Of a DNA stretch of 63,372 nt, positions 1 through 63,372 are shown piece after piece. Under the pieces are notes generated by a model. It was not told where the DNA came from and ran no database searches. It saw only the letters and a list, made by a program, of their open reading frames with translations. A program made the position numbers and the translations under genes. The DNA comes from Acidobacteriaceae bacterium (GTDB lineage: Bacteria; Acidobacteriota; Terriglobia; Terriglobales; Acidobacteriaceae): NCBI GenBank assembly GCA_003166855.1, contig PMUM01000052.1, positions 1 through 63,372 of the forward strand. The letters are read 5' to 3'. Positions within the stretch are counted from its first letter, which is position 1, and the number at the start of each line of letters is the position of its first letter.

Positions 1-158
1 AGTTTTTCGGGGGCACGTCAACAGTTTCCCTTCCTGAGCGTCTAAACGCGAATCAAAACCCCGATCCGTCGCCCCGACTGGACAGGCTCGGATCCGGGAA
101 CCCCATCCGTCAGACGCTCGCCTGGCCCCCAGCGGTCCGGCGGCGCAACTGGGGCAAA

Positions 159-188
159 AAGAAAAGGCGCCCGAAGGCGCCTTTTCTT
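159..188. terminator. Bidirectional intrinsic terminator
   Basis: Perfect 13-bp stem (159-171 with 176-188) with a CGAA tetraloop; the A-rich left arm and T-rich right arm give a U-tract on either strand. It lies 21 nt beyond the stop of the minus-strand TonB receptor gene, so it most likely ends that transcript. Bases 1-158 hold no gene that I can support. Confidence 0.85.
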
Positions 189-209
189 ACGTCACTGGCA
201 GGTTGGTGG

Positions 210-3200
210 TTAGAAGACAATCCTCAGAGCCAACTGGGACTGGCGTGCGGCAGCAGCCGAGCCGATCTGACCGATGGAGCTGCTGCCGTAGGTGCTGGTT
301 GGATTCACGAACTGCGTGTGGTTGAAGACGTTGTCGCTCTCAATGCGGGTCTGGATAGAGATGCCCCGCTCCGCATTGACGAGGAAGTTCTTGGCCAGAA
401 TCATGTTGGTGTTGTTCGTTCCCGGGCCGTGATAAGGATCGCGGTGCACGTTCCCGAAGCCGCCCAGCGGCTCAGGAGCGAACGCCTTCAACCCGTTGGA
501 GAACCACTGCGACTGACCGCTGCCGAGGCGGACACGCGGATTGGCGAATTGCAACTGCGCCACCTGGTTCGGAACATCCGGGCAAGCATAGAAGTTCACC
601 CCCGCTGCGCACCACAGCGACCGGGAGGTACCACCCGCATACGAGATGTCATACGGGAAGCCCTGGGCGAGGGTCATGATGCCGGAGATCTCCCAGCCAG
701 CGAGAGCAAGGTTCTTCGCCGAGTAGGTGCTCCCGCTGAACTGCGGGATGATGTACAGCGGAGAGAACACGAAGTGGTTGCGGACGTCGAACGCCGAATC
801 GCCGTAATTGAGCGCCTGGTCAAACTGGTTGTAGCCGCGAGAGCCGCTTTCGCCAAATCCGGCGTTCTCGAAGCTGGATGCATCGTCGAGCGCGTGGGCG
901 TAGGTGTAGGCCACCTGGAACATGAGCCCGTGGGTCATGCCCTTCTGCACGAACACCTGCAGCGAGTGGTAGCTGGAGTTGGAGAAGGAACCGACGGTGC
1001 CGACGCTGGCGATGTTCGGGTCGTTGCCCACGGTGTTTTGCGGGTAGTAGAGCGGCTGATAGTTACGGTCCGCCTGGCAGGTGGTGTCGGTGAGGCATTC
1101 TGCGTGGCCGGCAGCCGTCTCCGCATCGGCCTCGTAGGTGACCTGATTGTGCCGGGCCAGCGATGCGACGTAGCTGACGCGGGCGACGGTGCTCGAGGGG
1201 AATTCACGCTCCACGCCGATCTGGATATTCTCGGCATAGGGAGCGCGGAAGCTCGGTCCGTAGGTGCTGATATCGAACGGTTCCACCGAGCTCCAGGTTG
1301 CCGGCGAAATCACCTGTCCCTTGTGCGGGAAGGCATAGGGGAACTTGTTGCCGTAGACCTTGCCGGTATTGATGTCCTGGTAGGGATTGGTGAAGGCGGG
1401 ACCGGTGATGGTCGAATCCACACTGACATAATCCGTGTCGCCGCCTGAGTTCAGGCCGAAGGGAGGCGTTTCCAGGGTTTGCAGGGAGCTTTCTTCTTCG
1501 GTGCGGTCGTAGTAGATGCCGAAGCCGCCGCGAACGGAGAATTTCTTCGCGGAGCCGTCGGAGAGGAAGCCAAGATTGGGAGCCCACGCGAATCCGAACC
1601 GCGGCCCAACTTCCGAAAAGCGCGTCTTCGCCTGGCCGGAGTCGAGGCAGCCGCCCTCGCCAGGATAGGCGATGTCGGTGGGGGCGCCGGGGAAGAGGGT
1701 GGAGTTAAAGCCGTTGACGAAGCAGGCAATGCCTTCGCCCCCGTACTGATGGTTGCGCAGCGGCGTATCGATGGAATAGCCGAGACCGTAATCCAGGGTG
1801 AAGGAGTTGGTCAACTTCCACGAATCCTGCGCGAAGATGTAATTCAGGAAGGCATCGGCCTGGATGGTGGCGCCGGAGCCCTGGCTGTAGGTATCCGGCA
1901 CACCGAGCAGAAAGTCCAAGGCGCCGTCGCCGGTGGTGAAGGGGCTGGCCGTATTGTCGAAGCCGAAGGCGCCGTTGTTCCGTGCGCCGAAGGGGTTGGA
2001 AACGTTGAAACGCTCGCCCTCATACCCGAACTTGAGCGCGTGGTTGCCGAGGACCTTGGAGACCGAGTCGTCCAGCTGGGTGGCCTGATCGATACGGGGC
2101 TGGGGACCGTTGGTGCTGAAGCCCAGTTCAAAGTTGACGCCATTGAGGCCGCTGACGCTCACGGCGGTCATACCCTGACCCGCGGTGTTCTCTGGAGTAA
2201 TGTCAAACCCGACGCTGGAAGGAGCCACCGGGGTTTGGGGGATGACTGCCTGGTAGTTGAACCGCGTGTAATGCGCGGAAAGGTCGTTGACCAGGGTCGG
2301 GCCGAACTGATGCACATAATCGACGGTGATCTGGTTGATGTCTTCGGTATCCTGATCGCCGAATCCGGGAACCGTCGCGCCGGTGAAGGGTAGGGTCTCC
2401 GTTTCGTTGAGCCGGTGGTTGATGAAGATTCCGTAGAACTGATTCTGCGGGTTAAGAGAGAAATCGACCCGGCCGATGTACTGGTTGATGCTCTCCGGCA
2501 CCACCGGCGTGAAGCTGTAACCATACGCGCCGTTGTTGGGGCTCGGGAGGAACTTCGTCATCAGGGTGTTCGCGACGGTGTTGAACCCACCCGTGGGGAA
2601 CTTGCCGCCGTTCGAATACGCGCATTGGGCCCAGGTTTCGCCCGCCGTGGTGCAGCCTGGGATGGCGAGAGTGGACGGGATGGGAGTCGCGGTAAAGGAG
2701 CCCCACGTGGGGTTCGTCGTCGTGGGCGGCGCGCCAGCCGCACCGGCGTCGGCGGAGAAGTCGCCTCCGCGCTCGGCGGTGGAGAGGACCAGGGGGTTGC
2801 CGCCGCTTTCAGGGGTAATCTGCCGCGTTCCCTGATAGGCGAAGAAGAAGAACAGCTTGTCCTTGATGATCGGGCCGCCCACTGTGGCGCCGGGGATGTT
2901 CTGGTGGTACTTGGAAACCTCGGCCGCGCCGGTGGTCACATTGTGGAAGAAGAAGTTCGCGGTGTTGAGGAAGGTGTCGCGGTAGTACTCGAAAGCGACG
3001 CCGTGGATGTGGTTGGTGCCTTCCTTGATGGTGGCGCTGACGATGCCGCCCGAGTTGCGGTCATATTCCGCGTTCAGCGGGCCGTCGATCAGGTTGAACT
3101 GATCGATCGCGTCGAGGTTGGGGGCAATGGCCAGAGTGTTCAGCGCGATGTCGTTGGTGTCAGCGCCATTGATCAGATACTCAGATTGCTGGGTCTGCGC

Positions 3201-3740
3201 GCCGCTGACGGAATAAGCGCCGCTGAAACGGTCGCTGGACATCTGCACACCAGGCAGGGTCAGCTCCAGCCCCGTAAAGTTGCGGCCGATGAGGGGCAGC
3301 TGTTCCATCTGCTCGGAATTAACGACGTTGCTCAGCTGCATGTCGGTGGTGTTCACCTGGACCGCGGCAGCATTGACCTGGACGATCTCAGACGTGGAAC
3401 CGACCGTGAGCTGGATCGGCTCAACATATTCCTGGTCAATCGTCAGCACGATACCGTTGGCTGTAAATGTCTTGAACCCCGCTGCGGTCGCGGTGATGGA
3501 GTAAGGTCCGACCGGAAGCTGCTGAAACAGATACACACCATCGGAGGCAGAGACGGTATCGAACTTGACGCCGGTCGCGGCGTTGGTGGCGGTGATTTTG
3601 ACATTGGCAATGACCGCGTTCGACGGATCGGTTACAACACCCTTGATGCGGCCGTTGACGTCTGCCGCATAGGCCGTGCCCAGTGCAGCGATCAGAGTGA
3701 TTGCGAGAGCGAACCGTTGCCAGAAATGCACCTTGGTCAT
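210..3740 (-). CDS. Oar-like TonB-dependent outer-membrane receptor
   Basis: Large outer-membrane receptor of about 1,176 residues. The chosen ATG (3738-3740) starts a signal peptide (MTKVHFWQRF, then a hydrophobic stretch ending AYA), has an upstream GAGGA-like site, and is preferred over an upstream start that would add 34 charged residues. After the signal comes a carboxypeptidase-regulatory-like Ig fold (about residues 26-110; GRIKGVVTDPSNA, then a GPYSITATAAGF motif), then a plug and a long beta-barrel ending in Phe (LRIVF), as expected for a Bam substrate. This architecture is abundant in Acidobacteriota and is usually linked to uptake of large substrates; the substrate here cannot be read. 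No SusD, TonB or sigma/anti-sigma partner is adjacent, so it stands alone. Confidence 0.9.
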   Translation of the reverse strand: MTKVHFWQRFALAITLIAALGTAYAADVNGRIKGVVTDPSNAVIANVKITATNAATGVKFDTVSASDGVYLFQQLPVGPYSITATAAGFKTFTANGIVLTIDQEYVEPIQLTVGSTSEIVQVNAAAVQVNTTDMQLSNVVNSEQMEQLPLIGRNFTGLELTLPGVQMSSDRFSGAYSVSGAQTQQSEYLINGADTNDIALNTLAIAPNLDAIDQFNLIDGPLNAEYDRNSGGIVSATIKEGTNHIHGVAFEYYRDTFLNTANFFFHNVTTGAAEVSKYHQNIPGATVGGPIIKDKLFFFFAYQGTRQITPESGGNPLVLSTAERGGDFSADAGAAGAPPTTTNPTWGSFTATPIPSTLAIPGCTTAGETWAQCAYSNGGKFPTGGFNTVANTLMTKFLPSPNNGAYGYSFTPVVPESINQYIGRVDFSLNPQNQFYGIFINHRLNETETLPFTGATVPGFGDQDTEDINQITVDYVHQFGPTLVNDLSAHYTRFNYQAVIPQTPVAPSSVGFDITPENTAGQGMTAVSVSGLNGVNFELGFSTNGPQPRIDQATQLDDSVSKVLGNHALKFGYEGERFNVSNPFGARNNGAFGFDNTASPFTTGDGALDFLLGVPDTYSQGSGATIQADAFLNYIFAQDSWKLTNSFTLDYGLGYSIDTPLRNHQYGGEGIACFVNGFNSTLFPGAPTDIAYPGEGGCLDSGQAKTRFSEVGPRFGFAWAPNLGFLSDGSAKKFSVRGGFGIYYDRTEEESSLQTLETPPFGLNSGGDTDYVSVDSTITGPAFTNPYQDINTGKVYGNKFPYAFPHKGQVISPATWSSVEPFDISTYGPSFRAPYAENIQIGVEREFPSSTVARVSYVASLARHNQVTYEADAETAAGHAECLTDTTCQADRNYQPLYYPQNTVGNDPNIASVGTVGSFSNSSYHSLQVFVQKGMTHGLMFQVAYTYAHALDDASSFENAGFGESGSRGYNQFDQALNYGDSAFDVRNHFVFSPLYIIPQFSGSTYSAKNLALAGWEISGIMTLAQGFPYDISYAGGTSRSLWCAAGVNFYACPDVPNQVAQLQFANPRVRLGSGQSQWFSNGLKAFAPEPLGGFGNVHRDPYHGPGTNNTNMILAKNFLVNAERGISIQTRIESDNVFNHTQFVNPTSTYGSSSIGQIGSAAAARQSQLALRIVF

Positions 3741-4228
3741 GACTTTATCGATCCTCGTGGTGTTGAAATATTGAACCAGCCGAACTGGAATCAATCTGGA
3801 ATCCAGTTCCCCATCGGAAAGAGCCTTGGTTGGGAGGGACAACCCCTTATTGGCAATTTGCTGGCCAATTGGTCACTTCTGCCTTCCGGGTCCTGAGCGG
3901 GGGATTGTCACGAAATTGTTAGAGTCTGATATCTAATTGATGAAAATGTGTTTATAGGTTTATGGGACATGCCGTGGAGGGCTATCGTTTTATACAACAT
4001 GATGGCGAAATGATTACCATATAGATACCGATCGCCTGGAACGATAATCCAGAATTTCATAACACTTCAGTGGCAATGTATGGCATCTGAGAGCCACCCA
4101 TTACCCTGGGGAGATGCCCACACCACCCAACCCCCGGAAAAGGCCCCCCGACGCTCCTGCGGCCGTGGGTTAGGGCCGCGGGCCATCTATGAAAGAATGT
4201 GTCCAGTGCCTCGAAGAGGAGGCAATCG
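3741..4228. other. Divergent promoter region, AT-rich
   Basis: This 488-nt gap between two divergent genes holds no plausible protein. Roughly 3900-4080 is clearly more AT-rich than the surroundings and probably carries the promoters of the receptor (-) and htpX (+), but I could not find convincing paired -35/-10 boxes. A GC-rich hairpin (GCGGCC at 4159-4164 with GGCCGC at 4174-4179) lies in the leader of htpX. Confidence 0.4.
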
Positions 4229-5098
4229 ATGAACACCCTCAAGACTGCATTTCTGCTGACCGCCCTGACTCTGCTTCTGGTTTTCATTGGAGAGCGAATC
4301 GGCGGCGAAAACGGCATGATTCTCGCCTTCCTGATCGCCGCGGCGATGAATTTCTTCAGCTATTTCTATTCCGACAAGCTGGCCCTGGCCATCTATCGGG
4401 CGCAGCCGGTGACGCGCGAGCAGCTGCCCCGCGCCTATGAGGTTGTGGAGCGGATGACGGGGCGGCTGGGGCTGCCGATGCCGAAGATTTATGTGATCCC
4501 CACCGACGCGCCGAATGCTTTTGCGACGGGACGCAATCCGAAACACGCTTCGGTGGCCGTCACGCACGGCATTCTGCAGCTGCTGAATGACGAGGAGCTG
4601 GAAGGCGTGCTGGCACACGAGCTGGGGCACGTGAAGAATCGCGACATTCTCACCAGCTCCATTGCGGCGACGGTGGCGGGCGCGATTACGCTGGTGGCTC
4701 GCATGGGCTGGTTTGCTGAGATGTTTGGCGGATTCGGCGGTGGCGGCGGCGACCGCCGGCGTGGAGGCGGCATCAGCGCGCTGTTCATGCTGATCCTTGC
4801 GCCGATTGCGGCGATGCTGATTCAGCTTTGGATTTCGCGCACGCGCGAGTATGAGGCGGACGCTACCGGCGCCCACATCACGGGAAATCCTTATGCGCTG
4901 GCAAGCGCCCTGGAGAAGCTGGACGCGTATTCGAAACGCGTGCCGATGCCGGGAACGGCCACGACGGCGCATTTGTTCATCGTGCAGCCGCTGCTGAGCC
5001 GTGATGACTTCGCGGGTCTGTTCTCGACCCACCCACCGATCCGTAAACGGATCGAGCGGCTGATCGGGCGGCCCAGTGTTTATGGGGCTCCGCGCTAG
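4229..5098 (+). CDS. htpX: HtpX-like M48 membrane zinc metalloprotease
   Basis: Inner-membrane quality-control protease, 289 residues, the normal size for HtpX. The ATG at 4229 follows an AGAGGAGG site at 4215-4222. Two hydrophobic helices at the N-terminus (about 5-20 and 29-47) precede the catalytic domain, whose zinc motif HELGH is at residues 130-134. A Gly-rich loop (FGGFGGGGG) and a further hydrophobic segment lie in the middle, and the downstream EYEAD supplies the third zinc ligand typical of M48. Family knowledge: HtpX degrades misfolded membrane proteins with its active site on the cytoplasmic side. It appears monocistronic; a heptameric repeat tract begins two bases after its stop codon. 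Confidence 0.95.
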   Translation: MNTLKTAFLLTALTLLLVFIGERIGGENGMILAFLIAAAMNFFSYFYSDKLALAIYRAQPVTREQLPRAYEVVERMTGRLGLPMPKIYVIPTDAPNAFATGRNPKHASVAVTHGILQLLNDEELEGVLAHELGHVKNRDILTSSIAATVAGAITLVARMGWFAEMFGGFGGGGGDRRRGGGISALFMLILAPIAAMLIQLWISRTREYEADATGAHITGNPYALASALEKLDAYSKRVPMPGTATTAHLFIVQPLLSRDDFAGLFSTHPPIRKRIERLIGRPSVYGAPR

Positions 5099-5100
5099 CC

Positions 5101-5135
5101 GGAAGCCGGTAGCTGGAAGCTGGAAGCTGGTAGCG
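5101..5135 (+). repeat. Period-7 degenerate repeat tract (5 units)
   Basis: Five consecutive 7-nt units of the form GGAAGCT/GGTAGCT (GGAAGCC, GGTAGCT, GGAAGCT, GGAAGCT, GGTAGCG) start two bases after the htpX stop. It is one of several period-7 arrays in this window that abut gene ends. Confidence 0.8.
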
Positions 5136-5180
5136 AGGAGCCGCAGGGAACCAGGTTCGCGGCCCCGCTGACTGCTGCCT

Positions 5181-6173
5181 CTATTTCGCCCAGCCGAGGC
5201 CGTCGGCTCCTTTGCCTGCGTCGATGAGCTTCTCAGTTTTCCATGTTGCGAGGTTGACAGCGGCGACCTGGCCGGTGCCCATGCAGGACACGAAGGCGAC
5301 CTGGCCGTCGGGACGGATGAGAATCTCCTGCGGAGATTTCGCCACGTTCACCGTGCGCGCGAGCTGGAGCTTGTCGAGATCGACGACGGCGATGACGTTC
5401 TTCGATGGGATCGCAACCAGCAACCAGCGGCCGTCGTGCGTGGCCGCCGCGCCGTAGCCCATGCCGGGCAGATCGACCCAGGTTTTGAGTTTGTTGGCGG
5501 CTGCGTCGATGACGGCGAGGCGCGGCTGCGCAACATCCGAAGTGAAGACGAGCCGGTCGTCGCGCGAGATGGCGATGCGCTGGATCTCTCCGGCCACCGG
5601 GATCACGGCGACGGTCCTGCGTCCCACCATGTCGAGCACGGAGACGGTGCCTGGCCCAACGTTGGCGGTGTAGCCGAGCTTGCCGTCGTGGGAGAGCGCG
5701 AGCATGTGCGATTCTTTCTGGCCGGTAGGGATTTTGCCGACGATCTTCAGCGTGGCCGGGTCGACGATGGTGATGGCGTCGTCGAGTTCGGTGGTGACGT
5801 AGAGCAGGCCGCTGGCGGGATCGAGCACGGGGAGGTGGGGGCGGACGCCGTGGCCGAAGTCGACTACGCCGGTGACCTGTTCGATGCCGAGATCGATGAC
5901 GAGGAGCTTGTTGCCGTCGATGCCGGGCTTGCCCACGCCGGAATTGCCGTAGATGGGCAGGAATGCCCGGTGGCCATCGGACGATGCGGCGATTTCATGA
6001 CCCCACTGACCGGGGATGTCTTCGGCAATGGTCGATACCCGCGTGCCCGCGGCTGGGTCGATGAGGCTTACGGTGCGATCGCTTTGATTGGCGACGAGCA
6101 GCTTCTGTGCGGCGGCGCCGGCGGTGATAAATGTAACAATTGCAAGCACAAATACAGTCGTTCGTTTGTTCAT
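5181..6173 (-). CDS. YVTN-family beta-propeller repeat protein, secreted
   Basis: A 330-residue exported protein. The ATG at 6171-6173 opens a signal peptide (MNKRTTVFVLAIVTF, ending AGAAA). The mature chain is built of repeated propeller blades with the signature of YVTN/Lactonase-like proteins (LYVTTELDDAITIVD, TANVGPGTVSVLD, VFTSDVAQPRLAVID). Such proteins form seven-bladed propellers and are found as surface or periplasmic binding proteins; a specific ligand or enzymatic activity cannot be inferred. It is divergently transcribed from the membrane protein gene at 6268, the two starts being 94 nt apart. Confidence 0.85.
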   Translation of the reverse strand: MNKRTTVFVLAIVTFITAGAAAQKLLVANQSDRTVSLIDPAAGTRVSTIAEDIPGQWGHEIAASSDGHRAFLPIYGNSGVGKPGIDGNKLLVIDLGIEQVTGVVDFGHGVRPHLPVLDPASGLLYVTTELDDAITIVDPATLKIVGKIPTGQKESHMLALSHDGKLGYTANVGPGTVSVLDMVGRRTVAVIPVAGEIQRIAISRDDRLVFTSDVAQPRLAVIDAAANKLKTWVDLPGMGYGAAATHDGRWLLVAIPSKNVIAVVDLDKLQLARTVNVAKSPQEILIRPDGQVAFVSCMGTGQVAAVNLATWKTEKLIDAGKGADGLGWAK

Positions 6174-6267
6174 AGCCGCCACTATATCGCGCTCCCCCGC
6201 TGCACTGCCACCTGATGGGCGCGGGTCTGGCTGGCCGCGGCGCGCCGATGGCTGTACCCTTTCCTGC

Positions 6268-6756
6268 ATGAAGACTCTGCTGCGCACCATCGTGTGGCTC
6301 GCCCTGGTGGTCTGGCTGGGCGGGCTGCTGTTCTTTCCGTTCACTGCTTTCGCCGCATTCAGTACGCTCACTGACACCCATGCCGCCGGCACGATCGTGG
6401 CGAAGTGCCTCGGCGTGCTCCATCATGAGGGGTTCATTGCGGGCGCGGTGATCGTGCTGGTGCTGGGCATTGGCTATTTCCTGCGCAGTTTTCGCATGAG
6501 CACGGTTTTGCTGGGCATCGTGGTCACGCTGCTGATGCTCGGCTGCACGGCGTGGTCGCAGTACCGCATCATTCCGCAGATGGAGCGCGACCGGATCGCG
6601 GCGGGCGGAGCGATCGACGCGGTCCCGAAGACCGATCCGCGGCATGTGGACTTCGATCGCCTGCATCATGTCTCCACCGATGTGGAGGAGGCCGTGATGG
6701 TCGGAGGGTTCGTTCTGCTGATTTTGCTGGCGCGGGATTTTTTAGTTTTTGGCTGA
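6268..6756 (+). CDS. DUF4149/TMEM205-like membrane protein
   Basis: A 162-residue protein with four predicted membrane helices (about 7-30, 48-66, 74-90 and 142-160). The pattern of WLGGLLFF in the first helix, a conserved HHEGF-like turn and an H-rich segment (RHVDFDRLHHVST) before the last helix fits the DUF4149 family. The ATG at 6268 directly precedes the first helix; a longer in-frame extension upstream would run through the divergent promoter and is rejected. Function unknown. Confidence 0.75.
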   Translation: MKTLLRTIVWLALVVWLGGLLFFPFTAFAAFSTLTDTHAAGTIVAKCLGVLHHEGFIAGAVIVLVLGIGYFLRSFRMSTVLLGIVVTLLMLGCTAWSQYRIIPQMERDRIAAGGAIDAVPKTDPRHVDFDRLHHVSTDVEEAVMVGGFVLLILLARDFLVFG

Positions 6757-6775
6757 GAGTGCTTCGAGGCCGCCG

Positions 6776-7171
6776 TTAGTCGTCGCCGGCGTTCTCTGCC
6801 AGCGCTGCCGCTACTGCGATGTTCTTCACGAGATCCGCGGGCACGCCGTGGCGCTGCTGCAGGTATTCCGGGCTGTTCCATGAGAGCCACACGGCTCCCT
6901 CGCTGTCTTCGGAGACGAGAATTTTCAGCGGCAGATCGATGGCGATGCTGGGCGCAGCGAGCATGACCGGCGTGCCGCCTGCTGGATTGCCGAAGATCAG
7001 CAGTTTGGTCGGGGGCATCTGCATACCGGCCTTTTGCGCCTCGCCGCTGTGATCGACGAGCGCGAATAAAGTCACGCCCTTGGCCTGCAGCAGGTTCTCC
7101 AGCCGCATTACGGTCTCATCGACCGAGTGCTGACTTTGCCGGCTCACAATTCCGTTTTCCGTTTCGACCAC
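6776..7171 (-). CDS. DUF302 domain protein
   Basis: A 131-residue cytoplasmic-looking protein. The GTG start at 7169-7171 is chosen because a near-perfect GAAGGAGG ribosome site sits five bases upstream, removing 15 residues from the longest reading frame. The sequence shows the DUF302 pattern: SVDETVMRLENLLQAKGVTLFALVDHSGEA, then a PTKLLIFGNPAGGTPVM strand and a conserved LPLKILVSED segment. The DUF302 fold is a small alpha/beta protein of unknown biochemical role, often next to redox or stress genes. It is convergent with the gene at 6268. Confidence 0.88.
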   Translation of the reverse strand: MVETENGIVSRQSQHSVDETVMRLENLLQAKGVTLFALVDHSGEAQKAGMQMPPTKLLIFGNPAGGTPVMLAAPSIAIDLPLKILVSEDSEGAVWLSWNSPEYLQQRHGVPADLVKNIAVAAALAENAGDD

Positions 7172-7271
7172 GGCGACCTCCTTCAATGCACACGAGAAAA
7201 GGATGCGCGAACCCACGATCCGGCGTCAGCCTCGCGTACAAAAATTAACAAGCCGGAGTTCCGATCGCCGG

Positions 7272-7697
7272 CTACTTCGCGGGCGAATCCTTCACGGGCA
7301 CGATCGTCATCTCGGGAAACTCGATTCCCTTGTGCCCGTCGCGCCCCTCCACCATGGCGTTCATCTTGTCCCAGTACGCCTGAATGTCGGGCGGGACGTT
7401 GTCCGGGATGCCGTGTGCGCGCCAGCTCAGAATCTCTACCACGATAGGTTTGCCGTTTTCTTCGCCGCGCAGCAGCACGTGCGGTGTGGGCATGACCATG
7501 TCACGCTCACGCAGCGCGGCCCAGTAGTCCGGCATCATCTTCACGAAGGCGTCGATCTGCCCGGGTTTTACGCGGAAGGTGGCCATCACGGTTTCCGGGG
7601 TATCCGGAGCTGCGTCCTGCGGGATCGCCGCGGGCGCCAGCGTCATGGTCAGCACGGCCGCCGCCGCGGCCGCGAGAATTTGTCTGCCGTATTTCAT
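7272..7697 (-). CDS. Small secreted protein, dimeric alpha/beta-barrel-like
   Basis: A 141-residue protein with a clear signal peptide (MKYGRQILAAAAAAVLTMTL, cleavage near PAA-IPQ). The mature part (TVMATFRVKPGQIDAFVKMMPDYW) resembles the ferredoxin-like strand-helix unit of antibiotic-biosynthesis-monooxygenase/NIPSNAP-type domains; this is a weak, pattern-based resemblance. Its ATG overlaps the stop of the VOC gene (shared ATGA at 7694-7697), so the two are translationally coupled and probably controlled by the MarR operator upstream of the VOC gene. AGGAGAAG provides the ribosome site. Confidence 0.8.
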   Translation of the reverse strand: MKYGRQILAAAAAAVLTMTLAPAAIPQDAAPDTPETVMATFRVKPGQIDAFVKMMPDYWAALRERDMVMPTPHVLLRGEENGKPIVVEILSWRAHGIPDNVPPDIQAYWDKMNAMVEGRDGHKGIEFPEMTIVPVKDSPAK

Positions 7698-8104
7698 ACA
7701 CTCTTCTCCTCTTCGTGGTTGCGGGACACTTCCGACATCAGCGCCAGAGTGTTGCCCGCCGGATCTTTCAGGGTCGCGAGCCAGAGGTCGTGACTCTTCA
7801 TGCGCGCGACCAGGTGCGGCTCCTGCTCGAAATGTACAGCTTTCTCTTTGAGCGCTGCGTGTGCCGCCTGAATGTCGGGTACACGAAAATACAGGATTGT
7901 CCCGCTCGTCACTGTGGGGTGCTCACTGGTCCCGATCAGAAGCCGGATAGTCCCACACTGAAAAAACGTCATAACGCCTGCATCGAAGAGGAATTTCATT
8001 CCCAGCACGTCACGGTAGAAGGTCTTTGCTGTTTCCTGATTGTCGACGGTAAGCGCGATCTGGCCGATCTCGTCCAGGTGCACTGTCCCAACGCTGCTTT
8101 CCAT
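7694..8104 (-). CDS. VOC-family (glyoxalase/bleomycin-resistance fold) protein
   Basis: A 136-residue protein with two beta-alpha-beta-beta-beta units. The motif IGQIALTVDNQETAKTFYRD near the N-terminus and DPAGNTLALMSEV near the C-terminus are diagnostic for the VOC fold. Metal ligands cannot be fixed from sequence alone, and members range from glyoxalases to dioxygenases and antibiotic-binding proteins. The start lies 17 nt from a perfect inverted repeat shared with the divergent MarR gene, suggesting that it is the MarR-regulated effector gene. Confidence 0.88.
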   Translation of the reverse strand: MESSVGTVHLDEIGQIALTVDNQETAKTFYRDVLGMKFLFDAGVMTFFQCGTIRLLIGTSEHPTVTSGTILYFRVPDIQAAHAALKEKAVHFEQEPHLVARMKSHDLWLATLKDPAGNTLALMSEVSRNHEEEKSV

Positions 8105-8120
8105 GATCGTCTCTCCATTT

Positions 8121-8146
8121 CATTAGCTGAGCTAATGATTTATAAT
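8121..8146 (+). promoter_or_regulatory. MarR-type operator and -10 box between divergent genes
   Basis: CATTAGCT-G-AGCTAATG at 8121-8137 is a perfect inverted repeat with 8-bp arms, the size expected for a MarR dimer. It is followed by TATAAT at 8141-8146, a consensus -10 for the plus strand 18 nt before the marR ATG. The repeat lies between the two divergent starts (8104 and 8165), so one bound dimer could repress both transcripts. Confidence 0.8.
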
Positions 8147-8164
8147 GGAGCCAGACGAGAGCAA

Positions 8165-8605
8165 ATGTCAAGCGAGGCGCGAATGAGGCCGGAACAGACT
8201 GCGGAACAGATACACTCCGCGGCCATTCATCTGCTGCGGCGGCTGCGGCAGGTGGACGCGGCGAGCGGTTTGAACAGTCCGCGGCTGTCGGCACTGTCGG
8301 TGATTGTGTTTGCGGGCCCGCTGACGCTGGGACAACTGGCCGACGCGGAGCAGGTGAAGCCGCCGACGATGACGCGCATCGTGCATGCTCTGGAGGCGAA
8401 GGGGTTGGTGAGGAAGATCGCCAATCCGGAGGACCGGCGCACGATTCATCTGGCCGCCACGATGAAGGGGAAGCGCCTGCTGCTTGCGGCGAGGCGGCGG
8501 CGCATTGGGCCGCTCGCCGACGGGATCGGGAGGCTTTCGCACGGCGAGCAAGAGACGCTGCACACGGCCATGGCGATCCTCCTCGGACTGGTCCGCGAGC
8601 TTTGA
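8165..8605 (+). CDS. MarR-family transcriptional regulator
   Basis: A 146-residue winged-helix repressor. The recognition region is clear: LTLGQLADAEQVKPPTMTRIV forms the helix-turn-helix and LVRKIANPEDRRTIHLA the wing with the family-typical DxR. An alternative ATG at 8183 would shorten it by six residues and has a slightly better ribosome site (GCGAGG). Family knowledge: MarR proteins usually autorepress and release DNA on binding phenolic or other small ligands. Divergent from the VOC gene across a palindromic operator, and 81 nt upstream of an ABC transporter pair on the same strand, which may be a second target. Confidence 0.9.
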   Translation: MSSEARMRPEQTAEQIHSAAIHLLRRLRQVDAASGLNSPRLSALSVIVFAGPLTLGQLADAEQVKPPTMTRIVHALEAKGLVRKIANPEDRRTIHLAATMKGKRLLLAARRRRIGPLADGIGRLSHGEQETLHTAMAILLGLVREL

Positions 8606-8686
8606 TGCTGGATTCATCGTCAACTCGGGAACCGGAGGGGCCAAAACTCCGTACGAGGCTTCAGCACGAAGGGTGAGGTCGCCAGG

Positions 8687-9571
8687 TTGAAGCTATCCAT
8701 CGACAACGTTGGCAAGTGTTATGGCGGGAAGTTCTGGGCTCTGCGGCGCTTCAGCCTTGAGCTGAAGCCAGGAGTGCTGGGATTGCTCGGACCGAACGGC
8801 GCGGGGAAGACGACGCTGATGAGCGTGCTGGCGACGATCACGCGCGCCAGCGAAGGCAAGGTGACGTGGAACGGCACGGATCTGGCGGCCGATCCGAACC
8901 AGCTGCGCGCGGTGCTCGGGTATTTGCCGCAGGATTTCGGCGTTTATCCCAACCTGAAGGCGCAGGAATTTCTTGAATATCTGGCCGCGGTGAAGGGACT
9001 CGACGCGGCGGCCGCGCGACGGCGCATCGATCAGCTGCTGAATGTCGTCAACCTGTCCGATGTGCGCACGCGTCCGCTGGGTGGATTCTCCGGGGGCATG
9101 AAACAGCGGGTGGGCATTGCGCAGGCGCTGCTCAACGATCCGCAGTTGCTGATTGTCGATGAGCCCACGGCGGGACTGGACCCGGAGGAGCGGGTTCGCT
9201 TTCGCAATTTGCTCTCGGAGCTGTCGGGCGAGCGGATTGTGATTTTGTCGACGCACATTGTTTCCGACGTGGAGGCGACGGCCACTGACATTGCGCTCAT
9301 CTCGAACGGCAGTTTGGTGGCGCATGCGCCGCCGGAGGAGCTGCTGCGCAGAGTGGAAGGGCGCATCTGGGAGTGGGTGATTCCCAGCGCCGATCTGAAC
9401 GCGGTGAAGCAGGTCTACCGGGTGAGCAGCACGATGCGGCGCAGCGATGGTGTGCACGTGCGCGTGATCACCGCGGAGCCGCCCGCGGGCGCGCAGCCCG
9501 TCTCGCCGACGCTCGAGGATGCGTATCTCGACGCGCTGTCGACGTATCGGGCGGCGGGGTTGGCCGCGTGA
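8687..9571 (+). CDS. ABC transporter ATP-binding protein
   Basis: A 294-residue nucleotide-binding subunit. Walker A GPNGAGKTT is near residues 36-44, the Q-loop is YLPQDFG, the signature FSGGMKQR, Walker B LLIVDEPTAGLD and the H-loop STH. The C-terminal tail of about 80 residues is typical of exporter-type (CcmA/NatA-like) ATPases. Translation probably begins at TTG 8687, after a GTGAGG site. The stop overlaps the GTG of the permease (GTGA), so the two subunits are coupled. Substrate unknown. Confidence 0.93.
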   Translation: MKLSIDNVGKCYGGKFWALRRFSLELKPGVLGLLGPNGAGKTTLMSVLATITRASEGKVTWNGTDLAADPNQLRAVLGYLPQDFGVYPNLKAQEFLEYLAAVKGLDAAAARRRIDQLLNVVNLSDVRTRPLGGFSGGMKQRVGIAQALLNDPQLLIVDEPTAGLDPEERVRFRNLLSELSGERIVILSTHIVSDVEATATDIALISNGSLVAHAPPEELLRRVEGRIWEWVIPSADLNAVKQVYRVSSTMRRSDGVHVRVITAEPPAGAQPVSPTLEDAYLDALSTYRAAGLAA

Positions 9572-11172
9572 ACAGCGGCCGCGTTCTGTGGCATCTGGTG
9601 AAGGCGGATTTTCTGACGCGCGTGCGACGGACCAGCTTCCTGGTGACGCTGGGAGGCGCGCTCTTCCTGGGCTACCAGGTATTCGCGGGCCATGTGGTGA
9701 TGCGTCTGGACGATTACCGCGGGATTTACAACTCCGCGTGGGTGGGCGCGCTGATGGGCGTGGTCACCAGCACATTCCTCACCCTGGCCGGTTTCTACAT
9801 CGTGAAGGGCTCGATCCTGCGCGACGAGACGACGCGCGTGGGCCAGATTCTCGCCGGCACACCGATGAGCAAGAGCTTTTACACGGTTGCGAAATTCCTG
9901 GGCAACTTCGCGGTGCTGGCGGCAATGGTGGCGGTGATGGCGGCAGCGGCGCTGTGCATGCAGATGCTGCGCGCCGAGGATCGCACGGTTCATTTGTGGA
10001 CGCTGCTCTCGCCGCTGCTGCTCTACGCGCTGCCGGCGATGGCGTTTGTGGCGGCGCTGGCGGTGCTGTTTGAAACGCTGCCTCTGCTGCGCGGCGGCCT
10101 TGGCAACGTGATCTGGTTCTTTGCATGGACAGGTCTGATCGTTGCGGGTGTGGCGCCCGCGGCGACGCATGGCGGGCAGTTGAGCCGCGCGGATTATTTT
10201 CGCGACTTCACCGGCATGCCCACGATGATGGAGCAGATGCGCAGCGCCGTGCTCCAGGTGGATCCCAATTTCCAGAATGGTTTTTCGCTGAGCATCGGAG
10301 GGGCGCCGCCGGTCCATCGCTTTCTGTGGACCGGGGTGCAGTGGGACGCCACAAAAGTGGCGGCGCGCCTACTCTGGTTCGGCTATGCGCTGGCAGCAGC
10401 GCTGCTGGCGTCGGTGTTCTTTCATCGTTTCGACCCGGCGCGGGGACGGTTCGCGCGCAGACCTGAGGAGACGGCCGAGCGCGCACCAGTTCTGGAGCTG
10501 GCGGCGGCGAGGCAGCTGGTGCAGAGCGATCCGTGGACGAGCCGGTTGACGCCGCTGCCGCCTGCCAGCGTGCAGAACCGATTCTTCTCGGTAGTGGTGG
10601 CCGAGCTTCGCCTGATGCTGCAGGGGCATCGGTGGTGGTGGTACGCGGTTGCCGGCGGCCTCTTCATTGCATGCCTCGCTGCTCCGCTGAGCGCGTCGAG
10701 TGGCGGGATTATTTTGGCGGCGTGGATCTGGCCGATTCTGGTTTGGTCGCAGATGGGGAGCCGTGAAGCGCGGTACGCTACGGGCTCGCTGATTTTCTCC
10801 GCACCGCATGCGCTGCAGCGGCAGCTGCCGGCGGTGTGGGTGGCTGGAGTGTTGGTGACGCTTGCCACTGGTGGCGGGCTTGCGATTCGTTTGCTGATCG
10901 CGGGCGATGTGCGGGACCTCGCGGGATTCGCGGTCGCGGTTTGTTTCATCCCGAGTCTTGCGCTGGCGCTGGGAGTGCTGACCGGCAGCAGCAAGTTTTT
11001 CGAGGCGCTCTATACGGCGTGGTGGTACACCGGCGCGGCGCATCATCTGCGCGGCGGAGACTTCACGGGCACGGTCGCGGCGAGCAGCCGGCCGGTGATG
11101 TATCTGGTGCTGACGGTGGTGCTGCTGGCTGCGTGCTGGGGGCGGCGGCGGACGCAGCTGGCTTACGCGTGA
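9568..11172 (+). CDS. ABC transporter permease
   Basis: A 534-residue polytopic membrane protein starting at GTG 9568 inside the GTGA overlap with the ATPase gene. About a dozen hydrophobic segments occur in two blocks separated by a hydrophilic region (about residues 295-350), consistent with a duplicated or fused ABC-2-type permease; the opening (RVRRTSFLVTLGGALFLGY) is a typical N-terminal helix of ABC-2 exporters. A longer reading frame upstream overlaps the ATPase and is rejected. Its last 10 nt overlap the convergent prenyltransferase gene. Confidence 0.88.
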   Translation: MNSGRVLWHLVKADFLTRVRRTSFLVTLGGALFLGYQVFAGHVVMRLDDYRGIYNSAWVGALMGVVTSTFLTLAGFYIVKGSILRDETTRVGQILAGTPMSKSFYTVAKFLGNFAVLAAMVAVMAAAALCMQMLRAEDRTVHLWTLLSPLLLYALPAMAFVAALAVLFETLPLLRGGLGNVIWFFAWTGLIVAGVAPAATHGGQLSRADYFRDFTGMPTMMEQMRSAVLQVDPNFQNGFSLSIGGAPPVHRFLWTGVQWDATKVAARLLWFGYALAAALLASVFFHRFDPARGRFARRPEETAERAPVLELAAARQLVQSDPWTSRLTPLPPASVQNRFFSVVVAELRLMLQGHRWWWYAVAGGLFIACLAAPLSASSGGIILAAWIWPILVWSQMGSREARYATGSLIFSAPHALQRQLPAVWVAGVLVTLATGGGLAIRLLIAGDVRDLAGFAVAVCFIPSLALALGVLTGSSKFFEALYTAWWYTGAAHHLRGGDFTGTVAASSRPVMYLVLTVVLLAACWGRRRTQLAYA

Positions 11173-12035
11173 CGGCGGAGAAGTAAATCCGCGGCGACGA
11201 AGACGAAGAAGATGACGGCGATGACGCCATTCATCATGAAGAACGCGGCGTTCATGCGCGTAAGGTCGCGCGGCGAAACAATGAGGTGTTCCCACAGCAA
11301 TAACGCGGCGACCGCGACGATGCCCACGGCGGCAATGGGGCCGAGGTGGAAGAGCACCGCGAGCCACACGAGCAGTCCTAGCATGAGCAGGTGCATGATG
11401 CGCGCGATCCAGAAGGCAGGCGCGAGGCCGAGTGTTGCGGGAATGCTGAGGAGTCCGGTAGAGCGGTCGTGCGCTTCATCCTGGCAGGCGTAGAGGACGT
11501 CGAAGCCCGCAACCCAGAAGAGGACCGCGGCGGTGAGAACCAGGATGCGCGGATCGAGCGAGCCGCGGATGGCGATCCATGCGCCGGTGGGCGCGATGCC
11601 GAGCGCGAGTCCCAGGAAAAAGTGCGACCAGCGCGTGAAGCGCTTGGTGTAGGAGTAGAGGAACAGCACCGCCAGGACTATCGGCGCGAGGATCAGCGTG
11701 AGGCGGTTGAGCCGCCAGGCGCCGAGCAGGAAGACCAGGGACATGAGGGCCGTGAATCCCGCGGCAAAGCGGGGCGTGAGCAGGCCTGCGGGGATCGCGC
11801 GCATGCGGGTGCGGGGATTGGCGGCGTCGAGGTCGGCATCGGCCCAGCGGTTGAAGGCCATCGCAGCGGAGCGCGCGGCGATCATGCACATCACGATCCA
11901 CGCGAGCTTTGCAAGCGGTGGCCAGCCGTGCGAGGCGAGCATGGCTCCGGTGAGCGCAAAGGGGAGCGCGAAGACGGAGTGCTCCCACTTGATCATTTCG
12001 AGCGTGACGCCGATGCTGCGGAGCAGAGGCACAAA
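11163..12035 (-). CDS. UbiA-like polyprenyltransferase (menaquinone-type candidate)
   Basis: An integral-membrane prenyltransferase of about 290 residues with eight to nine helices. Both Asp-rich motifs are present: NRWADADLDAANPRT (NxxxDxxxD) and DEAHDRSTG. The opening TLEMIKWEHSVFALPFALTG is characteristic of the UbiA-like subgroup found in organisms making menaquinone, including the futalosine route (MqnP); which pathway applies here is not shown by neighbours. GTG at 12035 is preferred because it gives the family's usual short leader before MIK; ATG at 11996 is the alternative. Longer starts run into the BON gene. Confidence 0.85.
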   Translation of the reverse strand, partial: FVPLLRSIGVTLEMIKWEHSVFALPFALTGAMLASHGWPPLAKLAWIVMCMIAARSAAMAFNRWADADLDAANPRTRMRAIPAGLLTPRFAAGFTALMSLVFLLGAWRLNRLTLILAPIVLAVLFLYSYTKRFTRWSHFFLGLALGIAPTGAWIAIRGSLDPRILVLTAAVLFWVAGFDVLYACQDEAHDRSTGLLSIPATLGLAPAFWIARIMHLLMLGLLVWLAVLFHLGPIAAVGIVAVAALLLWEHLIVSPRDLTRMNAAFFMMNGVIAVIFFVFVAADLLLRRHA

Positions 12036-12039
12036 GACA

Positions 12040-12074
12040 GGATATAGGGGATAGGGTGCAGGGCGCAGGGGCAC
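12040..12074 (-). repeat. Period-7 degenerate repeat tract (5 units)
   Basis: Read on the plus strand: GGATATA, GGGGATA, GGGTGCA, GGGCGCA, GGGGCAC. Five 7-nt units end five bases before the GTG assigned to the prenyltransferase gene, replacing a normal ribosome-binding site. Confidence 0.7.
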
Positions 12075-12102
12075 CCTCGTGGGGCGAGGGTGCCGAGGCC
12101 GA

Positions 12103-12852
12103 TTACTTTCCAGGTTTCTCTTTGCCGCCGTTGGCGACCTCCAGATCGTTGGTGACGCTGAAGACACCGGGAACGGTGTTGGCCTGGATGCCGGCTGCGT
12201 CCTTCTGCGACTGAGTGTCCACGGTGCCGTAGAGAGTCACGTGGCCGTTCTCTACCTGAATGCGGATCGGCTTCGCCGGATCGATGAGGTACTGGTTCAG
12301 CATCGGGAAGCTGTAGACCGCGCGAAAGACCTGGCGGCGGATGCGGTCGTCGTTCGGAGAAACCGGATCGACCTGAATGTTGTCGATGAGGTCGCGAACG
12401 CCTTTGGTGTTGGCCACGATGGCGACAGCGTCAGACGCATCGACGGGACCGTAGGCATGACCGCCGAGTGTGGCGACGCCGTTCTGCACCTGCACGGTGA
12501 TGGCGTCGAACGCCGTGGTTCCGTAGCCGACCATGTCGTAGGTGATGGCCTTCAGCAGTTTTTCCTGGAGCTGCTGATCGGGAACCTCGGCGCCGGCAAC
12601 TTCGATGTCGTTGCGAACCGCGGTGACACCTTTGACGTGGTGGACTTTCTGATCCGCGTTGATCTTGTTTGCTACGAGGTCAACGGTTCCGGTCAGCGTG
12701 ACAACGCCGTTCTCGACCGACGCCTGAATGCCTTTGAAGCGCGACGCGCTGAGGGCTTTCTGAACGCTCGCCTGCACGTCGGAATCGCCTTGCGCAAAGA
12801 CCGCGGGAACAGCAAGAGCCGCGGCAAGAATGAAAAGCAGTGCTTTCTTCAT
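12103..12852 (-). CDS. Periplasmic BON-domain protein
   Basis: A 249-residue exported protein. The ATG at 12850-12852 follows GGGAGA and begins a textbook signal peptide (MKKALLFILAAALAVPAVFA). The mature chain holds three BON modules (about 24-92, 95-170 and 172-245), each with the hallmark 'VxNGVVTLxGTV' strand: ENGVVTLTGTVD, QNGVATLGGHAY and ENGHVTLYGTVD. BON domains bind phospholipid or membranes and occur in OsmY/DolP-type envelope-stress proteins. It sits between a prenyltransferase and the outer-membrane assembly operon, in the same direction, with a 216-nt gap upstream. Confidence 0.9.
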   Translation of the reverse strand: MKKALLFILAAALAVPAVFAQGDSDVQASVQKALSASRFKGIQASVENGVVTLTGTVDLVANKINADQKVHHVKGVTAVRNDIEVAGAEVPDQQLQEKLLKAITYDMVGYGTTAFDAITVQVQNGVATLGGHAYGPVDASDAVAIVANTKGVRDLIDNIQVDPVSPNDDRIRRQVFRAVYSFPMLNQYLIDPAKPIRIQVENGHVTLYGTVDTQSQKDAAGIQANTVPGVFSVTNDLEVANGGKEKPGK

Positions 12853-13068
12853 AGTTTTCTCCCAGGCTGTCTCCTGGAATCTTTTTGGGGATTTCCGGCC
12901 GGGATTGTCCTCGCCGGGGAGACTAGCCTTCGGTCTATTCAGACACGGGAACAGGGCTTTTGGATGCGTGAAATGCGAGAAAATTCGCGCCAAGACGGCA
13001 ATTTTTGAGTGGCACCGAACGAATGTTCTGAAGGGATTGCGGGCGCGGGCCGGGGCAACCGCGTGGCG

Positions 13069-16000
13069 CTAGTGATAGCGCCGGTGGAGGCGGAAAATGA
13101 GCGAGAAAACGCCCGATTCATCGCGCACCGCGACGACGGAAAAGTCGGGCGTGACGCGCCACTCACCCTGAATCAACTGCTCTGCTGTTGAATTGACGTT
13201 GGTGGCATAGGTAAGGGTAGCGTTCTTCGAGATGGGCTCTTCGACAGTGATGCGCGCGGTCGCGTTGCCGACGCCGCTGACGAAGGTGGGATCGATACGC
13301 ACGCTGCCGCCGCCGAAAAGTTTTTGAATCCGATTGCTGAGGGTTGCATTGAGGGCGCCGCCGAGCAGCGAGTCCGCGGTGGAGTTGACGCCGGCCTGTT
13401 GCTGCTCAGAGCTGTAGATCTGCTGCTCCTCCTGGGTGCGGCCCATGGCCAGCAAGGAGAAGATGTCCTGCTCGGAAAGCGGGGGCTCGGAGCGGAAGGT
13501 CGGATTCAGTTTGGTGGTCGGGCCCTGCAGGGCAATGGTGACGGTGTAGTTCTCCACGGTGGTAGTGGCGGTTAGATCGAGCACGGGCTGGATGCGCACG
13601 GGATTGGTGAAGTAGATCTCGCCGTGCTGCAGCTCGAATTTCTCGCCGTTGAAGGTGGCTCGGCCGTCGGTGATGGTGACGCGGCCCAGAACCGTGGGCT
13701 GGGCGAGGGTGCCGCGGACAGCGAGGTCGACGTTGCCGGCCAGGCGGGCGAAGGAATTCTGGAAATTCAGCGAGGGCGCGGAAGTGATGCGAATATTGAG
13801 CCGCACTTTGTTAGTGGGCGACGCGGGATTGGGGGGCAGCGAAACGCCGCTGCTGTTGGCGAGCGAGGCAAAATCGACGTCGGGATTGACGGAGAATCCG
13901 GTGAGCATCACGTGGCCGCTGACGAGCATGCTGGCCTGGTTCCCCTGGACGTGAATCTGCGCACTGGCCGTGGAGGTGACGCCCTCGGGGTAGCGAATGC
14001 GCACATCTTTGGCGTCGGCGGTGAGGTCGGCGTAGAGGCCGTGATGATAGGTGGCGAAGCCGCCGAGCTTGATGAGGCCGCCGCCGCTGTAAGCGGTGAC
14101 GTCTTTGAAGTCGAGCCGGTCCTGATCGAAGACCAGCTCGCCGTTCATGCGGCTGAGGCCGTTGACGTAGTCTTCGAGCGCGACGTTGACGTTGGTGAAC
14201 TTCACGTTGCCGGTGAGGTCGGGGTTGGGCACCGTGCCTTCGGCGCTCACGGTGAAGTCCACGTGGCCCGAGGAGACGATGTCGGTATCGAGGGTCTGCG
14301 CGAGCGCCATGTTGACCGATCCTTTGGCGCTGCCGTGAATCGGCCTGGGATTGTCGAAGACCCCGATCGATCCCTCGGTGCGGAGATCGGTATCGGGGCC
14401 GACGATGTGCAACTCGTCCATGCGGAAAGTGCCGTCGCGGAGGGTTGCATGCACCTGGCCGTCGCTGTGGATGGGCACGTCTTCCAGAGTGATGGCGAGC
14501 TGGCTGAGGCGGACATCGCCGTTCAACCGCCTCGGAGTGCGAAGCGGACCGGAGACAGTCACCGATCCGGCGATGGATGAGCTGCCGCGGATGCCGGTGA
14601 CGCTGAAGGTGCGCAACAGTGGATCGATGTTGAACTGGTCGATGTTGAGGCTGGCGTTGGTTTCGTAGTCGCCGGTGAGCTGCGTTTCGCCTTTCAGGTT
14701 CAGCGTGGATGCATTCATGTGCGCGCTCATCTGCATTTCGAGCGCGCGGCCCTGGGTGTGGGCGTCGGCATCGACGTAGCCTTTGAATTCGCGTGCGAGC
14801 TCGAGGTTGCGGACGTGCATGCTGGCGGTGACTGAGGGCTCTTCGATGGTGCCGCTACCCTTTGCTTCAAAGTCCACCGTGCCCAGCACCGGGTACTGCT
14901 CGTTCTGGAGCAGCCGGATGTGGGCCAGCTCGAAGCCGCTGCCTTGCAGGTTGAAGTGGGCCGTTTTCGCTGTGAAGTTGTAGCCGGCGTCGCCGCTGAT
15001 GTGGCCGCCATCAACCTCGAAGAGGAGATGATCCGCGTCCAATTCCCGGCCGCGGAACTGCACATCGCTGGTGAGCGAGCGATAAGTCTCGCTGTAGATG
15101 ACGCCGCCGGTGACGCTGACCTGGCCGGTGCCGTTGAGGTCGCCGATGGTGCCGTCGGTTTGGGCTTGGAGGTTCAGAATTCCGGAAACCGGATAGCTCT
15201 TGCCGGTGAGCGCGATCCATTGTGCGATGTCGGCGTTCTTTACCTGGACGCGGGCGTGAATCGTGGAGGTATCGGCGAAGAGATCCTTCGGGGCATTCGG
15301 ACGTCCGTGCACATCGCCGGAAAACTGAATGGTGGTCTTGCCCTGGACCAACGTGCCGAGGCTCACCGAGAGCGATCCGAAATTATAAGCGGCGTCGGTG
15401 GTGAGGCTGTCGAAGTGGAGATTGGCGGCTGCCTGCGTCGATAGCGGCGTTGGGCCTTGCGGAGCGATATTGAAGTCGGTCGCCTGCAGGTGGCCCTGGA
15501 AGTTGGGTGCATCGAGGCTGCCGGTGACTGTGCCATGGAACTGCGCCTCGCCGTGGAGCTCGGCGGGGATGGGCGTGGGTTGGCCAGGAGCGGAGATGCC
15601 GAAAGAGGCGAGCATGGGATTGAACTCGGCGACGTTGCGGGTGACGAGGCTCGCGTCGAGCTGCGACTTGCGTGTCATTGGATAGACGCCCAGGCTGCCA
15701 GTCATCTGAATTTCGGAACCGGGCGTGTGGATGTCGAAGGTGCGGATGAGGACGGAGCCGCTGCGATTCGTGTACTCCGCTTCGACCACGCCGTTGACGG
15801 GGACTTCATCGGGGCTGGGCGTGTGCGGCGGAGCCAGGGTGACCTTGACCTCGCCGATGAGGTTGTCGGGGTTGCCGGTCCAGTTCACATTGGCGGTGCC
15901 TGCGGCGGAGGTATCGAAGCCGAGGCGGCGGAAACGCTTCGGAGCAACGGTGTCAAGGAGCGAGTCGAGGGTGAATCCTGCGAGTTGCGTGCGGATGGTG

Positions 16001-17205
16001 CCTTGTTCCTGCTCGGCCTTCGGCGATGTCTGGCCGGGTTGCGCAGGCGCTGGCGCGAGCCAGTTCACGATGCGCATTTCGCCGGTGATGGCGCCGCCGG
16101 TAGCGAGCCGCGCATGAATGCCGGTGACGGCGATCAGATCCTGGGTGATGTGCGCGACCGCGTCGGCAGTGATGCCGTTAGCGCTAACCGAGCCGGTGCG
16201 ATACGCGCCGCCGCTGATGCGCGCGTTGCCATCGACGACGAACTGCAAGCCGGCGCCGTGCCCTTTGGCTTCCAGTTGCGCCGTGCCGCCGTCGAGGCCT
16301 GGCGTGCCGGTGAGGGCGCGAATCTCCAGCGCGTCGATGGCTCCGTTCATCGCGAACTGCCACTGCGGCGCGGCGAAATTATTCAGCGAACCGCTGGCGC
16401 GGAGGACCGTTTTCTGTTTCTTGCCCTGCGGGCCGCTCTCGAGGACGAGCGAAACCAGGTCGGCGTTATTGCGGCCCATGTCGACTGAGGCATCGACGAT
16501 GGAGTGAACCGGCGTGTCGGCTCCGCGCTGCGCCACCACGTCTTCGGCATGCAGCGTGGCGACGTAGCGATCGCGGAGCGGGACATAGTTGACCTGCGCG
16601 GCCAGATTGTTCACGGACAGATTGAAGGGGATCTGCCGCTCGTTGAGGATGGCGACGCCGTTATTGAGAACGGTGCGGCCGACGGCGAGGTCGAAGATCT
16701 GATCCGTCGTATTGCCGGTGGATGGATGCCTGGGCCGGGGCTGATTCGTCGATCCGTCGGGGTAGACGATGAGGTGAATCACGGGATGGTCGGCTTCGAG
16801 GTAATTGAGCCCGATTTTGGCGCGGAAGAAAGACAGAATCTGCAGGCGCACAAAGAGGCGGTCGACGTGGGCATAGGGAACCTGGTCCGCAGCTTCGAGC
16901 CCGTGAATGGTCAGGTCGTCGGTTTCGAATTCAAGATGGGTGAGGCGCCAGGTGAATTTCTTCAGCTCAACGCGGCCGCCGGTGGACTTTTCCAGGTCGG
17001 CGATCACAACGCGGCGTACGCGGTTCTGGAAGGACGACGTGCTGGCGACCCACGCGAGCAGTCCGCCGAGAACGGCCAGCACGGCCAGAGTCCAGAGCGC
17101 GCCGAAGACGATGAGGTTCCGCACGCGATGAGGATGGCGCAGACGCGGCGGCTTCTGTTCGCGGACAGGCTCGTTTTCCGCCGTTGGCTGTGGCATGGCG
17201 TTCAT
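13069..17205 (-). CDS. tamB: TamB-like translocation/assembly protein (DUF490)
   Basis: A 1,378-residue inner-membrane-anchored periplasmic protein. One hydrophobic helix (about residues 30-52) is followed by a very long run of short beta-strands, as in the TamB/AsmA-like lipid-transfer groove, and a C-terminal DUF490 domain (from about residue 1000), including GRVTITDGRATFNGEKFEL and the conserved PPLSEQDIFSLLAMG segment. Family knowledge: TamB spans the periplasm and carries phospholipids or aids outer-membrane protein insertion with an Omp85 partner. Here the Omp85 gene lies two genes upstream in the same operon and the start overlaps the SurA-like gene by ATGA. Confidence 0.93.
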   Translation of the reverse strand: MNAMPQPTAENEPVREQKPPRLRHPHRVRNLIVFGALWTLAVLAVLGGLLAWVASTSSFQNRVRRVVIADLEKSTGGRVELKKFTWRLTHLEFETDDLTIHGLEAADQVPYAHVDRLFVRLQILSFFRAKIGLNYLEADHPVIHLIVYPDGSTNQPRPRHPSTGNTTDQIFDLAVGRTVLNNGVAILNERQIPFNLSVNNLAAQVNYVPLRDRYVATLHAEDVVAQRGADTPVHSIVDASVDMGRNNADLVSLVLESGPQGKKQKTVLRASGSLNNFAAPQWQFAMNGAIDALEIRALTGTPGLDGGTAQLEAKGHGAGLQFVVDGNARISGGAYRTGSVSANGITADAVAHITQDLIAVTGIHARLATGGAITGEMRIVNWLAPAPAQPGQTSPKAEQEQGTIRTQLAGFTLDSLLDTVAPKRFRRLGFDTSAAGTANVNWTGNPDNLIGEVKVTLAPPHTPSPDEVPVNGVVEAEYTNRSGSVLIRTFDIHTPGSEIQMTGSLGVYPMTRKSQLDASLVTRNVAEFNPMLASFGISAPGQPTPIPAELHGEAQFHGTVTGSLDAPNFQGHLQATDFNIAPQGPTPLSTQAAANLHFDSLTTDAAYNFGSLSVSLGTLVQGKTTIQFSGDVHGRPNAPKDLFADTSTIHARVQVKNADIAQWIALTGKSYPVSGILNLQAQTDGTIGDLNGTGQVSVTGGVIYSETYRSLTSDVQFRGRELDADHLLFEVDGGHISGDAGYNFTAKTAHFNLQGSGFELAHIRLLQNEQYPVLGTVDFEAKGSGTIEEPSVTASMHVRNLELAREFKGYVDADAHTQGRALEMQMSAHMNASTLNLKGETQLTGDYETNASLNIDQFNIDPLLRTFSVTGIRGSSSIAGSVTVSGPLRTPRRLNGDVRLSQLAITLEDVPIHSDGQVHATLRDGTFRMDELHIVGPDTDLRTEGSIGVFDNPRPIHGSAKGSVNMALAQTLDTDIVSSGHVDFTVSAEGTVPNPDLTGNVKFTNVNVALEDYVNGLSRMNGELVFDQDRLDFKDVTAYSGGGLIKLGGFATYHHGLYADLTADAKDVRIRYPEGVTSTASAQIHVQGNQASMLVSGHVMLTGFSVNPDVDFASLANSSGVSLPPNPASPTNKVRLNIRITSAPSLNFQNSFARLAGNVDLAVRGTLAQPTVLGRVTITDGRATFNGEKFELQHGEIYFTNPVRIQPVLDLTATTTVENYTVTIALQGPTTKLNPTFRSEPPLSEQDIFSLLAMGRTQEEQQIYSSEQQQAGVNSTADSLLGGALNATLSNRIQKLFGGGSVRIDPTFVSGVGNATARITVEEPISKNATLTYATNVNSTAEQLIQGEWRVTPDFSVVAVRDESGVFSLIFRLHRRYH

Positions 17206-17975
17206 TGGTTCACTGCCGGTTTGGGTTCAAGATCGGCGCTGTAGGCCTGATCGTCGATCTGCACGTTGCCCTGGTCGCGCAGGCTGGACAGCCAGTCCTG
17301 GAAGAGGCCGCTGACCTGCTGCTGTAACAGGATCTCCTGAATCCGGCCGGAAACCTCGGTCAAAGGCGGCGCCTTCTGATTATCTTTGGCGAGCGCGGGC
17401 ACCAGGGTCTTCTGATAATACGTCGCAATCTGATCCTGGGAGATACGAATTCCGCTGCGGAAGCGGAGATCGATAAAGCGCAGCATGGCCATCCGCTGGC
17501 TCCAGCGCTGGTCTACCAGGGCGGAGTCGAGATCGTTGGAGTGCAGAAAGCCGTCCCACCCCTTCGACGTCTGGCAATGGACTTTCTCGCAGGCGGGGAT
17601 CTGCCTGCGCAATTCGACGAGAGATTTGTCGACTTCTTCCTTTGGCGTCGAGGTTGACTGCTGCTGTTGTTCCATCTGATCGAGGATGAGGGTGCGATCG
17701 ATGAGCCGGCGCAGCGCGAAGTCCGGCGTGTTTTGGCCGGGAAGTATCTGCAACGGCTCCAGCGCGGAAAAGTGCATCTCCTGCTCGACATCGCTCTGGA
17801 GGATGACGCTGGAGCCGATGTTGGCCACCACGTGATCCAGTTCGATGGGCGGGTCCGCCGCGGGCGACGACGAGGGCGGCGGGGGCGCCTGAGGAGAGGG
17901 GCTCTGCGCGCGCGTCCCCGACGACGCGACGATGCAGATGGCAAGCAGGACGGCGATGCGCGCGCTGGTGGTCAT
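17202..17975 (-). CDS. SurA-like periplasmic chaperone without PPIase domain
   Basis: A 257-residue exported protein with a signal peptide (MTTSARIAVLLAICIVASSG, cleavage near TRA-QSP), a Pro/Ser/Ala-rich linker, and a SurA N-terminal-type domain: a short strand (DHVVANIGSSVILQSDVEQE), a helical bundle and a C-terminal helix-strand segment. The parvulin domain of full-length SurA is absent, so it is inferred to be a chaperone rather than an isomerase. It is translationally coupled on both sides (TGATG with the Omp85 gene, ATGA with tamB), placing a putative client-delivery factor between the two membrane components. Confidence 0.82.
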   Translation of the reverse strand: MTTSARIAVLLAICIVASSGTRAQSPSPQAPPPPSSSPAADPPIELDHVVANIGSSVILQSDVEQEMHFSALEPLQILPGQNTPDFALRRLIDRTLILDQMEQQQQSTSTPKEEVDKSLVELRRQIPACEKVHCQTSKGWDGFLHSNDLDSALVDQRWSQRMAMLRFIDLRFRSGIRISQDQIATYYQKTLVPALAKDNQKAPPLTEVSGRIQEILLQQQVSGLFQDWLSSLRDQGNVQIDDQAYSADLEPKPAVNQ

Positions 17976-20900
17976 CAGAATGCCTGCCCGATGCTGAAGA
18001 AGAAGTTAAAGTGTCCGGCCTGGCCTGCGCAGGGCGGAGTCAGGGACGAATTCGCACAGGAATTGGAACTCGACGTCGACGTGGTTCCATAGTTGATGAT
18101 GACTGGATAAACCGGTGGATTGAGGTTATAACCCACGTCGAACCGAATGGGGCCAATGGGGGTGTGATAGCGCGCCCCAAGGCCCAGGGTATGCGCGAAG
18201 TCGTTGAAGTCGCACTGGCCGGTCGGATTGGTGCTGGAGGAGCGGGTCACCTGCTGCTGCGCCGCCACAGTCAGGTAAGGCGGCGAGGTGCAGGTATAAC
18301 TGTGAGGCTGCTTGATGCGAATCGCGCTCGGCCAGATGTCAGAAGAGTTGTTGAATACGTTCCCCATATCGTGAAAGACGACGAATCCGAGCGATCTGCC
18401 GAAGTACGGAAGCTGCGGGTTAGGAAAGCGCAGCTCCGTCTGATTGACAAAGGCGCCGGCGCCGCCGATGGGAAAGCCGGTGAGGGAGTCGCGCGGACCG
18501 GCGGAGTTCAGGGGGAAGCCGCGCAGCGACTCCGGCCCGCCGGCGTACAGCCGTTCCGGCAGCGGAATGGACTCATACCTGGCTTCTCCGAAAACACGTT
18601 CCATGCCGAAACGGGTATTGCGGGCGATGATGTATCGCTTTTGCCTGCCGAGGGCGTGATACGTGGCGTTGGACCAGTCGAAATGCGCGTAATTCGCCTC
18701 GGACGAGAGAAACACATTATCCGTGGCGAAGATCTGGATGCTGTTGTACATGCCGGTTTGGGCGTCGAGAGGCTCCGGCCGCCGCGTGTCGTGAATCCAG
18801 GTCAGCTCGGGGCCGCCGACGCGTACCGGCTCGGACAGCAGCGGAATCAGGTTGGGCGCCACCTGGATGGTGTTGGGATCGACCTTCACGCGGCGAAAAG
18901 AAATCTGATAGATCAGCGTGTCGATCAGGTTGGGATGCTGGGTCGCGCGCACATCGGCTTCCGCGGTGGAGGAGGCGAAGGTCACCACGTTCTGGGCGTT
19001 GATGTAGCCGCCGCCAAAGGAGAAATCGAAGCTGGGGTGGTTGAGAAATCTCGGCCAGTTGTAATTGGCTGTGAACTGCTGCTCCAGCGATCCATATTCC
19101 GACTTGAAGCTGATGGACTGATTTCTACCCCACAAATTGATGCGCGAAACGTCGAGCTCCACGAGGGCGCTGACGCCGAACTTACCGTTCGCGCTGCAGG
19201 AGAAGGTGGAAGGATTAATCCCGAGCTGGATCAGGCTCAGGGGATTCGGGCAATTCGTGCCCGGCGTGCCGGTCTGGGCCTGGAATCCGCCGCCGTAGGT
19301 CACATCCCAGCGGCGCGCCTCGTCGAACTGGATGAGGACGTTCTTGCGCGGCTCGTCGCCTCCAGGGTTTTCGACCGCCGTGGTCACCTGGTTGAACAGG
19401 GTCAGGTTGTAGAGGTCGCGCTGGGTCTGCAAAAGCTTCGACTGATCGAGCGGATCGCCATCTTTCACGAGGATGTCGCGACGGATGGTTTTCGGGTGTG
19501 TGTACCTCAGACCGCTGACCAAAACGTTGCGAATGAAGATCTGGTCGCCGGGAATGACGTGCAGGTTCACATCGATCACGGAGGGATCTTTGGGCGAAGG
19601 GTTCTGCTGCAGCGTGACCGAGGCGTGGTCGTAGCCGTTGTCGAGGAAGTAGCCCATGATGGCGTCCCGATCCGCGGCCAGGTTATTGCCTGAATACGGC
19701 TGGCCCGGCTGCAGGCTCAGGCCGGGCTGGATTTTGGCGAGCTGCGACGGAGTGACGCCGTCGATCCTGTATTCCCCCACGCGCTGCTGGGGGCCTTCAA
19801 CGATGTTGTAGGTGACGGTGAGGCTCCGCTCGCCTTTCTTCGTCTGCTTCGGCGCCTCGCGCATGTCAGGCGTCACTTTGACACTGGTAAAGCCATTGGT
19901 CTGGTAGAGCGCCGTGATGGAGGTGACGTCGGCTTCCTGCAGGGCCTGGCTGAAGATGCCGTGCGGCAGGAAAAACGATGCGGGCTGAACGCTCAGGCGC
20001 TCCTTCAGCAGCCACGCTCCGAAATAACCGTTGCCCTGAATGTTCACCGACTCGATCCGGCTGCGCGGCCCGAGGTTGACGTCGTAGGTGATGTGGGTGA
20101 CGCCGTCCTTCGCGTCGGAGAGATGCGTCACTTTGGCGTCGAAATAGCCCTGCCGCTGGTAGTAATCGCGGATGCGCTTGCTGCCTTCATTGAGCAGGTC
20201 CTCATCCAGGGTGCCTTCGGCATAGACCGGAACCAAGGTTCGCACCTTGCCCTGGCTGAGCTTCGCGCCCTCCACAATGATCCTGACGATGGGTCCGCGT
20301 TCCGCCTGGAAATCGTAATTCAGATGGTTGGGGGGCTTCTGATACTGGGTTGAGGCCAGGCTGACGTTGGCCTCCAGTCGCTGCTGCTTTTGGTACTGCT
20401 TCCTGAGACCGGTCAAGGCTCGAACCACCGTGTCCGAGTTGACCTTGGACCCAGCCTTCAGCTTCGCCTTTTTGCGGAAGGTGGGCACGTCCATGCCGCT
20501 GTCGCCCTGCACCGTTACGTCGCCCACGCGGGCCGGCTTGCCGGTATTCACATCGAACTGCACGTTGACCTCGGCGTTAGTTTTGTCGACCGAAGTGTGG
20601 CGCGCGATGGCGGCCTGGTAGTAGCCGTTTTGCTGCAATGTCTGCTGCAGCAGATCTTCGGCGCGGGCGAGCTTCTGATCGGTGTAGGTTGTGCCAGGAT
20701 TGAGCCGCGTGGAGTAGTTGAGCTGATTGTTCAGATGGCCGTTCTTCGCGCCCCGGACCAGGATGCGGCCGAGGAACAGCGTGGGCGTGCCTTTGAAGAT
20801 GAGAACCACTCCCTGACCCTGACCCAGGCGATTGCCGTCCACGGCGATGGTCTTATAGAGTCCGGTGGCGTAGAGGCGGCGGAGGTCGGCGCGCACCTTC

Positions 20901-21265
20901 ACTGGATCGAGCGGAGCGTTCACCTGCTGTTGCATCTGCTGCGGCAGCGGATCGAGAGCGGCCTGATTCACGCCTTCAAACCGGATCTCGACGACCGGCA
21001 GCCCGGCCCACCCCTGCAGGTTCTCAGGGGTCGGCAACGGCTGGATCTTCGAGGCGGACTTCTCCTGCGTGGTGCTGTAGGAAGGCAGGACGCCGCCCGG
21101 CGGTACCGGCGGAATTCTTTTCTGCTGTTCTTCCGGTGAGGCGGGCGTTGGCGGTTGCGTGGAAGTGATGGGCTGCTGCGCCCGCAGGGGCGGTGCTGCA
21201 GCGGCCAAAAAGAAAATCAGCCAACACAAGACCCACGCGGGGCGCAAGACGGGGCTTCGCCGCAC
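17975..21265 (-). CDS. Omp85-family outer-membrane assembly protein (BamA/TamA-like)
   Basis: About 1,096 residues: signal peptide (PAWVLCWLIFFLAAAAP, cleavage near LRA-QQP), a long series of POTRA-type repeats (about 90-650; for example VVEIRFEGVNQ and IRNVLVSGLRYT) and a C-terminal 16-strand barrel with the LRGF motif of loop 6 (GGPESLRGFPLN) and terminal Phe. It is longer than E. coli BamA (about 810 residues) or TamA (577), implying extra POTRA domains. GTG 21265 is preferred because it sits just before the signal peptide with AGGGA upstream; a TTG at 21352 would add 29 polar residues. First gene of an operon with a SurA-like chaperone and TamB. Confidence 0.9.
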   Translation of the reverse strand: MRRSPVLRPAWVLCWLIFFLAAAAPPLRAQQPITSTQPPTPASPEEQQKRIPPVPPGGVLPSYSTTQEKSASKIQPLPTPENLQGWAGLPVVEIRFEGVNQAALDPLPQQMQQQVNAPLDPVKVRADLRRLYATGLYKTIAVDGNRLGQGQGVVLIFKGTPTLFLGRILVRGAKNGHLNNQLNYSTRLNPGTTYTDQKLARAEDLLQQTLQQNGYYQAAIARHTSVDKTNAEVNVQFDVNTGKPARVGDVTVQGDSGMDVPTFRKKAKLKAGSKVNSDTVVRALTGLRKQYQKQQRLEANVSLASTQYQKPPNHLNYDFQAERGPIVRIIVEGAKLSQGKVRTLVPVYAEGTLDEDLLNEGSKRIRDYYQRQGYFDAKVTHLSDAKDGVTHITYDVNLGPRSRIESVNIQGNGYFGAWLLKERLSVQPASFFLPHGIFSQALQEADVTSITALYQTNGFTSVKVTPDMREAPKQTKKGERSLTVTYNIVEGPQQRVGEYRIDGVTPSQLAKIQPGLSLQPGQPYSGNNLAADRDAIMGYFLDNGYDHASVTLQQNPSPKDPSVIDVNLHVIPGDQIFIRNVLVSGLRYTHPKTIRRDILVKDGDPLDQSKLLQTQRDLYNLTLFNQVTTAVENPGGDEPRKNVLIQFDEARRWDVTYGGGFQAQTGTPGTNCPNPLSLIQLGINPSTFSCSANGKFGVSALVELDVSRINLWGRNQSISFKSEYGSLEQQFTANYNWPRFLNHPSFDFSFGGGYINAQNVVTFASSTAEADVRATQHPNLIDTLIYQISFRRVKVDPNTIQVAPNLIPLLSEPVRVGGPELTWIHDTRRPEPLDAQTGMYNSIQIFATDNVFLSSEANYAHFDWSNATYHALGRQKRYIIARNTRFGMERVFGEARYESIPLPERLYAGGPESLRGFPLNSAGPRDSLTGFPIGGAGAFVNQTELRFPNPQLPYFGRSLGFVVFHDMGNVFNNSSDIWPSAIRIKQPHSYTCTSPPYLTVAAQQQVTRSSSTNPTGQCDFNDFAHTLGLGARYHTPIGPIRFDVGYNLNPPVYPVIINYGTTSTSSSNSCANSSLTPPCAGQAGHFNFFFSIGQAF

Positions 21266-21548
21266 AGTCCCTGTTCCACCCCGTGGCCATCCGTCGCGCA
21301 AAACAGCAAATACAATCGAACCCAAACCGCCCTCGTTCTTTACCTGTGGCAAAACTGAGAACCTGTGCCATGTCTAACACCGCCAGGCCCCGGCAAGTTC
21401 TCGTGAAAATTGCTTCGCTCGAAACGGGCCTGGCTCCGGGTTGCGCACCCCGAGTTTTGCTCTCGAAAATGAGATGCGAACCTGGGGGCAGCGTGGCCCG
21501 CGCCCGGCGAAAGCACACGCAGCGCTGAAATTTCTATACTACTGACTG

Positions 21549-22580
21549 ATGGCAGCGCCGTCTCAAACCGTACGTGAAAGGTACTCCAGGCAGGTACTGT
21601 TCTCCGGCATCGGGCTGGAGGGCCAGGGCCGGATCGAGCGGGCTCATGTGGCGGTGGTGGGCGTGGGCGCCACGGGGGCGGCGGCCGCCAGCCTGCTGGC
21701 ACGGTCCGGCGTGGGAACCCTGACCCTGATCGACCGCGATTTTGTGGAGGAGAGCAACCTGCAGCGGCAGGTCCTGTTCGATGAGGCTGATGCGCGGGAT
21801 TCCCTACCCAAAGCGGAGGCTGCGCGGCGCAAGATTGCGGGGTTCAACAGCGAAATTCAGATCCGCGCCCACATCGCCGATCTGGTTCCTGGCAATATTC
21901 ATTCGCTGCTCGAAGGGGCGGACATCGTTCTGGACGCGACCGACAACTTCGAGACTCGCTATCTTCTGAATGACTACGCTGTCGAGCAACCGAAACCGTG
22001 GATTTATGCCGCGGCGGTTGGGTCCTATGCGGTGACGATGAATATTCTCCCCGGGGAGACGGCGTGCCTGGCGTGCATTTTTCCCGAGCCGCCCGCGGGA
22101 GCCGTTGAGACCTGTGACACGGCGGGGATTCTGAACACCGCCGTGAACCTGGCGGCCTCCATCGAAGTCACCGAGGCTCTGAAGTGGATCGTAGGGGCGC
22201 GGGAAAAGATGCGGCGGACGCTGCTCTCCAGCGACATGTGGACGAATGAGTGGACGGAGATCGCGGCAGGGAATCCTCGGGGCGATTGCCGCGTGTGTGG
22301 CGAGCGGAATTTTGTTCATCTGCGCGGCGAGGGCCGTCCGCACATCACCCTCTGCGGGCGCAACTCGGTCCAGATTCATGAGCGATCGCGCCCGGTCGAT
22401 CTGGCTGCGATGGAGGAGCGCCTGCGTCCTCATGGGCGCGTGCAGCGCAATGAGATGCTGCTGCGCTTCCAGCGCGGGGAGCACACGCTGACGCTGTTCG
22501 CCGATGGGCGGGCGATCATTCAGGGAACGACGGACGTGGCTGTCGCGCGCAGTTTGTATGCGCGGTTTGTGGGATCATAG
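21549..22580 (+). CDS. ThiF/MoeB/HesA-family adenylyltransferase
   Basis: A 343-residue E1-like enzyme. The Rossmann nucleotide site VVGVGATGAAAASLLARSG lies at about residues 36-54, followed by the LIDRDFVEESNLQRQ segment with the conserved Arg, and ATDNFETR, which is diagnostic of the family. Two Cys pairs (CLAC and CRVC) match the structural zinc site. In family members the enzyme adenylates the C-terminal Gly of a sulphur carrier (ThiS or MoaD) for thiamine or molybdopterin synthesis. No carrier or partner gene is adjacent, so the pathway cannot be chosen. The C-terminal 90 residues look like an extra small domain rather than a rhodanese. Confidence 0.88.
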   Translation: MAAPSQTVRERYSRQVLFSGIGLEGQGRIERAHVAVVGVGATGAAAASLLARSGVGTLTLIDRDFVEESNLQRQVLFDEADARDSLPKAEAARRKIAGFNSEIQIRAHIADLVPGNIHSLLEGADIVLDATDNFETRYLLNDYAVEQPKPWIYAAAVGSYAVTMNILPGETACLACIFPEPPAGAVETCDTAGILNTAVNLAASIEVTEALKWIVGAREKMRRTLLSSDMWTNEWTEIAAGNPRGDCRVCGERNFVHLRGEGRPHITLCGRNSVQIHERSRPVDLAAMEERLRPHGRVQRNEMLLRFQRGEHTLTLFADGRAIIQGTTDVAVARSLYARFVGS

Positions 22581-22609
22581 GGAGGCTCGTCGCCGTCATC
22601 AAGACAACC

Positions 22610-23329
22610 ATGAAGCTCTCGCCATCGCTGCATCGATGCGCACGACAGATTAAGCGCTTAGGACGGCTGGCCACTGGCCGCGACGTAATCTATCGCTACA
22701 ACGCAAAGCCACGGAAGGCTTTGCTGGGCACTGTGTATGGCGGCTGGACGATCGCTCCGGATCGGCTCGGCGCTGACAGCGTGATGTACTCCTTCGGAGT
22801 GGGCAACGACATCTCGTTCGATCTGGAGGCGATCAGGAAATTCGGATTGACGGTTCATGGTTTCGACCCGTCGCCGGAAGCCGTTCGCTGGATTTCGGAA
22901 AGAACCGATTTGCCCGCTCGATATAACTTCCACCCCTACGGATTGGGTGTGAAAGACGGCGATGTTTCCTTCTTTGCACCGGATGAGGGGGGGATGTATT
23001 CGCTGAACGAAACGCACAAGCATGTCGGAAAGAAACGAATCTCGTTGCCGGTCAAGTCGCTCGCTTCCATTATCGCTTCGCTGCATACACGGTATGTGGA
23101 CGTTCTTAAAATGGATATTGAAGGCGGCGAATACGATCAGATCGAGGCGATCATCGAGAATCGCTCATCGATCGGACAGGTGCTGATCGAGTTTCATCAT
23201 CGGATTGGGGTCGCTCCGCTGAAGGAGACGGTGAGATCGGTGGATCGTCTGCGCGCCGCGGGGTTCGATTTGTTCCATTTGTCGGAGACGAGTTCGGAGT
23301 TCTCGTTTATCCGCAATGCCGGCCGGTGA
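22610..23329 (+). CDS. FkbM-family methyltransferase
   Basis: A 239-residue SAM-dependent methyltransferase. The SAM-binding glycine segment is SFGVGNDISFD, the acidic residue of strand 2 is in VHGFDPSPEA, and the family motif VLKMDIEGGEYD is at about residue 165. Family members O-methylate sugars or other small metabolites. It starts 29 nt after the ThiF-like gene and 65 nt before a glycosyltransferase-like gene on the same strand, suggesting a short glycan-modification unit. Confidence 0.88.
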   Translation: MKLSPSLHRCARQIKRLGRLATGRDVIYRYNAKPRKALLGTVYGGWTIAPDRLGADSVMYSFGVGNDISFDLEAIRKFGLTVHGFDPSPEAVRWISERTDLPARYNFHPYGLGVKDGDVSFFAPDEGGMYSLNETHKHVGKKRISLPVKSLASIIASLHTRYVDVLKMDIEGGEYDQIEAIIENRSSIGQVLIEFHHRIGVAPLKETVRSVDRLRAAGFDLFHLSETSSEFSFIRNAGR

Positions 23330-23394
23330 CGGCTCTTACATTACCTTCCGGAATCGCCGATTCCGATTGATATACTTGCCCACAAAGGCCGGAG

Positions 23395-24369
23395 ATGGGA
23401 CTGCTTTTCACGATTCGAGAGAGACTGCGCTCCACCCCCATCGTCAACAAGACGATTTATCTGGCACAGAGTCTCTACCGTTCCCACTTCGGCCGGCTGC
23501 TGGCAGATGTCCGCCGGGCTCGCAGGAATCCGAGCAACGCTGAAGGAGTGGCGGTTTGCCTGCGCTTTCGAGACGAGGGGCGCTATTTGGCCGAATGGCT
23601 GGAGTATCACCAGGCTGCGGGTGTAAGTCATTTCTATCTCTATAACAATTTCAGCGCCGACAATTATCTCTCTGTGCTCCAGCCATGGCTCGATGCAGGA
23701 GATGTGACACTCGTGGATTGGCCCAGGGTGCCGGCCTCTCCATCAGCAGAAGAGGATTGCATTCGCCGCGCCCTCGGACGCTTCCGTTGGGTGGGCTTTT
23801 TGGACGCGGACGAGTTTGTCGTGATACGAGATGGACGCAGCATTGGCGAGTTCCTGGACGGATTCCCAGACGCTCCGGGTGTGGGAATCCACTGGCGCTT
23901 TTTCGGGTCGTCGATGCACCGTGTGCGGCCCACAAAGCCTGTGATCCTGGCGTATCAATTGCGCGAGCCGCTTGCGAACCGGCACATCAAATCCTTTGTC
24001 CGGCCCGAACGCGCCGCGCAATGCCGCAATTCGCACTGCTGGTTTTATAGCCCGATGGGCACGGCGGTGGACGAGCAGGGCCAGGCAATCTACGGCAGCA
24101 TCGAAACGCGGGTGGCCGCGGATTCCGCCTGGATCAATCATTATTACTGCAAGAGCGAAGAGGACTATCTGGAGAAGGCGGCGCGCAAATCGACTCTCGA
24201 TCGTGTTGGGATTGCTTTCCCCACGAGGCGGAGAGAATGGCTGGAACAGGAACTGGCGCAGCGCAACGAGGTCCTCGACACCAGCGCGGTGGACTATTAC
24301 GGGGCCCGGTGCAAGGCTCTGGAACGCGCCCCCATCCTGTTGCAGCACGCCGATTCTGCCGTTATCTGA
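23395..24369 (+). CDS. Glycosyltransferase family 92 / DUF23-like protein
   Basis: A 324-residue protein with the GT92/DUF23 layout: RFRDEGRYLAEWLEYHQAAG near residues 57-76 (donor-binding entry), FYLYNNFSADN, the DxD-like metal site LDADEFVV at about residues 146-153, and the distal NHYYCKSEEDYLEKAARK motif. Such enzymes transfer hexoses such as galactose; donor and acceptor are unknown. The neighbouring FkbM methyltransferase suggests that the product is methylated. A strong terminator follows 25 nt after the stop. Confidence 0.85.
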   Translation: MGLLFTIRERLRSTPIVNKTIYLAQSLYRSHFGRLLADVRRARRNPSNAEGVAVCLRFRDEGRYLAEWLEYHQAAGVSHFYLYNNFSADNYLSVLQPWLDAGDVTLVDWPRVPASPSAEEDCIRRALGRFRWVGFLDADEFVVIRDGRSIGEFLDGFPDAPGVGIHWRFFGSSMHRVRPTKPVILAYQLREPLANRHIKSFVRPERAAQCRNSHCWFYSPMGTAVDEQGQAIYGSIETRVAADSAWINHYYCKSEEDYLEKAARKSTLDRVGIAFPTRRREWLEQELAQRNEVLDTSAVDYYGARCKALERAPILLQHADSAVI

Positions 24370-24394
24370 ATCAGGCTGGACCCGACAAAAACGA

Positions 24395-24430
24395 ACGCCC
24401 CGGTTCGTCACCGGGGCGTCTTTGTTTTTA
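24395..24430. terminator. Intrinsic terminator, convergent genes
   Basis: A perfect 10-bp stem (ACGCCCCGGT at 24395-24404 with ACCGGGGCGT at 24410-24419), a 5-nt loop and a T-rich tail to the right; AAAAA at 24387-24391 gives a weaker U-run for the minus strand. It separates the GT92-like gene (+) from glnA (-). Confidence 0.9.
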
Positions 24431-24437
24431 GGCCTGA

Positions 24438-24464
24438 AGAGCCTGCCCTGAGCGAGCCGAAGGG
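24438..24464 (-). repeat. Dispersed 27-nt repeat, intergenic copy
   Basis: Beginning AGAGCCTGCCCTGAGC and ending CGAAGGG, this copy matches 24 of 27 positions of the reverse complement of 63027-63053. The other copy is translated inside a coding region, so this is a mobile or otherwise proliferating short repeat rather than part of the terminator. Confidence 0.75.
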
Positions 24465-24490
24465 GCGCGGCTGCCTCAAATGGCAAATTG

Positions 24491-25921
24491 CTAGAACTGG
24501 TTCCAGAGGAACTGGTTGTAGACCTCGTGGTGGAACTGTACCTCCTGGGCCTTGACCAGCGTTCCCAGCAGGCGCGGGCAGCGGTCCGCGGATCCCTCTT
24601 TCAGATCGGCGTAGCGGCCCTTCACGTCCTCGCCGAGCAGCTTCGTGATCCACGCCGAATTGCGGAAATCGGCGATCGCCGTGTAGATATTATCGGGCAG
24701 CTTCTTGTCGGAGCTTCTCAGGTTCGCGTCCTTCGACGTTTCGCCCGTCAGACCCGACTTGAAAATGCCCAGCATGACCAGATAAGGATTGGCGTCCGGA
24801 GCGACGGCGCGCACTTCGGTTCTCATGCTGCGCTCGTTGCCGATGGGAATGCGAATCATCGCGCCGCGATCGACTGCCGAAGCGTACAGACGGTTCGGCG
24901 CTTCAAAGTGCGGATCGAGGCGGCGATAGGCATTCACGCTCGAGTTGAACAGCAGGCACATATCTTTGCCGTGGGTCAGGATGCGATCCAGGAATTCCCA
25001 GCCGAACTTCGCCAGCATCTCTTCGCCCTTCGGATCCCAGAAAATGTTTTTCCCATCCTTGCTGACCGAGACGTTGGTGTGCATGCCGCTGCCGTTGACG
25101 CCCGCCACCGGTTTGGGCAGGAACGAAGCGGTCATGCCGAGGTTCGTCGCTACCTGGCGGCAGATCAGTTTGTAGAGCTGAATCTGATCGGCGGCCGCGA
25201 CCACTTCGCCGTAGCTGTAGTTGATTTCAAACTGCGAGGGCGCGACTTCGGGGTGGTCTTTCTCGTTCTCGAAGCCCATCGAGCGCTGCACTTCGGCCAC
25301 AGTGTCAATGAAGGTGCGCAGCGGGTCGCCAGGCAGCGAGTGAAAATATCCGCCGGCGTTGACGTACTCGAATTTTCCCGTCTGGGAGAAGGTCCGCTCC
25401 GCATCGACGCCGGCGAAGAGGAAGCCTTCGATTTCGTTGGCTGCGTTCAGTGTGTAGCCGTGCTTGTCGTGCTGCTCTTTCGCGAAGGTCTTCAGCAGAC
25501 CGCGGGTGTCGCCTGCGTACGGAGAGCCGTCCTTGTCGATGACATCGCCGAAGACCAGGATTTTTCCCGCGCCGAAAATGTCAGCGGGCGCGTAGTAGAA
25601 CGCGCTCCAGTCGATGCCGAGCCGGAGATCGCTCTCCTTCTGCGCGGTGAAGCCGCGAATCGACGAGCCGTCGAAGGTCAGGTTTTCGTACGCCTTCAGC
25701 AGGAATTTCTTGTCGTAGTCCAGCATGTGGAGGCGGCCTTCCAGATCGCAGAACAAAACGGTGAGCGCCTTAATGCCCTTCTGATCGGTCAGATACTTGA
25801 GCCGCTCTTCCTGGATCTTGTCGGGCGCAACGCGCTTCCGGCGCTGGTCTTTGGCTTTTAAGTTCAGCTCCTCCAGCTCTTCGTACGAGAGCGCCAGGAA
25901 ATTCCGATATTCAGTCGACAT
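24491..25921 (-). CDS. glnA: Glutamine synthetase (type I)
   Basis: A 476-residue enzyme making glutamine from glutamate, ammonia and ATP. The ATG at 25919-25921 follows AGAGGAG. Characteristic segments are LTFDGSSIRGF (catalytic Asp-Ser loop), NEIEGFLF (metal Glu), VNGSGMHTNVS (the usual signature has HTHxS; here Asn replaces the second His), NSSVNAYRRL (flap and substrate binding) and DANPYLVM. I do not see the NLFDLPP-type Tyr adenylylation loop, so control by adenylylation seems unlikely. No glnB or nitrogen-regulator gene is adjacent. Convergent with the glycosyltransferase gene and sharing its terminator. Confidence 0.93.
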   Translation of the reverse strand: MSTEYRNFLALSYEELEELNLKAKDQRRKRVAPDKIQEERLKYLTDQKGIKALTVLFCDLEGRLHMLDYDKKFLLKAYENLTFDGSSIRGFTAQKESDLRLGIDWSAFYYAPADIFGAGKILVFGDVIDKDGSPYAGDTRGLLKTFAKEQHDKHGYTLNAANEIEGFLFAGVDAERTFSQTGKFEYVNAGGYFHSLPGDPLRTFIDTVAEVQRSMGFENEKDHPEVAPSQFEINYSYGEVVAAADQIQLYKLICRQVATNLGMTASFLPKPVAGVNGSGMHTNVSVSKDGKNIFWDPKGEEMLAKFGWEFLDRILTHGKDMCLLFNSSVNAYRRLDPHFEAPNRLYASAVDRGAMIRIPIGNERSMRTEVRAVAPDANPYLVMLGIFKSGLTGETSKDANLRSSDKKLPDNIYTAIADFRNSAWITKLLGEDVKGRYADLKEGSADRCPRLLGTLVKAQEVQFHHEVYNQFLWNQF

Positions 25922-26038
25922 GCTTCTCCTCTGATCGTTATTGGGATGGATGTTTGCGCCGCGCGAGCGGACGAGACCGGAGCGCAACCGAAAATCCTCG
26001 CCCCGAGCGGCGCGATCAGCGGTGCGGACAAAAGGTTT

Positions 26039-26086
26039 AGCGATTTCGCATTCAGGGTATCGCTTGAGGCATAAGGAAGTCTTCCT
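26039..26086 (-). promoter_or_regulatory. Inverted repeats upstream of glnA
   Basis: The 276-nt glnA/recO spacer has an AT-rich core with two inverted repeats: AGCGAT (26039-26044) with ATCGCT (26059-26064), and AGGAAG-T-CTTCCT (26074-26086), a perfect 6-bp-arm palindrome. They lie 118-165 nt upstream of glnA, next to an AT-rich stretch that could hold its promoter. A role in nitrogen control is only a guess. Confidence 0.35.
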
Positions 26087-26197
26087 ATAAATAAACCTGA
26101 TAGCTAAAATTTATCGCTTTTATCGGGTCGCGGCCGCGGGTTCGGGTTCGGTCCATTTCTCCCTGGCCTCGAAAACCACTAATCTGGACCCAACGCT

Positions 26198-26944
26198 GTG
26201 AGCGCATACCAGGGAGAAGCCGTCGTCCTTCGCACGTGGCCGGTGCACGAGGCCGACGAGATCGTGTCTCTGTTCACGCGCGACTACGGCCGGATTCGCG
26301 GCGTCGCCAAGGCTGCGGCAAAGTCGCGCAGGCGCTTTGGCGGGGCTCTGGAACCAATGACGTGGGTTTCGGCGAGCTACGTGGAGCGGCCCAAACAGGA
26401 CCTGGTCCGCCTCGATGCCTGCGAGGTTCTCTCCTCCCCGCTTTCCGAACCGGTGAACTACGCGCGCGCCGCGGCGCTGGCCTTCTACGCCGAGGTCCTC
26501 GAAGAGGCACTGCCCGATCACGATCCGCACGAGACCGTCTTTCGCCTGGTGCTGGCTGTCCTCGAGCACACCCTCGGCGATCGCGTCTGGATGCCGGTGA
26601 CCTATTTCTCGCTGTGGATCACGCGCCTGCTGGGCTGGATGCCCTCGCTCACGCACTGCACGGTCTGCGGCGAGGCGTTCGGCGCTGCGCCGGCCTGGTT
26701 TCAGCCGCAGTCGGACGGGCTGGTCTGCGTGCGCGACAAGACACCGAGCAGCCGGATTCTTTCTGCTGATTCGCTTGTCCTGGCGCGGCGCATTTTTCAG
26801 TCGCCCGTCGCTGCTTTCGCGGGCGAAGAATGGCTGGCGAACCGCGCCGCCGATCTGCGCCGATTTGCAACGCAGGCGCTGGAGCGGCATCTGGAACGAA
26901 GGCTGCACGCGGCTGCGGCGCTGGCAAAACTGGGAGGAGCATAA
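26198..26944 (+). CDS. recO: DNA repair protein RecO
   Basis: A 248-residue recombination mediator that loads RecA at gaps with RecR/RecF. The N-terminal OB fold is clear (GEAVVLRTWPVHEADEIVSLF, then YGRIRGVAKAAAKSRRRFGG), followed by the helical domain with a single CTVCGEAF Cys pair where many homologues carry a zinc site. Start is GTG 26198. It heads a plus-strand run with a 58-residue unknown protein and cysK. Confidence 0.93.
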   Translation: MSAYQGEAVVLRTWPVHEADEIVSLFTRDYGRIRGVAKAAAKSRRRFGGALEPMTWVSASYVERPKQDLVRLDACEVLSSPLSEPVNYARAAALAFYAEVLEEALPDHDPHETVFRLVLAVLEHTLGDRVWMPVTYFSLWITRLLGWMPSLTHCTVCGEAFGAAPAWFQPQSDGLVCVRDKTPSSRILSADSLVLARRIFQSPVAAFAGEEWLANRAADLRRFATQALERHLERRLHAAAALAKLGGA

Positions 26945-26951
26945 TTGGCTC

Positions 26952-27128
26952 ATGCCGCGAGCGCGCCAATCGAAGATTCCCAATCGGCAGACGCGGGCAG
27001 CTATGGCGGCAGGCGAACGTGGTGAGGTTTTCCGTGCTGCCACGGTCGAGGAGTTGATGCGCGAACTGAATAAGCCCGATCCACCGAAGCGGAGAGACTC
27101 ACGACGATCGGCTCCAGGTGGCCGCTGA
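26952..27128 (+). CDS. Small hypothetical protein downstream of recO
   Basis: A 58-residue basic protein that begins at ATG 26952, seven bases after the recO stop. Visible features are a basic N-terminus (MPRARQSKIPNRQTRAAMAAG) and a possible amphipathic helix (ATVEELMRELNK); no known domain. Tight spacing after recO and an uninterrupted frame support it, but codon evidence is limited by its size. Confidence 0.45.
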   Translation: MPRARQSKIPNRQTRAAMAAGERGEVFRAATVEELMRELNKPDPPKRRDSRRSAPGGR

Positions 27129-27194
27129 GTCCCCCGTTCACCTTCTGCATCTACACTGAAGACCCCCGGATTTCTCCGCGTCGAGGACTCATCC

Positions 27195-28178
27195 ATGAAA
27201 ATCGCCAATAGCGTAATCGAGCTGATCGGCAACACACCGCTGGTGCAGCTGAACCGCGTCACGGCCGGCGCGCACGCGCGCGTCGTTGCCAAGCTGGAGG
27301 GCGCGAACCCCGCCAACAGCGTGAAGGACCGGCTGGGTTTCGCCATGATCGACGCCGCCGAGCGCGAGGGGAAGATTCATCCTGGCAAAACCATCCTCAT
27401 CGAGCCGACCAGCGGCAACACCGGCATCGGACTGGCCTTCGTCGCGGCCGTCAAAGGCTACAAGCTCATCCTGACCATGCCGGAGACGATGAGCCTCGAG
27501 CGCCGGCTGCTGCTGCTGGCGTTTGGCGCGCAGATCGTGCTCACACCGGGGCCCAATGGCATGAGCGGCGCCATCGCCAAGGCGAAGCAAATCCTGGCCG
27601 ACACGCCCAACGGCTACATGCTGCAGCAATTCGAGAACCCGGCGAACCCGAAGATTCACTTCGACACCACCGGCCCGGAGATCTGGAACGACACCGAAGG
27701 CCAGGCCGACATTTTGATCTCCGGCGTCGGTACGGGCGGCACGATTACCGGCGTCAGCGAGTACATCAAGCCGCGCAAGCCTTCGTTTAAGGCGATTGCC
27801 GTTGAGCCCACCGACAGCCCGGTTCTCTCCGGCGGCAAGCCAGGACCCCACAAGATTCAGGGGATCGGCGCGGGCTTCGTTCCCAAAGTTCTCGATACGC
27901 ACCTCATCGACGAAGTCATCCAGGTCTCGAACGACGACGCCATCGCGATGGCGCGACGTTTGCCGCTGGAAGAAGGTCTGCTGGTCGGCATCTCGGCGGG
28001 GGCTGCGGTGCATGCGGCGCTCGAGGTCGCTCGGCGCGAGGAGAATGCCGGAAAGTTGATTGTCGTCGTGCTTCCGGACTTCGGCGAGCGCTACATTTCG
28101 TCGGTGTTGTTCGAGAATCTGCGCAATGAGGCGCAGCAGCTGAAGGCGGAGCCCATCGAAGCGCCAGTGAAGGTGTAG
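27195..28178 (+). CDS. cysK: Cysteine synthase A
   Basis: A 327-residue PLP enzyme converting O-acetylserine and sulfide to cysteine. NSVKDRLG near residues 42-49 carries the Schiff-base Lys; [13 protein letters not shown] is the substrate and cofactor loop; [11 protein letters not shown] is the phosphate-binding glycine loop. The length is normal. It is followed 84 nt later by serine acetyltransferase, the preceding step, so the two form a cysteine biosynthesis pair and may assemble into the cysteine synthase complex. Confidence 0.96.
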
Positions 28179-28184
28179 CTCCGC

Positions 28185-28259
28185 AGCCAGTAGCCAGTAG
28201 CCAGTAGCCAGTAAATCGACGCAGATCTTCCCGCTGTCCGCTATACGCTATACGCTGTT
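28185..28259 (+). repeat. Two adjacent period-7 repeat tracts between cysK and cysE
   Basis: AGCCAGT is repeated four times without change at 28185-28212, six bases after the cysK stop. A second 7-nt unit, CGCTATA, follows at 28239-28259 (CGCTATA, CGCTATA, CGCTGTT), ending just before the cysE ATG. Together they fill most of the 84-nt spacer and leave no ordinary ribosome site for cysE. Confidence 0.88.
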
Positions 28260-28262
28260 TCC

Positions 28263-29018
28263 ATGTTCGCCACCATCCGCGAAGACATCAACTCGGTCCT
28301 GGCACGCGACCCTGCGGCCAGCTCACGATTGATGGTGGTGCTCTGCTATCCGGGTTTGCACGCCGTCTGGATGCAACGCATCACAGCGCGCTTGTGGCGA
28401 GCGAAACTTCGCCTCATCGCGCGGATGCTTTCGCAGTTCTCGCGGTTCGTCACTGGAATTGAAATTCATCCCGGCGCCATCATCGGCCGGCGCGTCTTCA
28501 TCGATCACGGCGCGGGAGTGGTGATCGGCGAGACCGCCATTGTCGGCGACGACGTGACCCTCTATCAGGGCGTGACGCTGGGCGGCACCGGCCATGAGCG
28601 CGGCAAACGCCACCCCACGCTGCGCGACGGCGTCTTCGTCGGCAGCAACGCGCAAATCCTCGGCAACATCTGCATCGGCGAAAACTCCCGCGTCGGGGCC
28701 GGATCGGTGGTGCTGCGCGATGTGCCGCCCAACTCCACCGTGGTCGGCGTTCCGGCGCATATCGTGTACCAGAACGGCGAGCGGGTGCTGATCACCGATC
28801 CCAACCAGATCAAGGACCCGCTGTCCCACGTGATCATCGCCCTGGGTGAGGAGGTAAAGCGACTGCGGCTCCGCGTCGATGTCCTCGACGGGCAGCTGGA
28901 GCTAGCCAGCCGCGAGCAGGACGAGGTTCGCTCCTTCACCGTCGAAGACGAGGAACGGGATCAGTACCGCAGCGAGCAGGCGGGTTCAGGGCTGGTCAGC
29001 ATGGGCGAAGGAATCTGA
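28263..29018 (+). CDS. cysE: Serine O-acetyltransferase
   Basis: A 251-residue enzyme acetylating serine for cysteine synthesis. A short N-terminal helical part is followed by a left-handed beta-helix of hexapeptide repeats ([36 protein letters not shown], the [12 protein letters not shown] loop with the catalytic His region, and [15 protein letters not shown]). The shortened N-terminus resembles the EpsC/plant-like class rather than E. coli CysE. After the hexapeptide domain there is an acidic tail (about 190-251) which lacks the C-terminal Ile-rich CysK-binding end in the usual place but does end in Ile. Confidence 0.93.
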
Positions 29019-29030
29019 GTGGAGGGCAGG

Positions 29031-29891
29031 TTAGAACCCGCCGTGCGCCGCCGCGGCCTCGATGGCCGGAATCGCGCGCGTCCGCAGAATCTCCACCACC
29101 ATCACGCGAATATTGTCGTAATCCGGCTTGCCGGAGAACATGCGGTAGTCGATAGAATTGTTGTCGTCGCCGTGTCCGGTGATCTGGAATTGCCGGTTGC
29201 CCGAGGCCGCCTCGGCGGGATTCGCCTCGGCCCACGACTTCTGATCGAAGTCGTCGCTCTGCACGTCGACCTCCCACACGCGCTTGCCATCGGACTGCCG
29301 CACCAGAAAGCGGTAGTACGTGTGGAATCTCCCCACCGGATCGAAATATTCGACGGCATCCACACGATACGAGCCCACGGGAAGCATCTCCAGCAGAAAT
29401 CCCGTCGCCAGCTTTGCGTCCGGCGCGCCGGTCTTATGCATCTCGTTCAGGATCGCGCGCTCCCGATCCCGCTGCTGCGTCATGCCCGCCACCGCATAGG
29501 CCGCTACCAGCGTGGTGTGAATCTTCCAGTTGCGCGGGTCCAGCTGCCTGGCCTTTTCAGCGTACTGCACCGCAAGATGGCCCTGATACAACTCCACTGC
29601 CGCCGTCGATGCCAGCAGATTCGCCGCGGTGTCGTTCGTGTCGGACTGCAGAATTTGCTGAAAGTCGGCAAGCGCCTTGCGCGCGTCATTGGCCTTGAGC
29701 GCAGCCAGGCCCTGCGCCAGGGTCGGATTGGCAGCCAGCGGGTTTTGCGCAACCGGCGGCGCGACCTCGGGCACAGCTGGGTTCGAGGCCGGTTGCGGGC
29801 TCGGAGGCGAGCTTTGAGCCAAACCGGGCGCAGCGCAACAGGCCAGAACAAGAGCGGAACACCAGCTGGGCCTGGCACTTCGTTTTTTCAT
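29031..29891 (-). CDS. Secreted TPR protein of unknown function
   Basis: A 286-residue exported protein. The ATG at 29889-29891 starts MKKRSARPSW and a hydrophobic segment ending GLAQ; CAGGAAA lies upstream. Pro/Ala-rich residues 25-55 are followed by two or three TPR-like helical pairs (ALKANDARKALADFQQIL, AVQYAEKARQLDPRNWKI), and then a beta-rich C-terminal domain of about 130 residues containing YRVDAVEYFDPVGRFHTYYRF. No catalytic motif recognised. The gene is convergent with cysE. Confidence 0.8.
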   Translation of the reverse strand: MKKRSARPSWCSALVLACCAAPGLAQSSPPSPQPASNPAVPEVAPPVAQNPLAANPTLAQGLAALKANDARKALADFQQILQSDTNDTAANLLASTAAVELYQGHLAVQYAEKARQLDPRNWKIHTTLVAAYAVAGMTQQRDRERAILNEMHKTGAPDAKLATGFLLEMLPVGSYRVDAVEYFDPVGRFHTYYRFLVRQSDGKRVWEVDVQSDDFDQKSWAEANPAEAASGNRQFQITGHGDDNNSIDYRMFSGKPDYDNIRVMVVEILRTRAIPAIEAAAAHGGF

Positions 29892-30026
29892 CAGGATTTT
29901 CCTGAGACTCACTCTATCGCGTTGCCCCGGCGCCGTGGGAGGATTCCCCTGGGGGAAGCGGTTTCAGCAACCTTGAGGTATGCTGGGCGGGAGCGCTTCC
30001 GATTCGATCCAGCAAGGAGAACGACT

Positions 30027-30119
30027 TTGGTTTTTCTCGTCATTGGCAGCTTCGCGGCGATCTTTCTGTGCGGCATTCTCTGGGCGACCAGCCGGAAGGC
30101 CGATGAACACCATCACTGA
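30027..30119 (+). CDS. 30-residue single-helix membrane protein
   Basis: A TTG at 30027 lies six bases after a strong AAGGAGA (30014-30020). It opens a 30-codon frame: one hydrophobic helix (VFLVIGSFAAIFLCGILWA) and a short charged tail ending in three His. An intrinsic terminator begins nine bases after the stop, giving a complete miniature transcription unit. It resembles the tiny membrane subunits found with larger membrane complexes, but no partner is adjacent. Confidence 0.55.
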   Translation: MVFLVIGSFAAIFLCGILWATSRKADEHHH

Positions 30120-30128
30120 TCCTGCAAG

Positions 30129-30164
30129 AGCGGCGAAAGTGGTAGCTCGAGGGCCGCTTTTCTT
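30129..30164 (+). terminator. Terminator after the 30-codon gene
   Basis: AGCGGC (30129-30134) pairs with GCCGCT (30153-30158), followed by a TTTTCTT run. The stem is modest (6 bp with an 18-nt loop), but its position directly after the tiny gene supports it. Confidence 0.6.
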
Positions 30165-30317
30165 CTATGATTTCTCATATCCCCTGACAACTTTCCGGAG
30201 TTTCTCTGTCCAACGGTCGTTGCCGCACCTGATTCCCGCCCGATTCCACAGCCCTATGTGATGATGCATCAAAGACATCCGGGGCGATAGAGAAATACTG
30301 CAATTGAGATTCCCCAG

Positions 30318-30333
30318 TGGCACCCTGGTTGCT
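30318..30333 (+). promoter_or_regulatory. Sigma-54 (-24/-12) promoter of the kinase-regulator operon
   Basis: TGGCAC-CCTGG-TTGCT matches the sigma-54 consensus: GG and GC are separated by exactly 10 bp, and all flanking consensus bases except the base after TGGCAC agree. The predicted transcription start is near 30344, giving a leader of about 90 nt before the kinase start. In that leader are CTGACC (30372-30377) and GGTCAG (30397-30402), an inverted repeat. The gap 30165-30317 is the expected place for activator-binding sites. Confidence 0.8.
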
Positions 30334-30434
30334 CAGGATTGACTCTACAGGCTTGTCACAGATCGGAAATCCTGACCCTGGAATAGACAATAATCAGGTC
30401 AGAATTCCTCAGAGGTGTCCGTTACTCGGGCATA

Positions 30435-33323
30435 GTGCACCTCACCATGCAACGCACGTTTCAAACCCGCATTTTGGCCGTGCTTCTGGCGCTCTTCACC
30501 GGAGCCGCCATCGTCTGCGCCGGCTTCAATCTGGTGCAGGAGAACCGCTATCAGACCCCGACCGACGGCGTCTGGTGGGTGGAAGCCGCGCAGGGATTGC
30601 TGGCCGAGCGGGTTCCGGCGAACAGCCCCGGCGAACGGGCGGGCGTGAAAACCGGCGACCTGCTGGTTGCTGCCAACGATCAGCCGACTGCGATCGCCGC
30701 GGACCTGACGCGCGAGTGGTGGCATACCCGCGCCTACAACACCATCCACTACACGCTGGAGCGCGGCGGCATCCGGCTGCCCGATGTTCCGGTCGTGCTG
30801 GACACGCAGGACCGCAGCATCAACCAGGGCTTCCGCTTCATCGCCCTCGTGTATCTGGGCATCGGCCTCTACGTGCTGTTGCGGCGCTGGACCGCGCCCC
30901 ACTCCACGCACTTCTATATCTTCTGCCTTGTTTCTTTCGTTCTGTATTCGTTCTGGCGCACAGGCAAGCTGAACACGTTCGACGAAATCGTCTACTGGGG
31001 CAAGATTGGCGCCAACGCGATGCAGCCGGCGCTCTTTCTGCATTTCGCGCTGGCATTTTCGTCCGAACGCCGAGAGCGCAGGCGCTGGCTGGTGCCGTTA
31101 ATCTATCTGCCGGCCACGCTGATCATCGGGCTGCAGGTGCTGGCGCAAACCAGTTGGTCGGCAACCGAGCTGCTCGCGCATCGCCTGGATCAGCTCGCCA
31201 CCGCGCACCAGGCACTCTTCTATGTGCTGGCGGCGGCCGTCTTCTACCTGCACTACCGCGAGACCAAAGCACCGCTGGAACGCCAGCAGCTGAAGTGGCT
31301 CACGCGCGGCACGCTGCTCGCCGTCACGCCGTTCACGCTGCTTTACGCGATTCCGTACATGGCCGACATCGCCATGCCCGATGCCCTGACCAAAATCGCC
31401 GGCATCTGCATGGTCTTCCTGCCGCTCACCTTCAGCTGGGCCATCGTGCGCTATCGCATGATGGACGTCGACCTGATCTTCAAGCGCGGCGTCACCTACA
31501 CGCTCGCCACAGCGGCGCTGGTGGGCGTCTACTTCGCGCTGCTCGCCGTGGCCGCGGCTCTCGCGCAGGCGCGTTTGCGCAGCTTCGGCGTCTGGGGACT
31601 CTTCGCCGCCATCATCGTCGCGGCGCTGCTGTTCGAGCCGCTCAAGCGCGTCATCCAGCTTCGGGTCGACCGCCTCTTCGACCGCCAGAGCTACGACTAC
31701 CGCACCACGCTGATCTCGTTCGGGCGCGGCCTGAGTTCGTTCACGAACCTCGAGGCGCTGCTGCATGCCATCGTTGATCGCCTGCCTCGCACTCTGCTGG
31801 TCGATCGCGTCGCCGTCTTCCTCCAGGATGCTCCTGGAAATTACCGGCTGGCCGCGGATCACGGGCTGCCTGAGAATGTCGCCTCCGCTTACCTCGACCT
31901 TGGCTTCCTCGACTTCGATGAGCCGAACGCCGGCACGCACCTGTTCCTCGAGAACCCGCAGCTTGCAGTGAACCTTACCGCCGCAGAACAACGATCCGCG
32001 GCCCTGCTCGACATGAATTACTTCCTGCCCTGCCGCGTCGGCATTCCCGGCGCGCGCGAAGGAAATATGCAGGACCGCACCATCGCCGTCATCGGCCTCG
32101 GCCGCCGCGCCGCCGGCGACTTCCTCTCCAGCGAGGATATGGAGCTGCTCGAATCTCTGGCGGGCTACATCGGCATCGCGCTGCAGAATGCGACCCTCTA
32201 CGCCAGCCTCGAAGAGAAGATCATCGAGTACGAGCGTCTGAAGGAATTCAACGAGAACATCGTTGAGTCCATCAACGTCGGCATCCTGGCCCTCGATCCG
32301 GAAGAGCGCATCGAGAGCTGGAATTCGCAGATGGAAGTCATGTTCGCGCTACCGCGCAAAGAAGCGCTGCACCAGCACCTCGAGGCGGTGTTCCCGCCGA
32401 ACCTGGTCGAGGAATTCCGCCGCGTGAAGGATCAGGCCGGCGTCCACAACCTCTATAAGTTCCGGCTGGAAACTCGCGCCGAGGAGACGCGGATCGCGAA
32501 TATCGCCATTGCGCCTCTGGTCTCGCGCGATTTCCGCACCGTCGGCCGCATCATCCTTATCGACGACATCACCGACCAGACCGAGATGGAAGGCCAGCTG
32601 GCCCAGGCCGAGAAGCTCTCCTCCATCGGCTTGCTCGCCGCCGGCGTCGCGCACGAAGTCAATACGCCGCTGGCCGTCATCTCATCGTATGCGCAGATGC
32701 TGGCCCGTCAGGTAAAAGGCGATGTGAAGCTCGGCCCGCTGCTCGACAAAATCACGCAGCAGACCTTCCGCGCCTCGGAAATCGTCAACGGCCTGCTCAA
32801 TTTCTCGCGCACCAGTGGCGCCGAGTATCGCGAGACCGACGTCAACGGGATCATCCGCGACACGCTCACCCTGCTCGAGCACCAGTTCAAGACCGCGCAG
32901 ATCAGCGTCGAAACCAGCCTGATGTCCGGCCTGCCGCCCATCATGGGCAATGCGGGCAAGCTGCAGCAGGTCTTCCTCAACCTCTTTCTCAACGCGAAGG
33001 ACGCCATGTCCGGCGCAGAGCTGGCCAACGGCGAACGCCGTACGCTGCGCATCGCAACGGAAGTCAACGGACACGTCAGCATCTCTATCGCCGACTCCGG
33101 ATCCGGCATCGCCCCCGAGCACCTGCGCCGCATCTACGATCCGTTCTTCACCACCAAGACCGCGCGCCGCGATGGACAGCCGCGCGGCACCGGCCTCGGC
33201 CTTGCCGTCACCTACGGCATCATTCAGGAGCACTCGGGAAAAATCCACGTGGAGAGTCAGGTGGGATCAGGGACTACGTTTTATCTTGAGTTTCCGTTGC
33301 TGAGGAAACCCGCGCATGTCTGA
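30435..33323 (+). CDS. PDZ-7TM-GAF-PAS sensor histidine kinase
   Basis: A 962-residue membrane sensor kinase. In order: an N-terminal helix (about 13-32), a periplasmic PDZ domain (about 50-120; ANSPGERAGVKTGDLLVAAND), eight or nine further helices (about 137-400), a GAF domain (about 425-590), a PAS domain (about 605-720), HisKA with phospho-acceptor His near residue 740 (AAGVAHEVNTPLA), and HATPase_c with N box NLFLNAKDAM, DSGSGIAPEH and GTGLGLAV. Start is GTG 30435 or ATG 30447. The ATG of the partner regulator lies inside the end of this gene (8-nt overlap). The PDZ domain suggests sensing of a C-terminal peptide or an envelope protein. Confidence 0.92.
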   Translation: MHLTMQRTFQTRILAVLLALFTGAAIVCAGFNLVQENRYQTPTDGVWWVEAAQGLLAERVPANSPGERAGVKTGDLLVAANDQPTAIAADLTREWWHTRAYNTIHYTLERGGIRLPDVPVVLDTQDRSINQGFRFIALVYLGIGLYVLLRRWTAPHSTHFYIFCLVSFVLYSFWRTGKLNTFDEIVYWGKIGANAMQPALFLHFALAFSSERRERRRWLVPLIYLPATLIIGLQVLAQTSWSATELLAHRLDQLATAHQALFYVLAAAVFYLHYRETKAPLERQQLKWLTRGTLLAVTPFTLLYAIPYMADIAMPDALTKIAGICMVFLPLTFSWAIVRYRMMDVDLIFKRGVTYTLATAALVGVYFALLAVAAALAQARLRSFGVWGLFAAIIVAALLFEPLKRVIQLRVDRLFDRQSYDYRTTLISFGRGLSSFTNLEALLHAIVDRLPRTLLVDRVAVFLQDAPGNYRLAADHGLPENVASAYLDLGFLDFDEPNAGTHLFLENPQLAVNLTAAEQRSAALLDMNYFLPCRVGIPGAREGNMQDRTIAVIGLGRRAAGDFLSSEDMELLESLAGYIGIALQNATLYASLEEKIIEYERLKEFNENIVESINVGILALDPEERIESWNSQMEVMFALPRKEALHQHLEAVFPPNLVEEFRRVKDQAGVHNLYKFRLETRAEETRIANIAIAPLVSRDFRTVGRIILIDDITDQTEMEGQLAQAEKLSSIGLLAAGVAHEVNTPLAVISSYAQMLARQVKGDVKLGPLLDKITQQTFRASEIVNGLLNFSRTSGAEYRETDVNGIIRDTLTLLEHQFKTAQISVETSLMSGLPPIMGNAGKLQQVFLNLFLNAKDAMSGAELANGERRTLRIATEVNGHVSISIADSGSGIAPEHLRRIYDPFFTTKTARRDGQPRGTGLGLAVTYGIIQEHSGKIHVESQVGSGTTFYLEFPLLRKPAHV

Positions 33324-34839
33324 AGGCACCCTCGCGACTCCGACAAATTCTCAAACTGCTGGCTCGGATTCCCTCCCGCGCATCCTGATCATCGACGACG
33401 AAGCAGCGATCCGCGAATCGCTCGAGACTCTGTTGTCGATGGAGGGCTACGCCGTCGAAAGCGTGGAGAATGGCGAGCTCGGCCTCGAGCGCATCGCCGA
33501 GCAGCCTTTCGACCTCGTCCTCCTCGACCTTGCTCTCCCCGGCCGCAACGGCATTGAGATTCTCGGCACCCTCCGCGAGCGCGAGCTCACCCTGCCCGTC
33601 ATCATGATTACGGCCTTCGGCACCGTCGATAACGTCGTCGACGCCATCCGCGGCGGCGCGCAGAACTTCGTCCAGAAGCCCTGGGACAACGAGAAGCTGC
33701 TCGCCGATATCCGCGCCGCCATCGCCCGCTATCGCGCCGAAGAAGAGAACATCCAGCTCAAGCGCGCCTTCCGCCAGCGCTACAACTTCCCCAACATCGT
33801 CGGCAAAAGCGACGTGATGCTGCGCATCTTCGACCTGGTCGCGCAGGTCGCGCCCACCCGCTCCACGGTTCTCATTCAGGGCGAAAGCGGCACCGGCAAA
33901 GAACTCATCGCCAAAGCGCTGCACTCCAATTCAACGCGCAGAGACAAGCCCTTCGTCCCGGTGAACACCGGCGCGATGCCGACCGACCTTCTCGAATCCA
34001 CGCTCTTCGGCCACGTCAAGGGCGCGTTCACCTCCGCCATCGCCGCCAAGAAGGGCCTCTTCGAAGTCGCCAACGGCGGCACGCTGTTCCTCGATGAGAT
34101 CGCCACCATGGGCATGGACACGCAGGCAAAAATCCTGCGCGTGCTGCAGGACCGCCGGTTCATGCACCTCGGCGGGGTGCAGGAGATTCAGGTTGACGTG
34201 CGCATCATCGCCGCCACCAACGTCGACCTGCGCACGGCCGTGCGCGAAGGCCGCTTCCGCGAAGACCTCTTCTATCGCCTCAACGTCATCGCCATCGAGC
34301 TGCCGCCGTTGCGCAGCCGCCGCGAAGACATCCCCGCCCTCGCCAACCATTTCCTGAAGTTCTACTCCGATGAGAACGGCCTCTCCGTCCGTGCCCTGAC
34401 GCCGGAGGCGATGCGTGCTCTCGTCGACTACGAGTGGCCCGGCAACGTGCGCGAACTGGAGAACTGTGTGGAGCGCGCCGTCGCGCTGGGCAACGGACAG
34501 ATCATCGATCTCGGGGACCTTCCGCCTGCGATCGCGTCGGGCTCTACGGCAGCGGGAGCGGCAACCGCCTCCCCGATCGAGAGACCGACCATTCTCGATC
34601 CTGATCTCGCCGCGGCGCAGGCCATAACCGAATCGACGCGGGCTCCGTTGTCCACTACCGATCTGGAAGACATCGAGCGCGCCACCATCCAGCGCGTGTT
34701 CGAGCAGGTCAAAGGCGACAAGGCCCTCGCCGGTCGCATGCTCGGCATCAGCCGCGCCACGCTGTACCGCAAGCTGAAGCGCTACAACATTGGGATGGGG
34801 CAATCCGGCTCGGGCACGTCGAGTCACACGCTACAGTAA
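33316..34839 (+). CDS. Sigma-54-dependent response regulator (NtrC family)
   Basis: A 507-residue activator. The REC domain has acidic pocket IIDDE and phospho-acceptor Asp71 (VLLDLALPG); the AAA+ domain has Walker A GESGTGKE at about 189-196, Walker B TLFLDEI and the R-finger region; and a Fis-type helix-turn-helix ends the protein (ALAGRMLGISRATLYRKLKRY). The sigma-54 contact loop reads GAFTSA (236-241) instead of the usual GAFTGA. A Pro/Ala/Ser linker (about 400-440) joins AAA+ and HTH. Coupled to the upstream kinase gene, and the operon carries its own sigma-54 promoter, implying positive autoregulation. Confidence 0.95.
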   Translation: MSEGTLATPTNSQTAGSDSLPRILIIDDEAAIRESLETLLSMEGYAVESVENGELGLERIAEQPFDLVLLDLALPGRNGIEILGTLRERELTLPVIMITAFGTVDNVVDAIRGGAQNFVQKPWDNEKLLADIRAAIARYRAEEENIQLKRAFRQRYNFPNIVGKSDVMLRIFDLVAQVAPTRSTVLIQGESGTGKELIAKALHSNSTRRDKPFVPVNTGAMPTDLLESTLFGHVKGAFTSAIAAKKGLFEVANGGTLFLDEIATMGMDTQAKILRVLQDRRFMHLGGVQEIQVDVRIIAATNVDLRTAVREGRFREDLFYRLNVIAIELPPLRSRREDIPALANHFLKFYSDENGLSVRALTPEAMRALVDYEWPGNVRELENCVERAVALGNGQIIDLGDLPPAIASGSTAAGAATASPIERPTILDPDLAAAQAITESTRAPLSTTDLEDIERATIQRVFEQVKGDKALAGRMLGISRATLYRKLKRYNIGMGQSGSGTSSHTLQ

Positions 34840-34841
34840 AA

Positions 34842-34944
34842 AGTGGCTAGTGATTAGTGGTTGGTAATCTCTCTGGGTCCTTCCGGAGGCTGAAGTCCAG
34901 AGGGTACTGGATTTCTAGCCACAAACCACGAATCACTAGCCACT
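34842..34944. repeat. Inverted pair of period-7 repeat tracts
   Basis: The left arm begins AGTGGCTAGTGATTAGTGG (34842), two bases after the regulator's stop; the right arm (34915-34944) is its inverted copy. Over the first 21 nt, 20 pair. Each arm is made of 7-nt units (AGTGGCT, AGTGATT, AGTGGTT). Together they could fold into a long hairpin with a loop of about 50 nt, and may act as a transcript end for the two-component operon. Confidence 0.8.
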
Positions 34945-34950
34945 GATTAT

Positions 34951-35171
34951 GAGACTGTTGTCTCAGGCTGAGACGCCCATTTCGGCTGACTTCACCTGGT
35001 ACGTCTGAGTTCGTCCCTAACTCGCTGAAAACGCGCTCACCTGAGTGCTAGTCCTTTCGTTCGCGGAGATGGTTGCCGTGTTGCTCCTCCTTTTCTGAAC
35101 CGCGGATTCTGGCTCCTCACAGCTCTTCCTAACCGGGAAGAGGGGGAGCCCAACCCGCATTTCAGTAGGGC
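34951..35171. other. Structured non-coding spacer
   Basis: No protein is visible here, but inverted repeats are dense: GAGAC (34951-34955)/GTCTC (34960-34964), which competes with GTCTCAG-G-CTGAGAC (34960-34974), and a two-step stem GGCTCC (35111-35116)...CTCTTCC (35123-35129)/GGAAGAG (35136-35142)...GGAGCC (35145-35150). The mutually exclusive first two hairpins look attenuator-like. It could be the leader of the next operon or an independent small RNA; no known RNA family was recognised. Confidence 0.4.
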
Positions 35172-35203
35172 AGAGCGAGTCTGGATTAGAGGTTTTTCAT
35201 CGC

Positions 35204-35569
35204 GTGGCGCACCAGGGTATAGCAACGGCACGTGCCGCACAGAACGCCAGCACCGTGGCGGGACTTGCCCGTTTTTTCCCCGAAGCCTCGCCGGTCCGCA
35301 TGCCGGTTCAACTCGCCCGCGTTCCGCAAGGTGCCGAACCCACCGCAGCCCATTTCAGCGAAAGTGTCGTCATTGAATTTGGCACTCCCCGCGAAGTCCT
35401 GTTCGAGTGCAACACGCCTCTGGAGTTTGGCGATCAACTGCAATTGCGCAACTCCGACCGTTCGTTCGATGTCGCCGCTTCGGTCGTCGCGGTGCAGTAT
35501 CAGCCGGGCAAAACCGTGGTGGCGGCACGCTTTCGTGGGGAAGTCCCCAACTGGATCGTGAAATCATGA
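35204..35569 (+). CDS. PilZ-like small protein
   Basis: A 121-residue protein beginning at GTG 35204 after AGAGG. The C-terminal two thirds form a beta-rich stretch (SVVIEFGTPREVLFECNTPLEFGDQLQLR, then VAASVVAVQYQPGKTVVAARF) with the rhythm of a PilZ-type barrel, but I do not see the RxxxR and DxSxxG c-di-GMP motifs, so any ligand binding is doubtful. The stop overlaps the next start (ATGA), making it the first gene of a four-gene signalling cluster with a response-regulator-like protein and CheR. Confidence 0.65.
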   Translation: MAHQGIATARAAQNASTVAGLARFFPEASPVRMPVQLARVPQGAEPTAAHFSESVVIEFGTPREVLFECNTPLEFGDQLQLRNSDRSFDVAASVVAVQYQPGKTVVAARFRGEVPNWIVKS

Positions 35570-36765
35570 CACCTACAACGCCCGCCCAAGATCTGGCCAG
35601 CCAATGGAGTACCGCGCGGCGGCTTTACCCCATCTACTTCGAACTCGCGCGTGAGTTCGCCATCGACGTGAAAGCCTGCCCCGATCTGGAAGCCGGCGTC
35701 CAAACGCCCGGGAAGGATGTCGTCGAACAGGCCAACCAATGGTTGGAGCAAATGGACCAACTGGTCCAGGTACACCAGTTGCGCCAGTTCCTGCAGACCA
35801 GTTCTCTGGTGACTCCGGAAGCGCTGGTTAGCCTGCTGCAGCACTTCCTGGCGAAGCCGACAAAGACCGACATCATCCGCGACAAGATTGATTTTCTCCT
35901 GGTGCAGTATTTCAGCCAGGTCGCGCCCTCGGGCGTGGGCGACGCCGAAGTCGACCTCGCTTATGTGGCGCAGGCACTGGAGCCCGTGTTGGGACCGGCG
36001 GAACTCAAGCCCCCCGTTTGGTTGAACGCGCTCGACCGTGTCGTCGAAGCGGCTCGCAAATGCCGCTCGCTCGACGAGTTGCTGCACAGCGGCGTTCTGG
36101 AGCAGGGACGCAAGGCTAAGGGTTTGGCAGGGGACTTGTTCTACCTGCCGGTCGCTCTCGCCGCTTTCACACGCTTCGGATATCTCATGCGGCGGTCGTT
36201 TTTCCGGCTTATGCTGGGCGATCTCAACACGATTCTTGACGGGCTCATTGAACTCGAGGACAAGGGCATCGAGACCATCGACTGCCGGCGCGCCCAGTTT
36301 TCCGCGCAGGAGCCGATCGTTCGTCTGCGGGTGATCTGCCAGTCCTGGAAGGTGATGTTCCAGGCGGAGTATTCCTCCGGACAGCCCTTGCGCATGCTGG
36401 TCGATCTGCGCGCTTCGGTCGAGTACGCACTCGGCCGCGGGAAAGCTCCGGAAGCGGAAGGTAAAGCTGACGCCAAGGGAGAGCCTGCGACAGCGGCCAA
36501 ACCCGCTGTCGGTGCAAAGCCGGCCGAAACCGCGAAAGCCGCTTCCAAGCCCGTCGCGGCCACGCTCGCACCGGCGTTGGCGAAACCGGCGGCGATGGCT
36601 GCCGCTGCTGGCGCCTCCAAGACCCCGACAAAGACTGCGGCCGCGCCGGCCGCTGCCGCGAAGCCAAAGCCCGCGGCGCCAAGTGCAGATGCGCCTGAGT
36701 TTGAAGTTTCGAGTACGCCCGGCTGGGATTTGGACTCCCCGTCGGAGCCGGGAAAGAAAAAATAA
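35566..36765 (+). CDS. Unknown helical protein with Ala/Pro/Lys-rich tail
   Basis: A 399-residue protein starting in the ATGA overlap with the PilZ-like gene. Residues 1-285 are a helical, soluble domain (IYFELAREFAIDVKACPDLEAG, QANQWLEQMDQLVQVHQLRQ, LEDKGIETIDCRRAQF) without a recognised motif. Residues 290-370 are low-complexity Ala/Lys/Pro/Thr repeats (KPAETAKAASKPVAA) like those that tether histones or TonB; a short acidic end follows. It might be an adaptor that links the CheR and regulator products; that is inference from context only. Confidence 0.75.
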   Translation: MTPTTPAQDLASQWSTARRLYPIYFELAREFAIDVKACPDLEAGVQTPGKDVVEQANQWLEQMDQLVQVHQLRQFLQTSSLVTPEALVSLLQHFLAKPTKTDIIRDKIDFLLVQYFSQVAPSGVGDAEVDLAYVAQALEPVLGPAELKPPVWLNALDRVVEAARKCRSLDELLHSGVLEQGRKAKGLAGDLFYLPVALAAFTRFGYLMRRSFFRLMLGDLNTILDGLIELEDKGIETIDCRRAQFSAQEPIVRLRVICQSWKVMFQAEYSSGQPLRMLVDLRASVEYALGRGKAPEAEGKADAKGEPATAAKPAVGAKPAETAKAASKPVAATLAPALAKPAAMAAAAGASKTPTKTAAAPAAAAKPKPAAPSADAPEFEVSSTPGWDLDSPSEPGKKK

Positions 36766-36843
36766 GCCGTTCGCAGAGTTGTACAGCTTATCGACAGGAT
36801 CGCTGGGTTGAACGCGAAGTTGAAGGCGAAGAGGTAGTTGCAA

Positions 36844-37527
36844 GTGCAGGCACCGACCGTACTGATCATCTCCGACGAAGTAGATTTCTCGCGCCGCGTC
36901 ACTGCCCGCTGGCAGATGGAGCGCAATGTCCCCACGTTCACGCTTCTCAGTGGGGAGTTGTGGCCGCGCTTTGCTGCGGACGTGTTTGATGTGGCGATCG
37001 TTGGGGAGTTGCGTCGCGACCTCTTGTCAGTGGTACTGGAGCCGCTGCATTCCACCAGTCAGCCGATTTTCTGCGTCTGCCAGGACCCTGCCACTGCGCA
37101 ACTGGTGCACGATCGTTGGCCGCGCGTTGCCATCCTGCGGACCAGCGAACACTGGCTCGAAACTCTGGTGCTGGCGGCCAGTGAAGCGGTGCACCGTTCC
37201 CGGTCTGAATCGCGAGCCCGCGCGGCTGAGGCGGCTTGCGCCACACTCGATCGCCAGGCGACCTTGGGCCGTTACATGGTGGAAATGCGCCACAACATGA
37301 ACAACGCTCTGACGTCGGTGCTGGGAAATTCCGACCTGCTGCTGCTTGAGCCGGGAAGCCTCTCCGCCCAGACGCGCGCCCAGATCGAAACCATTCGCAA
37401 CATGACGCTGCGCATCCACGAGATCATGCAGCGTTTCTCGTCGTTGGAAAAAGAAATGAATGTCGTCGCACAGCAGGCTGAACAGGATTCAGGCAAGTCG
37501 TACGCGGCGGTAGCCGCCGGTAATTAG
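36844..37527 (+). CDS. Receiver-like plus HisKA-like protein lacking a kinase domain
   Basis: About 227 residues. The N-terminal half has the alpha/beta rhythm of a receiver domain (PTVLIISDEVDFSRRV, VFDVAIVGEL) but lacks a convincing phospho-acceptor Asp followed by the usual Pro. The second half is a two-helix hairpin with a conserved-looking MRHNMNNALTSVLGNSDLLLLE motif, resembling a HisKA or histidine phosphotransfer helix with a candidate His; no ATPase domain follows. GTG 36844 is chosen (GAGG nine bases upstream); TTG 36838 is possible. It lies between the tail-rich protein and CheR genes and may act as a phosphorelay intermediate. Confidence 0.7.
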   Translation: MQAPTVLIISDEVDFSRRVTARWQMERNVPTFTLLSGELWPRFAADVFDVAIVGELRRDLLSVVLEPLHSTSQPIFCVCQDPATAQLVHDRWPRVAILRTSEHWLETLVLAASEAVHRSRSESRARAAEAACATLDRQATLGRYMVEMRHNMNNALTSVLGNSDLLLLEPGSLSAQTRAQIETIRNMTLRIHEIMQRFSSLEKEMNVVAQQAEQDSGKSYAAVAAGN

Positions 37528-37613
37528 AAGTATGAGAACTTCTCCCCTCGCACGACGCCGGTCTCAAAGAGTTCGGCGGATGAACGCTGGCATACCCTCC
37601 GGGGGAAGGATTT

Positions 37614-38705
37614 ATGCATAGATTGATGGCGGGCGTTACGATCCTTGAGCACGAACTCTCAGAACTGCGCCTGCTGGTCGAGCGCCAGACGGGAATTCTG
37701 CTCGACTGTCCCAACAGCGCTCTAGCCGCACATGTCGCCGATTATCTGGAGACGCACGAACTGGAATCTCCCGTCGCTTTGATGACCCGTCTGCGCGCGT
37801 CGGATCAGGATCCGTCGCTGCTGCCCGCGTTTCTCGACGGTGTGCTGAACGCCAATACCGGTTTCTTCCGCCATCCCGGAGCCATGAATGCGCTGGCCCG
37901 CCAGGTCATCCCGCAACTCTACGCCCGCAAATCGGAGGACGGACCCAGCACCCTTCGCATCTGGAGCGCGGGCTGCGGTACCGGCGAAGAGGCGTACTCG
38001 ATTGCGATGGCACTGTGCGAGACGTTGCCCGGCAGCAACGGGAACGGTTCGAGCAATGGCAACGGGAACAAGGAAGCCAAGGAGAAGAACGCAGCCGGCC
38101 GTAACGGCGGCATCGTCGAGAATGGCATTCCAGCTTCTTGCGGTCACGGGACGAAAGACTGGTCCGTTCACATTATCGGCAGCGACCTGCTCCCTTCCGC
38201 AATTGAAGTCGCCGAGCGCGGGCTTTATCCGCAGTCTGCTCTGACGGGATTACCCCCGGCGGCCATCCGCGCTAGTTTCTCCAAAATTGTGAGCCCCAAC
38301 GGAAACTCGAACGGATCTCAGGAAAGCTCGCGAAACGGAGCGACGAACGGATCGAGCAATGGCGCTGGCAATGGCTCGGCGAATGGCTTATCCAACGGCG
38401 CACATCTGCTGGTGAAGCCGCGCCTGCGCAGCCTGGTAACCTTCAATACGATGAACCTGACCAAGCCAGTCTACATTGGACGCTTCGACTGCATCTTCTG
38501 CATGGACGTGCTGCCGCACCTCTCACGCGCCCAGCGCACCGCCCTTATGGAGCGCCTGCACCTATACCTCGAACCCGGCGGATACCTCTTCCTGAGCCAG
38601 ACCGAAAAGCTCTGCGCCCCGAACCTGAACTTCCGGTCCGAAACCTTCGACGGCTACACCTTCCACCGCAAACCGCTAGCGGCCAGCGCTGCCTACGGAC
38701 GGTAA
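37614..38705 (+). CDS. CheR-type methyltransferase with two Asn/Gly/Ser insertions
   Basis: A 363-residue protein starting at ATG 37614 after GGGGGAAGGA. The CheR N-terminal helical domain (about 1-105, with NTGFFR matching the family's TxFFR) and the SAM domain are clear: IWSAGCGTGEEAYSIAMAL at 116-134, IIGSDLLPSAIEVAERGLYP at 187-206 and the late FDCIFCMDVL at 291-300. Two low-complexity blocks interrupt it, at about residues 140-180 and 228-263 (SNGNGSSNGNGN; NGATNGSSNGAGNGSANG). CheR normally methylates chemoreceptor glutamates, but no receptor, CheA, CheW or CheB is in the window. The conserved RN of the motif before strand 5 is replaced by MD. Confidence 0.85.
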   Translation: MHRLMAGVTILEHELSELRLLVERQTGILLDCPNSALAAHVADYLETHELESPVALMTRLRASDQDPSLLPAFLDGVLNANTGFFRHPGAMNALARQVIPQLYARKSEDGPSTLRIWSAGCGTGEEAYSIAMALCETLPGSNGNGSSNGNGNKEAKEKNAAGRNGGIVENGIPASCGHGTKDWSVHIIGSDLLPSAIEVAERGLYPQSALTGLPPAAIRASFSKIVSPNGNSNGSQESSRNGATNGSSNGAGNGSANGLSNGAHLLVKPRLRSLVTFNTMNLTKPVYIGRFDCIFCMDVLPHLSRAQRTALMERLHLYLEPGGYLFLSQTEKLCAPNLNFRSETFDGYTFHRKPLAASAAYGR

Positions 38706-38720
38706 GCAGCATTTCAGATC

Positions 38721-38770
38721 ATGTGGGGACAGCCGCCTTCGGCTGTCCGGGCGGGCGAAGCCCGGCAGCC
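38721..38770 (+). repeat. Dispersed GC-rich palindrome (GTGGGGAC family)
   Basis: ATGTGGGGACAGCCG leads into a perfect 9-bp hairpin (GGACAGCCG 38727-38735, loop CCTT, CGGCTGTCC 38740-38748), followed by a shorter GGGC-GAA-GCCC hairpin. It occupies the cheR/vapC spacer, and related copies are at 39521 and 42645. Confidence 0.8.
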
Positions 38771-38809
38771 CTTTCCGGATGAATGAAGCTCCACAGGACG
38801 AAAGCAAAT

Positions 38810-39244
38810 TCACAGCACCGACGCAGGCCTGCGCAGAAATGGATTCACCACTTCCACTCCGTCCAACTTCTGCCCGTCTTGCAAATCCTCGGTGAGAAGA
38901 AATCCGCACGCCGCAGTCTTCGCCGCTGCGACGATTAACGAGTCCCAAAACGAAAGCTGATACCGGTCTTGCAGCTTCCAGCCGCGCTCAATTACGGCAG
39001 CGTCCACGACCACAGGATTCCACGCCAGCAGGTCGCGGACTTCTGCTCGAGCCTCGTCGCTGGCAGCAGGCTTGAGCCGCACCGCATTGACATAGAACTC
39101 GTTCAGCACCTGAAAGCCGACCCGTCCCAGTCGGCTCTTCCACAGTTCGGCGCGCCAATCCCTGGCAACCCGCTGCTTGCGCGGGTCGGCGTCGTCCACT
39201 GCGTAAAGGAATACGTTGGAATCAACGAAGACGGGAGCGGTCAT
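38810..39244 (-). CDS. PIN-domain ribonuclease toxin (VapC-like)
   Basis: A 144-residue PIN nuclease with all four acidic metal ligands in the expected places: Asp8 (FVDSNVFLY), Glu49 (VLNEFY), Asp101 (FWDSLIV) and Asp120 (LLTEDLQDG). Its start overlaps the upstream antitoxin gene by 23 nt, the usual toxin-antitoxin arrangement. Family knowledge: VapC toxins cut tRNA or rRNA until neutralised by the antitoxin. Confidence 0.9.
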   Translation of the reverse strand: MTAPVFVDSNVFLYAVDDADPRKQRVARDWRAELWKSRLGRVGFQVLNEFYVNAVRLKPAASDEARAEVRDLLAWNPVVVDAAVIERGWKLQDRYQLSFWDSLIVAAAKTAACGFLLTEDLQDGQKLDGVEVVNPFLRRPASVL

Positions 39245-39476
39245 GCGCTTCCTCGCGCGTCAGGTACCGGTCGGTGCTTCGAAGAAAAGGCTTGCGTCCC
39301 AGCGCTCTCCGCATAGCCCGCTCATAGCCGTCCTGCGCGGTCATGCGTTCCTTCAGCAGTTCACCCAGCAGCCGAGAAACACTAGTATCCCGCCGCGCCG
39401 CCTCGATGCGGGCCCACTGCGCGACGTCCTCTTCTAAAGTCACGGTGACATTCCGGAGTTGTGGTTTGGATGACAC
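39222..39476 (-). CDS. Ribbon-helix-helix antitoxin (VapB-like)
   Basis: An 84-residue protein whose N-terminal strand-helix-helix (QLRNVTVTLEEDVAQWARIEAARRD) fits a ribbon-helix-helix DNA-binding domain; the C-terminal basic region probably wraps the PIN toxin encoded next. As in other TA modules it should autorepress from a palindrome near its promoter. The spacer to the upstream REP-like repeat is only about 45 nt. Confidence 0.85.
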   Translation of the reverse strand: MSSKPQLRNVTVTLEEDVAQWARIEAARRDTSVSRLLGELLKERMTAQDGYERAMRRALGRKPFLRSTDRYLTREEAHDRSRLR

Positions 39477-39483
39477 GACAACA

Positions 39484-39492
39484 GTGTAACAC
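39484..39492 (-). promoter_or_regulatory. Candidate TA-module operator
   Basis: GTGT-A-ACAC, a perfect 4-bp-arm palindrome, lies eight bases upstream of the antitoxin ATG; a partial repeat of GTGT occurs at 39510-39513. Position suits autoregulation by the RHH protein, but the motif is short. Confidence 0.35.
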
Positions 39493-39520
39493 GAAATCAG
39501 TGTGATTTCCAGAACGAGCC

Positions 39521-39570
39521 ATGTGGGGAAGCCGCCCCGGCTGTCCGGTTGGGCAAGCCCGACAGCTTCG
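39521..39570 (+). repeat. Dispersed GC-rich palindrome, degraded copy
   Basis: ATGTGGGGAAGCCGCCCCGGCTGTCC repeats the element at 38721 but has lost bases in the left arm and loop, so the stem is imperfect. The pair flanks the VapBC-like genes as direct repeats. Confidence 0.75.
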
Positions 39571-39663
39571 TTGGTCTTTGTAGGAGCCAGTGGTGTCTAT
39601 ATTTTGACGGTGATTTAGGAGATCGTAGATTCTTTCTCCGTGGAAAAACTTACGCTCAACAAT

Positions 39664-40554
39664 TCAATCCAGAGGAGCGTTATCTTCAGATTCAAAGTGT
39701 TTCCAGTCGGGCCGGTCAGGGTCGACAGCCTTTCGATCGAGTCGCTCATAGCCCACGCAACGGCGTCCTTGCAGATATTTCCTGCCGCTTTTCTTGGTTG
39801 GCCAATAAACCGCGAAAGGCACAGCTTGCATGTACTGGTAAATCTTAGCCAGTTGTGGTGCACCACCGATTGTATGGGATCGATCAGGATCGCGGAGTAT
39901 GTCTCGGAGCACTTCAAACGGTTGCATATCGAGCTTACTAAACGGCGGGACGGATGTATGTTGCTTTGTTAATTTCTCGGCTAAGAGGCGTCTTGCCAAA
40001 TCCGACTGGTCACCCGCAAACGCAACTTGGCCGATACGGTCGGTGCGTGGTGGCCTACTCTTAGTTCGAATCTCGACACGCTTACCCGCAGTCGAGAAGT
40101 ATGCCCACGGCGCAGGTTCGGCAATGTACATCCGGTCGGATGTGTGGTAGTGGATGCGCCAGAGTTCAAATTTCTTTTTCACCCACGAGTAGCCGCCAAA
40201 CAGGAACTCGGGATCCTCAGCGGTGGGAGGCGATCCTTTTATATGCGGATCGCGGCCGACCTGTTTCCGCATGCCATTGAAAACCGCCAAAGCATGCGTG
40301 CGTACTTCGGCGATCTCTTTAGAGCGCCTAAGGCTGGGCGCATGTGATGTGATCGCTAGCTCTAGTTGCAGCATCATGGGAAAGGCATCCAGCGTGTTTC
40401 CTGCGAATGCGATGGCACAATCACCACGCGGAAGCGTCAATATCTTGGGTGCCGCATCGAAAGTACGTCCATCGCCCTGCAATAAACTATCAGAGGCGAA
40501 AACGAGTTCTTCGCAATCGTGGATTCTTCGCATCCAGGCAATGGCAATTGTCAT
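39664..40554 (-). CDS. Orphan proteasome-fold Ntn hydrolase (HslV-like)
   Basis: A 296-residue protein beginning MTIAIAW, so that removal of Met exposes Thr. The following pattern matches HslV/20S beta subunits: VFASDSLLQGDGR (Asp22, in the position of catalytic Asp17), AAPKILTL (Lys37, position of Lys33) and CAIAFAGNTLDAF (as in HslV's AGFAGGTADAF). The chain is about 120 residues longer than HslV, with a C-terminal extension containing basic segments. No unfoldase (HslU), partner or maturation gene is adjacent. AGGGA provides a ribosome site. The gene starts eight bases after the uvrB stop and is visibly less GC-rich than its neighbours, which suggests acquisition. Confidence 0.7.
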   Translation of the reverse strand: MTIAIAWMRRIHDCEELVFASDSLLQGDGRTFDAAPKILTLPRGDCAIAFAGNTLDAFPMMLQLELAITSHAPSLRRSKEIAEVRTHALAVFNGMRKQVGRDPHIKGSPPTAEDPEFLFGGYSWVKKKFELWRIHYHTSDRMYIAEPAPWAYFSTAGKRVEIRTKSRPPRTDRIGQVAFAGDQSDLARRLLAEKLTKQHTSVPPFSKLDMQPFEVLRDILRDPDRSHTIGGAPQLAKIYQYMQAVPFAVYWPTKKSGRKYLQGRRCVGYERLDRKAVDPDRPDWKHFESEDNAPLD

Positions 40555-40562
40555 TTCGATCC

Positions 40563-42554
40563 CTACGCGAACAAGAATTCTTTCGTTCTTAACTCCTTGA
40601 TCGCATCCCTCAGCTTCGCTGCCTTCTCGAACTCAAACTTCTTGGCGGCCTCGCGCATGTCGCTTTCCAGTTTGCCAATGTAGGCGTCCACTTCTTCCTG
40701 AGTCTTGAACTCAGGCACGCCCTCGGCTTCTCCACCGGTAAGGTCCGTGTAGTCGGCAGCCACGATTCCGGCCAGTGTCATATCCAGCGGGCGCACGATC
40801 GACTCGGGTGTGATGCCGTTTTCTTCGTTGTATGCCGTTTGAATGGCACGGCGCCGCATGGTCTCATCCATCGCGCGCTTCATCGAATCCGTTTGGCGGT
40901 CAGCGTAAAGAATGGCGCGGCCGTTCAGATGGCGCGCGCAGCGGCCGATCGTCTGAATGAGCGAACCGGTCGACCGCAGGAATCCCTCCTTGTCCGCATC
41001 CAAAATTGCCACGAGCGACACTTCCGGCAGATCCAGTCCCTCGCGCAGCAGGTTAATGCCGATTAACACATCGAACTCACCTTTACGCAAATCGCGCAGA
41101 ATCTTCACCCGCTCCAGAGTTTCGATCTCCGAATGTAAGTACCGGCACTTCACGCCCACCTCGGCATAATATTCAGCCAGATCTTCCGACATGCGCTTGG
41201 TCAGCGTCGTCACGAGCACGCGTTGCCCGAGTTCCACGCGGGCGCGAATCTCATGGAGAAGATCATCAATCTGACCCTTGACCGGACGCACTTCCACCGG
41301 TGGATCAATCAGGCCCGTTGGACGAATAATCTGTTCGACCACGACGCCTGCCGACTTCGTCAGCTCATACGGCCCCGGTGTTGCCGAAACGTAAATCAGC
41401 TGGTTAGTGCGGTGCTCAAATTCCGCAAACGTGAGCGGCCGGTTATCCAGCGCCGACGGCATGCGGAAGCCATACTCCACCAGCGTCTCTTTACGCGACC
41501 GGTCGCCCGCGTACATTCCGCGCAACTGCGGCACCGTTCCGTGTGACTCGTCGATAAACATCAGAAAATCACGCGGAAAATAATCCAGCAGCGTCGGCGG
41601 AGGCTCGCCCGGCAGCCGTCCGGTAAAGTGCCGCGAATAATTCTCGATGCCGTGACAGAAACCCATGGCCTTGATCATTTCCAGATCGAACATGGTCCGC
41701 TGGTGAATGCGCTGCGCCTCCACCAGCCGCCCTTGTTTCTCCATTTCCACTTCCCACCATGCGAGTTCCTTCTTGATCGAATCCACCGCCGACGCGCGCG
41801 TCTCCTCCTTCATCACATAGTGCGTCTTGGGATAAATCGGCAGCCGCATATACTTCTGCTTCACGGTGCCAAACAGCGGGTCGATCTGCGTCAGGGACGA
41901 AATCTCATCGCCCCACAACTCGATCCGGTACGCCATGTCGTCGTAAGTAGGGAAGACCTCGACCACGTCGCCGCGCACGCGAAACGTGCCGCGGCGGAAG
42001 TCTGCGTTGGTGCGCTCGTAGAGGATGTCGACCAGTCGGCGCGTAATGTCCTCACGTTTGATCTTCTGGCCTTTCTCCAGAAACATCATCATTCCGTAGT
42101 AGGCCTCCGGGGAGCCCAGGCCGTAGATACAACTCACCGAAGCCACAATCAGAGCGTCGCGCCGCTCAAACAACGACCGCGTCGCCGACAGCCGCAGCTT
42201 GTCGAGTTCATCGTTGATGGTCGCTTCTTTTTCAATGTAGAGGTCGGCGGCGGGGACGTAGGCCTCTGGCTGGTAGTAGTCGTAATACGAGACGAAATAC
42301 TCGACCGCATTGTGCGGGAAGAAATTCTTGAACTCATGATAGAGCTGTGCGGCCAGCGTCTTGTTATGCGCCATGACCAGCGTCGGACGGTTCGCGGCCT
42401 CGATCACCTTCGCCATGGTGAACGTCTTGCCCGACCCGGTGACGCCCAGCAAAACCTGGTGCTGCTCGCGGTCATACACTCCGCGCAACAGCGCCTCAAT
42501 CGCGCGCCCTTGGTCCCCTTGCGGCTTGTAGCTGGAAACGAGTTTGAAGTCCAT
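40563..42554 (-). CDS. uvrB: Excinuclease ABC subunit B
   Basis: A full-length 663-residue UvrB. Walker [16 protein letters not shown] is at about residues 35-49, the beta-hairpin that inserts between DNA strands includes [12 protein letters not shown], the helicase motifs include DESHGT and [15 protein letters not shown], and the C-terminal UVR domain ([19 protein letters not shown]) for UvrC contact is present. It locates damage in nucleotide-excision repair with UvrA and UvrC. A period-7 tract lies immediately before its start; no LexA-type box was recognised. Confidence 0.97.
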
Positions 42555-42560
42555 GACGGA

Positions 42561-42595
42561 AGCTCTTAGCAGTTAGCTCTTGGCTCTTAGCTGGA
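42561..42595 (-). repeat. Period-7 degenerate repeat tract (5 units)
   Basis: On the plus strand: AGCTCTT, AGCAGTT, AGCTCTT, GGCTCTT, AGCTGGA. Five units start six bases from the uvrB initiation codon, occupying the place where a ribosome-binding site would be expected. Confidence 0.85.
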
Positions 42596-42644
42596 AACCT
42601 TAACTCCACTAGAGGACAATCTCTGTCCTCAATGTAATGAGCTC

Positions 42645-42696
42645 GTGTGGGGACGGGCGCCTTCGCCCGTCCGGCCAAGCGCAGCGAGGCCAGGTT
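42645..42696 (+). repeat. Dispersed GC-rich palindrome (GTGGGGAC family)
   Basis: GTGTGGGGACGGGCG opens a perfect 9-bp stem (42651-42659 with 42664-42672, loop CCTT), followed by GGCC-AAGCGCAGCGA-GGCC. The layout and loop match the copy at 38721 with compensating base changes in the stem. A small hairpin (GAGGACA/TGTCCTC, 42612-42630) precedes it. Confidence 0.8.
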
Positions 42697-42785
42697 TTCG
42701 CCGGCAGCACCACAGAACCGACTTTCGCCGACAAAGAATCCTTCCATTATAACGGGAAAGGTGAGCGAAGGTTATGCGAACGCGC

Positions 42786-44654
42786 TCACTTGTGCAGTTC
42801 GACAGAAACCAGATGTGCCGTGACGTTCGGATTCGCCGATTCCACATACTCGACTTTCGCCGGCCTGTTTTCCAAGTCGGCGCACGGGTTGAGGTCCTTG
42901 TCGGGCTGAAAACCAAGAGCGGTGAAGGGAAGCGTGAAATAGTTGTCGACGTGAAGCGCAACCAGCTTCCCGCTCGAATTTACAGTCAAGTCCATTGCGG
43001 GATTATCGCAGCGCACGCCCTTTAAAACTCCCACCAGAAATCGATGCGGACCGTGCGGCACAAACTCCGCACGCCGCGCAAGGTGCGGCATGTATCCATC
43101 GCTCGTCGTCGAAACCGCTACCCCACCTCCAGCCTTTTCTTCCTCATTCATACGTCGAGTCTGTTCGGCGAAGTGAGCTTGATTTTCCGCGTATTCCTGG
43201 GCGTGCATCAGAGCGGTCTCCACCATTTGGCTCTCCTGCGGGGTCTTGGCCACCTTTGCCGCGAAGCGCAGGACATCCACGGCGTTCTGTCCTTTCTCCA
43301 TCGTCATCCACACGTTGGCCATATTGATGCGGTACCCAACGTTGGTCGGGTCCAAACCAATTGCGGTCAGTTCCATCATGCGCGCTTCATCAAGACTCTT
43401 GTTTCGCATCGCCAGAAAAATCGCGAGCCGGTCAAAGGCCGGAGCAAACGTCGGATTCAGCTTGATCGCGGCTCTCAGGCTGCTTTCCACCTGCGCCTGA
43501 TCCGCCGCGTCCCGCGCTCCGTTCATTGCCATCGCCGCGAAGTAGTAGTGTGCGAGGTAGCTTTGAGAGTCAAGCTGAACGGCCTGCGCGTACCACTTCT
43601 TCGCCTCCTCCAAATGCCCCTCGCGGAATTCCAAAAAACCCTTGGTCTCATGCGCGGAGACGTTGTTGGGATCTTCCTGCAGGACATGATCGAGGAGCGA
43701 TTCCGCGTCCGCGGTCCTGCTGTTGTAGGCGAGAAAATCGGCGCGCACGGCATCCGATTGCGCTCCCGTGAGAGTCTGCACTTTGAAAGCCGAGTCGTCG
43801 ACCTCGGTTGTGGTCATCATCTTGAGGTAGCGGAAGCCACTCGTCTGGTGGATGTAGCTTTCCAATTCCTGCTGCAGTTGTTTCAAATCTCCAAACGCAC
43901 GGCTGGCGGCCGTGACGGAATCAACTTGTTTCGATAGCAGGTCCAAATACTCGGACACGTGGCGAGTGTTTTCTGCCCGATCCTTCATTTCGAGGTAGTG
44001 CGTCAGCGCCCATGATTCGGCATAAAAAATGGAGCCCTTGTTTTCTTCGTGGTAGTAGGGCGAGTTGTGATCGACGGTAAAGAGCGTAGCCAGCGGCAGC
44101 AGCCGATTTTGCCGCAGCCACAGGATGTCATCGGCGCTAGGCTGTCCCAGCAGCGCCTCTTTGTCGCGAATGTCGGTGTTCTGATAGAACTCGGCCAAGC
44201 CCTCATTCAGCCACAGCGGCATAACGTCTGCCAACTTGCTCAGCAGCAAGTGCGTGTATTCGTGGTACACGATCGCGTAGGGATGTTCCCCTTCCGCATC
44301 CAACCGCATCAGCACATAATTCTTGTCCGCCGCCCTGAGAAACAATCCGCCCAGCTTCAGCGATCCCTTGGCCAGATAGGCTTCCGGTTCGAGAGCACGG
44401 AAATCCTTCGCATCTCTTATCGCGAGCACGATGATGGGCGCGCCGGGGTCGACTTGTGCTTTCGGAAACGCGGTGTGAAAGACCGACCGCATGCGCTCAA
44501 ATTGGTCGGCAACGCGGCGGCCTTGCTTCTCGCTCGCGTTGGTGACCACTACAAAATGCGGGCTGGAAACCTGGAGCCAAATCTCCGTCTTGTCGCGTGC
44601 GGGGGCAAGCGGTGCGGCCAAGAGCAAAAGAAGCGGCAGAAGTCGACGAAACAT
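42786..44654 (-). CDS. Secreted gluzincin (HEYTH) protein with TPR repeats
   Basis: A 622-residue exported protein. Signal peptide MFRRLLPLLLLLAAPLAPA is followed by a protease-like domain with zinc motif HEYTH at 131-135 and a downstream NEGLAEFY carrying the likely third ligand Glu, a gluzincin arrangement seen in DUF1570-type proteins. TPR repeats occupy about 310-460 (AHETKGFLEFREGHLEEAKKWYAQAV), and a beta-rich C-terminal domain with two conserved-looking Cys follows. Substrate unknown. Transcribed towards uvrB with a 231-nt repeat-bearing gap between. Confidence 0.85.
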   Translation of the reverse strand: MFRRLLPLLLLLAAPLAPARDKTEIWLQVSSPHFVVVTNASEKQGRRVADQFERMRSVFHTAFPKAQVDPGAPIIVLAIRDAKDFRALEPEAYLAKGSLKLGGLFLRAADKNYVLMRLDAEGEHPYAIVYHEYTHLLLSKLADVMPLWLNEGLAEFYQNTDIRDKEALLGQPSADDILWLRQNRLLPLATLFTVDHNSPYYHEENKGSIFYAESWALTHYLEMKDRAENTRHVSEYLDLLSKQVDSVTAASRAFGDLKQLQQELESYIHQTSGFRYLKMMTTTEVDDSAFKVQTLTGAQSDAVRADFLAYNSRTADAESLLDHVLQEDPNNVSAHETKGFLEFREGHLEEAKKWYAQAVQLDSQSYLAHYYFAAMAMNGARDAADQAQVESSLRAAIKLNPTFAPAFDRLAIFLAMRNKSLDEARMMELTAIGLDPTNVGYRINMANVWMTMEKGQNAVDVLRFAAKVAKTPQESQMVETALMHAQEYAENQAHFAEQTRRMNEEEKAGGGVAVSTTSDGYMPHLARRAEFVPHGPHRFLVGVLKGVRCDNPAMDLTVNSSGKLVALHVDNYFTLPFTALGFQPDKDLNPCADLENRPAKVEYVESANPNVTAHLVSVELHK

Positions 44655-44731
44655 AGCGGCGCGCCCATACAGATATAACCCCTGCCGCTCAAAGTCAAAT
44701 GGAATCTAAGGATGCAAGAACTTGCAGACCC

Positions 44732-47260
44732 CTATCCGACCGCTGGCCGCAGTTCGACCTTCTTCGTCGTAATCGTCACCTGCGTGGACGGCAACTTCGG
44801 CCGCGGATACGGCTCTGTATAAGCCTCCACCGTGATCGTCCCCGGAGTGCGGCTGGCCTGCACAATTACTTGAGCGAGCCCGTTGAATAGGCTGCGCTTG
44901 GGCGCTTTGTCGGACTCCTGACAGTTGGGATCGCCGTTGCCCACGCCGATCAGCGCGCCCTCGCCAGTGACTTTAAAGCTGATCAAGTTCGCCGCCGTGG
45001 GCAGTGCCCGTCCCGCACCGTCGAGCACTTCAACCTTCAGCACGGCTACATCCTCGCCGTCGGCGTTGATTGAGGTTCGGTCGGACGTGAGGCGGATCGA
45101 CTCCGGTTTGCCCGATGTCGTCTCACGTTTCTCAGTCAATACGACCTTACCATCTTTGGTGCCGCGCGCCTCGAGCACACCGGGCTCGAATTTTACCTGC
45201 CACTCCAGATGCGTCAGGGGCTGCACTTTTTGCGAGCCCTGGCTTTTGCCGTTGAGGAAGAGTTCCACCGAATCGAGATTCGAATGCACCCACACTGAGA
45301 TCGGCTCGCCCTCACGCCCGGACCAGTCCCAATGCGGAAACAGGTGCAGCACCGGCTCCGATCCCCACCATGCCTTGTAGTAATAAAAGTTGTCTTTGGG
45401 AAAGCCGCACATGTCGACAATGCCGAACTGCGAGTTGATCGAAGGCCACGCGTAGGGAGTGGGCTCGCCGCGGTAGTCGAAGCCGGTCCAGGCAAATCCC
45501 CCCGACAGCCATTCCCGAGTTGCATAGAACTTCCACCATTCCTCCGCCAGTTGCGACCAGTCCGTATGGTTCAGATCGTACGCGCTGACCCAGTTACGCA
45601 ACTTGTCGGTCGAATAAATTCCGCGTGTGGAAACCGTGCTGGCTGTCTCCGAACCCACGCTTGGAGTTTTCGGATGCGCCTTGTGCCATTCATCGTGAAC
45701 TTTGAGGTTGTAGTTAAAGCCCATGACGTCGAGTTGCTCGGGAAAGTGGGTTTCGAACGCGGTATTGATCGCAGCGGTACAAAGCCGCGTGGGGTCAAGT
45801 TCGTGCGTTCGCGCAATCATGTCGTCAATGACGCGCATGCCCTGGGGCTGAAACATCATCGTCCACTCCTCGTTGCCCATGGACCACAAAATAATTGCCG
45901 GCGAATTGCGGTAGCGTTTCACCATCGCCTCAAGCTGCGCCATGCCCTCCGGATTCGAACTCATCAGCCGCGTTTCGCACATCATCATCATCCCCAACCG
46001 GTCGCAAGCCTCCACCCACTCCGGCGTCGGCATATTGTGCGACGTCCGCACTGCATTGCCGCCCATATCTTTCAAGACGCCCACCCTGTACCACTGCATC
46101 CGGTCGGGCAGAGCCGCACCCACTCCGGCGTGATCATGATGATTGCAGGTGCCTTTGATCTTTACCGACTTGCCGTTGAGGAAGAATCCCTTATCAGCGT
46201 CCCACGCGATTGTGCGTACGCCAAAGCTGACGCGCTCCGCATCGCGCGCCTTGCCGCCCACCTCGACGGTGACGACCGCCGAATAAAGATTGGGATTTTC
46301 CGGCGACCACAGCGCTGGATTGGTAATCGAAGCACTGGCCGTAAAGCTGGCCGATCCGTCGGCAGACACGGATTCCGGCGCCGAATCTGCAGTTCCCACC
46401 ACTTTTCCCGCCGCATCCAGAATCTGCCAACGCACTCGACAGGTCTCCGCTTGCTGACCCTGATTTTGCACCATGGTCCCCAGACTCAGCGTCGCCCCAT
46501 TAGCCTTTACTGAAGTCCGAACCGTGCTGTCCCAATTTCCCAAGTGAAGCGCATCGGTCTTCGTGAGCCACACATGCCGGTATATGCCCGCGCCTTCATA
46601 GAACCAGCCGTCGCCAAAGCTGGCGTCCATGCGCACCATCAGATAGTTCTTGCCGCCGTAATTCAGAAAGTCGCTCACGTCGAAGCGAAAGGGCGCGTAC
46701 CCGTTATCGTTGCGCCCAATGAAATATCCGTTCAAAAACACCAGCGCGCTGCGAAAAGCGCCGTCAAACTCCACCGTGATGCGCCGTCCGCTGTCTTCTT
46801 TCGGAATGTCGAAGGTGCGCCGGTACCAGCCCACGCTGGTCTCAGGATACCGTCGCCCCAGCGGCTTGTAGCCGTGCGATTCCTCTTCGTCATCGCGCAC
46901 AAACGGCAACTCAACCGCCCAGTCGTGCGGCAAATTGAGCGAGCGCCATTTCGAGTCGTCAAATTTCTGTGTGGCAAACCAGAATTCTCCCGACTTGGCG
47001 AAGTCTCCCTGGCCTATCCCAAATCCCAAGTCGCGCAGCGGGTCGTTCGCGTGGCCCTGAAAAAACTTCCAGCCAAAGTCGAACAACAGATGCTCCCGCG
47101 GAGCCACCGCAGCCAGCGCCTCAGCCGACGCAGCGCCGGGATACCCCGCGAGCAGAGCGTGCGCGCGCCCCACCGACCCTGCGACCAGAGTTGACGCCGA
47201 GAGTGCAAGGCCAGAGCGAAGCAAATCGCGGCGGGTAAGGGAACGAAGAGGAGAATCCAT
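44732..47260 (-). CDS. Glycoside hydrolase family 2 beta-galactosidase-like, Tat-exported
   Basis: An 842-residue enzyme. A twin-arginine signal (SLTRRDLLRSGLALSAS) starts it, so it is exported folded. The GH2 jelly-roll, Ig-like and TIM-barrel domains follow: VNHHDHAG-type substrate loop (CNHHDHAGVG), acid/base Glu464 in SMGNEEW and nucleophile Glu538 in VGSETAST. C-terminal Ig-like domains (about 650-842) resemble DUF4982 plus an invasin-like module. GH2 enzymes release terminal beta-galactosides, mannosides or glucuronides; the exact sugar is not visible. It appears monocistronic. Confidence 0.92.
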   Translation of the reverse strand: MDSPLRSLTRRDLLRSGLALSASTLVAGSVGRAHALLAGYPGAASAEALAAVAPREHLLFDFGWKFFQGHANDPLRDLGFGIGQGDFAKSGEFWFATQKFDDSKWRSLNLPHDWAVELPFVRDDEEESHGYKPLGRRYPETSVGWYRRTFDIPKEDSGRRITVEFDGAFRSALVFLNGYFIGRNDNGYAPFRFDVSDFLNYGGKNYLMVRMDASFGDGWFYEGAGIYRHVWLTKTDALHLGNWDSTVRTSVKANGATLSLGTMVQNQGQQAETCRVRWQILDAAGKVVGTADSAPESVSADGSASFTASASITNPALWSPENPNLYSAVVTVEVGGKARDAERVSFGVRTIAWDADKGFFLNGKSVKIKGTCNHHDHAGVGAALPDRMQWYRVGVLKDMGGNAVRTSHNMPTPEWVEACDRLGMMMMCETRLMSSNPEGMAQLEAMVKRYRNSPAIILWSMGNEEWTMMFQPQGMRVIDDMIARTHELDPTRLCTAAINTAFETHFPEQLDVMGFNYNLKVHDEWHKAHPKTPSVGSETASTVSTRGIYSTDKLRNWVSAYDLNHTDWSQLAEEWWKFYATREWLSGGFAWTGFDYRGEPTPYAWPSINSQFGIVDMCGFPKDNFYYYKAWWGSEPVLHLFPHWDWSGREGEPISVWVHSNLDSVELFLNGKSQGSQKVQPLTHLEWQVKFEPGVLEARGTKDGKVVLTEKRETTSGKPESIRLTSDRTSINADGEDVAVLKVEVLDGAGRALPTAANLISFKVTGEGALIGVGNGDPNCQESDKAPKRSLFNGLAQVIVQASRTPGTITVEAYTEPYPRPKLPSTQVTITTKKVELRPAVG

Positions 47261-47415
47261 TCTGTGCCTCTCGAGGAAGACGAAATTGGAAGCCGGTCCC
47301 GCGCTCAGCCGCGCACGGGACTGAGCATTATAAAGCCGGGTAGCCCAGAGTGGAGAAAAGGCATGTTTAGCTTTTCAAGTGCGCAGAGGCAGATACGAAA
47401 ACACCCAAAGCCAGT

Positions 47416-48372
47416 CTACTTCTCTTCCTTTATTTCGCCCATGCCCACAATCTTCGATGAGGTGCGGAATTTCTTGTAGTCGCGATACTCCTGATCGCCG
47501 TCGATGTTGTAGCCCTTGAACAACGCGACCCGCGCATCCACCTTGAAGGTCACGTGCCGCGGCAGCCATACTTCATCGTTGACCCGCGTCTGCTCGAGCA
47601 TGACGCGCGTCCCTTTGTGGATGCGCGCCAGCACCCATCCGAACGACACCGTATCAATCGCTTCGATATCCATTTTCGCGAGTTGCAGGTCGCCCTTGTC
47701 GATCCACACGCGGCCGCGGAATTTGGAGAGCAGCTTCGCCTCCTTCATCTGCGGCTCAAAGCCGGGTCGCGGTGCGCCATCGATCACCCACGCCTCGCGC
47801 CCGTCCACCTCCTCCGTTCCGACCAGTTTGAAGTTATAAGCCTCCGCTACCTCGCGCACGAACTTGCGGCTATCTTCTCGTTCTTTGACCGCTTTCTCTT
47901 CCCGTTTCTTGCGTTGTTCTTCCGATTCGTTCTTGCGCTTGTCGATGATCTTCTGGATCTTTTCTTCTTCCTTGGCCGCTTCCTTGGCGTCGAGCGGCTT
48001 ATCGTCCTTGGCGATGAGGCGCTGCACCTGCTCGCCATAGATTTCCAGAACTTCGTAGGTCTTCACTTCGGTGGATTTGGTCTGCCCTTTGCCGTCGAGT
48101 TTGTTCTCGACCTCGCGGTCGATGTAGGTATAGTCGCGCTGCCGCTTGTCGTTTTCGATGTCCTTGTCCGCCACGACGCGCAGCAACTGCCGCATCTGCT
48201 CCTGGGACAGTTTGCCATCGGGCCCGGTCGTGAGATCTGGGATCGTTTCCGCGGAGCTAACTTCAGGCTGAGACTTTTCTTGCGACGCCGCTGCAGGGGC
48301 GGACTCCTGCTGGCCGAACGCCGGCAGGTAGATGAGCAGGGAAAGGATGAGAGCGCGGCCGCGAGACCTCAT
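47416..48372 (-). CDS. Exported LolA-like fold protein with charged coiled coil
   Basis: A 318-residue protein with a signal peptide (RALILSLLIYLPAFG). Residues 110-170 are extremely charged and probably coiled coil (AAKEEEKIQKIIDKRKNESE). The C-terminal 140 residues show the beta-strand pattern of outer-membrane lipoprotein-sorting-like domains (AYNFKLVGTEEVDGREAWVI, FRGRVWIDKGDLQLAKMDIEA, WLPRHVTFKVDARV). Such proteins are common in Acidobacteriota; whether it carries lipoproteins or lipids is not known. Confidence 0.78.
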   Translation of the reverse strand: MRSRGRALILSLLIYLPAFGQQESAPAAASQEKSQPEVSSAETIPDLTTGPDGKLSQEQMRQLLRVVADKDIENDKRQRDYTYIDREVENKLDGKGQTKSTEVKTYEVLEIYGEQVQRLIAKDDKPLDAKEAAKEEEKIQKIIDKRKNESEEQRKKREEKAVKEREDSRKFVREVAEAYNFKLVGTEEVDGREAWVIDGAPRPGFEPQMKEAKLLSKFRGRVWIDKGDLQLAKMDIEAIDTVSFGWVLARIHKGTRVMLEQTRVNDEVWLPRHVTFKVDARVALFKGYNIDGDQEYRDYKKFRTSSKIVGMGEIKEEK

Positions 48373-48430
48373 GACGTTAATCTAACCCCTTAGACGCCTT
48401 GAAGTTCCGCTGGGAAGCAAGGATGGCAGG

Positions 48431-48805
48431 TCAGATCTCATCGCTCGCGAGAACCGACTGCTTCACCGCCAACTGGCTGCAGGTGCGCCCGATGACATCC
48501 TGGGCGGAACTGGTTTCGACGAACTGGAAACCGTAGCGGAATGCGCTTCGTTGGCGAACCAGTGCCAGCAGTTCTACGTCGCCCAGGGGCAGGGCAAACT
48601 CCAGGCGCACTATTTCACCCACCGGAACTTCCTCTCGCAGAATGGCCGAAACTCCCGACTCGCTGATGTCGACGGTGTCGCCTCGAACCACAGTAGCGCC
48701 GCGCGGGTATACACGAATGCCGACTTCCAGCTTGAACCGGGGATGGCGGCGAGCTTCCACAGATTCCTGAGTCTGGTCCGCGCCGAATGGGCTGCGCACT
48801 TCCAC
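48431..48805 (-). CDS. PilZ-domain protein (c-di-GMP-binding candidate)
   Basis: A 124-residue protein from GTG 48803-48805, chosen because CGGGAG lies nine bases upstream and longer frames run into the neighbouring gene. The PilZ motifs are visible: RRHPR (RxxxR-like) followed by VVRGDTVDISESGVSAI (DxSxxG) and a closing beta-barrel strand (AFRYGFQFVE). The presence of both motifs supports c-di-GMP binding, in contrast to the PilZ-like protein at 35204. It lies downstream of the transglutaminase-like gene on the same strand. Confidence 0.82.
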   Translation of the reverse strand: MEVRSPFGADQTQESVEARRHPRFKLEVGIRVYPRGATVVRGDTVDISESGVSAILREEVPVGEIVRLEFALPLGDVELLALVRQRSAFRYGFQFVETSSAQDVIGRTCSQLAVKQSVLASDEI

Positions 48806-48957
48806 GCCTATGGTCTCCCGGACCTGAGGTGCGCCGGGCCCGGGTGGAACGGACTCGCTCTCCAGATTGCGTCCAACCGCGGCGTGAAAGCAAGCGCAAA
48901 GGTCCTTCGGGATGGATCGGCAGCGTGGACCGGCAACTTTAGCGTAGCCCCGGAAAT

Positions 48958-49590
48958 TCAGTCCCTGACCTTGTGCGCTTTGCCTAAACACTCCGCCTGG
49001 AAGAGCCGCTCGTCCACGCGGTGCAGCCGCTTTTCCTGCGCCTTCGTCATCAGCGAATAATGCTTGATGTCGAACAGATGATAGACGATGAACCACACCG
49101 GCTGGTCGGTAGTCATCCAGTTCTGTCGGTCGAAGCGTTTCAAGTTCACCGGACCCGAGTAGCGGCGCAGAGTTCGTTCGCGCCGCAGGTTGAAGTAGGC
49201 GTTGAAGTAGCTCAGCGCCAGCTCGCGCAGCGTGCGATAGACCGGTTCGCGCCAGCGGCATCCGGTGTAATTCGACTTGGCGACAGCGCCCCAGCAGCCG
49301 TCCTGGCGGTAAATGGCGATGACGTGGTCGGTGTCGTGTTCGGCTTCGAAATCCAGCAGCAGCGGAGGATATCCGTTCGCGCGCAAGGCCGCCGCCGCGA
49401 AGATCGCTCCTTCCAGGCAATGCGACGATTCTTCCGCCAGCACCTTCCGCGGCGACCACGCCGTGTCTTCCAGGTGATACGGCATGTCATCCAGAAATTT
49501 CTGGATGCCGTATGGATTCTTCATGCTGCGCAGCTTGCGCAGTTCTTTGGGGGTGAAGCCGGGAGTCAGGCCAGAGTGGTTATCGGTCAT
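48958..49590 (-). CDS. Transglutaminase-like cysteine protein
   Basis: A 210-residue soluble protein. Cys58 in SSHCLEGAIFAAAAL and His89 in DTDHVIAIYR, followed by WGAVAKSNY, reproduce the Cys-His-Asp/Asn arrangement of the transglutaminase/papain-like fold found in bacterial peptidase or amidase relatives. No signal peptide. The C-terminal 80 residues (FNLRRERTLRRYSGPVNL) are basic and unrecognised. Substrate and reaction are not known. Confidence 0.75.
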   Translation of the reverse strand: MTDNHSGLTPGFTPKELRKLRSMKNPYGIQKFLDDMPYHLEDTAWSPRKVLAEESSHCLEGAIFAAAALRANGYPPLLLDFEAEHDTDHVIAIYRQDGCWGAVAKSNYTGCRWREPVYRTLRELALSYFNAYFNLRRERTLRRYSGPVNLKRFDRQNWMTTDQPVWFIVYHLFDIKHYSLMTKAQEKRLHRVDERLFQAECLGKAHKVRD

Positions 49591-49639
49591 TGGGTTTTGG
49601 CGTTTCGCATTCGTGCTGGTGCAGAAATGTCTTGGAGAT

Positions 49640-50347
49640 TCAGCGCTTCGATGCCGAAGTAAAAACGGTGCCGACCTCGTGTGGTTGATCCACGAGCACG
49701 TCAGGAGGTTCGTCGTCCAATGTGTGCGTGGCGAAGCCGTAGGTCACGCCAATCGTCCACAACCCGGCGTTGCGCCCGGTACGCACGTCCACATGAGAAT
49801 CTCCGACGATCGCGGCCTGCTCCGGACGCACTCCGCTCTCCTCCAGCAACTTCCGCGCGCCCTCGGGATCGGGCTTCTTCGTGGCAAAACTGTTGCCGCC
49901 GTAAATCTGCGTGAAGAATGGTCCCAGCCCGAGCGCCTCGACAATTGCCCGCGAGGGAATCACTGGCTTGTTCGTGAGTACGGCCATCTTGCGCGGTGTG
50001 CCGTTCCCGGATCTCTGAACGGCTGCCAGCGCCTCGGTGACTCCCGGATACACCGTCGTGTGATCCAGCTTGTGCTCCCGGTAGTAGGAAAGAAAAAATT
50101 CCAGCCCTTTGCGAATCAGGGCCTCGTCGACCTTTTCGCCGCCCAGCGCCCGCTGAATCAAGATGGGCGCGCCATCGCCCACGTAACTGGCGATCACTTC
50201 GTCGGGCAATTCCGGCCGCCCGATATGGCGCAGCGCGGCGTTAACGGAATGGACCAGGTCGAGGCGCGAGTCAATCAGCGTGCCATCCAGGTCGAAGATC
50301 ACTAGTTGGATCGACTGCGGGTCGAAAGCGCGGCGGGTCCGAATCAT
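49640..50347 (-). CDS. HAD-superfamily phosphatase (phosphoglycolate phosphatase-like)
   Basis: A 235-residue HAD-IA hydrolase. ATG 50345-50347 is chosen (GGAAG upstream) over a longer frame through repeats. Motif I VIFDLDGTLIDS carries the nucleophile Asp and acid/base Asp; motif II is AVLTNK; motif III Lys is in ATKKPDPEG; motif IV is IVGDSHVDV. The helical cap fits the phosphoglycolate phosphatase (Gph) subgroup, which clears 2-phosphoglycolate from DNA repair, but related enzymes act on other small phosphates. Confidence 0.9.
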   Translation of the reverse strand: MIRTRRAFDPQSIQLVIFDLDGTLIDSRLDLVHSVNAALRHIGRPELPDEVIASYVGDGAPILIQRALGGEKVDEALIRKGLEFFLSYYREHKLDHTTVYPGVTEALAAVQRSGNGTPRKMAVLTNKPVIPSRAIVEALGLGPFFTQIYGGNSFATKKPDPEGARKLLEESGVRPEQAAIVGDSHVDVRTGRNAGLWTIGVTYGFATHTLDDEPPDVLVDQPHEVGTVFTSASKR

Positions 50348-50362
50348 CTGCTTCCAGAATAA

Positions 50363-50397
50363 AGCACTCAGCACGCAGCCGTCAGCACTAAGGGGTG
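50363..50397 (+). repeat. Period-7 degenerate repeat tract (5 units)
   Basis: AGCACTC, AGCACGC, AGCCGTC, AGCACTA, AGGGGTG: five 7-nt units starting 15 nt upstream of the phosphatase start codon. Confidence 0.8.
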
Positions 50398-50402
50398 TGT
50401 GG

Positions 50403-50442
50403 TTCCGGGTCTTTGACCCGGAAAGGCCGAGCAAAGCTCGGC
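50403..50442 (+). repeat. Tandem GC-rich hairpins before arsR
   Basis: TTCCGGGTC-TTT-GACCCGGAA (50403-50423) and GCCGAGC-AAA-GCTCGGC (50426-50442) are perfect stems of 9 and 7 bp in succession. They lie between the phosphatase and arsR genes and could insulate the ars promoter from upstream transcription. Confidence 0.75.
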
Positions 50443-50454
50443 TGCTTCTGTCCC

Positions 50455-50490
50455 TTGACATCACCTATATTTCTAGTAATATCGAAATAT
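50455..50490 (+). promoter_or_regulatory. ars promoter with overlapping ArsR operator
   Basis: TTGACA (50455-50460), a 16-bp spacer and TAATAT (50477-50482) form a strong sigma-70-type promoter whose start would fall at or next to the arsR ATG (50489), so the transcript is probably leaderless. ATATTTC (50467-50473) and GAAATAT (50484-50490) form an inverted repeat around the -10 box, the right size for an ArsR/SmtB dimer. Confidence 0.8.
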
Positions 50491-50857
50491 GGCAGCAACT
50501 ACCAAAGCTCCTTCCCCCAGCAAGGCCGCCGAGCGCGTCGCCAAATATGCCGACATGTTCTCCGCCATGGGCACCGAACCCCGACTTCGCATCATGCAAC
50601 TGTTGCTAACCGCGCATCCTGAAGGACTCGTGGTCAGCGACATTCAGGGCGAACTCGAAATCCCCAACTCGACCCTCTCGCATCATCTCGACAAACTGCG
50701 GACCGAAGGCCTGGTCGAAGTGCAGCGCGAGGGTACGTTTCTACGCTACACCGCGAACACAGTTGCCTTGCAAGAGTTGTTGCAGTTCTTGTACGCCGAA
50801 TGCTGCACCCGCAATCAAGCCCTCAAACCGCAAGACATCATTCAAATCTGTAAATAG
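50489..50857 (+). CDS. arsR: ArsR-family arsenic-responsive repressor
   Basis: A 122-residue winged-helix repressor (VVSDIQGELEIPNSTLSHHLDKL). The classical ELCVCDL metal site of helix 3 is absent; instead a Cys pair (Cys105-Cys106, AECCTRN) sits in the C-terminal helix, resembling the C-terminal As(III) sites of the Acidithiobacillus-type ArsR. It heads arsM-arsC-acr3 and lies directly on its presumed operator. Confidence 0.92.
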   Translation: MAATTKAPSPSKAAERVAKYADMFSAMGTEPRLRIMQLLLTAHPEGLVVSDIQGELEIPNSTLSHHLDKLRTEGLVEVQREGTFLRYTANTVALQELLQFLYAECCTRNQALKPQDIIQICK

Positions 50858-50866
50858 GAGCCCTTT

Positions 50867-51730
50867 ATGAGCACGAACGAGACCACCGACATCAAAGAAG
50901 TTGTCAAACAGAAATACGGCGAAGCCGCCCTGCGCGTGAAGTCCGGAGGCAGTTCCTGTTGCGGCGCGACTGCCAGCACGGGCTGCTGCGACCCCATCAC
51001 GACGAATCTCTACGACGCGACGCAGGCCGGACAAATCCCCGAAGAGGCTTTGCTGGCCTCACTCGGCTGCGGCAATCCGACGGCGCTGGCCCAGTTGAAT
51101 CCCGGCGAGACCGTCCTCGACCTCGGTTCCGGCGGAGGCATTGACGTGCTGCTCTCAGCGCGCCGCGTCGGACCCACCGGCAAAGCTTACGGTCTCGACA
51201 TGACCGACGAAATGCTCGCTCTGGCCAACGACAACAAGCGCAAAGCGGGCATCGAGAACGTCGAGTTCCTGAAGGGCGAGATTGAGAGCATCCCGCTGCC
51301 CGACAACTCCGTCGACGTCATCATTTCCAACTGCGTGATCAATCTCTCCGCGGACAAAGACAAAGTCCTGCGCGAGGCCTTCCGCGTGCTGAAGCCGGGC
51401 GGACGCTTCGCCGTATCCGACGTCGTCACCCGCGGCGAGATTCTGCCCGAAATTCGCCAGAGTGTGTTGGCGTGGGTGGGCTGCATTGCGGGCGCTCTGG
51501 AAGAGAACGACTACCGCAGCAAACTCGCAGCAGCCGGTTTTGAGCAGATTGAAGTCGAGCCCACCCGCATCTACCGCGCCGAAGATGCCCGCGAATTCCT
51601 CGCCGGGCAGGGAATCGACGTCGACGCCCTCGCTCCGCAAGTGGACGGAAAATTCCTGAGCGCCTTCCTCCGCGCCGTGAAACCGACTCCCACGCAGCAG
51701 GCCTGCTGTGGCCCTACGTGCTGCAACTGA
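50867..51730 (+). CDS. arsM: Arsenite S-adenosylmethionine methyltransferase
   Basis: A 287-residue enzyme that methylates As(III) to volatile or less toxic products. SAM site [15 protein letters not shown] is at about 84-98. Conserved Cys residues match the three As ligands: Cys68 (SLGCGNP), Cys156 (ISNCVINL) and Cys206 (VGCIAGAL). Additional Cys pairs at the N-terminus ([12 protein letters not shown]) and C-terminus ([10 protein letters not shown]) are metal-binding tails. It follows arsR by nine bases. Confidence 0.95.
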
Positions 51731-51751
51731 GCTGGATCGGAGAGGACAGCA

Positions 51752-52243
51752 ATGCCAGGACACTACAACGTTCTATACCTGTGCACCGGGAACTCGGCGC
51801 GTTCCATCATGGCCGAGGCCATCATGAATCAAAAGGGCCGCTCGAACTTCACCGCATACAGCGCGGGCAGCCATCCCTCCGGAGCAGTTCGCCCCGAGGC
51901 GCTGCAGCAACTGGAATCCGCGCACCTTCCGACCACTGGCCTTCGCAGTAAGAGTTGGGACGAGTTTGCGAAACCAGACGCTCCTAAACTCGATTTTGTT
52001 TTTACCGTCTGTGACAATGCGGCGAACGAAGTCTGCCCGATCTGGCCGGGCCAACCAATGACTGCCCACTGGGGCATCCCCGATCCTTCTGCTGTGCAGG
52101 GAACCAAGGAGCAGGTGGAGAAAGCCTTCCGCGAAGCTTTCTTCCTGCTGGATCGAAGAATCAGCCTCTTCCTGAGCCTCCCGCTCTCGACCCTCGACCG
52201 CTTCTCGCTCAAGAAGGAAATCGACAACATCGGCCGCCAATGA
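51752..52243 (+). CDS. arsC: Arsenate reductase (low-molecular-weight phosphatase type)
   Basis: A 163-residue reductase turning arsenate into arsenite for efflux or methylation. The P-loop LCTGNSARS with nucleophile Cys11 opens the protein, and SKSWDEF plus the [14 protein letters not shown] segment with further Cys match the thioredoxin- or mycothiol-dependent class. Its stop overlaps the acr3 start (ATGA). Confidence 0.95.
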
Positions 52244-53355
52244 ACCTCACCCCCGAGCATCGGACGCAAATGACCACCAATGTGACATCCCGTCTCAGCT
52301 TCCTCGATCGTTATCTGACGCTATGGATCTTCACCGCCATGCTCGTTGGCGTCGCGGCCGGCTGGGCCTTGCCCGGAACCGTGCCCTTTCTAAATCGCTT
52401 CAGCGTGGGCACCACCTCGATTCCCATTGCCGTGGGCCTCATCCTGATGATGTATCCGCCACTGGCCAAAGTTCGTTATGAAGAACTGGGCGAGGTCTTC
52501 CGCAACAAGAAAATTCTCATTCTCTCGCTAGTGCAGAACTGGGTGATTGGCCCGCTTCTGATGTTTGCTCTGGCCATCATTTTTCTGCGCGGTTACCCCG
52601 AATACATGGCCGGCCTCATCATGATCGGGCTGGCGCGCTGCATCGCCATGGTGATCGTGTGGAATGAACTGGCCAAGGGAGACACAGAATATGCCGCGGG
52701 TTTGGTGGCCTTCAACTCCGTCTTCCAGGTGTTGTTTTACTCGGTGTATGCCTGGGTATTCGTCACCAAGTTGCCGGAGTGGTTCGGATTGCATGGCATG
52801 GTCGTCAATGTATCGATCCGCGACATTGCCCGCAGCGTCTTCATTTACCTGGGCATCCCCTTCTTTGCTGGCATGATTACACGCTTTGTGCTGCTACGGG
52901 CGCGCGGAAAGCAGTGGTATGAGAAGTCCTTCATCCCGCGTATCAGCCCCATCACGCTGGTCGCACTCTTGTTCACCATCGTCGTGATGTTCTCGCTGAA
53001 AGGCGGATACATCGTACGCCTGCCCTTCGACGTTGTTCGCATCGCGATTCCACTGCTAATTTACTTTGTCGTGATGTTCCTGGTGTCGTTCTACATGGGG
53101 CACAAACTGGGGGCAGACTATTCGAAGACCGCGACCTTGTCGTTCACAGCAGCCAGTAACAATTTCGAACTTGCCATCGCGGTGGCTGTCGCGGTCTTTG
53201 GAATCAACTCCGGCGCGGCCTTCGCCGCGGTCATAGGCCCGCTGGTCGAAGTCCCGGCGCTCATCGGATTGGTAAGCGTCTCGCTGTACTTTCAGCGTCG
53301 CTACTTCACGCAAGACGCTGTCGTCCCCGCATTCGCGACTGCTGGTAAGCGGTGA
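52240..53355 (+). CDS. acr3: ACR3-family arsenite efflux permease
   Basis: A 371-residue membrane transporter with ten predicted helices. The family fingerprint is [19 protein letters not shown], including the functionally essential Cys of helix 4, and [12 protein letters not shown] in the first cytoplasmic loop. Exports As(III). An alternative start a few residues downstream (MTTNVTS) is possible, but the coupled start at 52240 is kept. Last gene of the operon; a 211-nt gap follows in which I see no convincing gene. Confidence 0.95.
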
Positions 53356-53566
53356 AGATCCGCGTCCTGGTCATCGTCCCCAGAACGCTGGGCACTCCCG
53401 TTCGGGACAGCGGTCACGTGGTCCGACCACCCGGTCACGCGAGATTGAGAATTTCCGTACTTTTCCAACCCCCAGTTACCATTTACAATCCAACAGGTTC
53501 CGGGCAGCTTCGTGGAATCGCAGGACGGCTGCCAGGAATCTAACTGAGCTAGGACCCAGGAACCGG

Positions 53567-55786
53567 ATGGCCACGACAAAGACCGACCCCAAGCTGGCAG
53601 TGACGGCCAACGGCGCGAAGAAGAGCAAGCTTTATGAAGGACTTACGCGCGAGCAGCTCATCCAGGCCTACCGCCTCATTTACACCTCCCGGCGCATCGA
53701 TGACCGGGAAATCCTGCTCAAACGCCAGCAGAAAATCTATTTCCAGATGTCCGGTGCCGGGCACGAGGGCATCGGCGTCGCCGCCGGCCTAGCGCTGAAA
53801 TCCGGATACGACTGGTTCTATCCTTACTATCGCGATCGCGCGCTATGCCTCGCGCTCGGCGTCAAGCCTTACGAAATGTTCCTGCAGGGCGTCGGCGCGG
53901 CCGACGATCCCAGTTCCGGCGGGCGCCAGATGCCCTCGCACTGGAGCTATCCTGCACTGCACATCGTCACCCAGTCGTCGCCGACGGGCTCGCAGATTCT
54001 GCAGGCCGTAGGCTGCGCCGAAGGTGGACGCTATTTCGCGCGCCATCCCAAGGCCGCGGCCGTTCCCACTTCAGGTTCCGCGGACTACCGCCAGTTCAAG
54101 AACGTCAGTTTCCAGGGCGATGAAGTCACTTACGTATCTCTCGGTGATGGCACCTCCAGCGAGGGCGAGTTCTGGGAGGCGATGAACGCAGCCGCGCTCG
54201 AAAAGCTGCCAGTCATTTTCTGCGTGGAAGATAACGGCTACGCGATCTCCGTCCCGGTCGAAGTCCAGACCGCAGGCGGAAGCATTTCGCGCCTGGTGTC
54301 CGGATTCCCCAACTTCCATTTCGAAGAAGTCGATGGCACGGATCCAGTAGCAAGCTACGCGGCGTTCTCGCGGGCCACGCGATACTGCCGCGAAGGACAC
54401 GGCCCAGCCTTCGTCCACGCCCACGTGATCCGTCCGTACTCGCACTCCTTGTCAGATGATGAACGCCTGTACCGTCCCGATGCCGAGCGCGAACGCGACG
54501 CTCAGCGCGATCCAGTCACACGCACGCAGATGTTTCTTCTGCGCGAAGGCATCCTCGACGAAAAGGGCATCAATCAACTCGAGAAGGAAGTCGAAGCCGA
54601 GTTGCAGATCGCGGTAGACCAGGCGCTCGAAGCCCTTCCGCCCGTGCCCGAAAGCATCACGAAATTTGTGTATTCGCCCGATATCGATCCGGCGTCGTCC
54701 GCATTCGACACGCAGGCTGTAGTTCCGGAAGCTCCGGCCGACGGAAAAAAGCCGGCCGGCAAGACCATGGCCGACCTGATCACGACCACCCTGCGCGACG
54801 AGATGAAGCGCGACGAGCGCATCGTGATCTTCGGCGAAGACGTCGCCGACTGCAGCCGCGAGGAGTATCTAAAGCGCAAGCTGGTCAAAGGCAAGGGCGG
54901 AGTCTTCAAGCTCACCTTCGGCCTGCAGAATGAATTCGGCAACGATCGCGTCTTCAACGCGCCGCTCGCCGAGGCCGCCATCGTAGGACGCGCCACCGGC
55001 ATGGCCACCCGCGGTCTGAAGCCAGTCGTCGAGATTCAGTTCTTCGACTACATCTGGCCCGCGATGATGCAGATTCGCGACGAGCTCAGCGTCATCCGCT
55101 GGCGCTCGAACAACGGATTCTCCTGCCCCGTCGTGATTCGCGTCGCGATCGGCGGATACCTGACCGGCGGCGCCATCTACCATTCTCAATGCGGCGAGAG
55201 TGTCTTTACGCACATCCCCGGCCTCCGCGTCGTTTTCCCATCGAACTCGCAGGATGCCGCCGGACTGTTGCGCACCGCCATCCGCTGCGACGACCCAGTG
55301 CTGTTTCTCGAGCACAAGCGCCTGTACCGCGAATCCTTCGGCCGCGCCGCTTATCCCGGCCCCGATTACATGATCCCGTTCGGCAAGGCGAAGATCGTGC
55401 ATCCCGGCACCGATCTGACCGTGATTACTTACGGCGCGGTTGTGCCCCGCGCCCTACAAGCCGCGCAGAAACTTGAACGCGAGCAAGGCGTGAAGGTCGA
55501 ACTGATCGACTTGCGCTGCCTGAATCCGTTTGATTGGGACACCATCGCCGCGTCGGTATCCAAAACGAATCGCGCGCTGGTCGCGTACGAAGACACACTG
55601 AGCTGGGGCTACGGCGCCGAAATCGCAGCCCGCATCGCCGACCAACTCTTCGATAAACTCGACGCCCCCGTCCGCCGCGTAGCCGCGAAAGACGTGTTCG
55701 TCGCCTACCAGCCCATTCTGGAAGATGCAATCCTTCCCCAGCCCAACGATCTGTTCCTGGCGATGAAAGAGCTGTCGGAATACTAA
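53567..55786 (+). CDS. Alpha-beta fused 2-oxoacid dehydrogenase E1 (branched-chain type)
   Basis: A 739-residue single-chain E1. The alpha half (about 1-385) has the TPP motif [19 protein letters not shown]...VEDNGYA, and [10 protein letters not shown]; the beta half (about 400-739) has [39 protein letters not shown] and HPIVFLEHK-like [12 protein letters not shown]. Normally the two halves are separate genes; here they are joined by a Pro/Ala/Lys linker (about 370-395). It decarboxylates branched-chain or related 2-oxoacids for acyl-CoA formation with E2/E3, neither of which is nearby. Confidence 0.93.
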
Positions 55787-55795
55787 GGACGGGTG

Positions 55796-55828
55796 CCCCA
55801 TGTCTCGCGTTTTTGGCGAGACGTGGGG
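55796..55828. terminator. Long hairpin between convergent E1 and aquaporin genes
   Basis: CCCCATGTCTCGC (55796-55808) pairs with GCGAGACGTGGGG (55816-55828), 12 of 13 Watson-Crick plus one G-T, with loop GTTTTTG. It begins nine bases after the E1 stop and ends two before the aquaporin stop. No T-tract follows, so it may be a repeat element acting as a boundary rather than a classic terminator. Confidence 0.65.
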
Positions 55829-55830
55829 AC

Positions 55831-56519
55831 TTACTCCCCGAACACCATGCTGTAAATCCCGCCGCCGAGCGCCCCGCCAATCAGCGGCGCCTCCCAGAAC
55901 ATCCACAACTGCTGCAGTGCCCAGCCGCCAGCGTAGATCGCAGGCCCCGTGCTGCGTGCGGGGTTGACCGACAAGTTCGTTACTGGGATTCCCACCAAGG
56001 ATCAGCGTCAAGCACAGTCCAATCGCGATCGGCGTGAATCCTATCGGCGCTCGGTTGTCCGTGCGCCCATAATCACGATCAGGAAGAACGCAGTCAGCAC
56101 GACCTCGGAGACGAAGCCTGCCAGCAGGGAATAGCCTCCGGGAGAATTGGCACCGTGACCGTTCGACGCGAATCCAGCGTGCACATCGAAGCTGGCCGAT
56201 CCGCTGGCAATCACGTAGAGCACGCCCGCCGCGGCAATCGCACCCACGACCTGCGCGATCACGTAGGGCAACAAATCGGAAGCTGGGAAGCGCTTGCCGA
56301 CGACCAGCCCACACTCACCACCGGATTCAAATGGCAACTGGAGATGTGTCCGAGGGCGAACGCCATAGTGAGGACCGTGAATCCGAAAGCGAGAGCGACG
56401 CCGGCGAAGCCGATGCCGACTGCGGGAAAGCCGGCGGCCAGCACGGCTGCGCCGCATCCGCCAAATACCAGCCAGAAGGTTCCAATGAATTCCGCTGCTG
56501 CACGTTTACTAATAGGCAT
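55831..56519 (-). pseudogene. Aquaporin Z-like gene broken by three frameshifts
   Basis: A full MIP-family channel can be read only by changing frame three times. From ATG 56517-56519: [20 protein letters not shown] through [10 protein letters not shown] (first NPA box, here NPV), a shift near 56310, then [20 protein letters not shown] to FFLIVIMGA, a shift near 56045, APIGFTPIAIGL, a shift near 56010, then TNLSVNPARSTGP (second NPA box) to the stop TTA (55831-55833 on the plus strand). Start, stop and both NPA regions remain, which suggests recent decay or sequencing error. It is convergent with E1. Confidence 0.88.
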
Positions 56520-56661
56520 GGGGATCCCCTGGAGCTTCAGTGATGGGAATTTGCTGTAAGTTGCGGGGCCGAGTTCCTGCGAGTCCAAAAGCGTAGCACA
56601 ACAAAATCAGAATCAGAAGAACGTAGCGTCAGTGTCGCCGCTGTCCCGGACGACGTTGTAG

Positions 56662-56710
56662 CGCCGCCGTCCCGGCGGCTGTCCCGGGGGCGTCTCGCCC
56701 GCGGATGCCG
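56662..56710 (+). repeat. GC-rich palindromic repeat
   Basis: GCCGCCG (56663-56669), loop TCC, CGGCGGC (56673-56679), followed by another GC-rich step (CCCGGGGGCG, TCTCGCCCGCG). It fills the middle of the 264-nt spacer before the DUF58 gene; the rest of that spacer shows no gene. Confidence 0.65.
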
Positions 56711-56783
56711 GAACTAACTCTGCTCCCTCAAGTTACGAACGCTTTCCCCGCAAGCCGATCTTGATTGTCCGTTCCTCCCAACA

Positions 56784-58304
56784 ATGCTAGGCTCCGAAGA
56801 AGTGGGTTCTGCGTACGCCAATCCGTTGAAGTCGACCCCTTCGGTGTCCAGTCGCCTAGCTCAGTGGCTGCAGTCCGCCTCGGCGGAAGTCTGGGTCAAG
56901 TTCCTGCTCGCACTCGTGGGACTAGGCCTCGCCTTCGCCACGGCGCTTTTTTCGACCGTGTCGCGCGATGCCGGCAACGTCTGGGCCACCGTCATTCTGG
57001 CCTCGACCTCGCTGCTGCTCGCCACCATGGTGGGGCTGGTCACCGTCCCCTATCTGGCGCGGCGCGTGGCCGTCGAGCGCATGCGCGAGTCTTTTGATTA
57101 CGACGTAACCCGCGCCGGCATCATCTACGTGCTGGTCACCATCGTGATCGCCATTGCCGCCCTCAACACCGGCAACAATCTTCTCTACATTGTGGTTGCG
57201 GCCATGCTTTCGGCCATCCTGGTCTCCGGAATTGTCTCTGCCTGGGTGCTGCGCTGGTTGGAACTTGATGTCCGCCTGCCCGAACACGTCTTCGCCGGAC
57301 GCCCCGTAGCCGGACGCATCGTACTGCACAATCCCCGCCGCTACCTGCCGTCGTTTTCTATCCGCGTAATTTCCACGCGCAAGAAAAGAAAGAAGGCGTC
57401 CAAGCAGTGGCAGTGGGAAGCGACCACATTCGCCTTCCCTTTTAACCGTCCCAAAGAGCAGCAATGGCTGCGCTTGCCCGACCGTCGGTTGCGTCGAGTT
57501 CTCGTCGTTCCACCGCCACCCGGAATCTTTCAAGGGATGGCCTATTTCCCGTTTCTTCCCCCTCAGTCCGACGCGTCCGCCGACCTGGAGTTGCGCTTCG
57601 ATCAGCGCGGCCGCTATCGCGAAGACAGCTTCGGCCTGGCCACGCGCTTTCCCTTCGCGTTCCTCACCAAGACGCGCCATGTATCGCTGCCCCGGGAAGT
57701 TCTGGTCTACCCGCGCATCGACCCGACCGACGAAGTGTTTGAGGTGCTACCTTTGGTTCGGGGCGAGTGGGAGAGTTTTGTCCGCGGCCGCGGCTCCGAC
57801 CTGTACATGATTCGCGAGTACCTGCCCGAAGACTCTGCCCGTCACGTCGACTGGAAGGCGACCGCCAAGTCAGGCTCACTCAAGGTCCGCGAGTTTGCCC
57901 GCGAAGACGAGCGCAAACTCTGCATCGCCTTCGACAATCCCGAGCCGGGCCGGATTTCCGAACGCGCCTACGAAAAGGCCGTCGATCTCACCGCCTCACT
58001 GGCTTGGCACTTTTCCACCCAAGAAGCGCAGGTTTCCTTTGTAGTGCCCGGACGTCCCCGCACCCGCGATCTCCATGAGTTTCTCGCATGGCTGGCTGTG
58101 ATTGAACCAGGAACGACCGGCGCAGAGAGCGGCAAGAACGCGCCCTCGGACGATGGCTTGCACGAAATGAATCTGGGCGGCTCCGATGACTACAACATCG
58201 TCATCACCGCTCGCCAGCGGGGCAGCCTGCCCACCGCGCTCTGGAACTCCTCGTACTTCATCTTCGCCAGCGACGATTCGCCGTCGAAGAGCCTCCCACG
58301 CTAG
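56784..58304 (+). CDS. DUF58-domain membrane protein
   Basis: A 506-residue protein with three or four N-terminal helices (about 38-165) and a large soluble part with the DUF58 core: SDLYMIREYLPEDSARHVDW, KATAKSGSLKVREFAREDE and LCIAFDNPEPG. DUF58 proteins usually sit beside MoxR ATPases and von Willebrand-like proteins in a chaperone pathway; here no MoxR gene is adjacent. No good ribosome site precedes ATG 56784, so the start may be internal. The 3' end overlaps the convergent S41 gene by four bases. Confidence 0.88.
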   Translation: MLGSEEVGSAYANPLKSTPSVSSRLAQWLQSASAEVWVKFLLALVGLGLAFATALFSTVSRDAGNVWATVILASTSLLLATMVGLVTVPYLARRVAVERMRESFDYDVTRAGIIYVLVTIVIAIAALNTGNNLLYIVVAAMLSAILVSGIVSAWVLRWLELDVRLPEHVFAGRPVAGRIVLHNPRRYLPSFSIRVISTRKKRKKASKQWQWEATTFAFPFNRPKEQQWLRLPDRRLRRVLVVPPPPGIFQGMAYFPFLPPQSDASADLELRFDQRGRYREDSFGLATRFPFAFLTKTRHVSLPREVLVYPRIDPTDEVFEVLPLVRGEWESFVRGRGSDLYMIREYLPEDSARHVDWKATAKSGSLKVREFAREDERKLCIAFDNPEPGRISERAYEKAVDLTASLAWHFSTQEAQVSFVVPGRPRTRDLHEFLAWLAVIEPGTTGAESGKNAPSDDGLHEMNLGGSDDYNIVITARQRGSLPTALWNSSYFIFASDDSPSKSLPR

Positions 58305-59638
58305 ATCGCTGGAGGCCATTCGTAAGGAAACGATTTCCCCGCCTCCTCTGCGCTGATCTGCACACCTAAGGTGGCCGCTGCGTGAGCCAAAACCGGATCG
58401 CGGCCGTTGGCCAAATCTTGAGCGCTCGGCAGCACTACCTCATCCGGAGTAACTCCCACGTGCTCCAGGCTCTTTCCGTCCGCCATGATCAGATTCCACT
58501 CGGTGACTGAAGCTCCGTAATACACCGCCGTATCTGTTCCAGTCTGCTCACTGTGCTCTCTGGCCTCCATAACACTGCCGGAAGAATGGTCTCCTATCAC
58601 CATCCCCCGTTTCTCGAGTTGCATAATCCTGGCGAATAACTCCGCGGCCGAGGCCGACTCCGTGTCCACCAGTACCGCCACTTTTCCGGGGAACGTATTG
58701 TGAAGCGGTTTCGCCATCTCGGGCTTGGAGTCTTTTCGTCCGATGCGATCCGCGATCTTCACCTCCCGGTCGAACATACCGCCCACCAGGTACCGGAGCG
58801 TATCGACGGACCCACCTGGATTGCCCCGCAGATCTACGATCAGGGCCTGATGTTTGCGAGCTTTACCGATCATGTCTCCTATCTCGACTGCGGAAAAGTT
58901 AAACTCCGGTATTTTTATGACCATCAACTCATCGCCAAACTCCCGAAAGCGGGCGCGCATCAGGTGTTCCTGATCTTCGCCTTCGCGCACCAAATCGTAG
59001 AAGTTGGTACCTCCATTTCCGCTGGTCATGTCCGCAATTTTTGGCCTCTCGCGGATTTTCGCGGCCACTTCGACCTGGCGCTGCGCCCCCGACGGATCCT
59101 TGAGTCCCAGTTGCAGCATCGGCTGCGGACGTAGGATCGAGAATACATACTGCACCTTCCAAAGATCGTCGCGGTTTACGTCATAGCCGTTGATCGTGAG
59201 GATCTCATCCCCCGGCTTTACTCCCTTGGTTTCGGCATTGCTTTTGGGGCGAACATGGCTCACAAAGCACCGATCGCCAACCATCTGATATTGCAATCCG
59301 TACTCGTGGCGGTAAGAGTGTTCCGGGGGAAGAAAGAAGGTGTGCGTGTCGTTGAGGGTGTCGAGCGCCGCGGCAATGTGCGACAGTGCCATATTCATCG
59401 ACGTGGTCTTCTCGATCTTCTGCTTGGCCTCGGCAACCTTCGCATCCCAGTCCACGCCGTGAAACTTGGGATCGTAGTAGTGTTTCCGCACTTCGCTCGC
59501 AACCGTTCGCAACATATCCTGCGCCCGCCCGCGATCTAGACTCGATATCTGCGGCGGCGCCTGCGACCAACCCATTGTTGCCAGCATGCTAACAACAGAG
59601 AGAAATGTTGCGGTTTGGACGGCCTTCGTGACGAACAT
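58301..59638 (-). CDS. S41 (C-terminal processing) peptidase
   Basis: A 445-residue exported serine protease. Signal peptide MFVTKAVQTATFLSVVSML is followed by a helical N-domain (about 30-100), a PDZ-like domain (about 110-200; KSNAETKGVKPGDEILTINGYDV) and the S41 catalytic domain: VDLRGNPGGSVDTLRYL, then the Ser of VDTESASAAELFARI near residue 330 and a following GDHSSGSV region where a Lys is usually found. The expected Lys of the Ser/Lys dyad is not obvious to me, so activity is uncertain; several acidobacterial paralogues look similar. Confidence 0.88.
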   Translation of the reverse strand: MFVTKAVQTATFLSVVSMLATMGWSQAPPQISSLDRGRAQDMLRTVASEVRKHYYDPKFHGVDWDAKVAEAKQKIEKTTSMNMALSHIAAALDTLNDTHTFFLPPEHSYRHEYGLQYQMVGDRCFVSHVRPKSNAETKGVKPGDEILTINGYDVNRDDLWKVQYVFSILRPQPMLQLGLKDPSGAQRQVEVAAKIRERPKIADMTSGNGGTNFYDLVREGEDQEHLMRARFREFGDELMVIKIPEFNFSAVEIGDMIGKARKHQALIVDLRGNPGGSVDTLRYLVGGMFDREVKIADRIGRKDSKPEMAKPLHNTFPGKVAVLVDTESASAAELFARIMQLEKRGMVIGDHSSGSVMEAREHSEQTGTDTAVYYGASVTEWNLIMADGKSLEHVGVTPDEVVLPSAQDLANGRDPVLAHAAATLGVQISAEEAGKSFPYEWPPAI

Positions 59639-59855
59639 GGCGAATTCTCACTTTCCCAGGGTTTAATCAGAAGCCGCGAGCTCCTGTGCGCCCTCTCAGG
59701 ACTTCTGAAATTGACCGCGAATTGTACACCCTGAGCGGAAAATTTCTTTCCCGCCCAACCTTTTTCACTTTCTTTCCATCTCCTTTTCGGCATATACTCG
59801 CCCCCCGGTAGATGCTTTTGGACAGCTCGGAACTCTGCAACCGGGAGGTGTCAAA

Positions 59856-60287
59856 ATGCTTATCTGCGACCTGATCAAGAATCAGGACACGTATCAAGCG
59901 GAACTGGGTCACACTGTGCTCGAAACCGTGCGTGTCATGGTCGACCGCAACATCGGCGCCGTTCCTGTCCTGCACAACGGCAAGCTCGTCGGGATTTTTT
60001 CCGAGCGCGACCTCATGCGGCGCGTGGTGGCCGAAGGCCGCGATCCCCGCAATACCTGTATGGCTGAGGTGATGACCGACGACCCTCTCACCATCAGCAT
60101 GAACGAGGACCTCGAAAGCTGCATGGCCCTGATGCGGCGCCACGGTTTCCGCCACCTACCCGTCTGCCACGACGGACAACTCGTGGGCATTATTTCGCTG
60201 CGCGACATCCTGTTGCACGATCTGAATGAGAAGGATGACGAGGTGCGTATGATGCGCGCTTACATCCACTCCATGCCCGACGCGTAA
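59856..60287 (+). CDS. Two-CBS-domain regulatory protein
   Basis: A 143-residue protein consisting of a tandem CBS pair (about 8-65 and 73-130): TVRVMVDRNIGAVPVLHNGKLVGIFSERDL and CMALMRRHGFRHLPVCHDGQLVGIISLRDIL. CBS pairs bind adenosine nucleotides and sense energy status. GGGAGG lies seven bases before the ATG. No fused enzymatic or channel domain, so it probably acts in trans. Confidence 0.92.
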   Translation: MLICDLIKNQDTYQAELGHTVLETVRVMVDRNIGAVPVLHNGKLVGIFSERDLMRRVVAEGRDPRNTCMAEVMTDDPLTISMNEDLESCMALMRRHGFRHLPVCHDGQLVGIISLRDILLHDLNEKDDEVRMMRAYIHSMPDA

Positions 60288-60421
60288 CCGCCCTCGAAGC
60301 CCGCGTCGGAATCGTCCCGCCCAGCACTCGATCGTTGTTCTGAGTGCCGGGGCCACCCCTATCTCCTCGTAAGGACTGACCTTAGTCCCTGGTTTGGCTG
60401 CGTTTGGAGTGCTGTAGCACG

Positions 60422-60518
60422 AAGGTAACCTTGCGCCAGGGTGCCTCCGAAGGTAACGTTACTTCGGATTACTTCAGAGCATTGAACATCGGGTTGCGAA
60501 CCGTTAACGTTACTTTAC
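60422..60518 (+). promoter_or_regulatory. Cluster of three GTAAC/GTTAC palindromes
   Basis: AAGGT-A-ACCTT (60422-60432), AGGTAACGTTACTT (60451-60464, core GTAACGTTAC perfect) and CCGTTAACGTTACTTTAC (60501-60518). Centres are about 31 and 51 nt apart, close to three and five helical turns, so the sites lie on the same DNA face. They fill the region just upstream of the membrane-protein gene at 60556 and look like a multi-site operator. The rest of the 268-nt spacer shows only a weak hairpin (60324-60347). Confidence 0.5.
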
Positions 60519-60555
60519 CGACCCGAGTACCCGTAGCTTGCCGGCGAACCTGGAA

Positions 60556-61473
60556 ATGAGCGAGACAATCAAAGTCCTTTATTACGCGCTCTGGATTGCG
60601 CATCCCCTACTGGAGATGGCAATCGCTGCCCTCATGTACCGCCGGGGGATGCACCGCAAGTTCAAGTTCTTCTTCGGATACATCATCGTTCAGTTCGTCA
60701 CCTTCGCCGTGGTTTTTCCCTCATACTGGCATAGTTATGCGCTCTTGTTCTACCTCTACTGGATTTGCGATGCGCTCAGCGTTGCTGTTGGTTTCGCCGT
60801 GATCCACGAGGTGTTTGTCGACGTTTTCCGCGCGTTCCATACGCTGCGCGATCTGGGCACCGTGCTCTTCAAGTGGGCGGGTCTGGTCATGTTGCTGGTG
60901 GCAGGCGTAGTCTCGGTTTCCACTAATTCGTCGGAGATGCCGCCCATCATTCAGGCCATCCTCACCGGCCAAAGATGCGTGCGCATCATTCAAGTGGGAA
61001 TGGTGCTCTTCCTGCTTTTCTTTGCGCACTATGTCGGCATCAGCCGCCGCCAGCACAGCTTCGGGATCGCTTTGGGCTTCGGATCCTTTGCCGTGATTGA
61101 ACTCATTATCGTCTCCTCCTGGATCGGGAAGCACTTGACGGGCCCGTGGATGAGCATCTTCAACATGTGTGCCTACAACAGCACGCTGCTGATTTGGTTC
61201 GGCTACGTCGCCCTGAAGAGTCCGGCTCGCGATGCCTCCACGTCTCTGCTGCAACCCCAGCGCTGGGAGCAGAGTCTGTCCGACATCCACCACCCGCTTC
61301 CCGCCGACTCGCTCATCCCAATGTTCGAAGGCATGGTTGACCGCGCTCTTTCCCGCACGCAGCAGGAAGTACCCCTCACCCACGAGAGTCGAGCGGCCGG
61401 TACTGCGACCCGGGCAGCCGCAGCCGGAACTGGCAGCTTCCGAGTTCCCACGCCCCAAGTCAACAAGCCGTAG
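60556..61473 (+). CDS. Seven-helix membrane protein of unknown function
   Basis: A 305-residue protein from ATG 60556 (TTG 60538 is possible). Seven hydrophobic segments span about 8-225 with short loops; the third contains YWHSYALLFYLYWICDALSV, the fourth is preceded by FVDVFRAFHTLRDLG. The C-terminal 80 residues are hydrophilic and Ala/Thr-rich. The topology resembles small seven-helix sensory or hemolysin-III-like proteins, but I recognise no family. Three palindromes lie directly upstream. Confidence 0.72.
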   Translation: MSETIKVLYYALWIAHPLLEMAIAALMYRRGMHRKFKFFFGYIIVQFVTFAVVFPSYWHSYALLFYLYWICDALSVAVGFAVIHEVFVDVFRAFHTLRDLGTVLFKWAGLVMLLVAGVVSVSTNSSEMPPIIQAILTGQRCVRIIQVGMVLFLLFFAHYVGISRRQHSFGIALGFGSFAVIELIIVSSWIGKHLTGPWMSIFNMCAYNSTLLIWFGYVALKSPARDASTSLLQPQRWEQSLSDIHHPLPADSLIPMFEGMVDRALSRTQQEVPLTHESRAAGTATRAAAAGTGSFRVPTPQVNKP

Positions 61474-61637
61474 TGGTTTCCGCCCCGTCCATCCTGTGAA
61501 TTTCTTCCATTCTCCGGCTCTTCCGGCGACGTTTCTGTCTTTACCTGTTCTGAAATTGTAAAATCTGCGCAAAGGATGTACCACTGTGCGCCCCTCCTGC
61601 GGATCGCAACGAATACTTGATTAGATGATCTCAAGTG

Positions 61638-61753
61638 CCTGATATTTCAGGTGGATACTCGAATCCGATTAATCGGTAGGAGAGGGTTTCGGAGGGACGA
61701 TTCTAGGCGGGATGAAAATTGTTGCACACAAAACTTGACACCGGTCCTATAAT
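61638..61753 (+). promoter_or_regulatory. Upstream region of the small secreted peptide gene
   Basis: Two palindromes, CCTGA-TATT-TCAGG (61638-61651) and CCGATTAATCGG (61665-61676, perfect 12 bp), precede a consensus TATAAT at 61748-61753. TTGACA at 61735-61740 is only seven bases from the TATAAT, too close for a usual sigma-70 pair, so the effective -35 is uncertain. In the whole 338-nt spacer (61474-61811) I see no protein besides the peptide gene. Confidence 0.5.
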
Positions 61754-61811
61754 GCGGCACCGCGAAAAAGGTTCCCTCCGGGGAAACTCTAAGCGGATAG
61801 GAGACGAACCC

Positions 61812-61967
61812 ATGAAACGCACAATCAGGATTTCGATCCTGATGGTAGGACTAGTGGGCACATTCGTTGCAGCCGCCGTCCAACAGGTTCCCGCCGCGGA
61901 CGGTGGCCCACTGATTCTGTGCCCACCCAAACAACCCAACTGTCAAACAACCCTGCCACCGCAGTAG
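61812..61967 (+). CDS. 51-residue secreted peptide
   Basis: ATG 61812 follows AGGAGA at seven bases. The product begins with a classic signal peptide (MKRTIRISILMVGLVGTF), cleavage probably after QQVPA-A or VPAA, leaving a mature peptide of about 23 residues with two Cys (ILCPPKQPNCQ) and much Pro. A dedicated -10 box lies upstream and a strong terminator downstream. I know no family for it; signal peptide, disulfide-capable mature part and isolation suggest an exported signalling, metal-binding or antimicrobial peptide, which is inference only. Confidence 0.72.
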   Translation: MKRTIRISILMVGLVGTFVAAAVQQVPAADGGPLILCPPKQPNCQTTLPPQ

Positions 61968-61982
61968 AACCGGGACCAGGTT

Positions 61983-61998
61983 GTGACCGCAAGGTCAC
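61983..61998 (+). other. GNRA-capped hairpin in the 3' UTR
   Basis: GTGACC-GCAA-GGTCAC is a perfect 6-bp stem with a GCAA tetraloop, 15 nt after the peptide stop codon and before the terminator at 62053, suggesting a stable 3' UTR or a released small RNA. Confidence 0.55.
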
Positions 61999-62052
61999 TA
62001 AAGTAACTTAGTCGTGACTGCAATTTGGGCCGAACCAGGGCTCGCAATCTTT

Positions 62053-62096
62053 GGGCTGTCGGGACCTCATACTGACCCGACAGCCCCGCTTTTTTG
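62053..62096 (+). terminator. Strong intrinsic terminator
   Basis: A perfect 11-bp stem (GGGCTGTCGGG 62053-62063 with CCCGACAGCCC 62076-62086), 12-nt loop and a run of six T from 62090. It ends the transcript of the small secreted peptide. Confidence 0.9.
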
Positions 62097-62176
62097 TGTG
62101 ACAGAGCCAGATTTCGGAAACGGCCCCGACTCCAGGGGTACGGAAAGACTACAAAAGCGTGCACCGCCGTGGAAGA

Positions 62177-62194
62177 GCGGCCCTTCAGGGCCGC
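62177..62194. repeat. Small GC-rich palindrome
   Basis: GCGGCCCT-TC-AGGGCCGC, a perfect 8-bp stem between the terminator and the convergent YyaL-like gene. Apart from this, 62100-62258 appears empty. Confidence 0.6.
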
Positions 62195-62258
62195 GTCAAG
62201 GGAGCCTAACAGGTCCGGCTTTAGCCGCTGGGGGAATCCAGCCCCAAGCAAACTGGCC

Positions 62259-63372
62259 TCAACCTTTCCCGATCGCTGCTTCTATCGCGTTTCCCAACTC
62301 ATCCGCATCGAAGATGGGCGGCTGGCACGACGACCCCGAGCACAACACCGCAAACGACTTCCCCGACCCTAAAGAAGGAAGATTGGGAATGGTCTCCGCC
62401 AACGCTGGCGGAAGGTTCTCGCGCACCGTCTGATGAGCCGCCACCCTCAGCGCGGATTTATTGAACGCAAAAGCCGCGACCGCCGCCGATTGCAGCTTTG
62501 CCGCGGCGCCATCATCTCCGTCTCCGGCAATCACAACGACCTGTACCGGACTCTCCAGCAGATGGACCACCGCAATCCCATAGCTCGCCGCGAAGATTCC
62601 AAACTGCTCCGCCACGCCGGCAAAAGTCTCCAGCGTCTGCTCGGCTTTGTCGCGATAGCCCGCGTCGCCGCTGTAATGATGCAGGCGCACCAGCGCAATC
62701 GCAGCCATCGGATTTCCCGCCGGCGTGGGCGAATCCTGCAGCGGCTTGCGCCGCGTCGCCAGCACACCCAGGCTCGTGCCATCGGCCGCTGGCTCGCTGT
62801 CAAAGAATCCCCCCGAAGTCGCATCGTAGAAGCGCGCAATCATCGCATCCGTAATCGCATGCGCAAACTTGAAGTAGCTCAGATCGGCGGTAGCCTCGTA
62901 GGCATCGAGGCAAGCCAGCGCCGTGAACGCATAGTCGTCGAGAAGTCCCGCTACTTCGCGATGCGAGGCTGCCGGATCCGAATAAGAAACCACGTGCAGC
63001 AACTCAGCCCGTGTAGAGCGGGCACTCCCTTCGACAGGCTCAGGGCAGGCTCTGCCCGCTTCTTCGTGCTCGCTGGACGATGCCTTCCACGCCTCCGCCA
63101 GCACCCGGTCCAGCGACCGCAGCGCAAACCGCCTCGCCTCCGCCAGATCGAGCACCTTCGCCGCCTCCAGATACGCCGAAACGCACAAGCTGTTCCATCC
63201 CACGTACACCGTCTTATCGACGTATGGAGTCGGCCGCAGTAACCGCGCCGCGTACATCTTCTTCTTGGCGGACGCCAGCAGTTCGTTCACCCGTTCCGCT
63301 GCGAGTTTCGTCCGCCCCGCGATCTCCTCTACTGAAGCCCGCACATACAGCACATTCTTCGCCGGATTGTGA
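62259..63372 (-). CDS. YyaL/SSP411-like thioredoxin-domain protein, 3' part (partial)
   Basis: The frame is open to the right edge of the window (HNPAKNVLYVR precedes the first internal GTG), so only the C-terminal 371 residues are present and the start lies outside. The alpha/alpha barrel portion of the family is clear: KTVYVGWNSLCVSAYLEA, AGLLDDYAFTALACLDAYEA, RRKPLQDSPTPAGNPMAAIALVRL. The N-terminal thioredoxin (DUF255) domain would be upstream. A stretch ACPEPVEGSARST at about 110-125 of the visible part is the translated copy of a dispersed repeat and is absent from normal homologues, being inserted in a loop without breaking the frame. Confidence 0.88.
   Translation of the reverse strand, partial: HNPAKNVLYVRASVEEIAGRTKLAAERVNELLASAKKKMYAARLLRPTPYVDKTVYVGWNSLCVSAYLEAAKVLDLAEARRFALRSLDRVLAEAWKASSSEHEEAGRACPEPVEGSARSTRAELLHVVSYSDPAASHREVAGLLDDYAFTALACLDAYEATADLSYFKFAHAITDAMIARFYDATSGGFFDSEPAADGTSLGVLATRRKPLQDSPTPAGNPMAAIALVRLHHYSGDAGYRDKAEQTLETFAGVAEQFGIFAASYGIAVVHLLESPVQVVVIAGDGDDGAAAKLQSAAVAAFAFNKSALRVAAHQTVRENLPPALAETIPNLPSLGSGKSFAVLCSGSSCQPPIFDADELGNAIEAAIGKG
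63027..63053 (-). repeat. Dispersed 27-nt repeat, translated copy
   Basis: Reverse complement begins AGAGCCTGCCCTGAGC and ends CGAAGGG; it matches 24 of 27 positions of the intergenic copy at 24438-24464. Here it is read in frame as PEPVEG-containing peptide inside the YyaL-like protein. Confidence 0.8.

What the first reader, a model, noticed from the sequence alone, without database searches (positions are those of the whole stretch)
5101..50397. Period-7 degenerate arrays abutting gene ends at six loci
Arrays of 7-nt units are seen at 5101-5135 (GGAAGCT type), 12040-12074 (GGGNNNA type), 28185-28212 (AGCCAGT x4) plus 28239-28259 (CGCTATA), 34842-34869 with an inverted partner at 34915-34944 (AGTGGCT), 42561-42595 (AGCTCTT) and 50363-50397 (AGCACTC). 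The unit sequence differs from locus to locus, but period, total length (about 35 nt in most) and placement are shared: each starts 2-16 nt from a start or stop codon (htpX, ubiA-like, cysK, RR, uvrB, phosphatase). Heptanucleotide repeats are known from cyanobacteria; a family defined by period and position rather than sequence is unusual and suggests a generating process (for example slippage plus divergence) or recognition of spacing.
Basis: partly seen in the sequence, partly recalled or inferred. Interest (0 to 1): 0.75.

Follow-up and report, generated by a model that had tools for sequence, protein, structure and literature searches.

The report
Seven-letter repeats marking gene ends
In some soil bacteria, short DNA tracts that repeat a loosely spelled seven-letter word sit right after one gene's stop and, facing the other way, right before the next gene's start; the two tracts agree in spelling at only some letters, which looks more like a site read in seven-letter steps than like copying slips, but what reads it is unknown.

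Summary
The arrays are real: besides multiples of 3, lag 7 (with 14) is the only clearly enriched lag in the window. In a 771 kb contig of a same-genus genome, lag-7 segments are 83 intergenic, 2 coding, 2 in a Markov control. The units are not unrelated: many read RGCYNYN (the Y strand), with families such as GTCGTYR and octads GTTTCANN beside them. In this genus Y arrays follow stops and their reverse precedes starts (contig: stop 18 Y, 1 R; start 0 Y, 18 R); pairs face each other 34:1. Other lineages reverse this. Orthologous ribosomal-protein spacers hold different families or nothing. Slippage does not fit: positions 6 and 7 are uniform within arrays, position 5 is not, and neighbours avoid sharing it. 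Facing arrays share dialect in 29 of 31 spacers (8.7 expected), yet the free positions do not match, so base pairing alone does not explain the main family. I favour tandem 7-bp sites for an unidentified factor; RNA hairpins and REP-like elements remain rivals. The layout closely resembles the published Xanthomonas GGGAATC heptads: a new variant of a known kind.

The parts
5097..5141 (.). array AGCCGGA AGCCGGT AGCTGGA AGCTGGA AGCTGGT AGCGAGG AGC, overlapping the TAG stop of a Peptidase_M48 gene; convergent neighbour on the - strand
12039..12070 (-). array AGGNNNN on + (CCCTRNN on the - strand), 6 nt upstream of a GTG start of a UbiA gene on the - strand
   Evidence: start codon read by eye
28185..28213 (.). 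perfect array AGCCAGT x4, 6 nt after the PALP (cysK-like) stop
28233..28256 (-). array CGCTATA type (AGCGTAT on the - strand), 6 nt before the ATG of a serine-acetyltransferase-like gene; orthologous places in named Acidobacteriaceae loci mostly carry CCCTGTA-type units here
34842..34865 (+). left (T-rich) arm AGTGGCT AGTGATT AGTGGTT, 2 nt after the response-regulator stop
34915..34944 (-). right (A-rich) arm, inverted partner of 34842; the pair folds with z -7.95
42561..42592 (-). array 6 nt upstream of the uvrB ATG (AGCTAAN units in uvrB sense); present in G004, G002, G001, G003, absent in G005
50363..50386 (-). array AGCACTC type, 15 nt upstream of a HAD-gene ATG; one difference in G004, decayed in G001, absent in G003

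Best explanation
The arrays are tandem 7-bp (in one family 8-bp) sites for a sequence-specific factor that reads in 7-bp steps, laid out as facing blocks between genes: one block after a stop, the other, inverted, before the next start. SHOWN here: period, intergenic and gene-end placement, fixed polarity within the genus, contiguous units, one dialect (positions 1, 6, 7) per array and per facing pair, freedom at position 5 with neighbours avoiding identity there. INFERRED: that a factor exists; that it is a DNA-binding protein able to occupy neighbouring sites, as the Omega/ParB protein of plasmid pSM19035 does on its 7-bp repeats; that several dialects mean several readers or one tolerant reader; and that binding marks or insulates the ends of genes or transcription units. 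No protein was identified.
For: Within-array versus between-array identity per position in 106 arrays.81/.70 (1).75/.74 (4).27/.28 (5).79/.54 (6).87/.47 (7). Adjacent units share position 5 in 62 of 290 cases against 77.8 +- 4.9 under order shuffles, P 0.0013. Facing arrays have the same dialect in 29 of 31 spacers, 8.7 expected, while positions 4 and 5 match no better than in arms swapped within a dialect (0.71 vs 0.69, P 0.29; 0.23 vs 0.25, P 0.74) (34 pairs alike). Facing order 34:1, GTCGTYR 12:1, octads 4:0. Polarity: contig C16 stop 18 Y/1 R, start 0 Y/18 R; own-bin sample 5/0 and 0/3; Peptococcaceae genome 16 of 17. Precedent for 7-bp contiguous sites, direct and inverted, with four contiguous sites needed for full activity: PMC9499535 (passages).
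Against: No reader was found and none was searched for. Several dialects coexist in one genome, which needs several readers or a tolerant one. GTCGTYR position 6 does match between facing arms (0.76 vs 0.53, P 0.011), as pairing would predict. Polarity is reversed in the lineage of window 1-34 kb (stop R 4, start Y 1) and in G087 (stop R 3, start Y 3, 7 of 13 arrays with no gene end within 130 nt). Arrays are scarcer in divergent (promoter) spacers, 7 of 89, unlike a classical operator. Orthologous spacers are empty in some species, so the arrays are dispensable. R blocks are purine-biased at position 5 while Y blocks are not (P 2e-7), which a symmetric DNA reader does not predict. Positions 2 and 3 are fixed by my search pattern, and many arrays come from related genomes.
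Confidence: 0.42

Rival explanations
1. Intercistronic RNA stem-loops: the block after the stop pairs with the inverted block before the next start and tunes translational coupling, processing or stability of the message.
For: Stem scores >=12 in 74 of 438 spacers against 1 shuffled; of 60 stems >=13, 30 have 7-periodic and 8 have 8-periodic arms. Strong folds: window pair z -7.95, an S8-L6 spacer z -6.68. Co-directional spacers favoured, 62 of 333; r-protein operon 22 of 26 spacers against 65 of 475. Region before the start less accessible in stem spacers, 0.36 (n 49) vs 0.45 (n 72), P 0.004. GTCGTYR position 6 matches between arms. R blocks purine-biased near starts.
Against: In the main family the free positions of facing arms do not match beyond dialect. 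No significant opening of the start region by a modelled terminating ribosome (P 0.13, 0.20). Four of six window places fold no better than shuffles (z between -0.83 and 0.76), a fifth at z -3.18. In the Peptococcaceae genome several arrays lie directly beyond terminator-like T-tracts (by eye). Period 7 is not needed for a stem.
Confidence: 0.25
2. REP- or REPIN-like mobile palindromic elements that insert at gene ends and spread, their arms happening to be built of heptads.
For: Empty and filled orthologous places; patchy occurrence, 88 of 297 Acidobacteriota genomes; a 31-base array identical at two places of the bin; number of arrays weakly correlated with number of Y1 transposase matches in 22 genomes (Spearman 0.44, P 0.042, not corrected for genome size).
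Against: No common sequence outside the units; loops of 3 to 131 nt. Unit strings differ between arrays at position 5 as much as at random. In the L24-L5 spacer the two arms flank a conserved stretch rather than entering as one block (by eye). No target-site duplication was tested.
Confidence: 0.2
3. Ordinary microsatellite slippage followed by divergence, as proposed for bacterial heptamers in general.
For: Unit number differs between species at the uvrB array (about 3 to 4, none in G005). Perfect or near-perfect arrays exist (28185; long ones).
Against: Units of one array are no more alike at position 5 than units of different arrays, and neighbours avoid identity there. It predicts neither polarity, facing pairs nor dialect matching.
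Confidence: 0.06

Closest known systems
GGGAATC and GGGGA(C/T)T heptameric repeats of Xanthomonas and Nostoc (PMC4692102; abstract and found passages)
   Same: Period 7, degenerate units, mostly about four units, intergenic, between aligned genes and under-represented between divergent ones, one strand within 50 bp after stops and the other within 50 bp before starts, 70 to 75 facing pairs per genome, length and sequence variation between related species.
   Different: Unit there is G-rich and was studied as G-quadruplex; here the units are RGCYNYN, GTCGTYR and others with no G runs, several families per genome, dialect matched between facing arrays.
TAACTGA direct repeats of marine Beggiatoaceae (PMC4679880; abstract and found passages)
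   Same: Period 7, intergenic, directly upstream of start codons, some in ribosomal-protein operons, patchy across phyla.
   Different: One unit per genome, essentially no inverted pairs (one in 170 sets), no array rule after stops.
parS heptads of plasmid pSM19035 bound by the RHH protein Omega (PMC9499535; found passages)
   Same: Contiguous 7-bp non-palindromic repeats in direct and inverted orientation; four contiguous repeats needed for full activity.
   Different: Plasmid partition sites over promoters, unit WATCACW; here gene-end arrays with other units and no known protein.
REP / REPIN elements with RAYT transposases (PMC3116915, PMC2817692, PMC3733652: search listings only)
   Same: Many extragenic copies, inverted pairs.
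   Different: No conserved palindrome seen here; arms are degenerate heptads.

Membership tests
intergenic heptameric repeats of the Xanthomonas GGGAATC kind | period 7, intergenic, not coding | tested here: met
   83 intergenic, 2 coding
intergenic heptameric repeats of the Xanthomonas GGGAATC kind | one strand after stops, the other before starts; facing pairs; few between divergent genes | tested here: met
   polarity reversed in two other lineages
intergenic heptameric repeats of the Xanthomonas GGGAATC kind | G-rich unit GGGANTN able to form a quadruplex | tested here: not met
   commonest units AGCTTCT, AGCTCTT, AGCTCTC, AGCTTTC (a pattern-based set)
slippage microsatellite | units of one array more alike than units of different arrays at all positions, neighbours most alike | tested here: not met
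   positions 4 and 5 not more alike; neighbours less alike at 5
pSM19035-type parS / Omega operator | unit WATCACW | tested here: not met
   read by eye: one AATCACT at window 34931-34937, neighbours differ
pSM19035-type parS / Omega operator | at least four contiguous heptads | tested here: inconclusive
   64 of 106 pattern-defined arrays have four or more units, 42 have three
pSM19035-type parS / Omega operator | bound by a ribbon-helix-helix protein | not tested
   no binding data; no candidate searched for
REP / REPIN | shared palindrome with a tag, moved by a RAYT (Y1) transposase | tested here: inconclusive
   Y1_Tnp matches in 21 of 22 genus genomes, weak correlation with array number; no shared palindrome was noticed; target-site duplications not tested

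The most novel reading that the evidence does not exclude
A cross-phylum boundary code: facing blocks of degenerate heptads whose exact word drifts as a dialect, while the period, the polarity relative to stop and start, and the agreement between the two blocks are kept because an unknown factor reads them in 7-bp steps. The heptads of Acidobacteriota, Peptococcaceae, Xanthomonas, Beggiatoaceae and cyanobacteria would be dialects of one kind of system.
Probability: 0.25. Interest if true: 0.88.

Novelty: new variant of a known kind. Interest (0 to 1): 0.68.

Why it matters
Heptameric intergenic repeats have been reported from several phyla and explained one by one as slippage, quadruplexes or translation signals. 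The split between matched and free positions, the dialect match of facing arrays without matching free positions, and the fixed polarity are not predicted by those accounts, and they make a direct test possible: which positions matter? The almost completely filled ribosomal-protein operon supplies many orthologous natural variants for it.

Tried and rejected
Slippage. Simple inverted duplication and pure stem selection for RGCYNYN. G-quadruplexes: no G runs in the common units. Translational coupling by constrained folding: start region less accessible, no significant opening by a terminating ribosome. The own-arm pairing (17.0 vs 10.4) and the per-position complementarity are biased, because stems were chosen for pairing; I rely. 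TACCCT before cysE as a -10 box of a leaderless start: an idea, not tested. Transposase link: weak. The reversed-pattern controls are not clean: some genomes have other periodic arrays that match them in numbers as large as or larger than the pattern. Octad pair test too small (4 pairs). Mrazek 2007 is not held and is known to me only through the two open papers. Cyanobacterial STRR details and the ribosome footprint used are recalled.
Full report
OBSERVATION. In the window, lag-7 segments scoring at least 10 number 6 against 0.45 in 20 Markov-1 simulations, at least 14 number 2 against 0; other enriched lags are multiples of 3 or of 7, apart from 3 segments at lag 16 against 0.9. Each array lies within 15 nt of a start or stop codon, given two start codons that I read from the sequence and that fit the Pfam domain limits.

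UNITS ARE RELATED. The arrays at 5097, 28185, 28233 (reverse strand), 42561 and 50363 are runs of AGCNNNN or RGCNNNN. In the window's own bin (6.94 Mb, 479 contigs) AGCNNNNAGCNNNNAGCNNNNAGC occurs 105 + 105 times, its reversed control 9 + 6; the exact AGCCAGT array of 28185, up to 3 mismatches, occurs nowhere else in the bin. All 36 same-genus genomes searched have at least one AGCYNNN(x3)AGC match, 1 to 302 each. In 61 stretches of the bin including the window (773 kb, six short ones all N) lag 7 gives 22 segments of at least 12 against 2 in one simulation, lag 8 gives 18 against 3; 14 of the 18 are GTTTCANN-type octads. That octad pattern occurs in 19 of 61 relatives, all of this genus.

GENOME-WIDE PLACEMENT. 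I used one contiguous 770,745-base contig of a same-genus genome (G018 contig 16, C16) with a home-made gene finder (614 genes, 85% coding). Lag-7 segments of at least 12: 83 intergenic, 2 coding, 2 in a Markov control; lag 8: 14, 1, 0. Of 501 spacers of 30 nt or more, 77 carry a lag-7 array: 62 of 333 co-directional, 8 of 79 convergent, 7 of 89 divergent; 68 of 103 arrays lie within 16 nt of a gene end, 38.7 expected for random placement in the same spacers. The contig begins with a tuf/S10/spc/alpha ribosomal operon; 22 of its 26 spacers carry a lag-7 or lag-8 array against 65 of 475 elsewhere (Fisher P 1.4e-14).

POLARITY AND PAIRS. Call the reading RGCYNYN the Y strand. In C16, 47 pattern-defined arrays: 1 coding, 46 intergenic, 9 of these over 30 nt from a gene end; of the rest 18 of 19 after stops are Y and 18 of 18 before starts are R. 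In the bin sample (15 arrays, 2 coding, 5 far) 5 of 5 and 3 of 3. In 472 co-directional spacers (C16 plus r-protein spacers of 12 other genomes, two of them outside the genus) Y arrays are nearer the stop 46:1, R arrays nearer the start 59:5, and where both occur Y comes first 32:1. Over all spacers facing order is 34:1, for GTCGTYR 12:1, octads 4:0. The rule is not universal. The lineage that includes the first 34 kb of the window is reversed (stop R 4, start Y 1), and so is G087, an Acidobacteriota genome of another family (10 of its loci, 13 arrays: stop R 3, start Y 3, 7 with no gene end within 130 nt). In a Peptococcaceae genome the 13 loci that hold all 16 matches gave 17 arrays, 16 of which follow the genus rule (ORFs instead of called genes); several sit directly beyond terminator-like T-tracts (by eye).

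TURNOVER AT ORTHOLOGOUS PLACES. In 13 genomes (not every spacer is covered in each; part of the printout was cut) the same r-protein spacer holds different families or none: L14-L24 has octad pairs in G004 and G002, TTGRGTAA-like arrays in G012, G003, G014, G005 and G018, and 11 nt in G011; L23-L2 has GTCGTYR in G018 and G003 but AGCTATC types in G022 and G011; S19-L22 is 10-12 nt in G035, G003, G011 and G005. Of 136 spacers of 35-300 nt, 54 have a stem of at least 12, 50 of them of heptad or octad families. The uvrB array has 4, 3, 4, 4 and about 3.5 units in window, G004, G002, G001 and G003 and is absent in G005 (counted by eye). The 50363 array differs by one base in G004, is decayed in G001, absent in G003, and could not be placed in G002; the 34842/34915 pair is absent in G002, while in G004, G001 and G003 the spacer is too different to compare.

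WHAT THE LETTERS SAY. In 106 arrays, identity within versus between arrays is .81/.70 at position 1.75/.74 at 4.27/.28 at 5.79/.54 at 6 and .87/.47 at 7; positions 2 and 3 are fixed by the search pattern. Adjacent units share position 5 in 62 of 290 cases, 77.8 +- 4.9 under order shuffles inside arrays, P 0.0013; position 4 shows 210 against 215.9, P 0.08. Copying of whole units does not give this. A first, stem-based look suggested strong co-variation of arms (own 17.0, swapped 10.4; position 5 at 0.48 against 0.26), but those stems were chosen for pairing. When pairs are chosen by unit pattern, the dialect (positions 1, 6, 7) agrees in 29 of 31 spacers, 8.7 expected, yet positions 4 and 5 agree no better than arms exchanged between spacers of the same dialect (0.71 vs 0.69, P 0.29; 0.23 vs 0.25, P 0.74; best register 0.90 vs 0.88 and 0.52 vs 0.52). 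Against this, GTCGTYR position 6 agrees beyond chance (0.76 vs 0.53, P 0.011), position 7 does not (0.55 vs 0.57). The simplest single account of the main family is a set of recognition positions shared by two facing blocks with one position left free, as for tandem sites of a DNA-binding protein. The parS heptads of pSM19035 show that such 7-bp arrays, direct and inverted, exist and that four contiguous repeats are needed for full activity (PMC9499535, passages). I give this 0.42.

RNA ALTERNATIVE. Predicted stems are strong where both arms exist (window pair z -7.95, S8-L6 spacer z -6.68), but four of the six window places fold like shuffles. The region before the start is less accessible in stem spacers (0.36 vs 0.45, P 0.004), and R blocks are purine-biased at position 5 while Y blocks are not (P 2e-7), which hints at a role near starts. 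A modelled terminating ribosome gives no significant opening (P 0.13; 0.20). I keep it at 0.25. A REP-like mobile origin (0.2) accounts for empty places and patchiness but not for the absence of a shared element sequence.

LITERATURE AND SPREAD. The Xanthomonas GGGAATC heptads share period, degenerate units, about four units, placement between aligned genes, the stop/start strand rule and facing pairs (PMC4692102, passages). TAACTGA repeats of Beggiatoaceae sit before start codons, some in r-protein operons (PMC4679880, passages). Hence a known kind. New, as far as nine searches show, are the non-G-rich dialects in Acidobacteriota (88 of 297 genomes match AGCYNYN(x3)AGC) and in 4 of 19 genomes of other phyla (one of the four mostly through long single arrays), the nearly filled ribosomal operon, the exchange of families at orthologous spacers, and the structure of matched and free positions.

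LIMITS. The bin is a draft with 6% contamination; gene ends come from a simple gene finder or ORFs; r-protein spacers and arrays are related by descent, so P values are optimistic; patterns pre-set part of the unit; there are no expression or binding data.

Noticed in passing
window around 34429: Two ancestries meet inside the response-regulator gene: downstream DNA is 88-94% identical to G004, upstream the same gene is only 53% identical in protein and 24.5-32.5 kb is syntenic at 75-82% DNA identity with Acidobacteriaceae contigs. Transfer or a chimeric contig.
   Followed up: partly
L284-L293 and L245, L24-L5 spacer: A conserved stretch CTCACG..ACCGGTA...CCGAAACCGTGAG before rplE in most of the genus genomes read, with the right-hand array lying inside it; possible leader structure (by eye).
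   Followed up: no
L092:5006-5120; L082:4079-4152, 12741-12818, 13526-13598; L075:13080-13196: Period-8 octads GTTTCANN in facing pairs, frequent in only some species of the genus.
   Followed up: partly
L103-L110, L113, L125, L140, upstream of the SAT-like gene: CCCTGTA-type heptads, often ending TACCCTG shortly before the start codon, in most named Acidobacteriaceae orthologues read.
   Followed up: no
r-protein spacers of several genomes: Other dispersed palindromes (TTCCTC..GGAATGACA; TCATCCTGAGCGAAGCGAAGGATCT; GGCGAGACGCC) share these spacers (by eye).
   Followed up: no
G000:C88:653-683 and G000:C171:12098-12128: An identical 31-base array at two places of the bin: a copied array or redundant contigs.
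   Followed up: no
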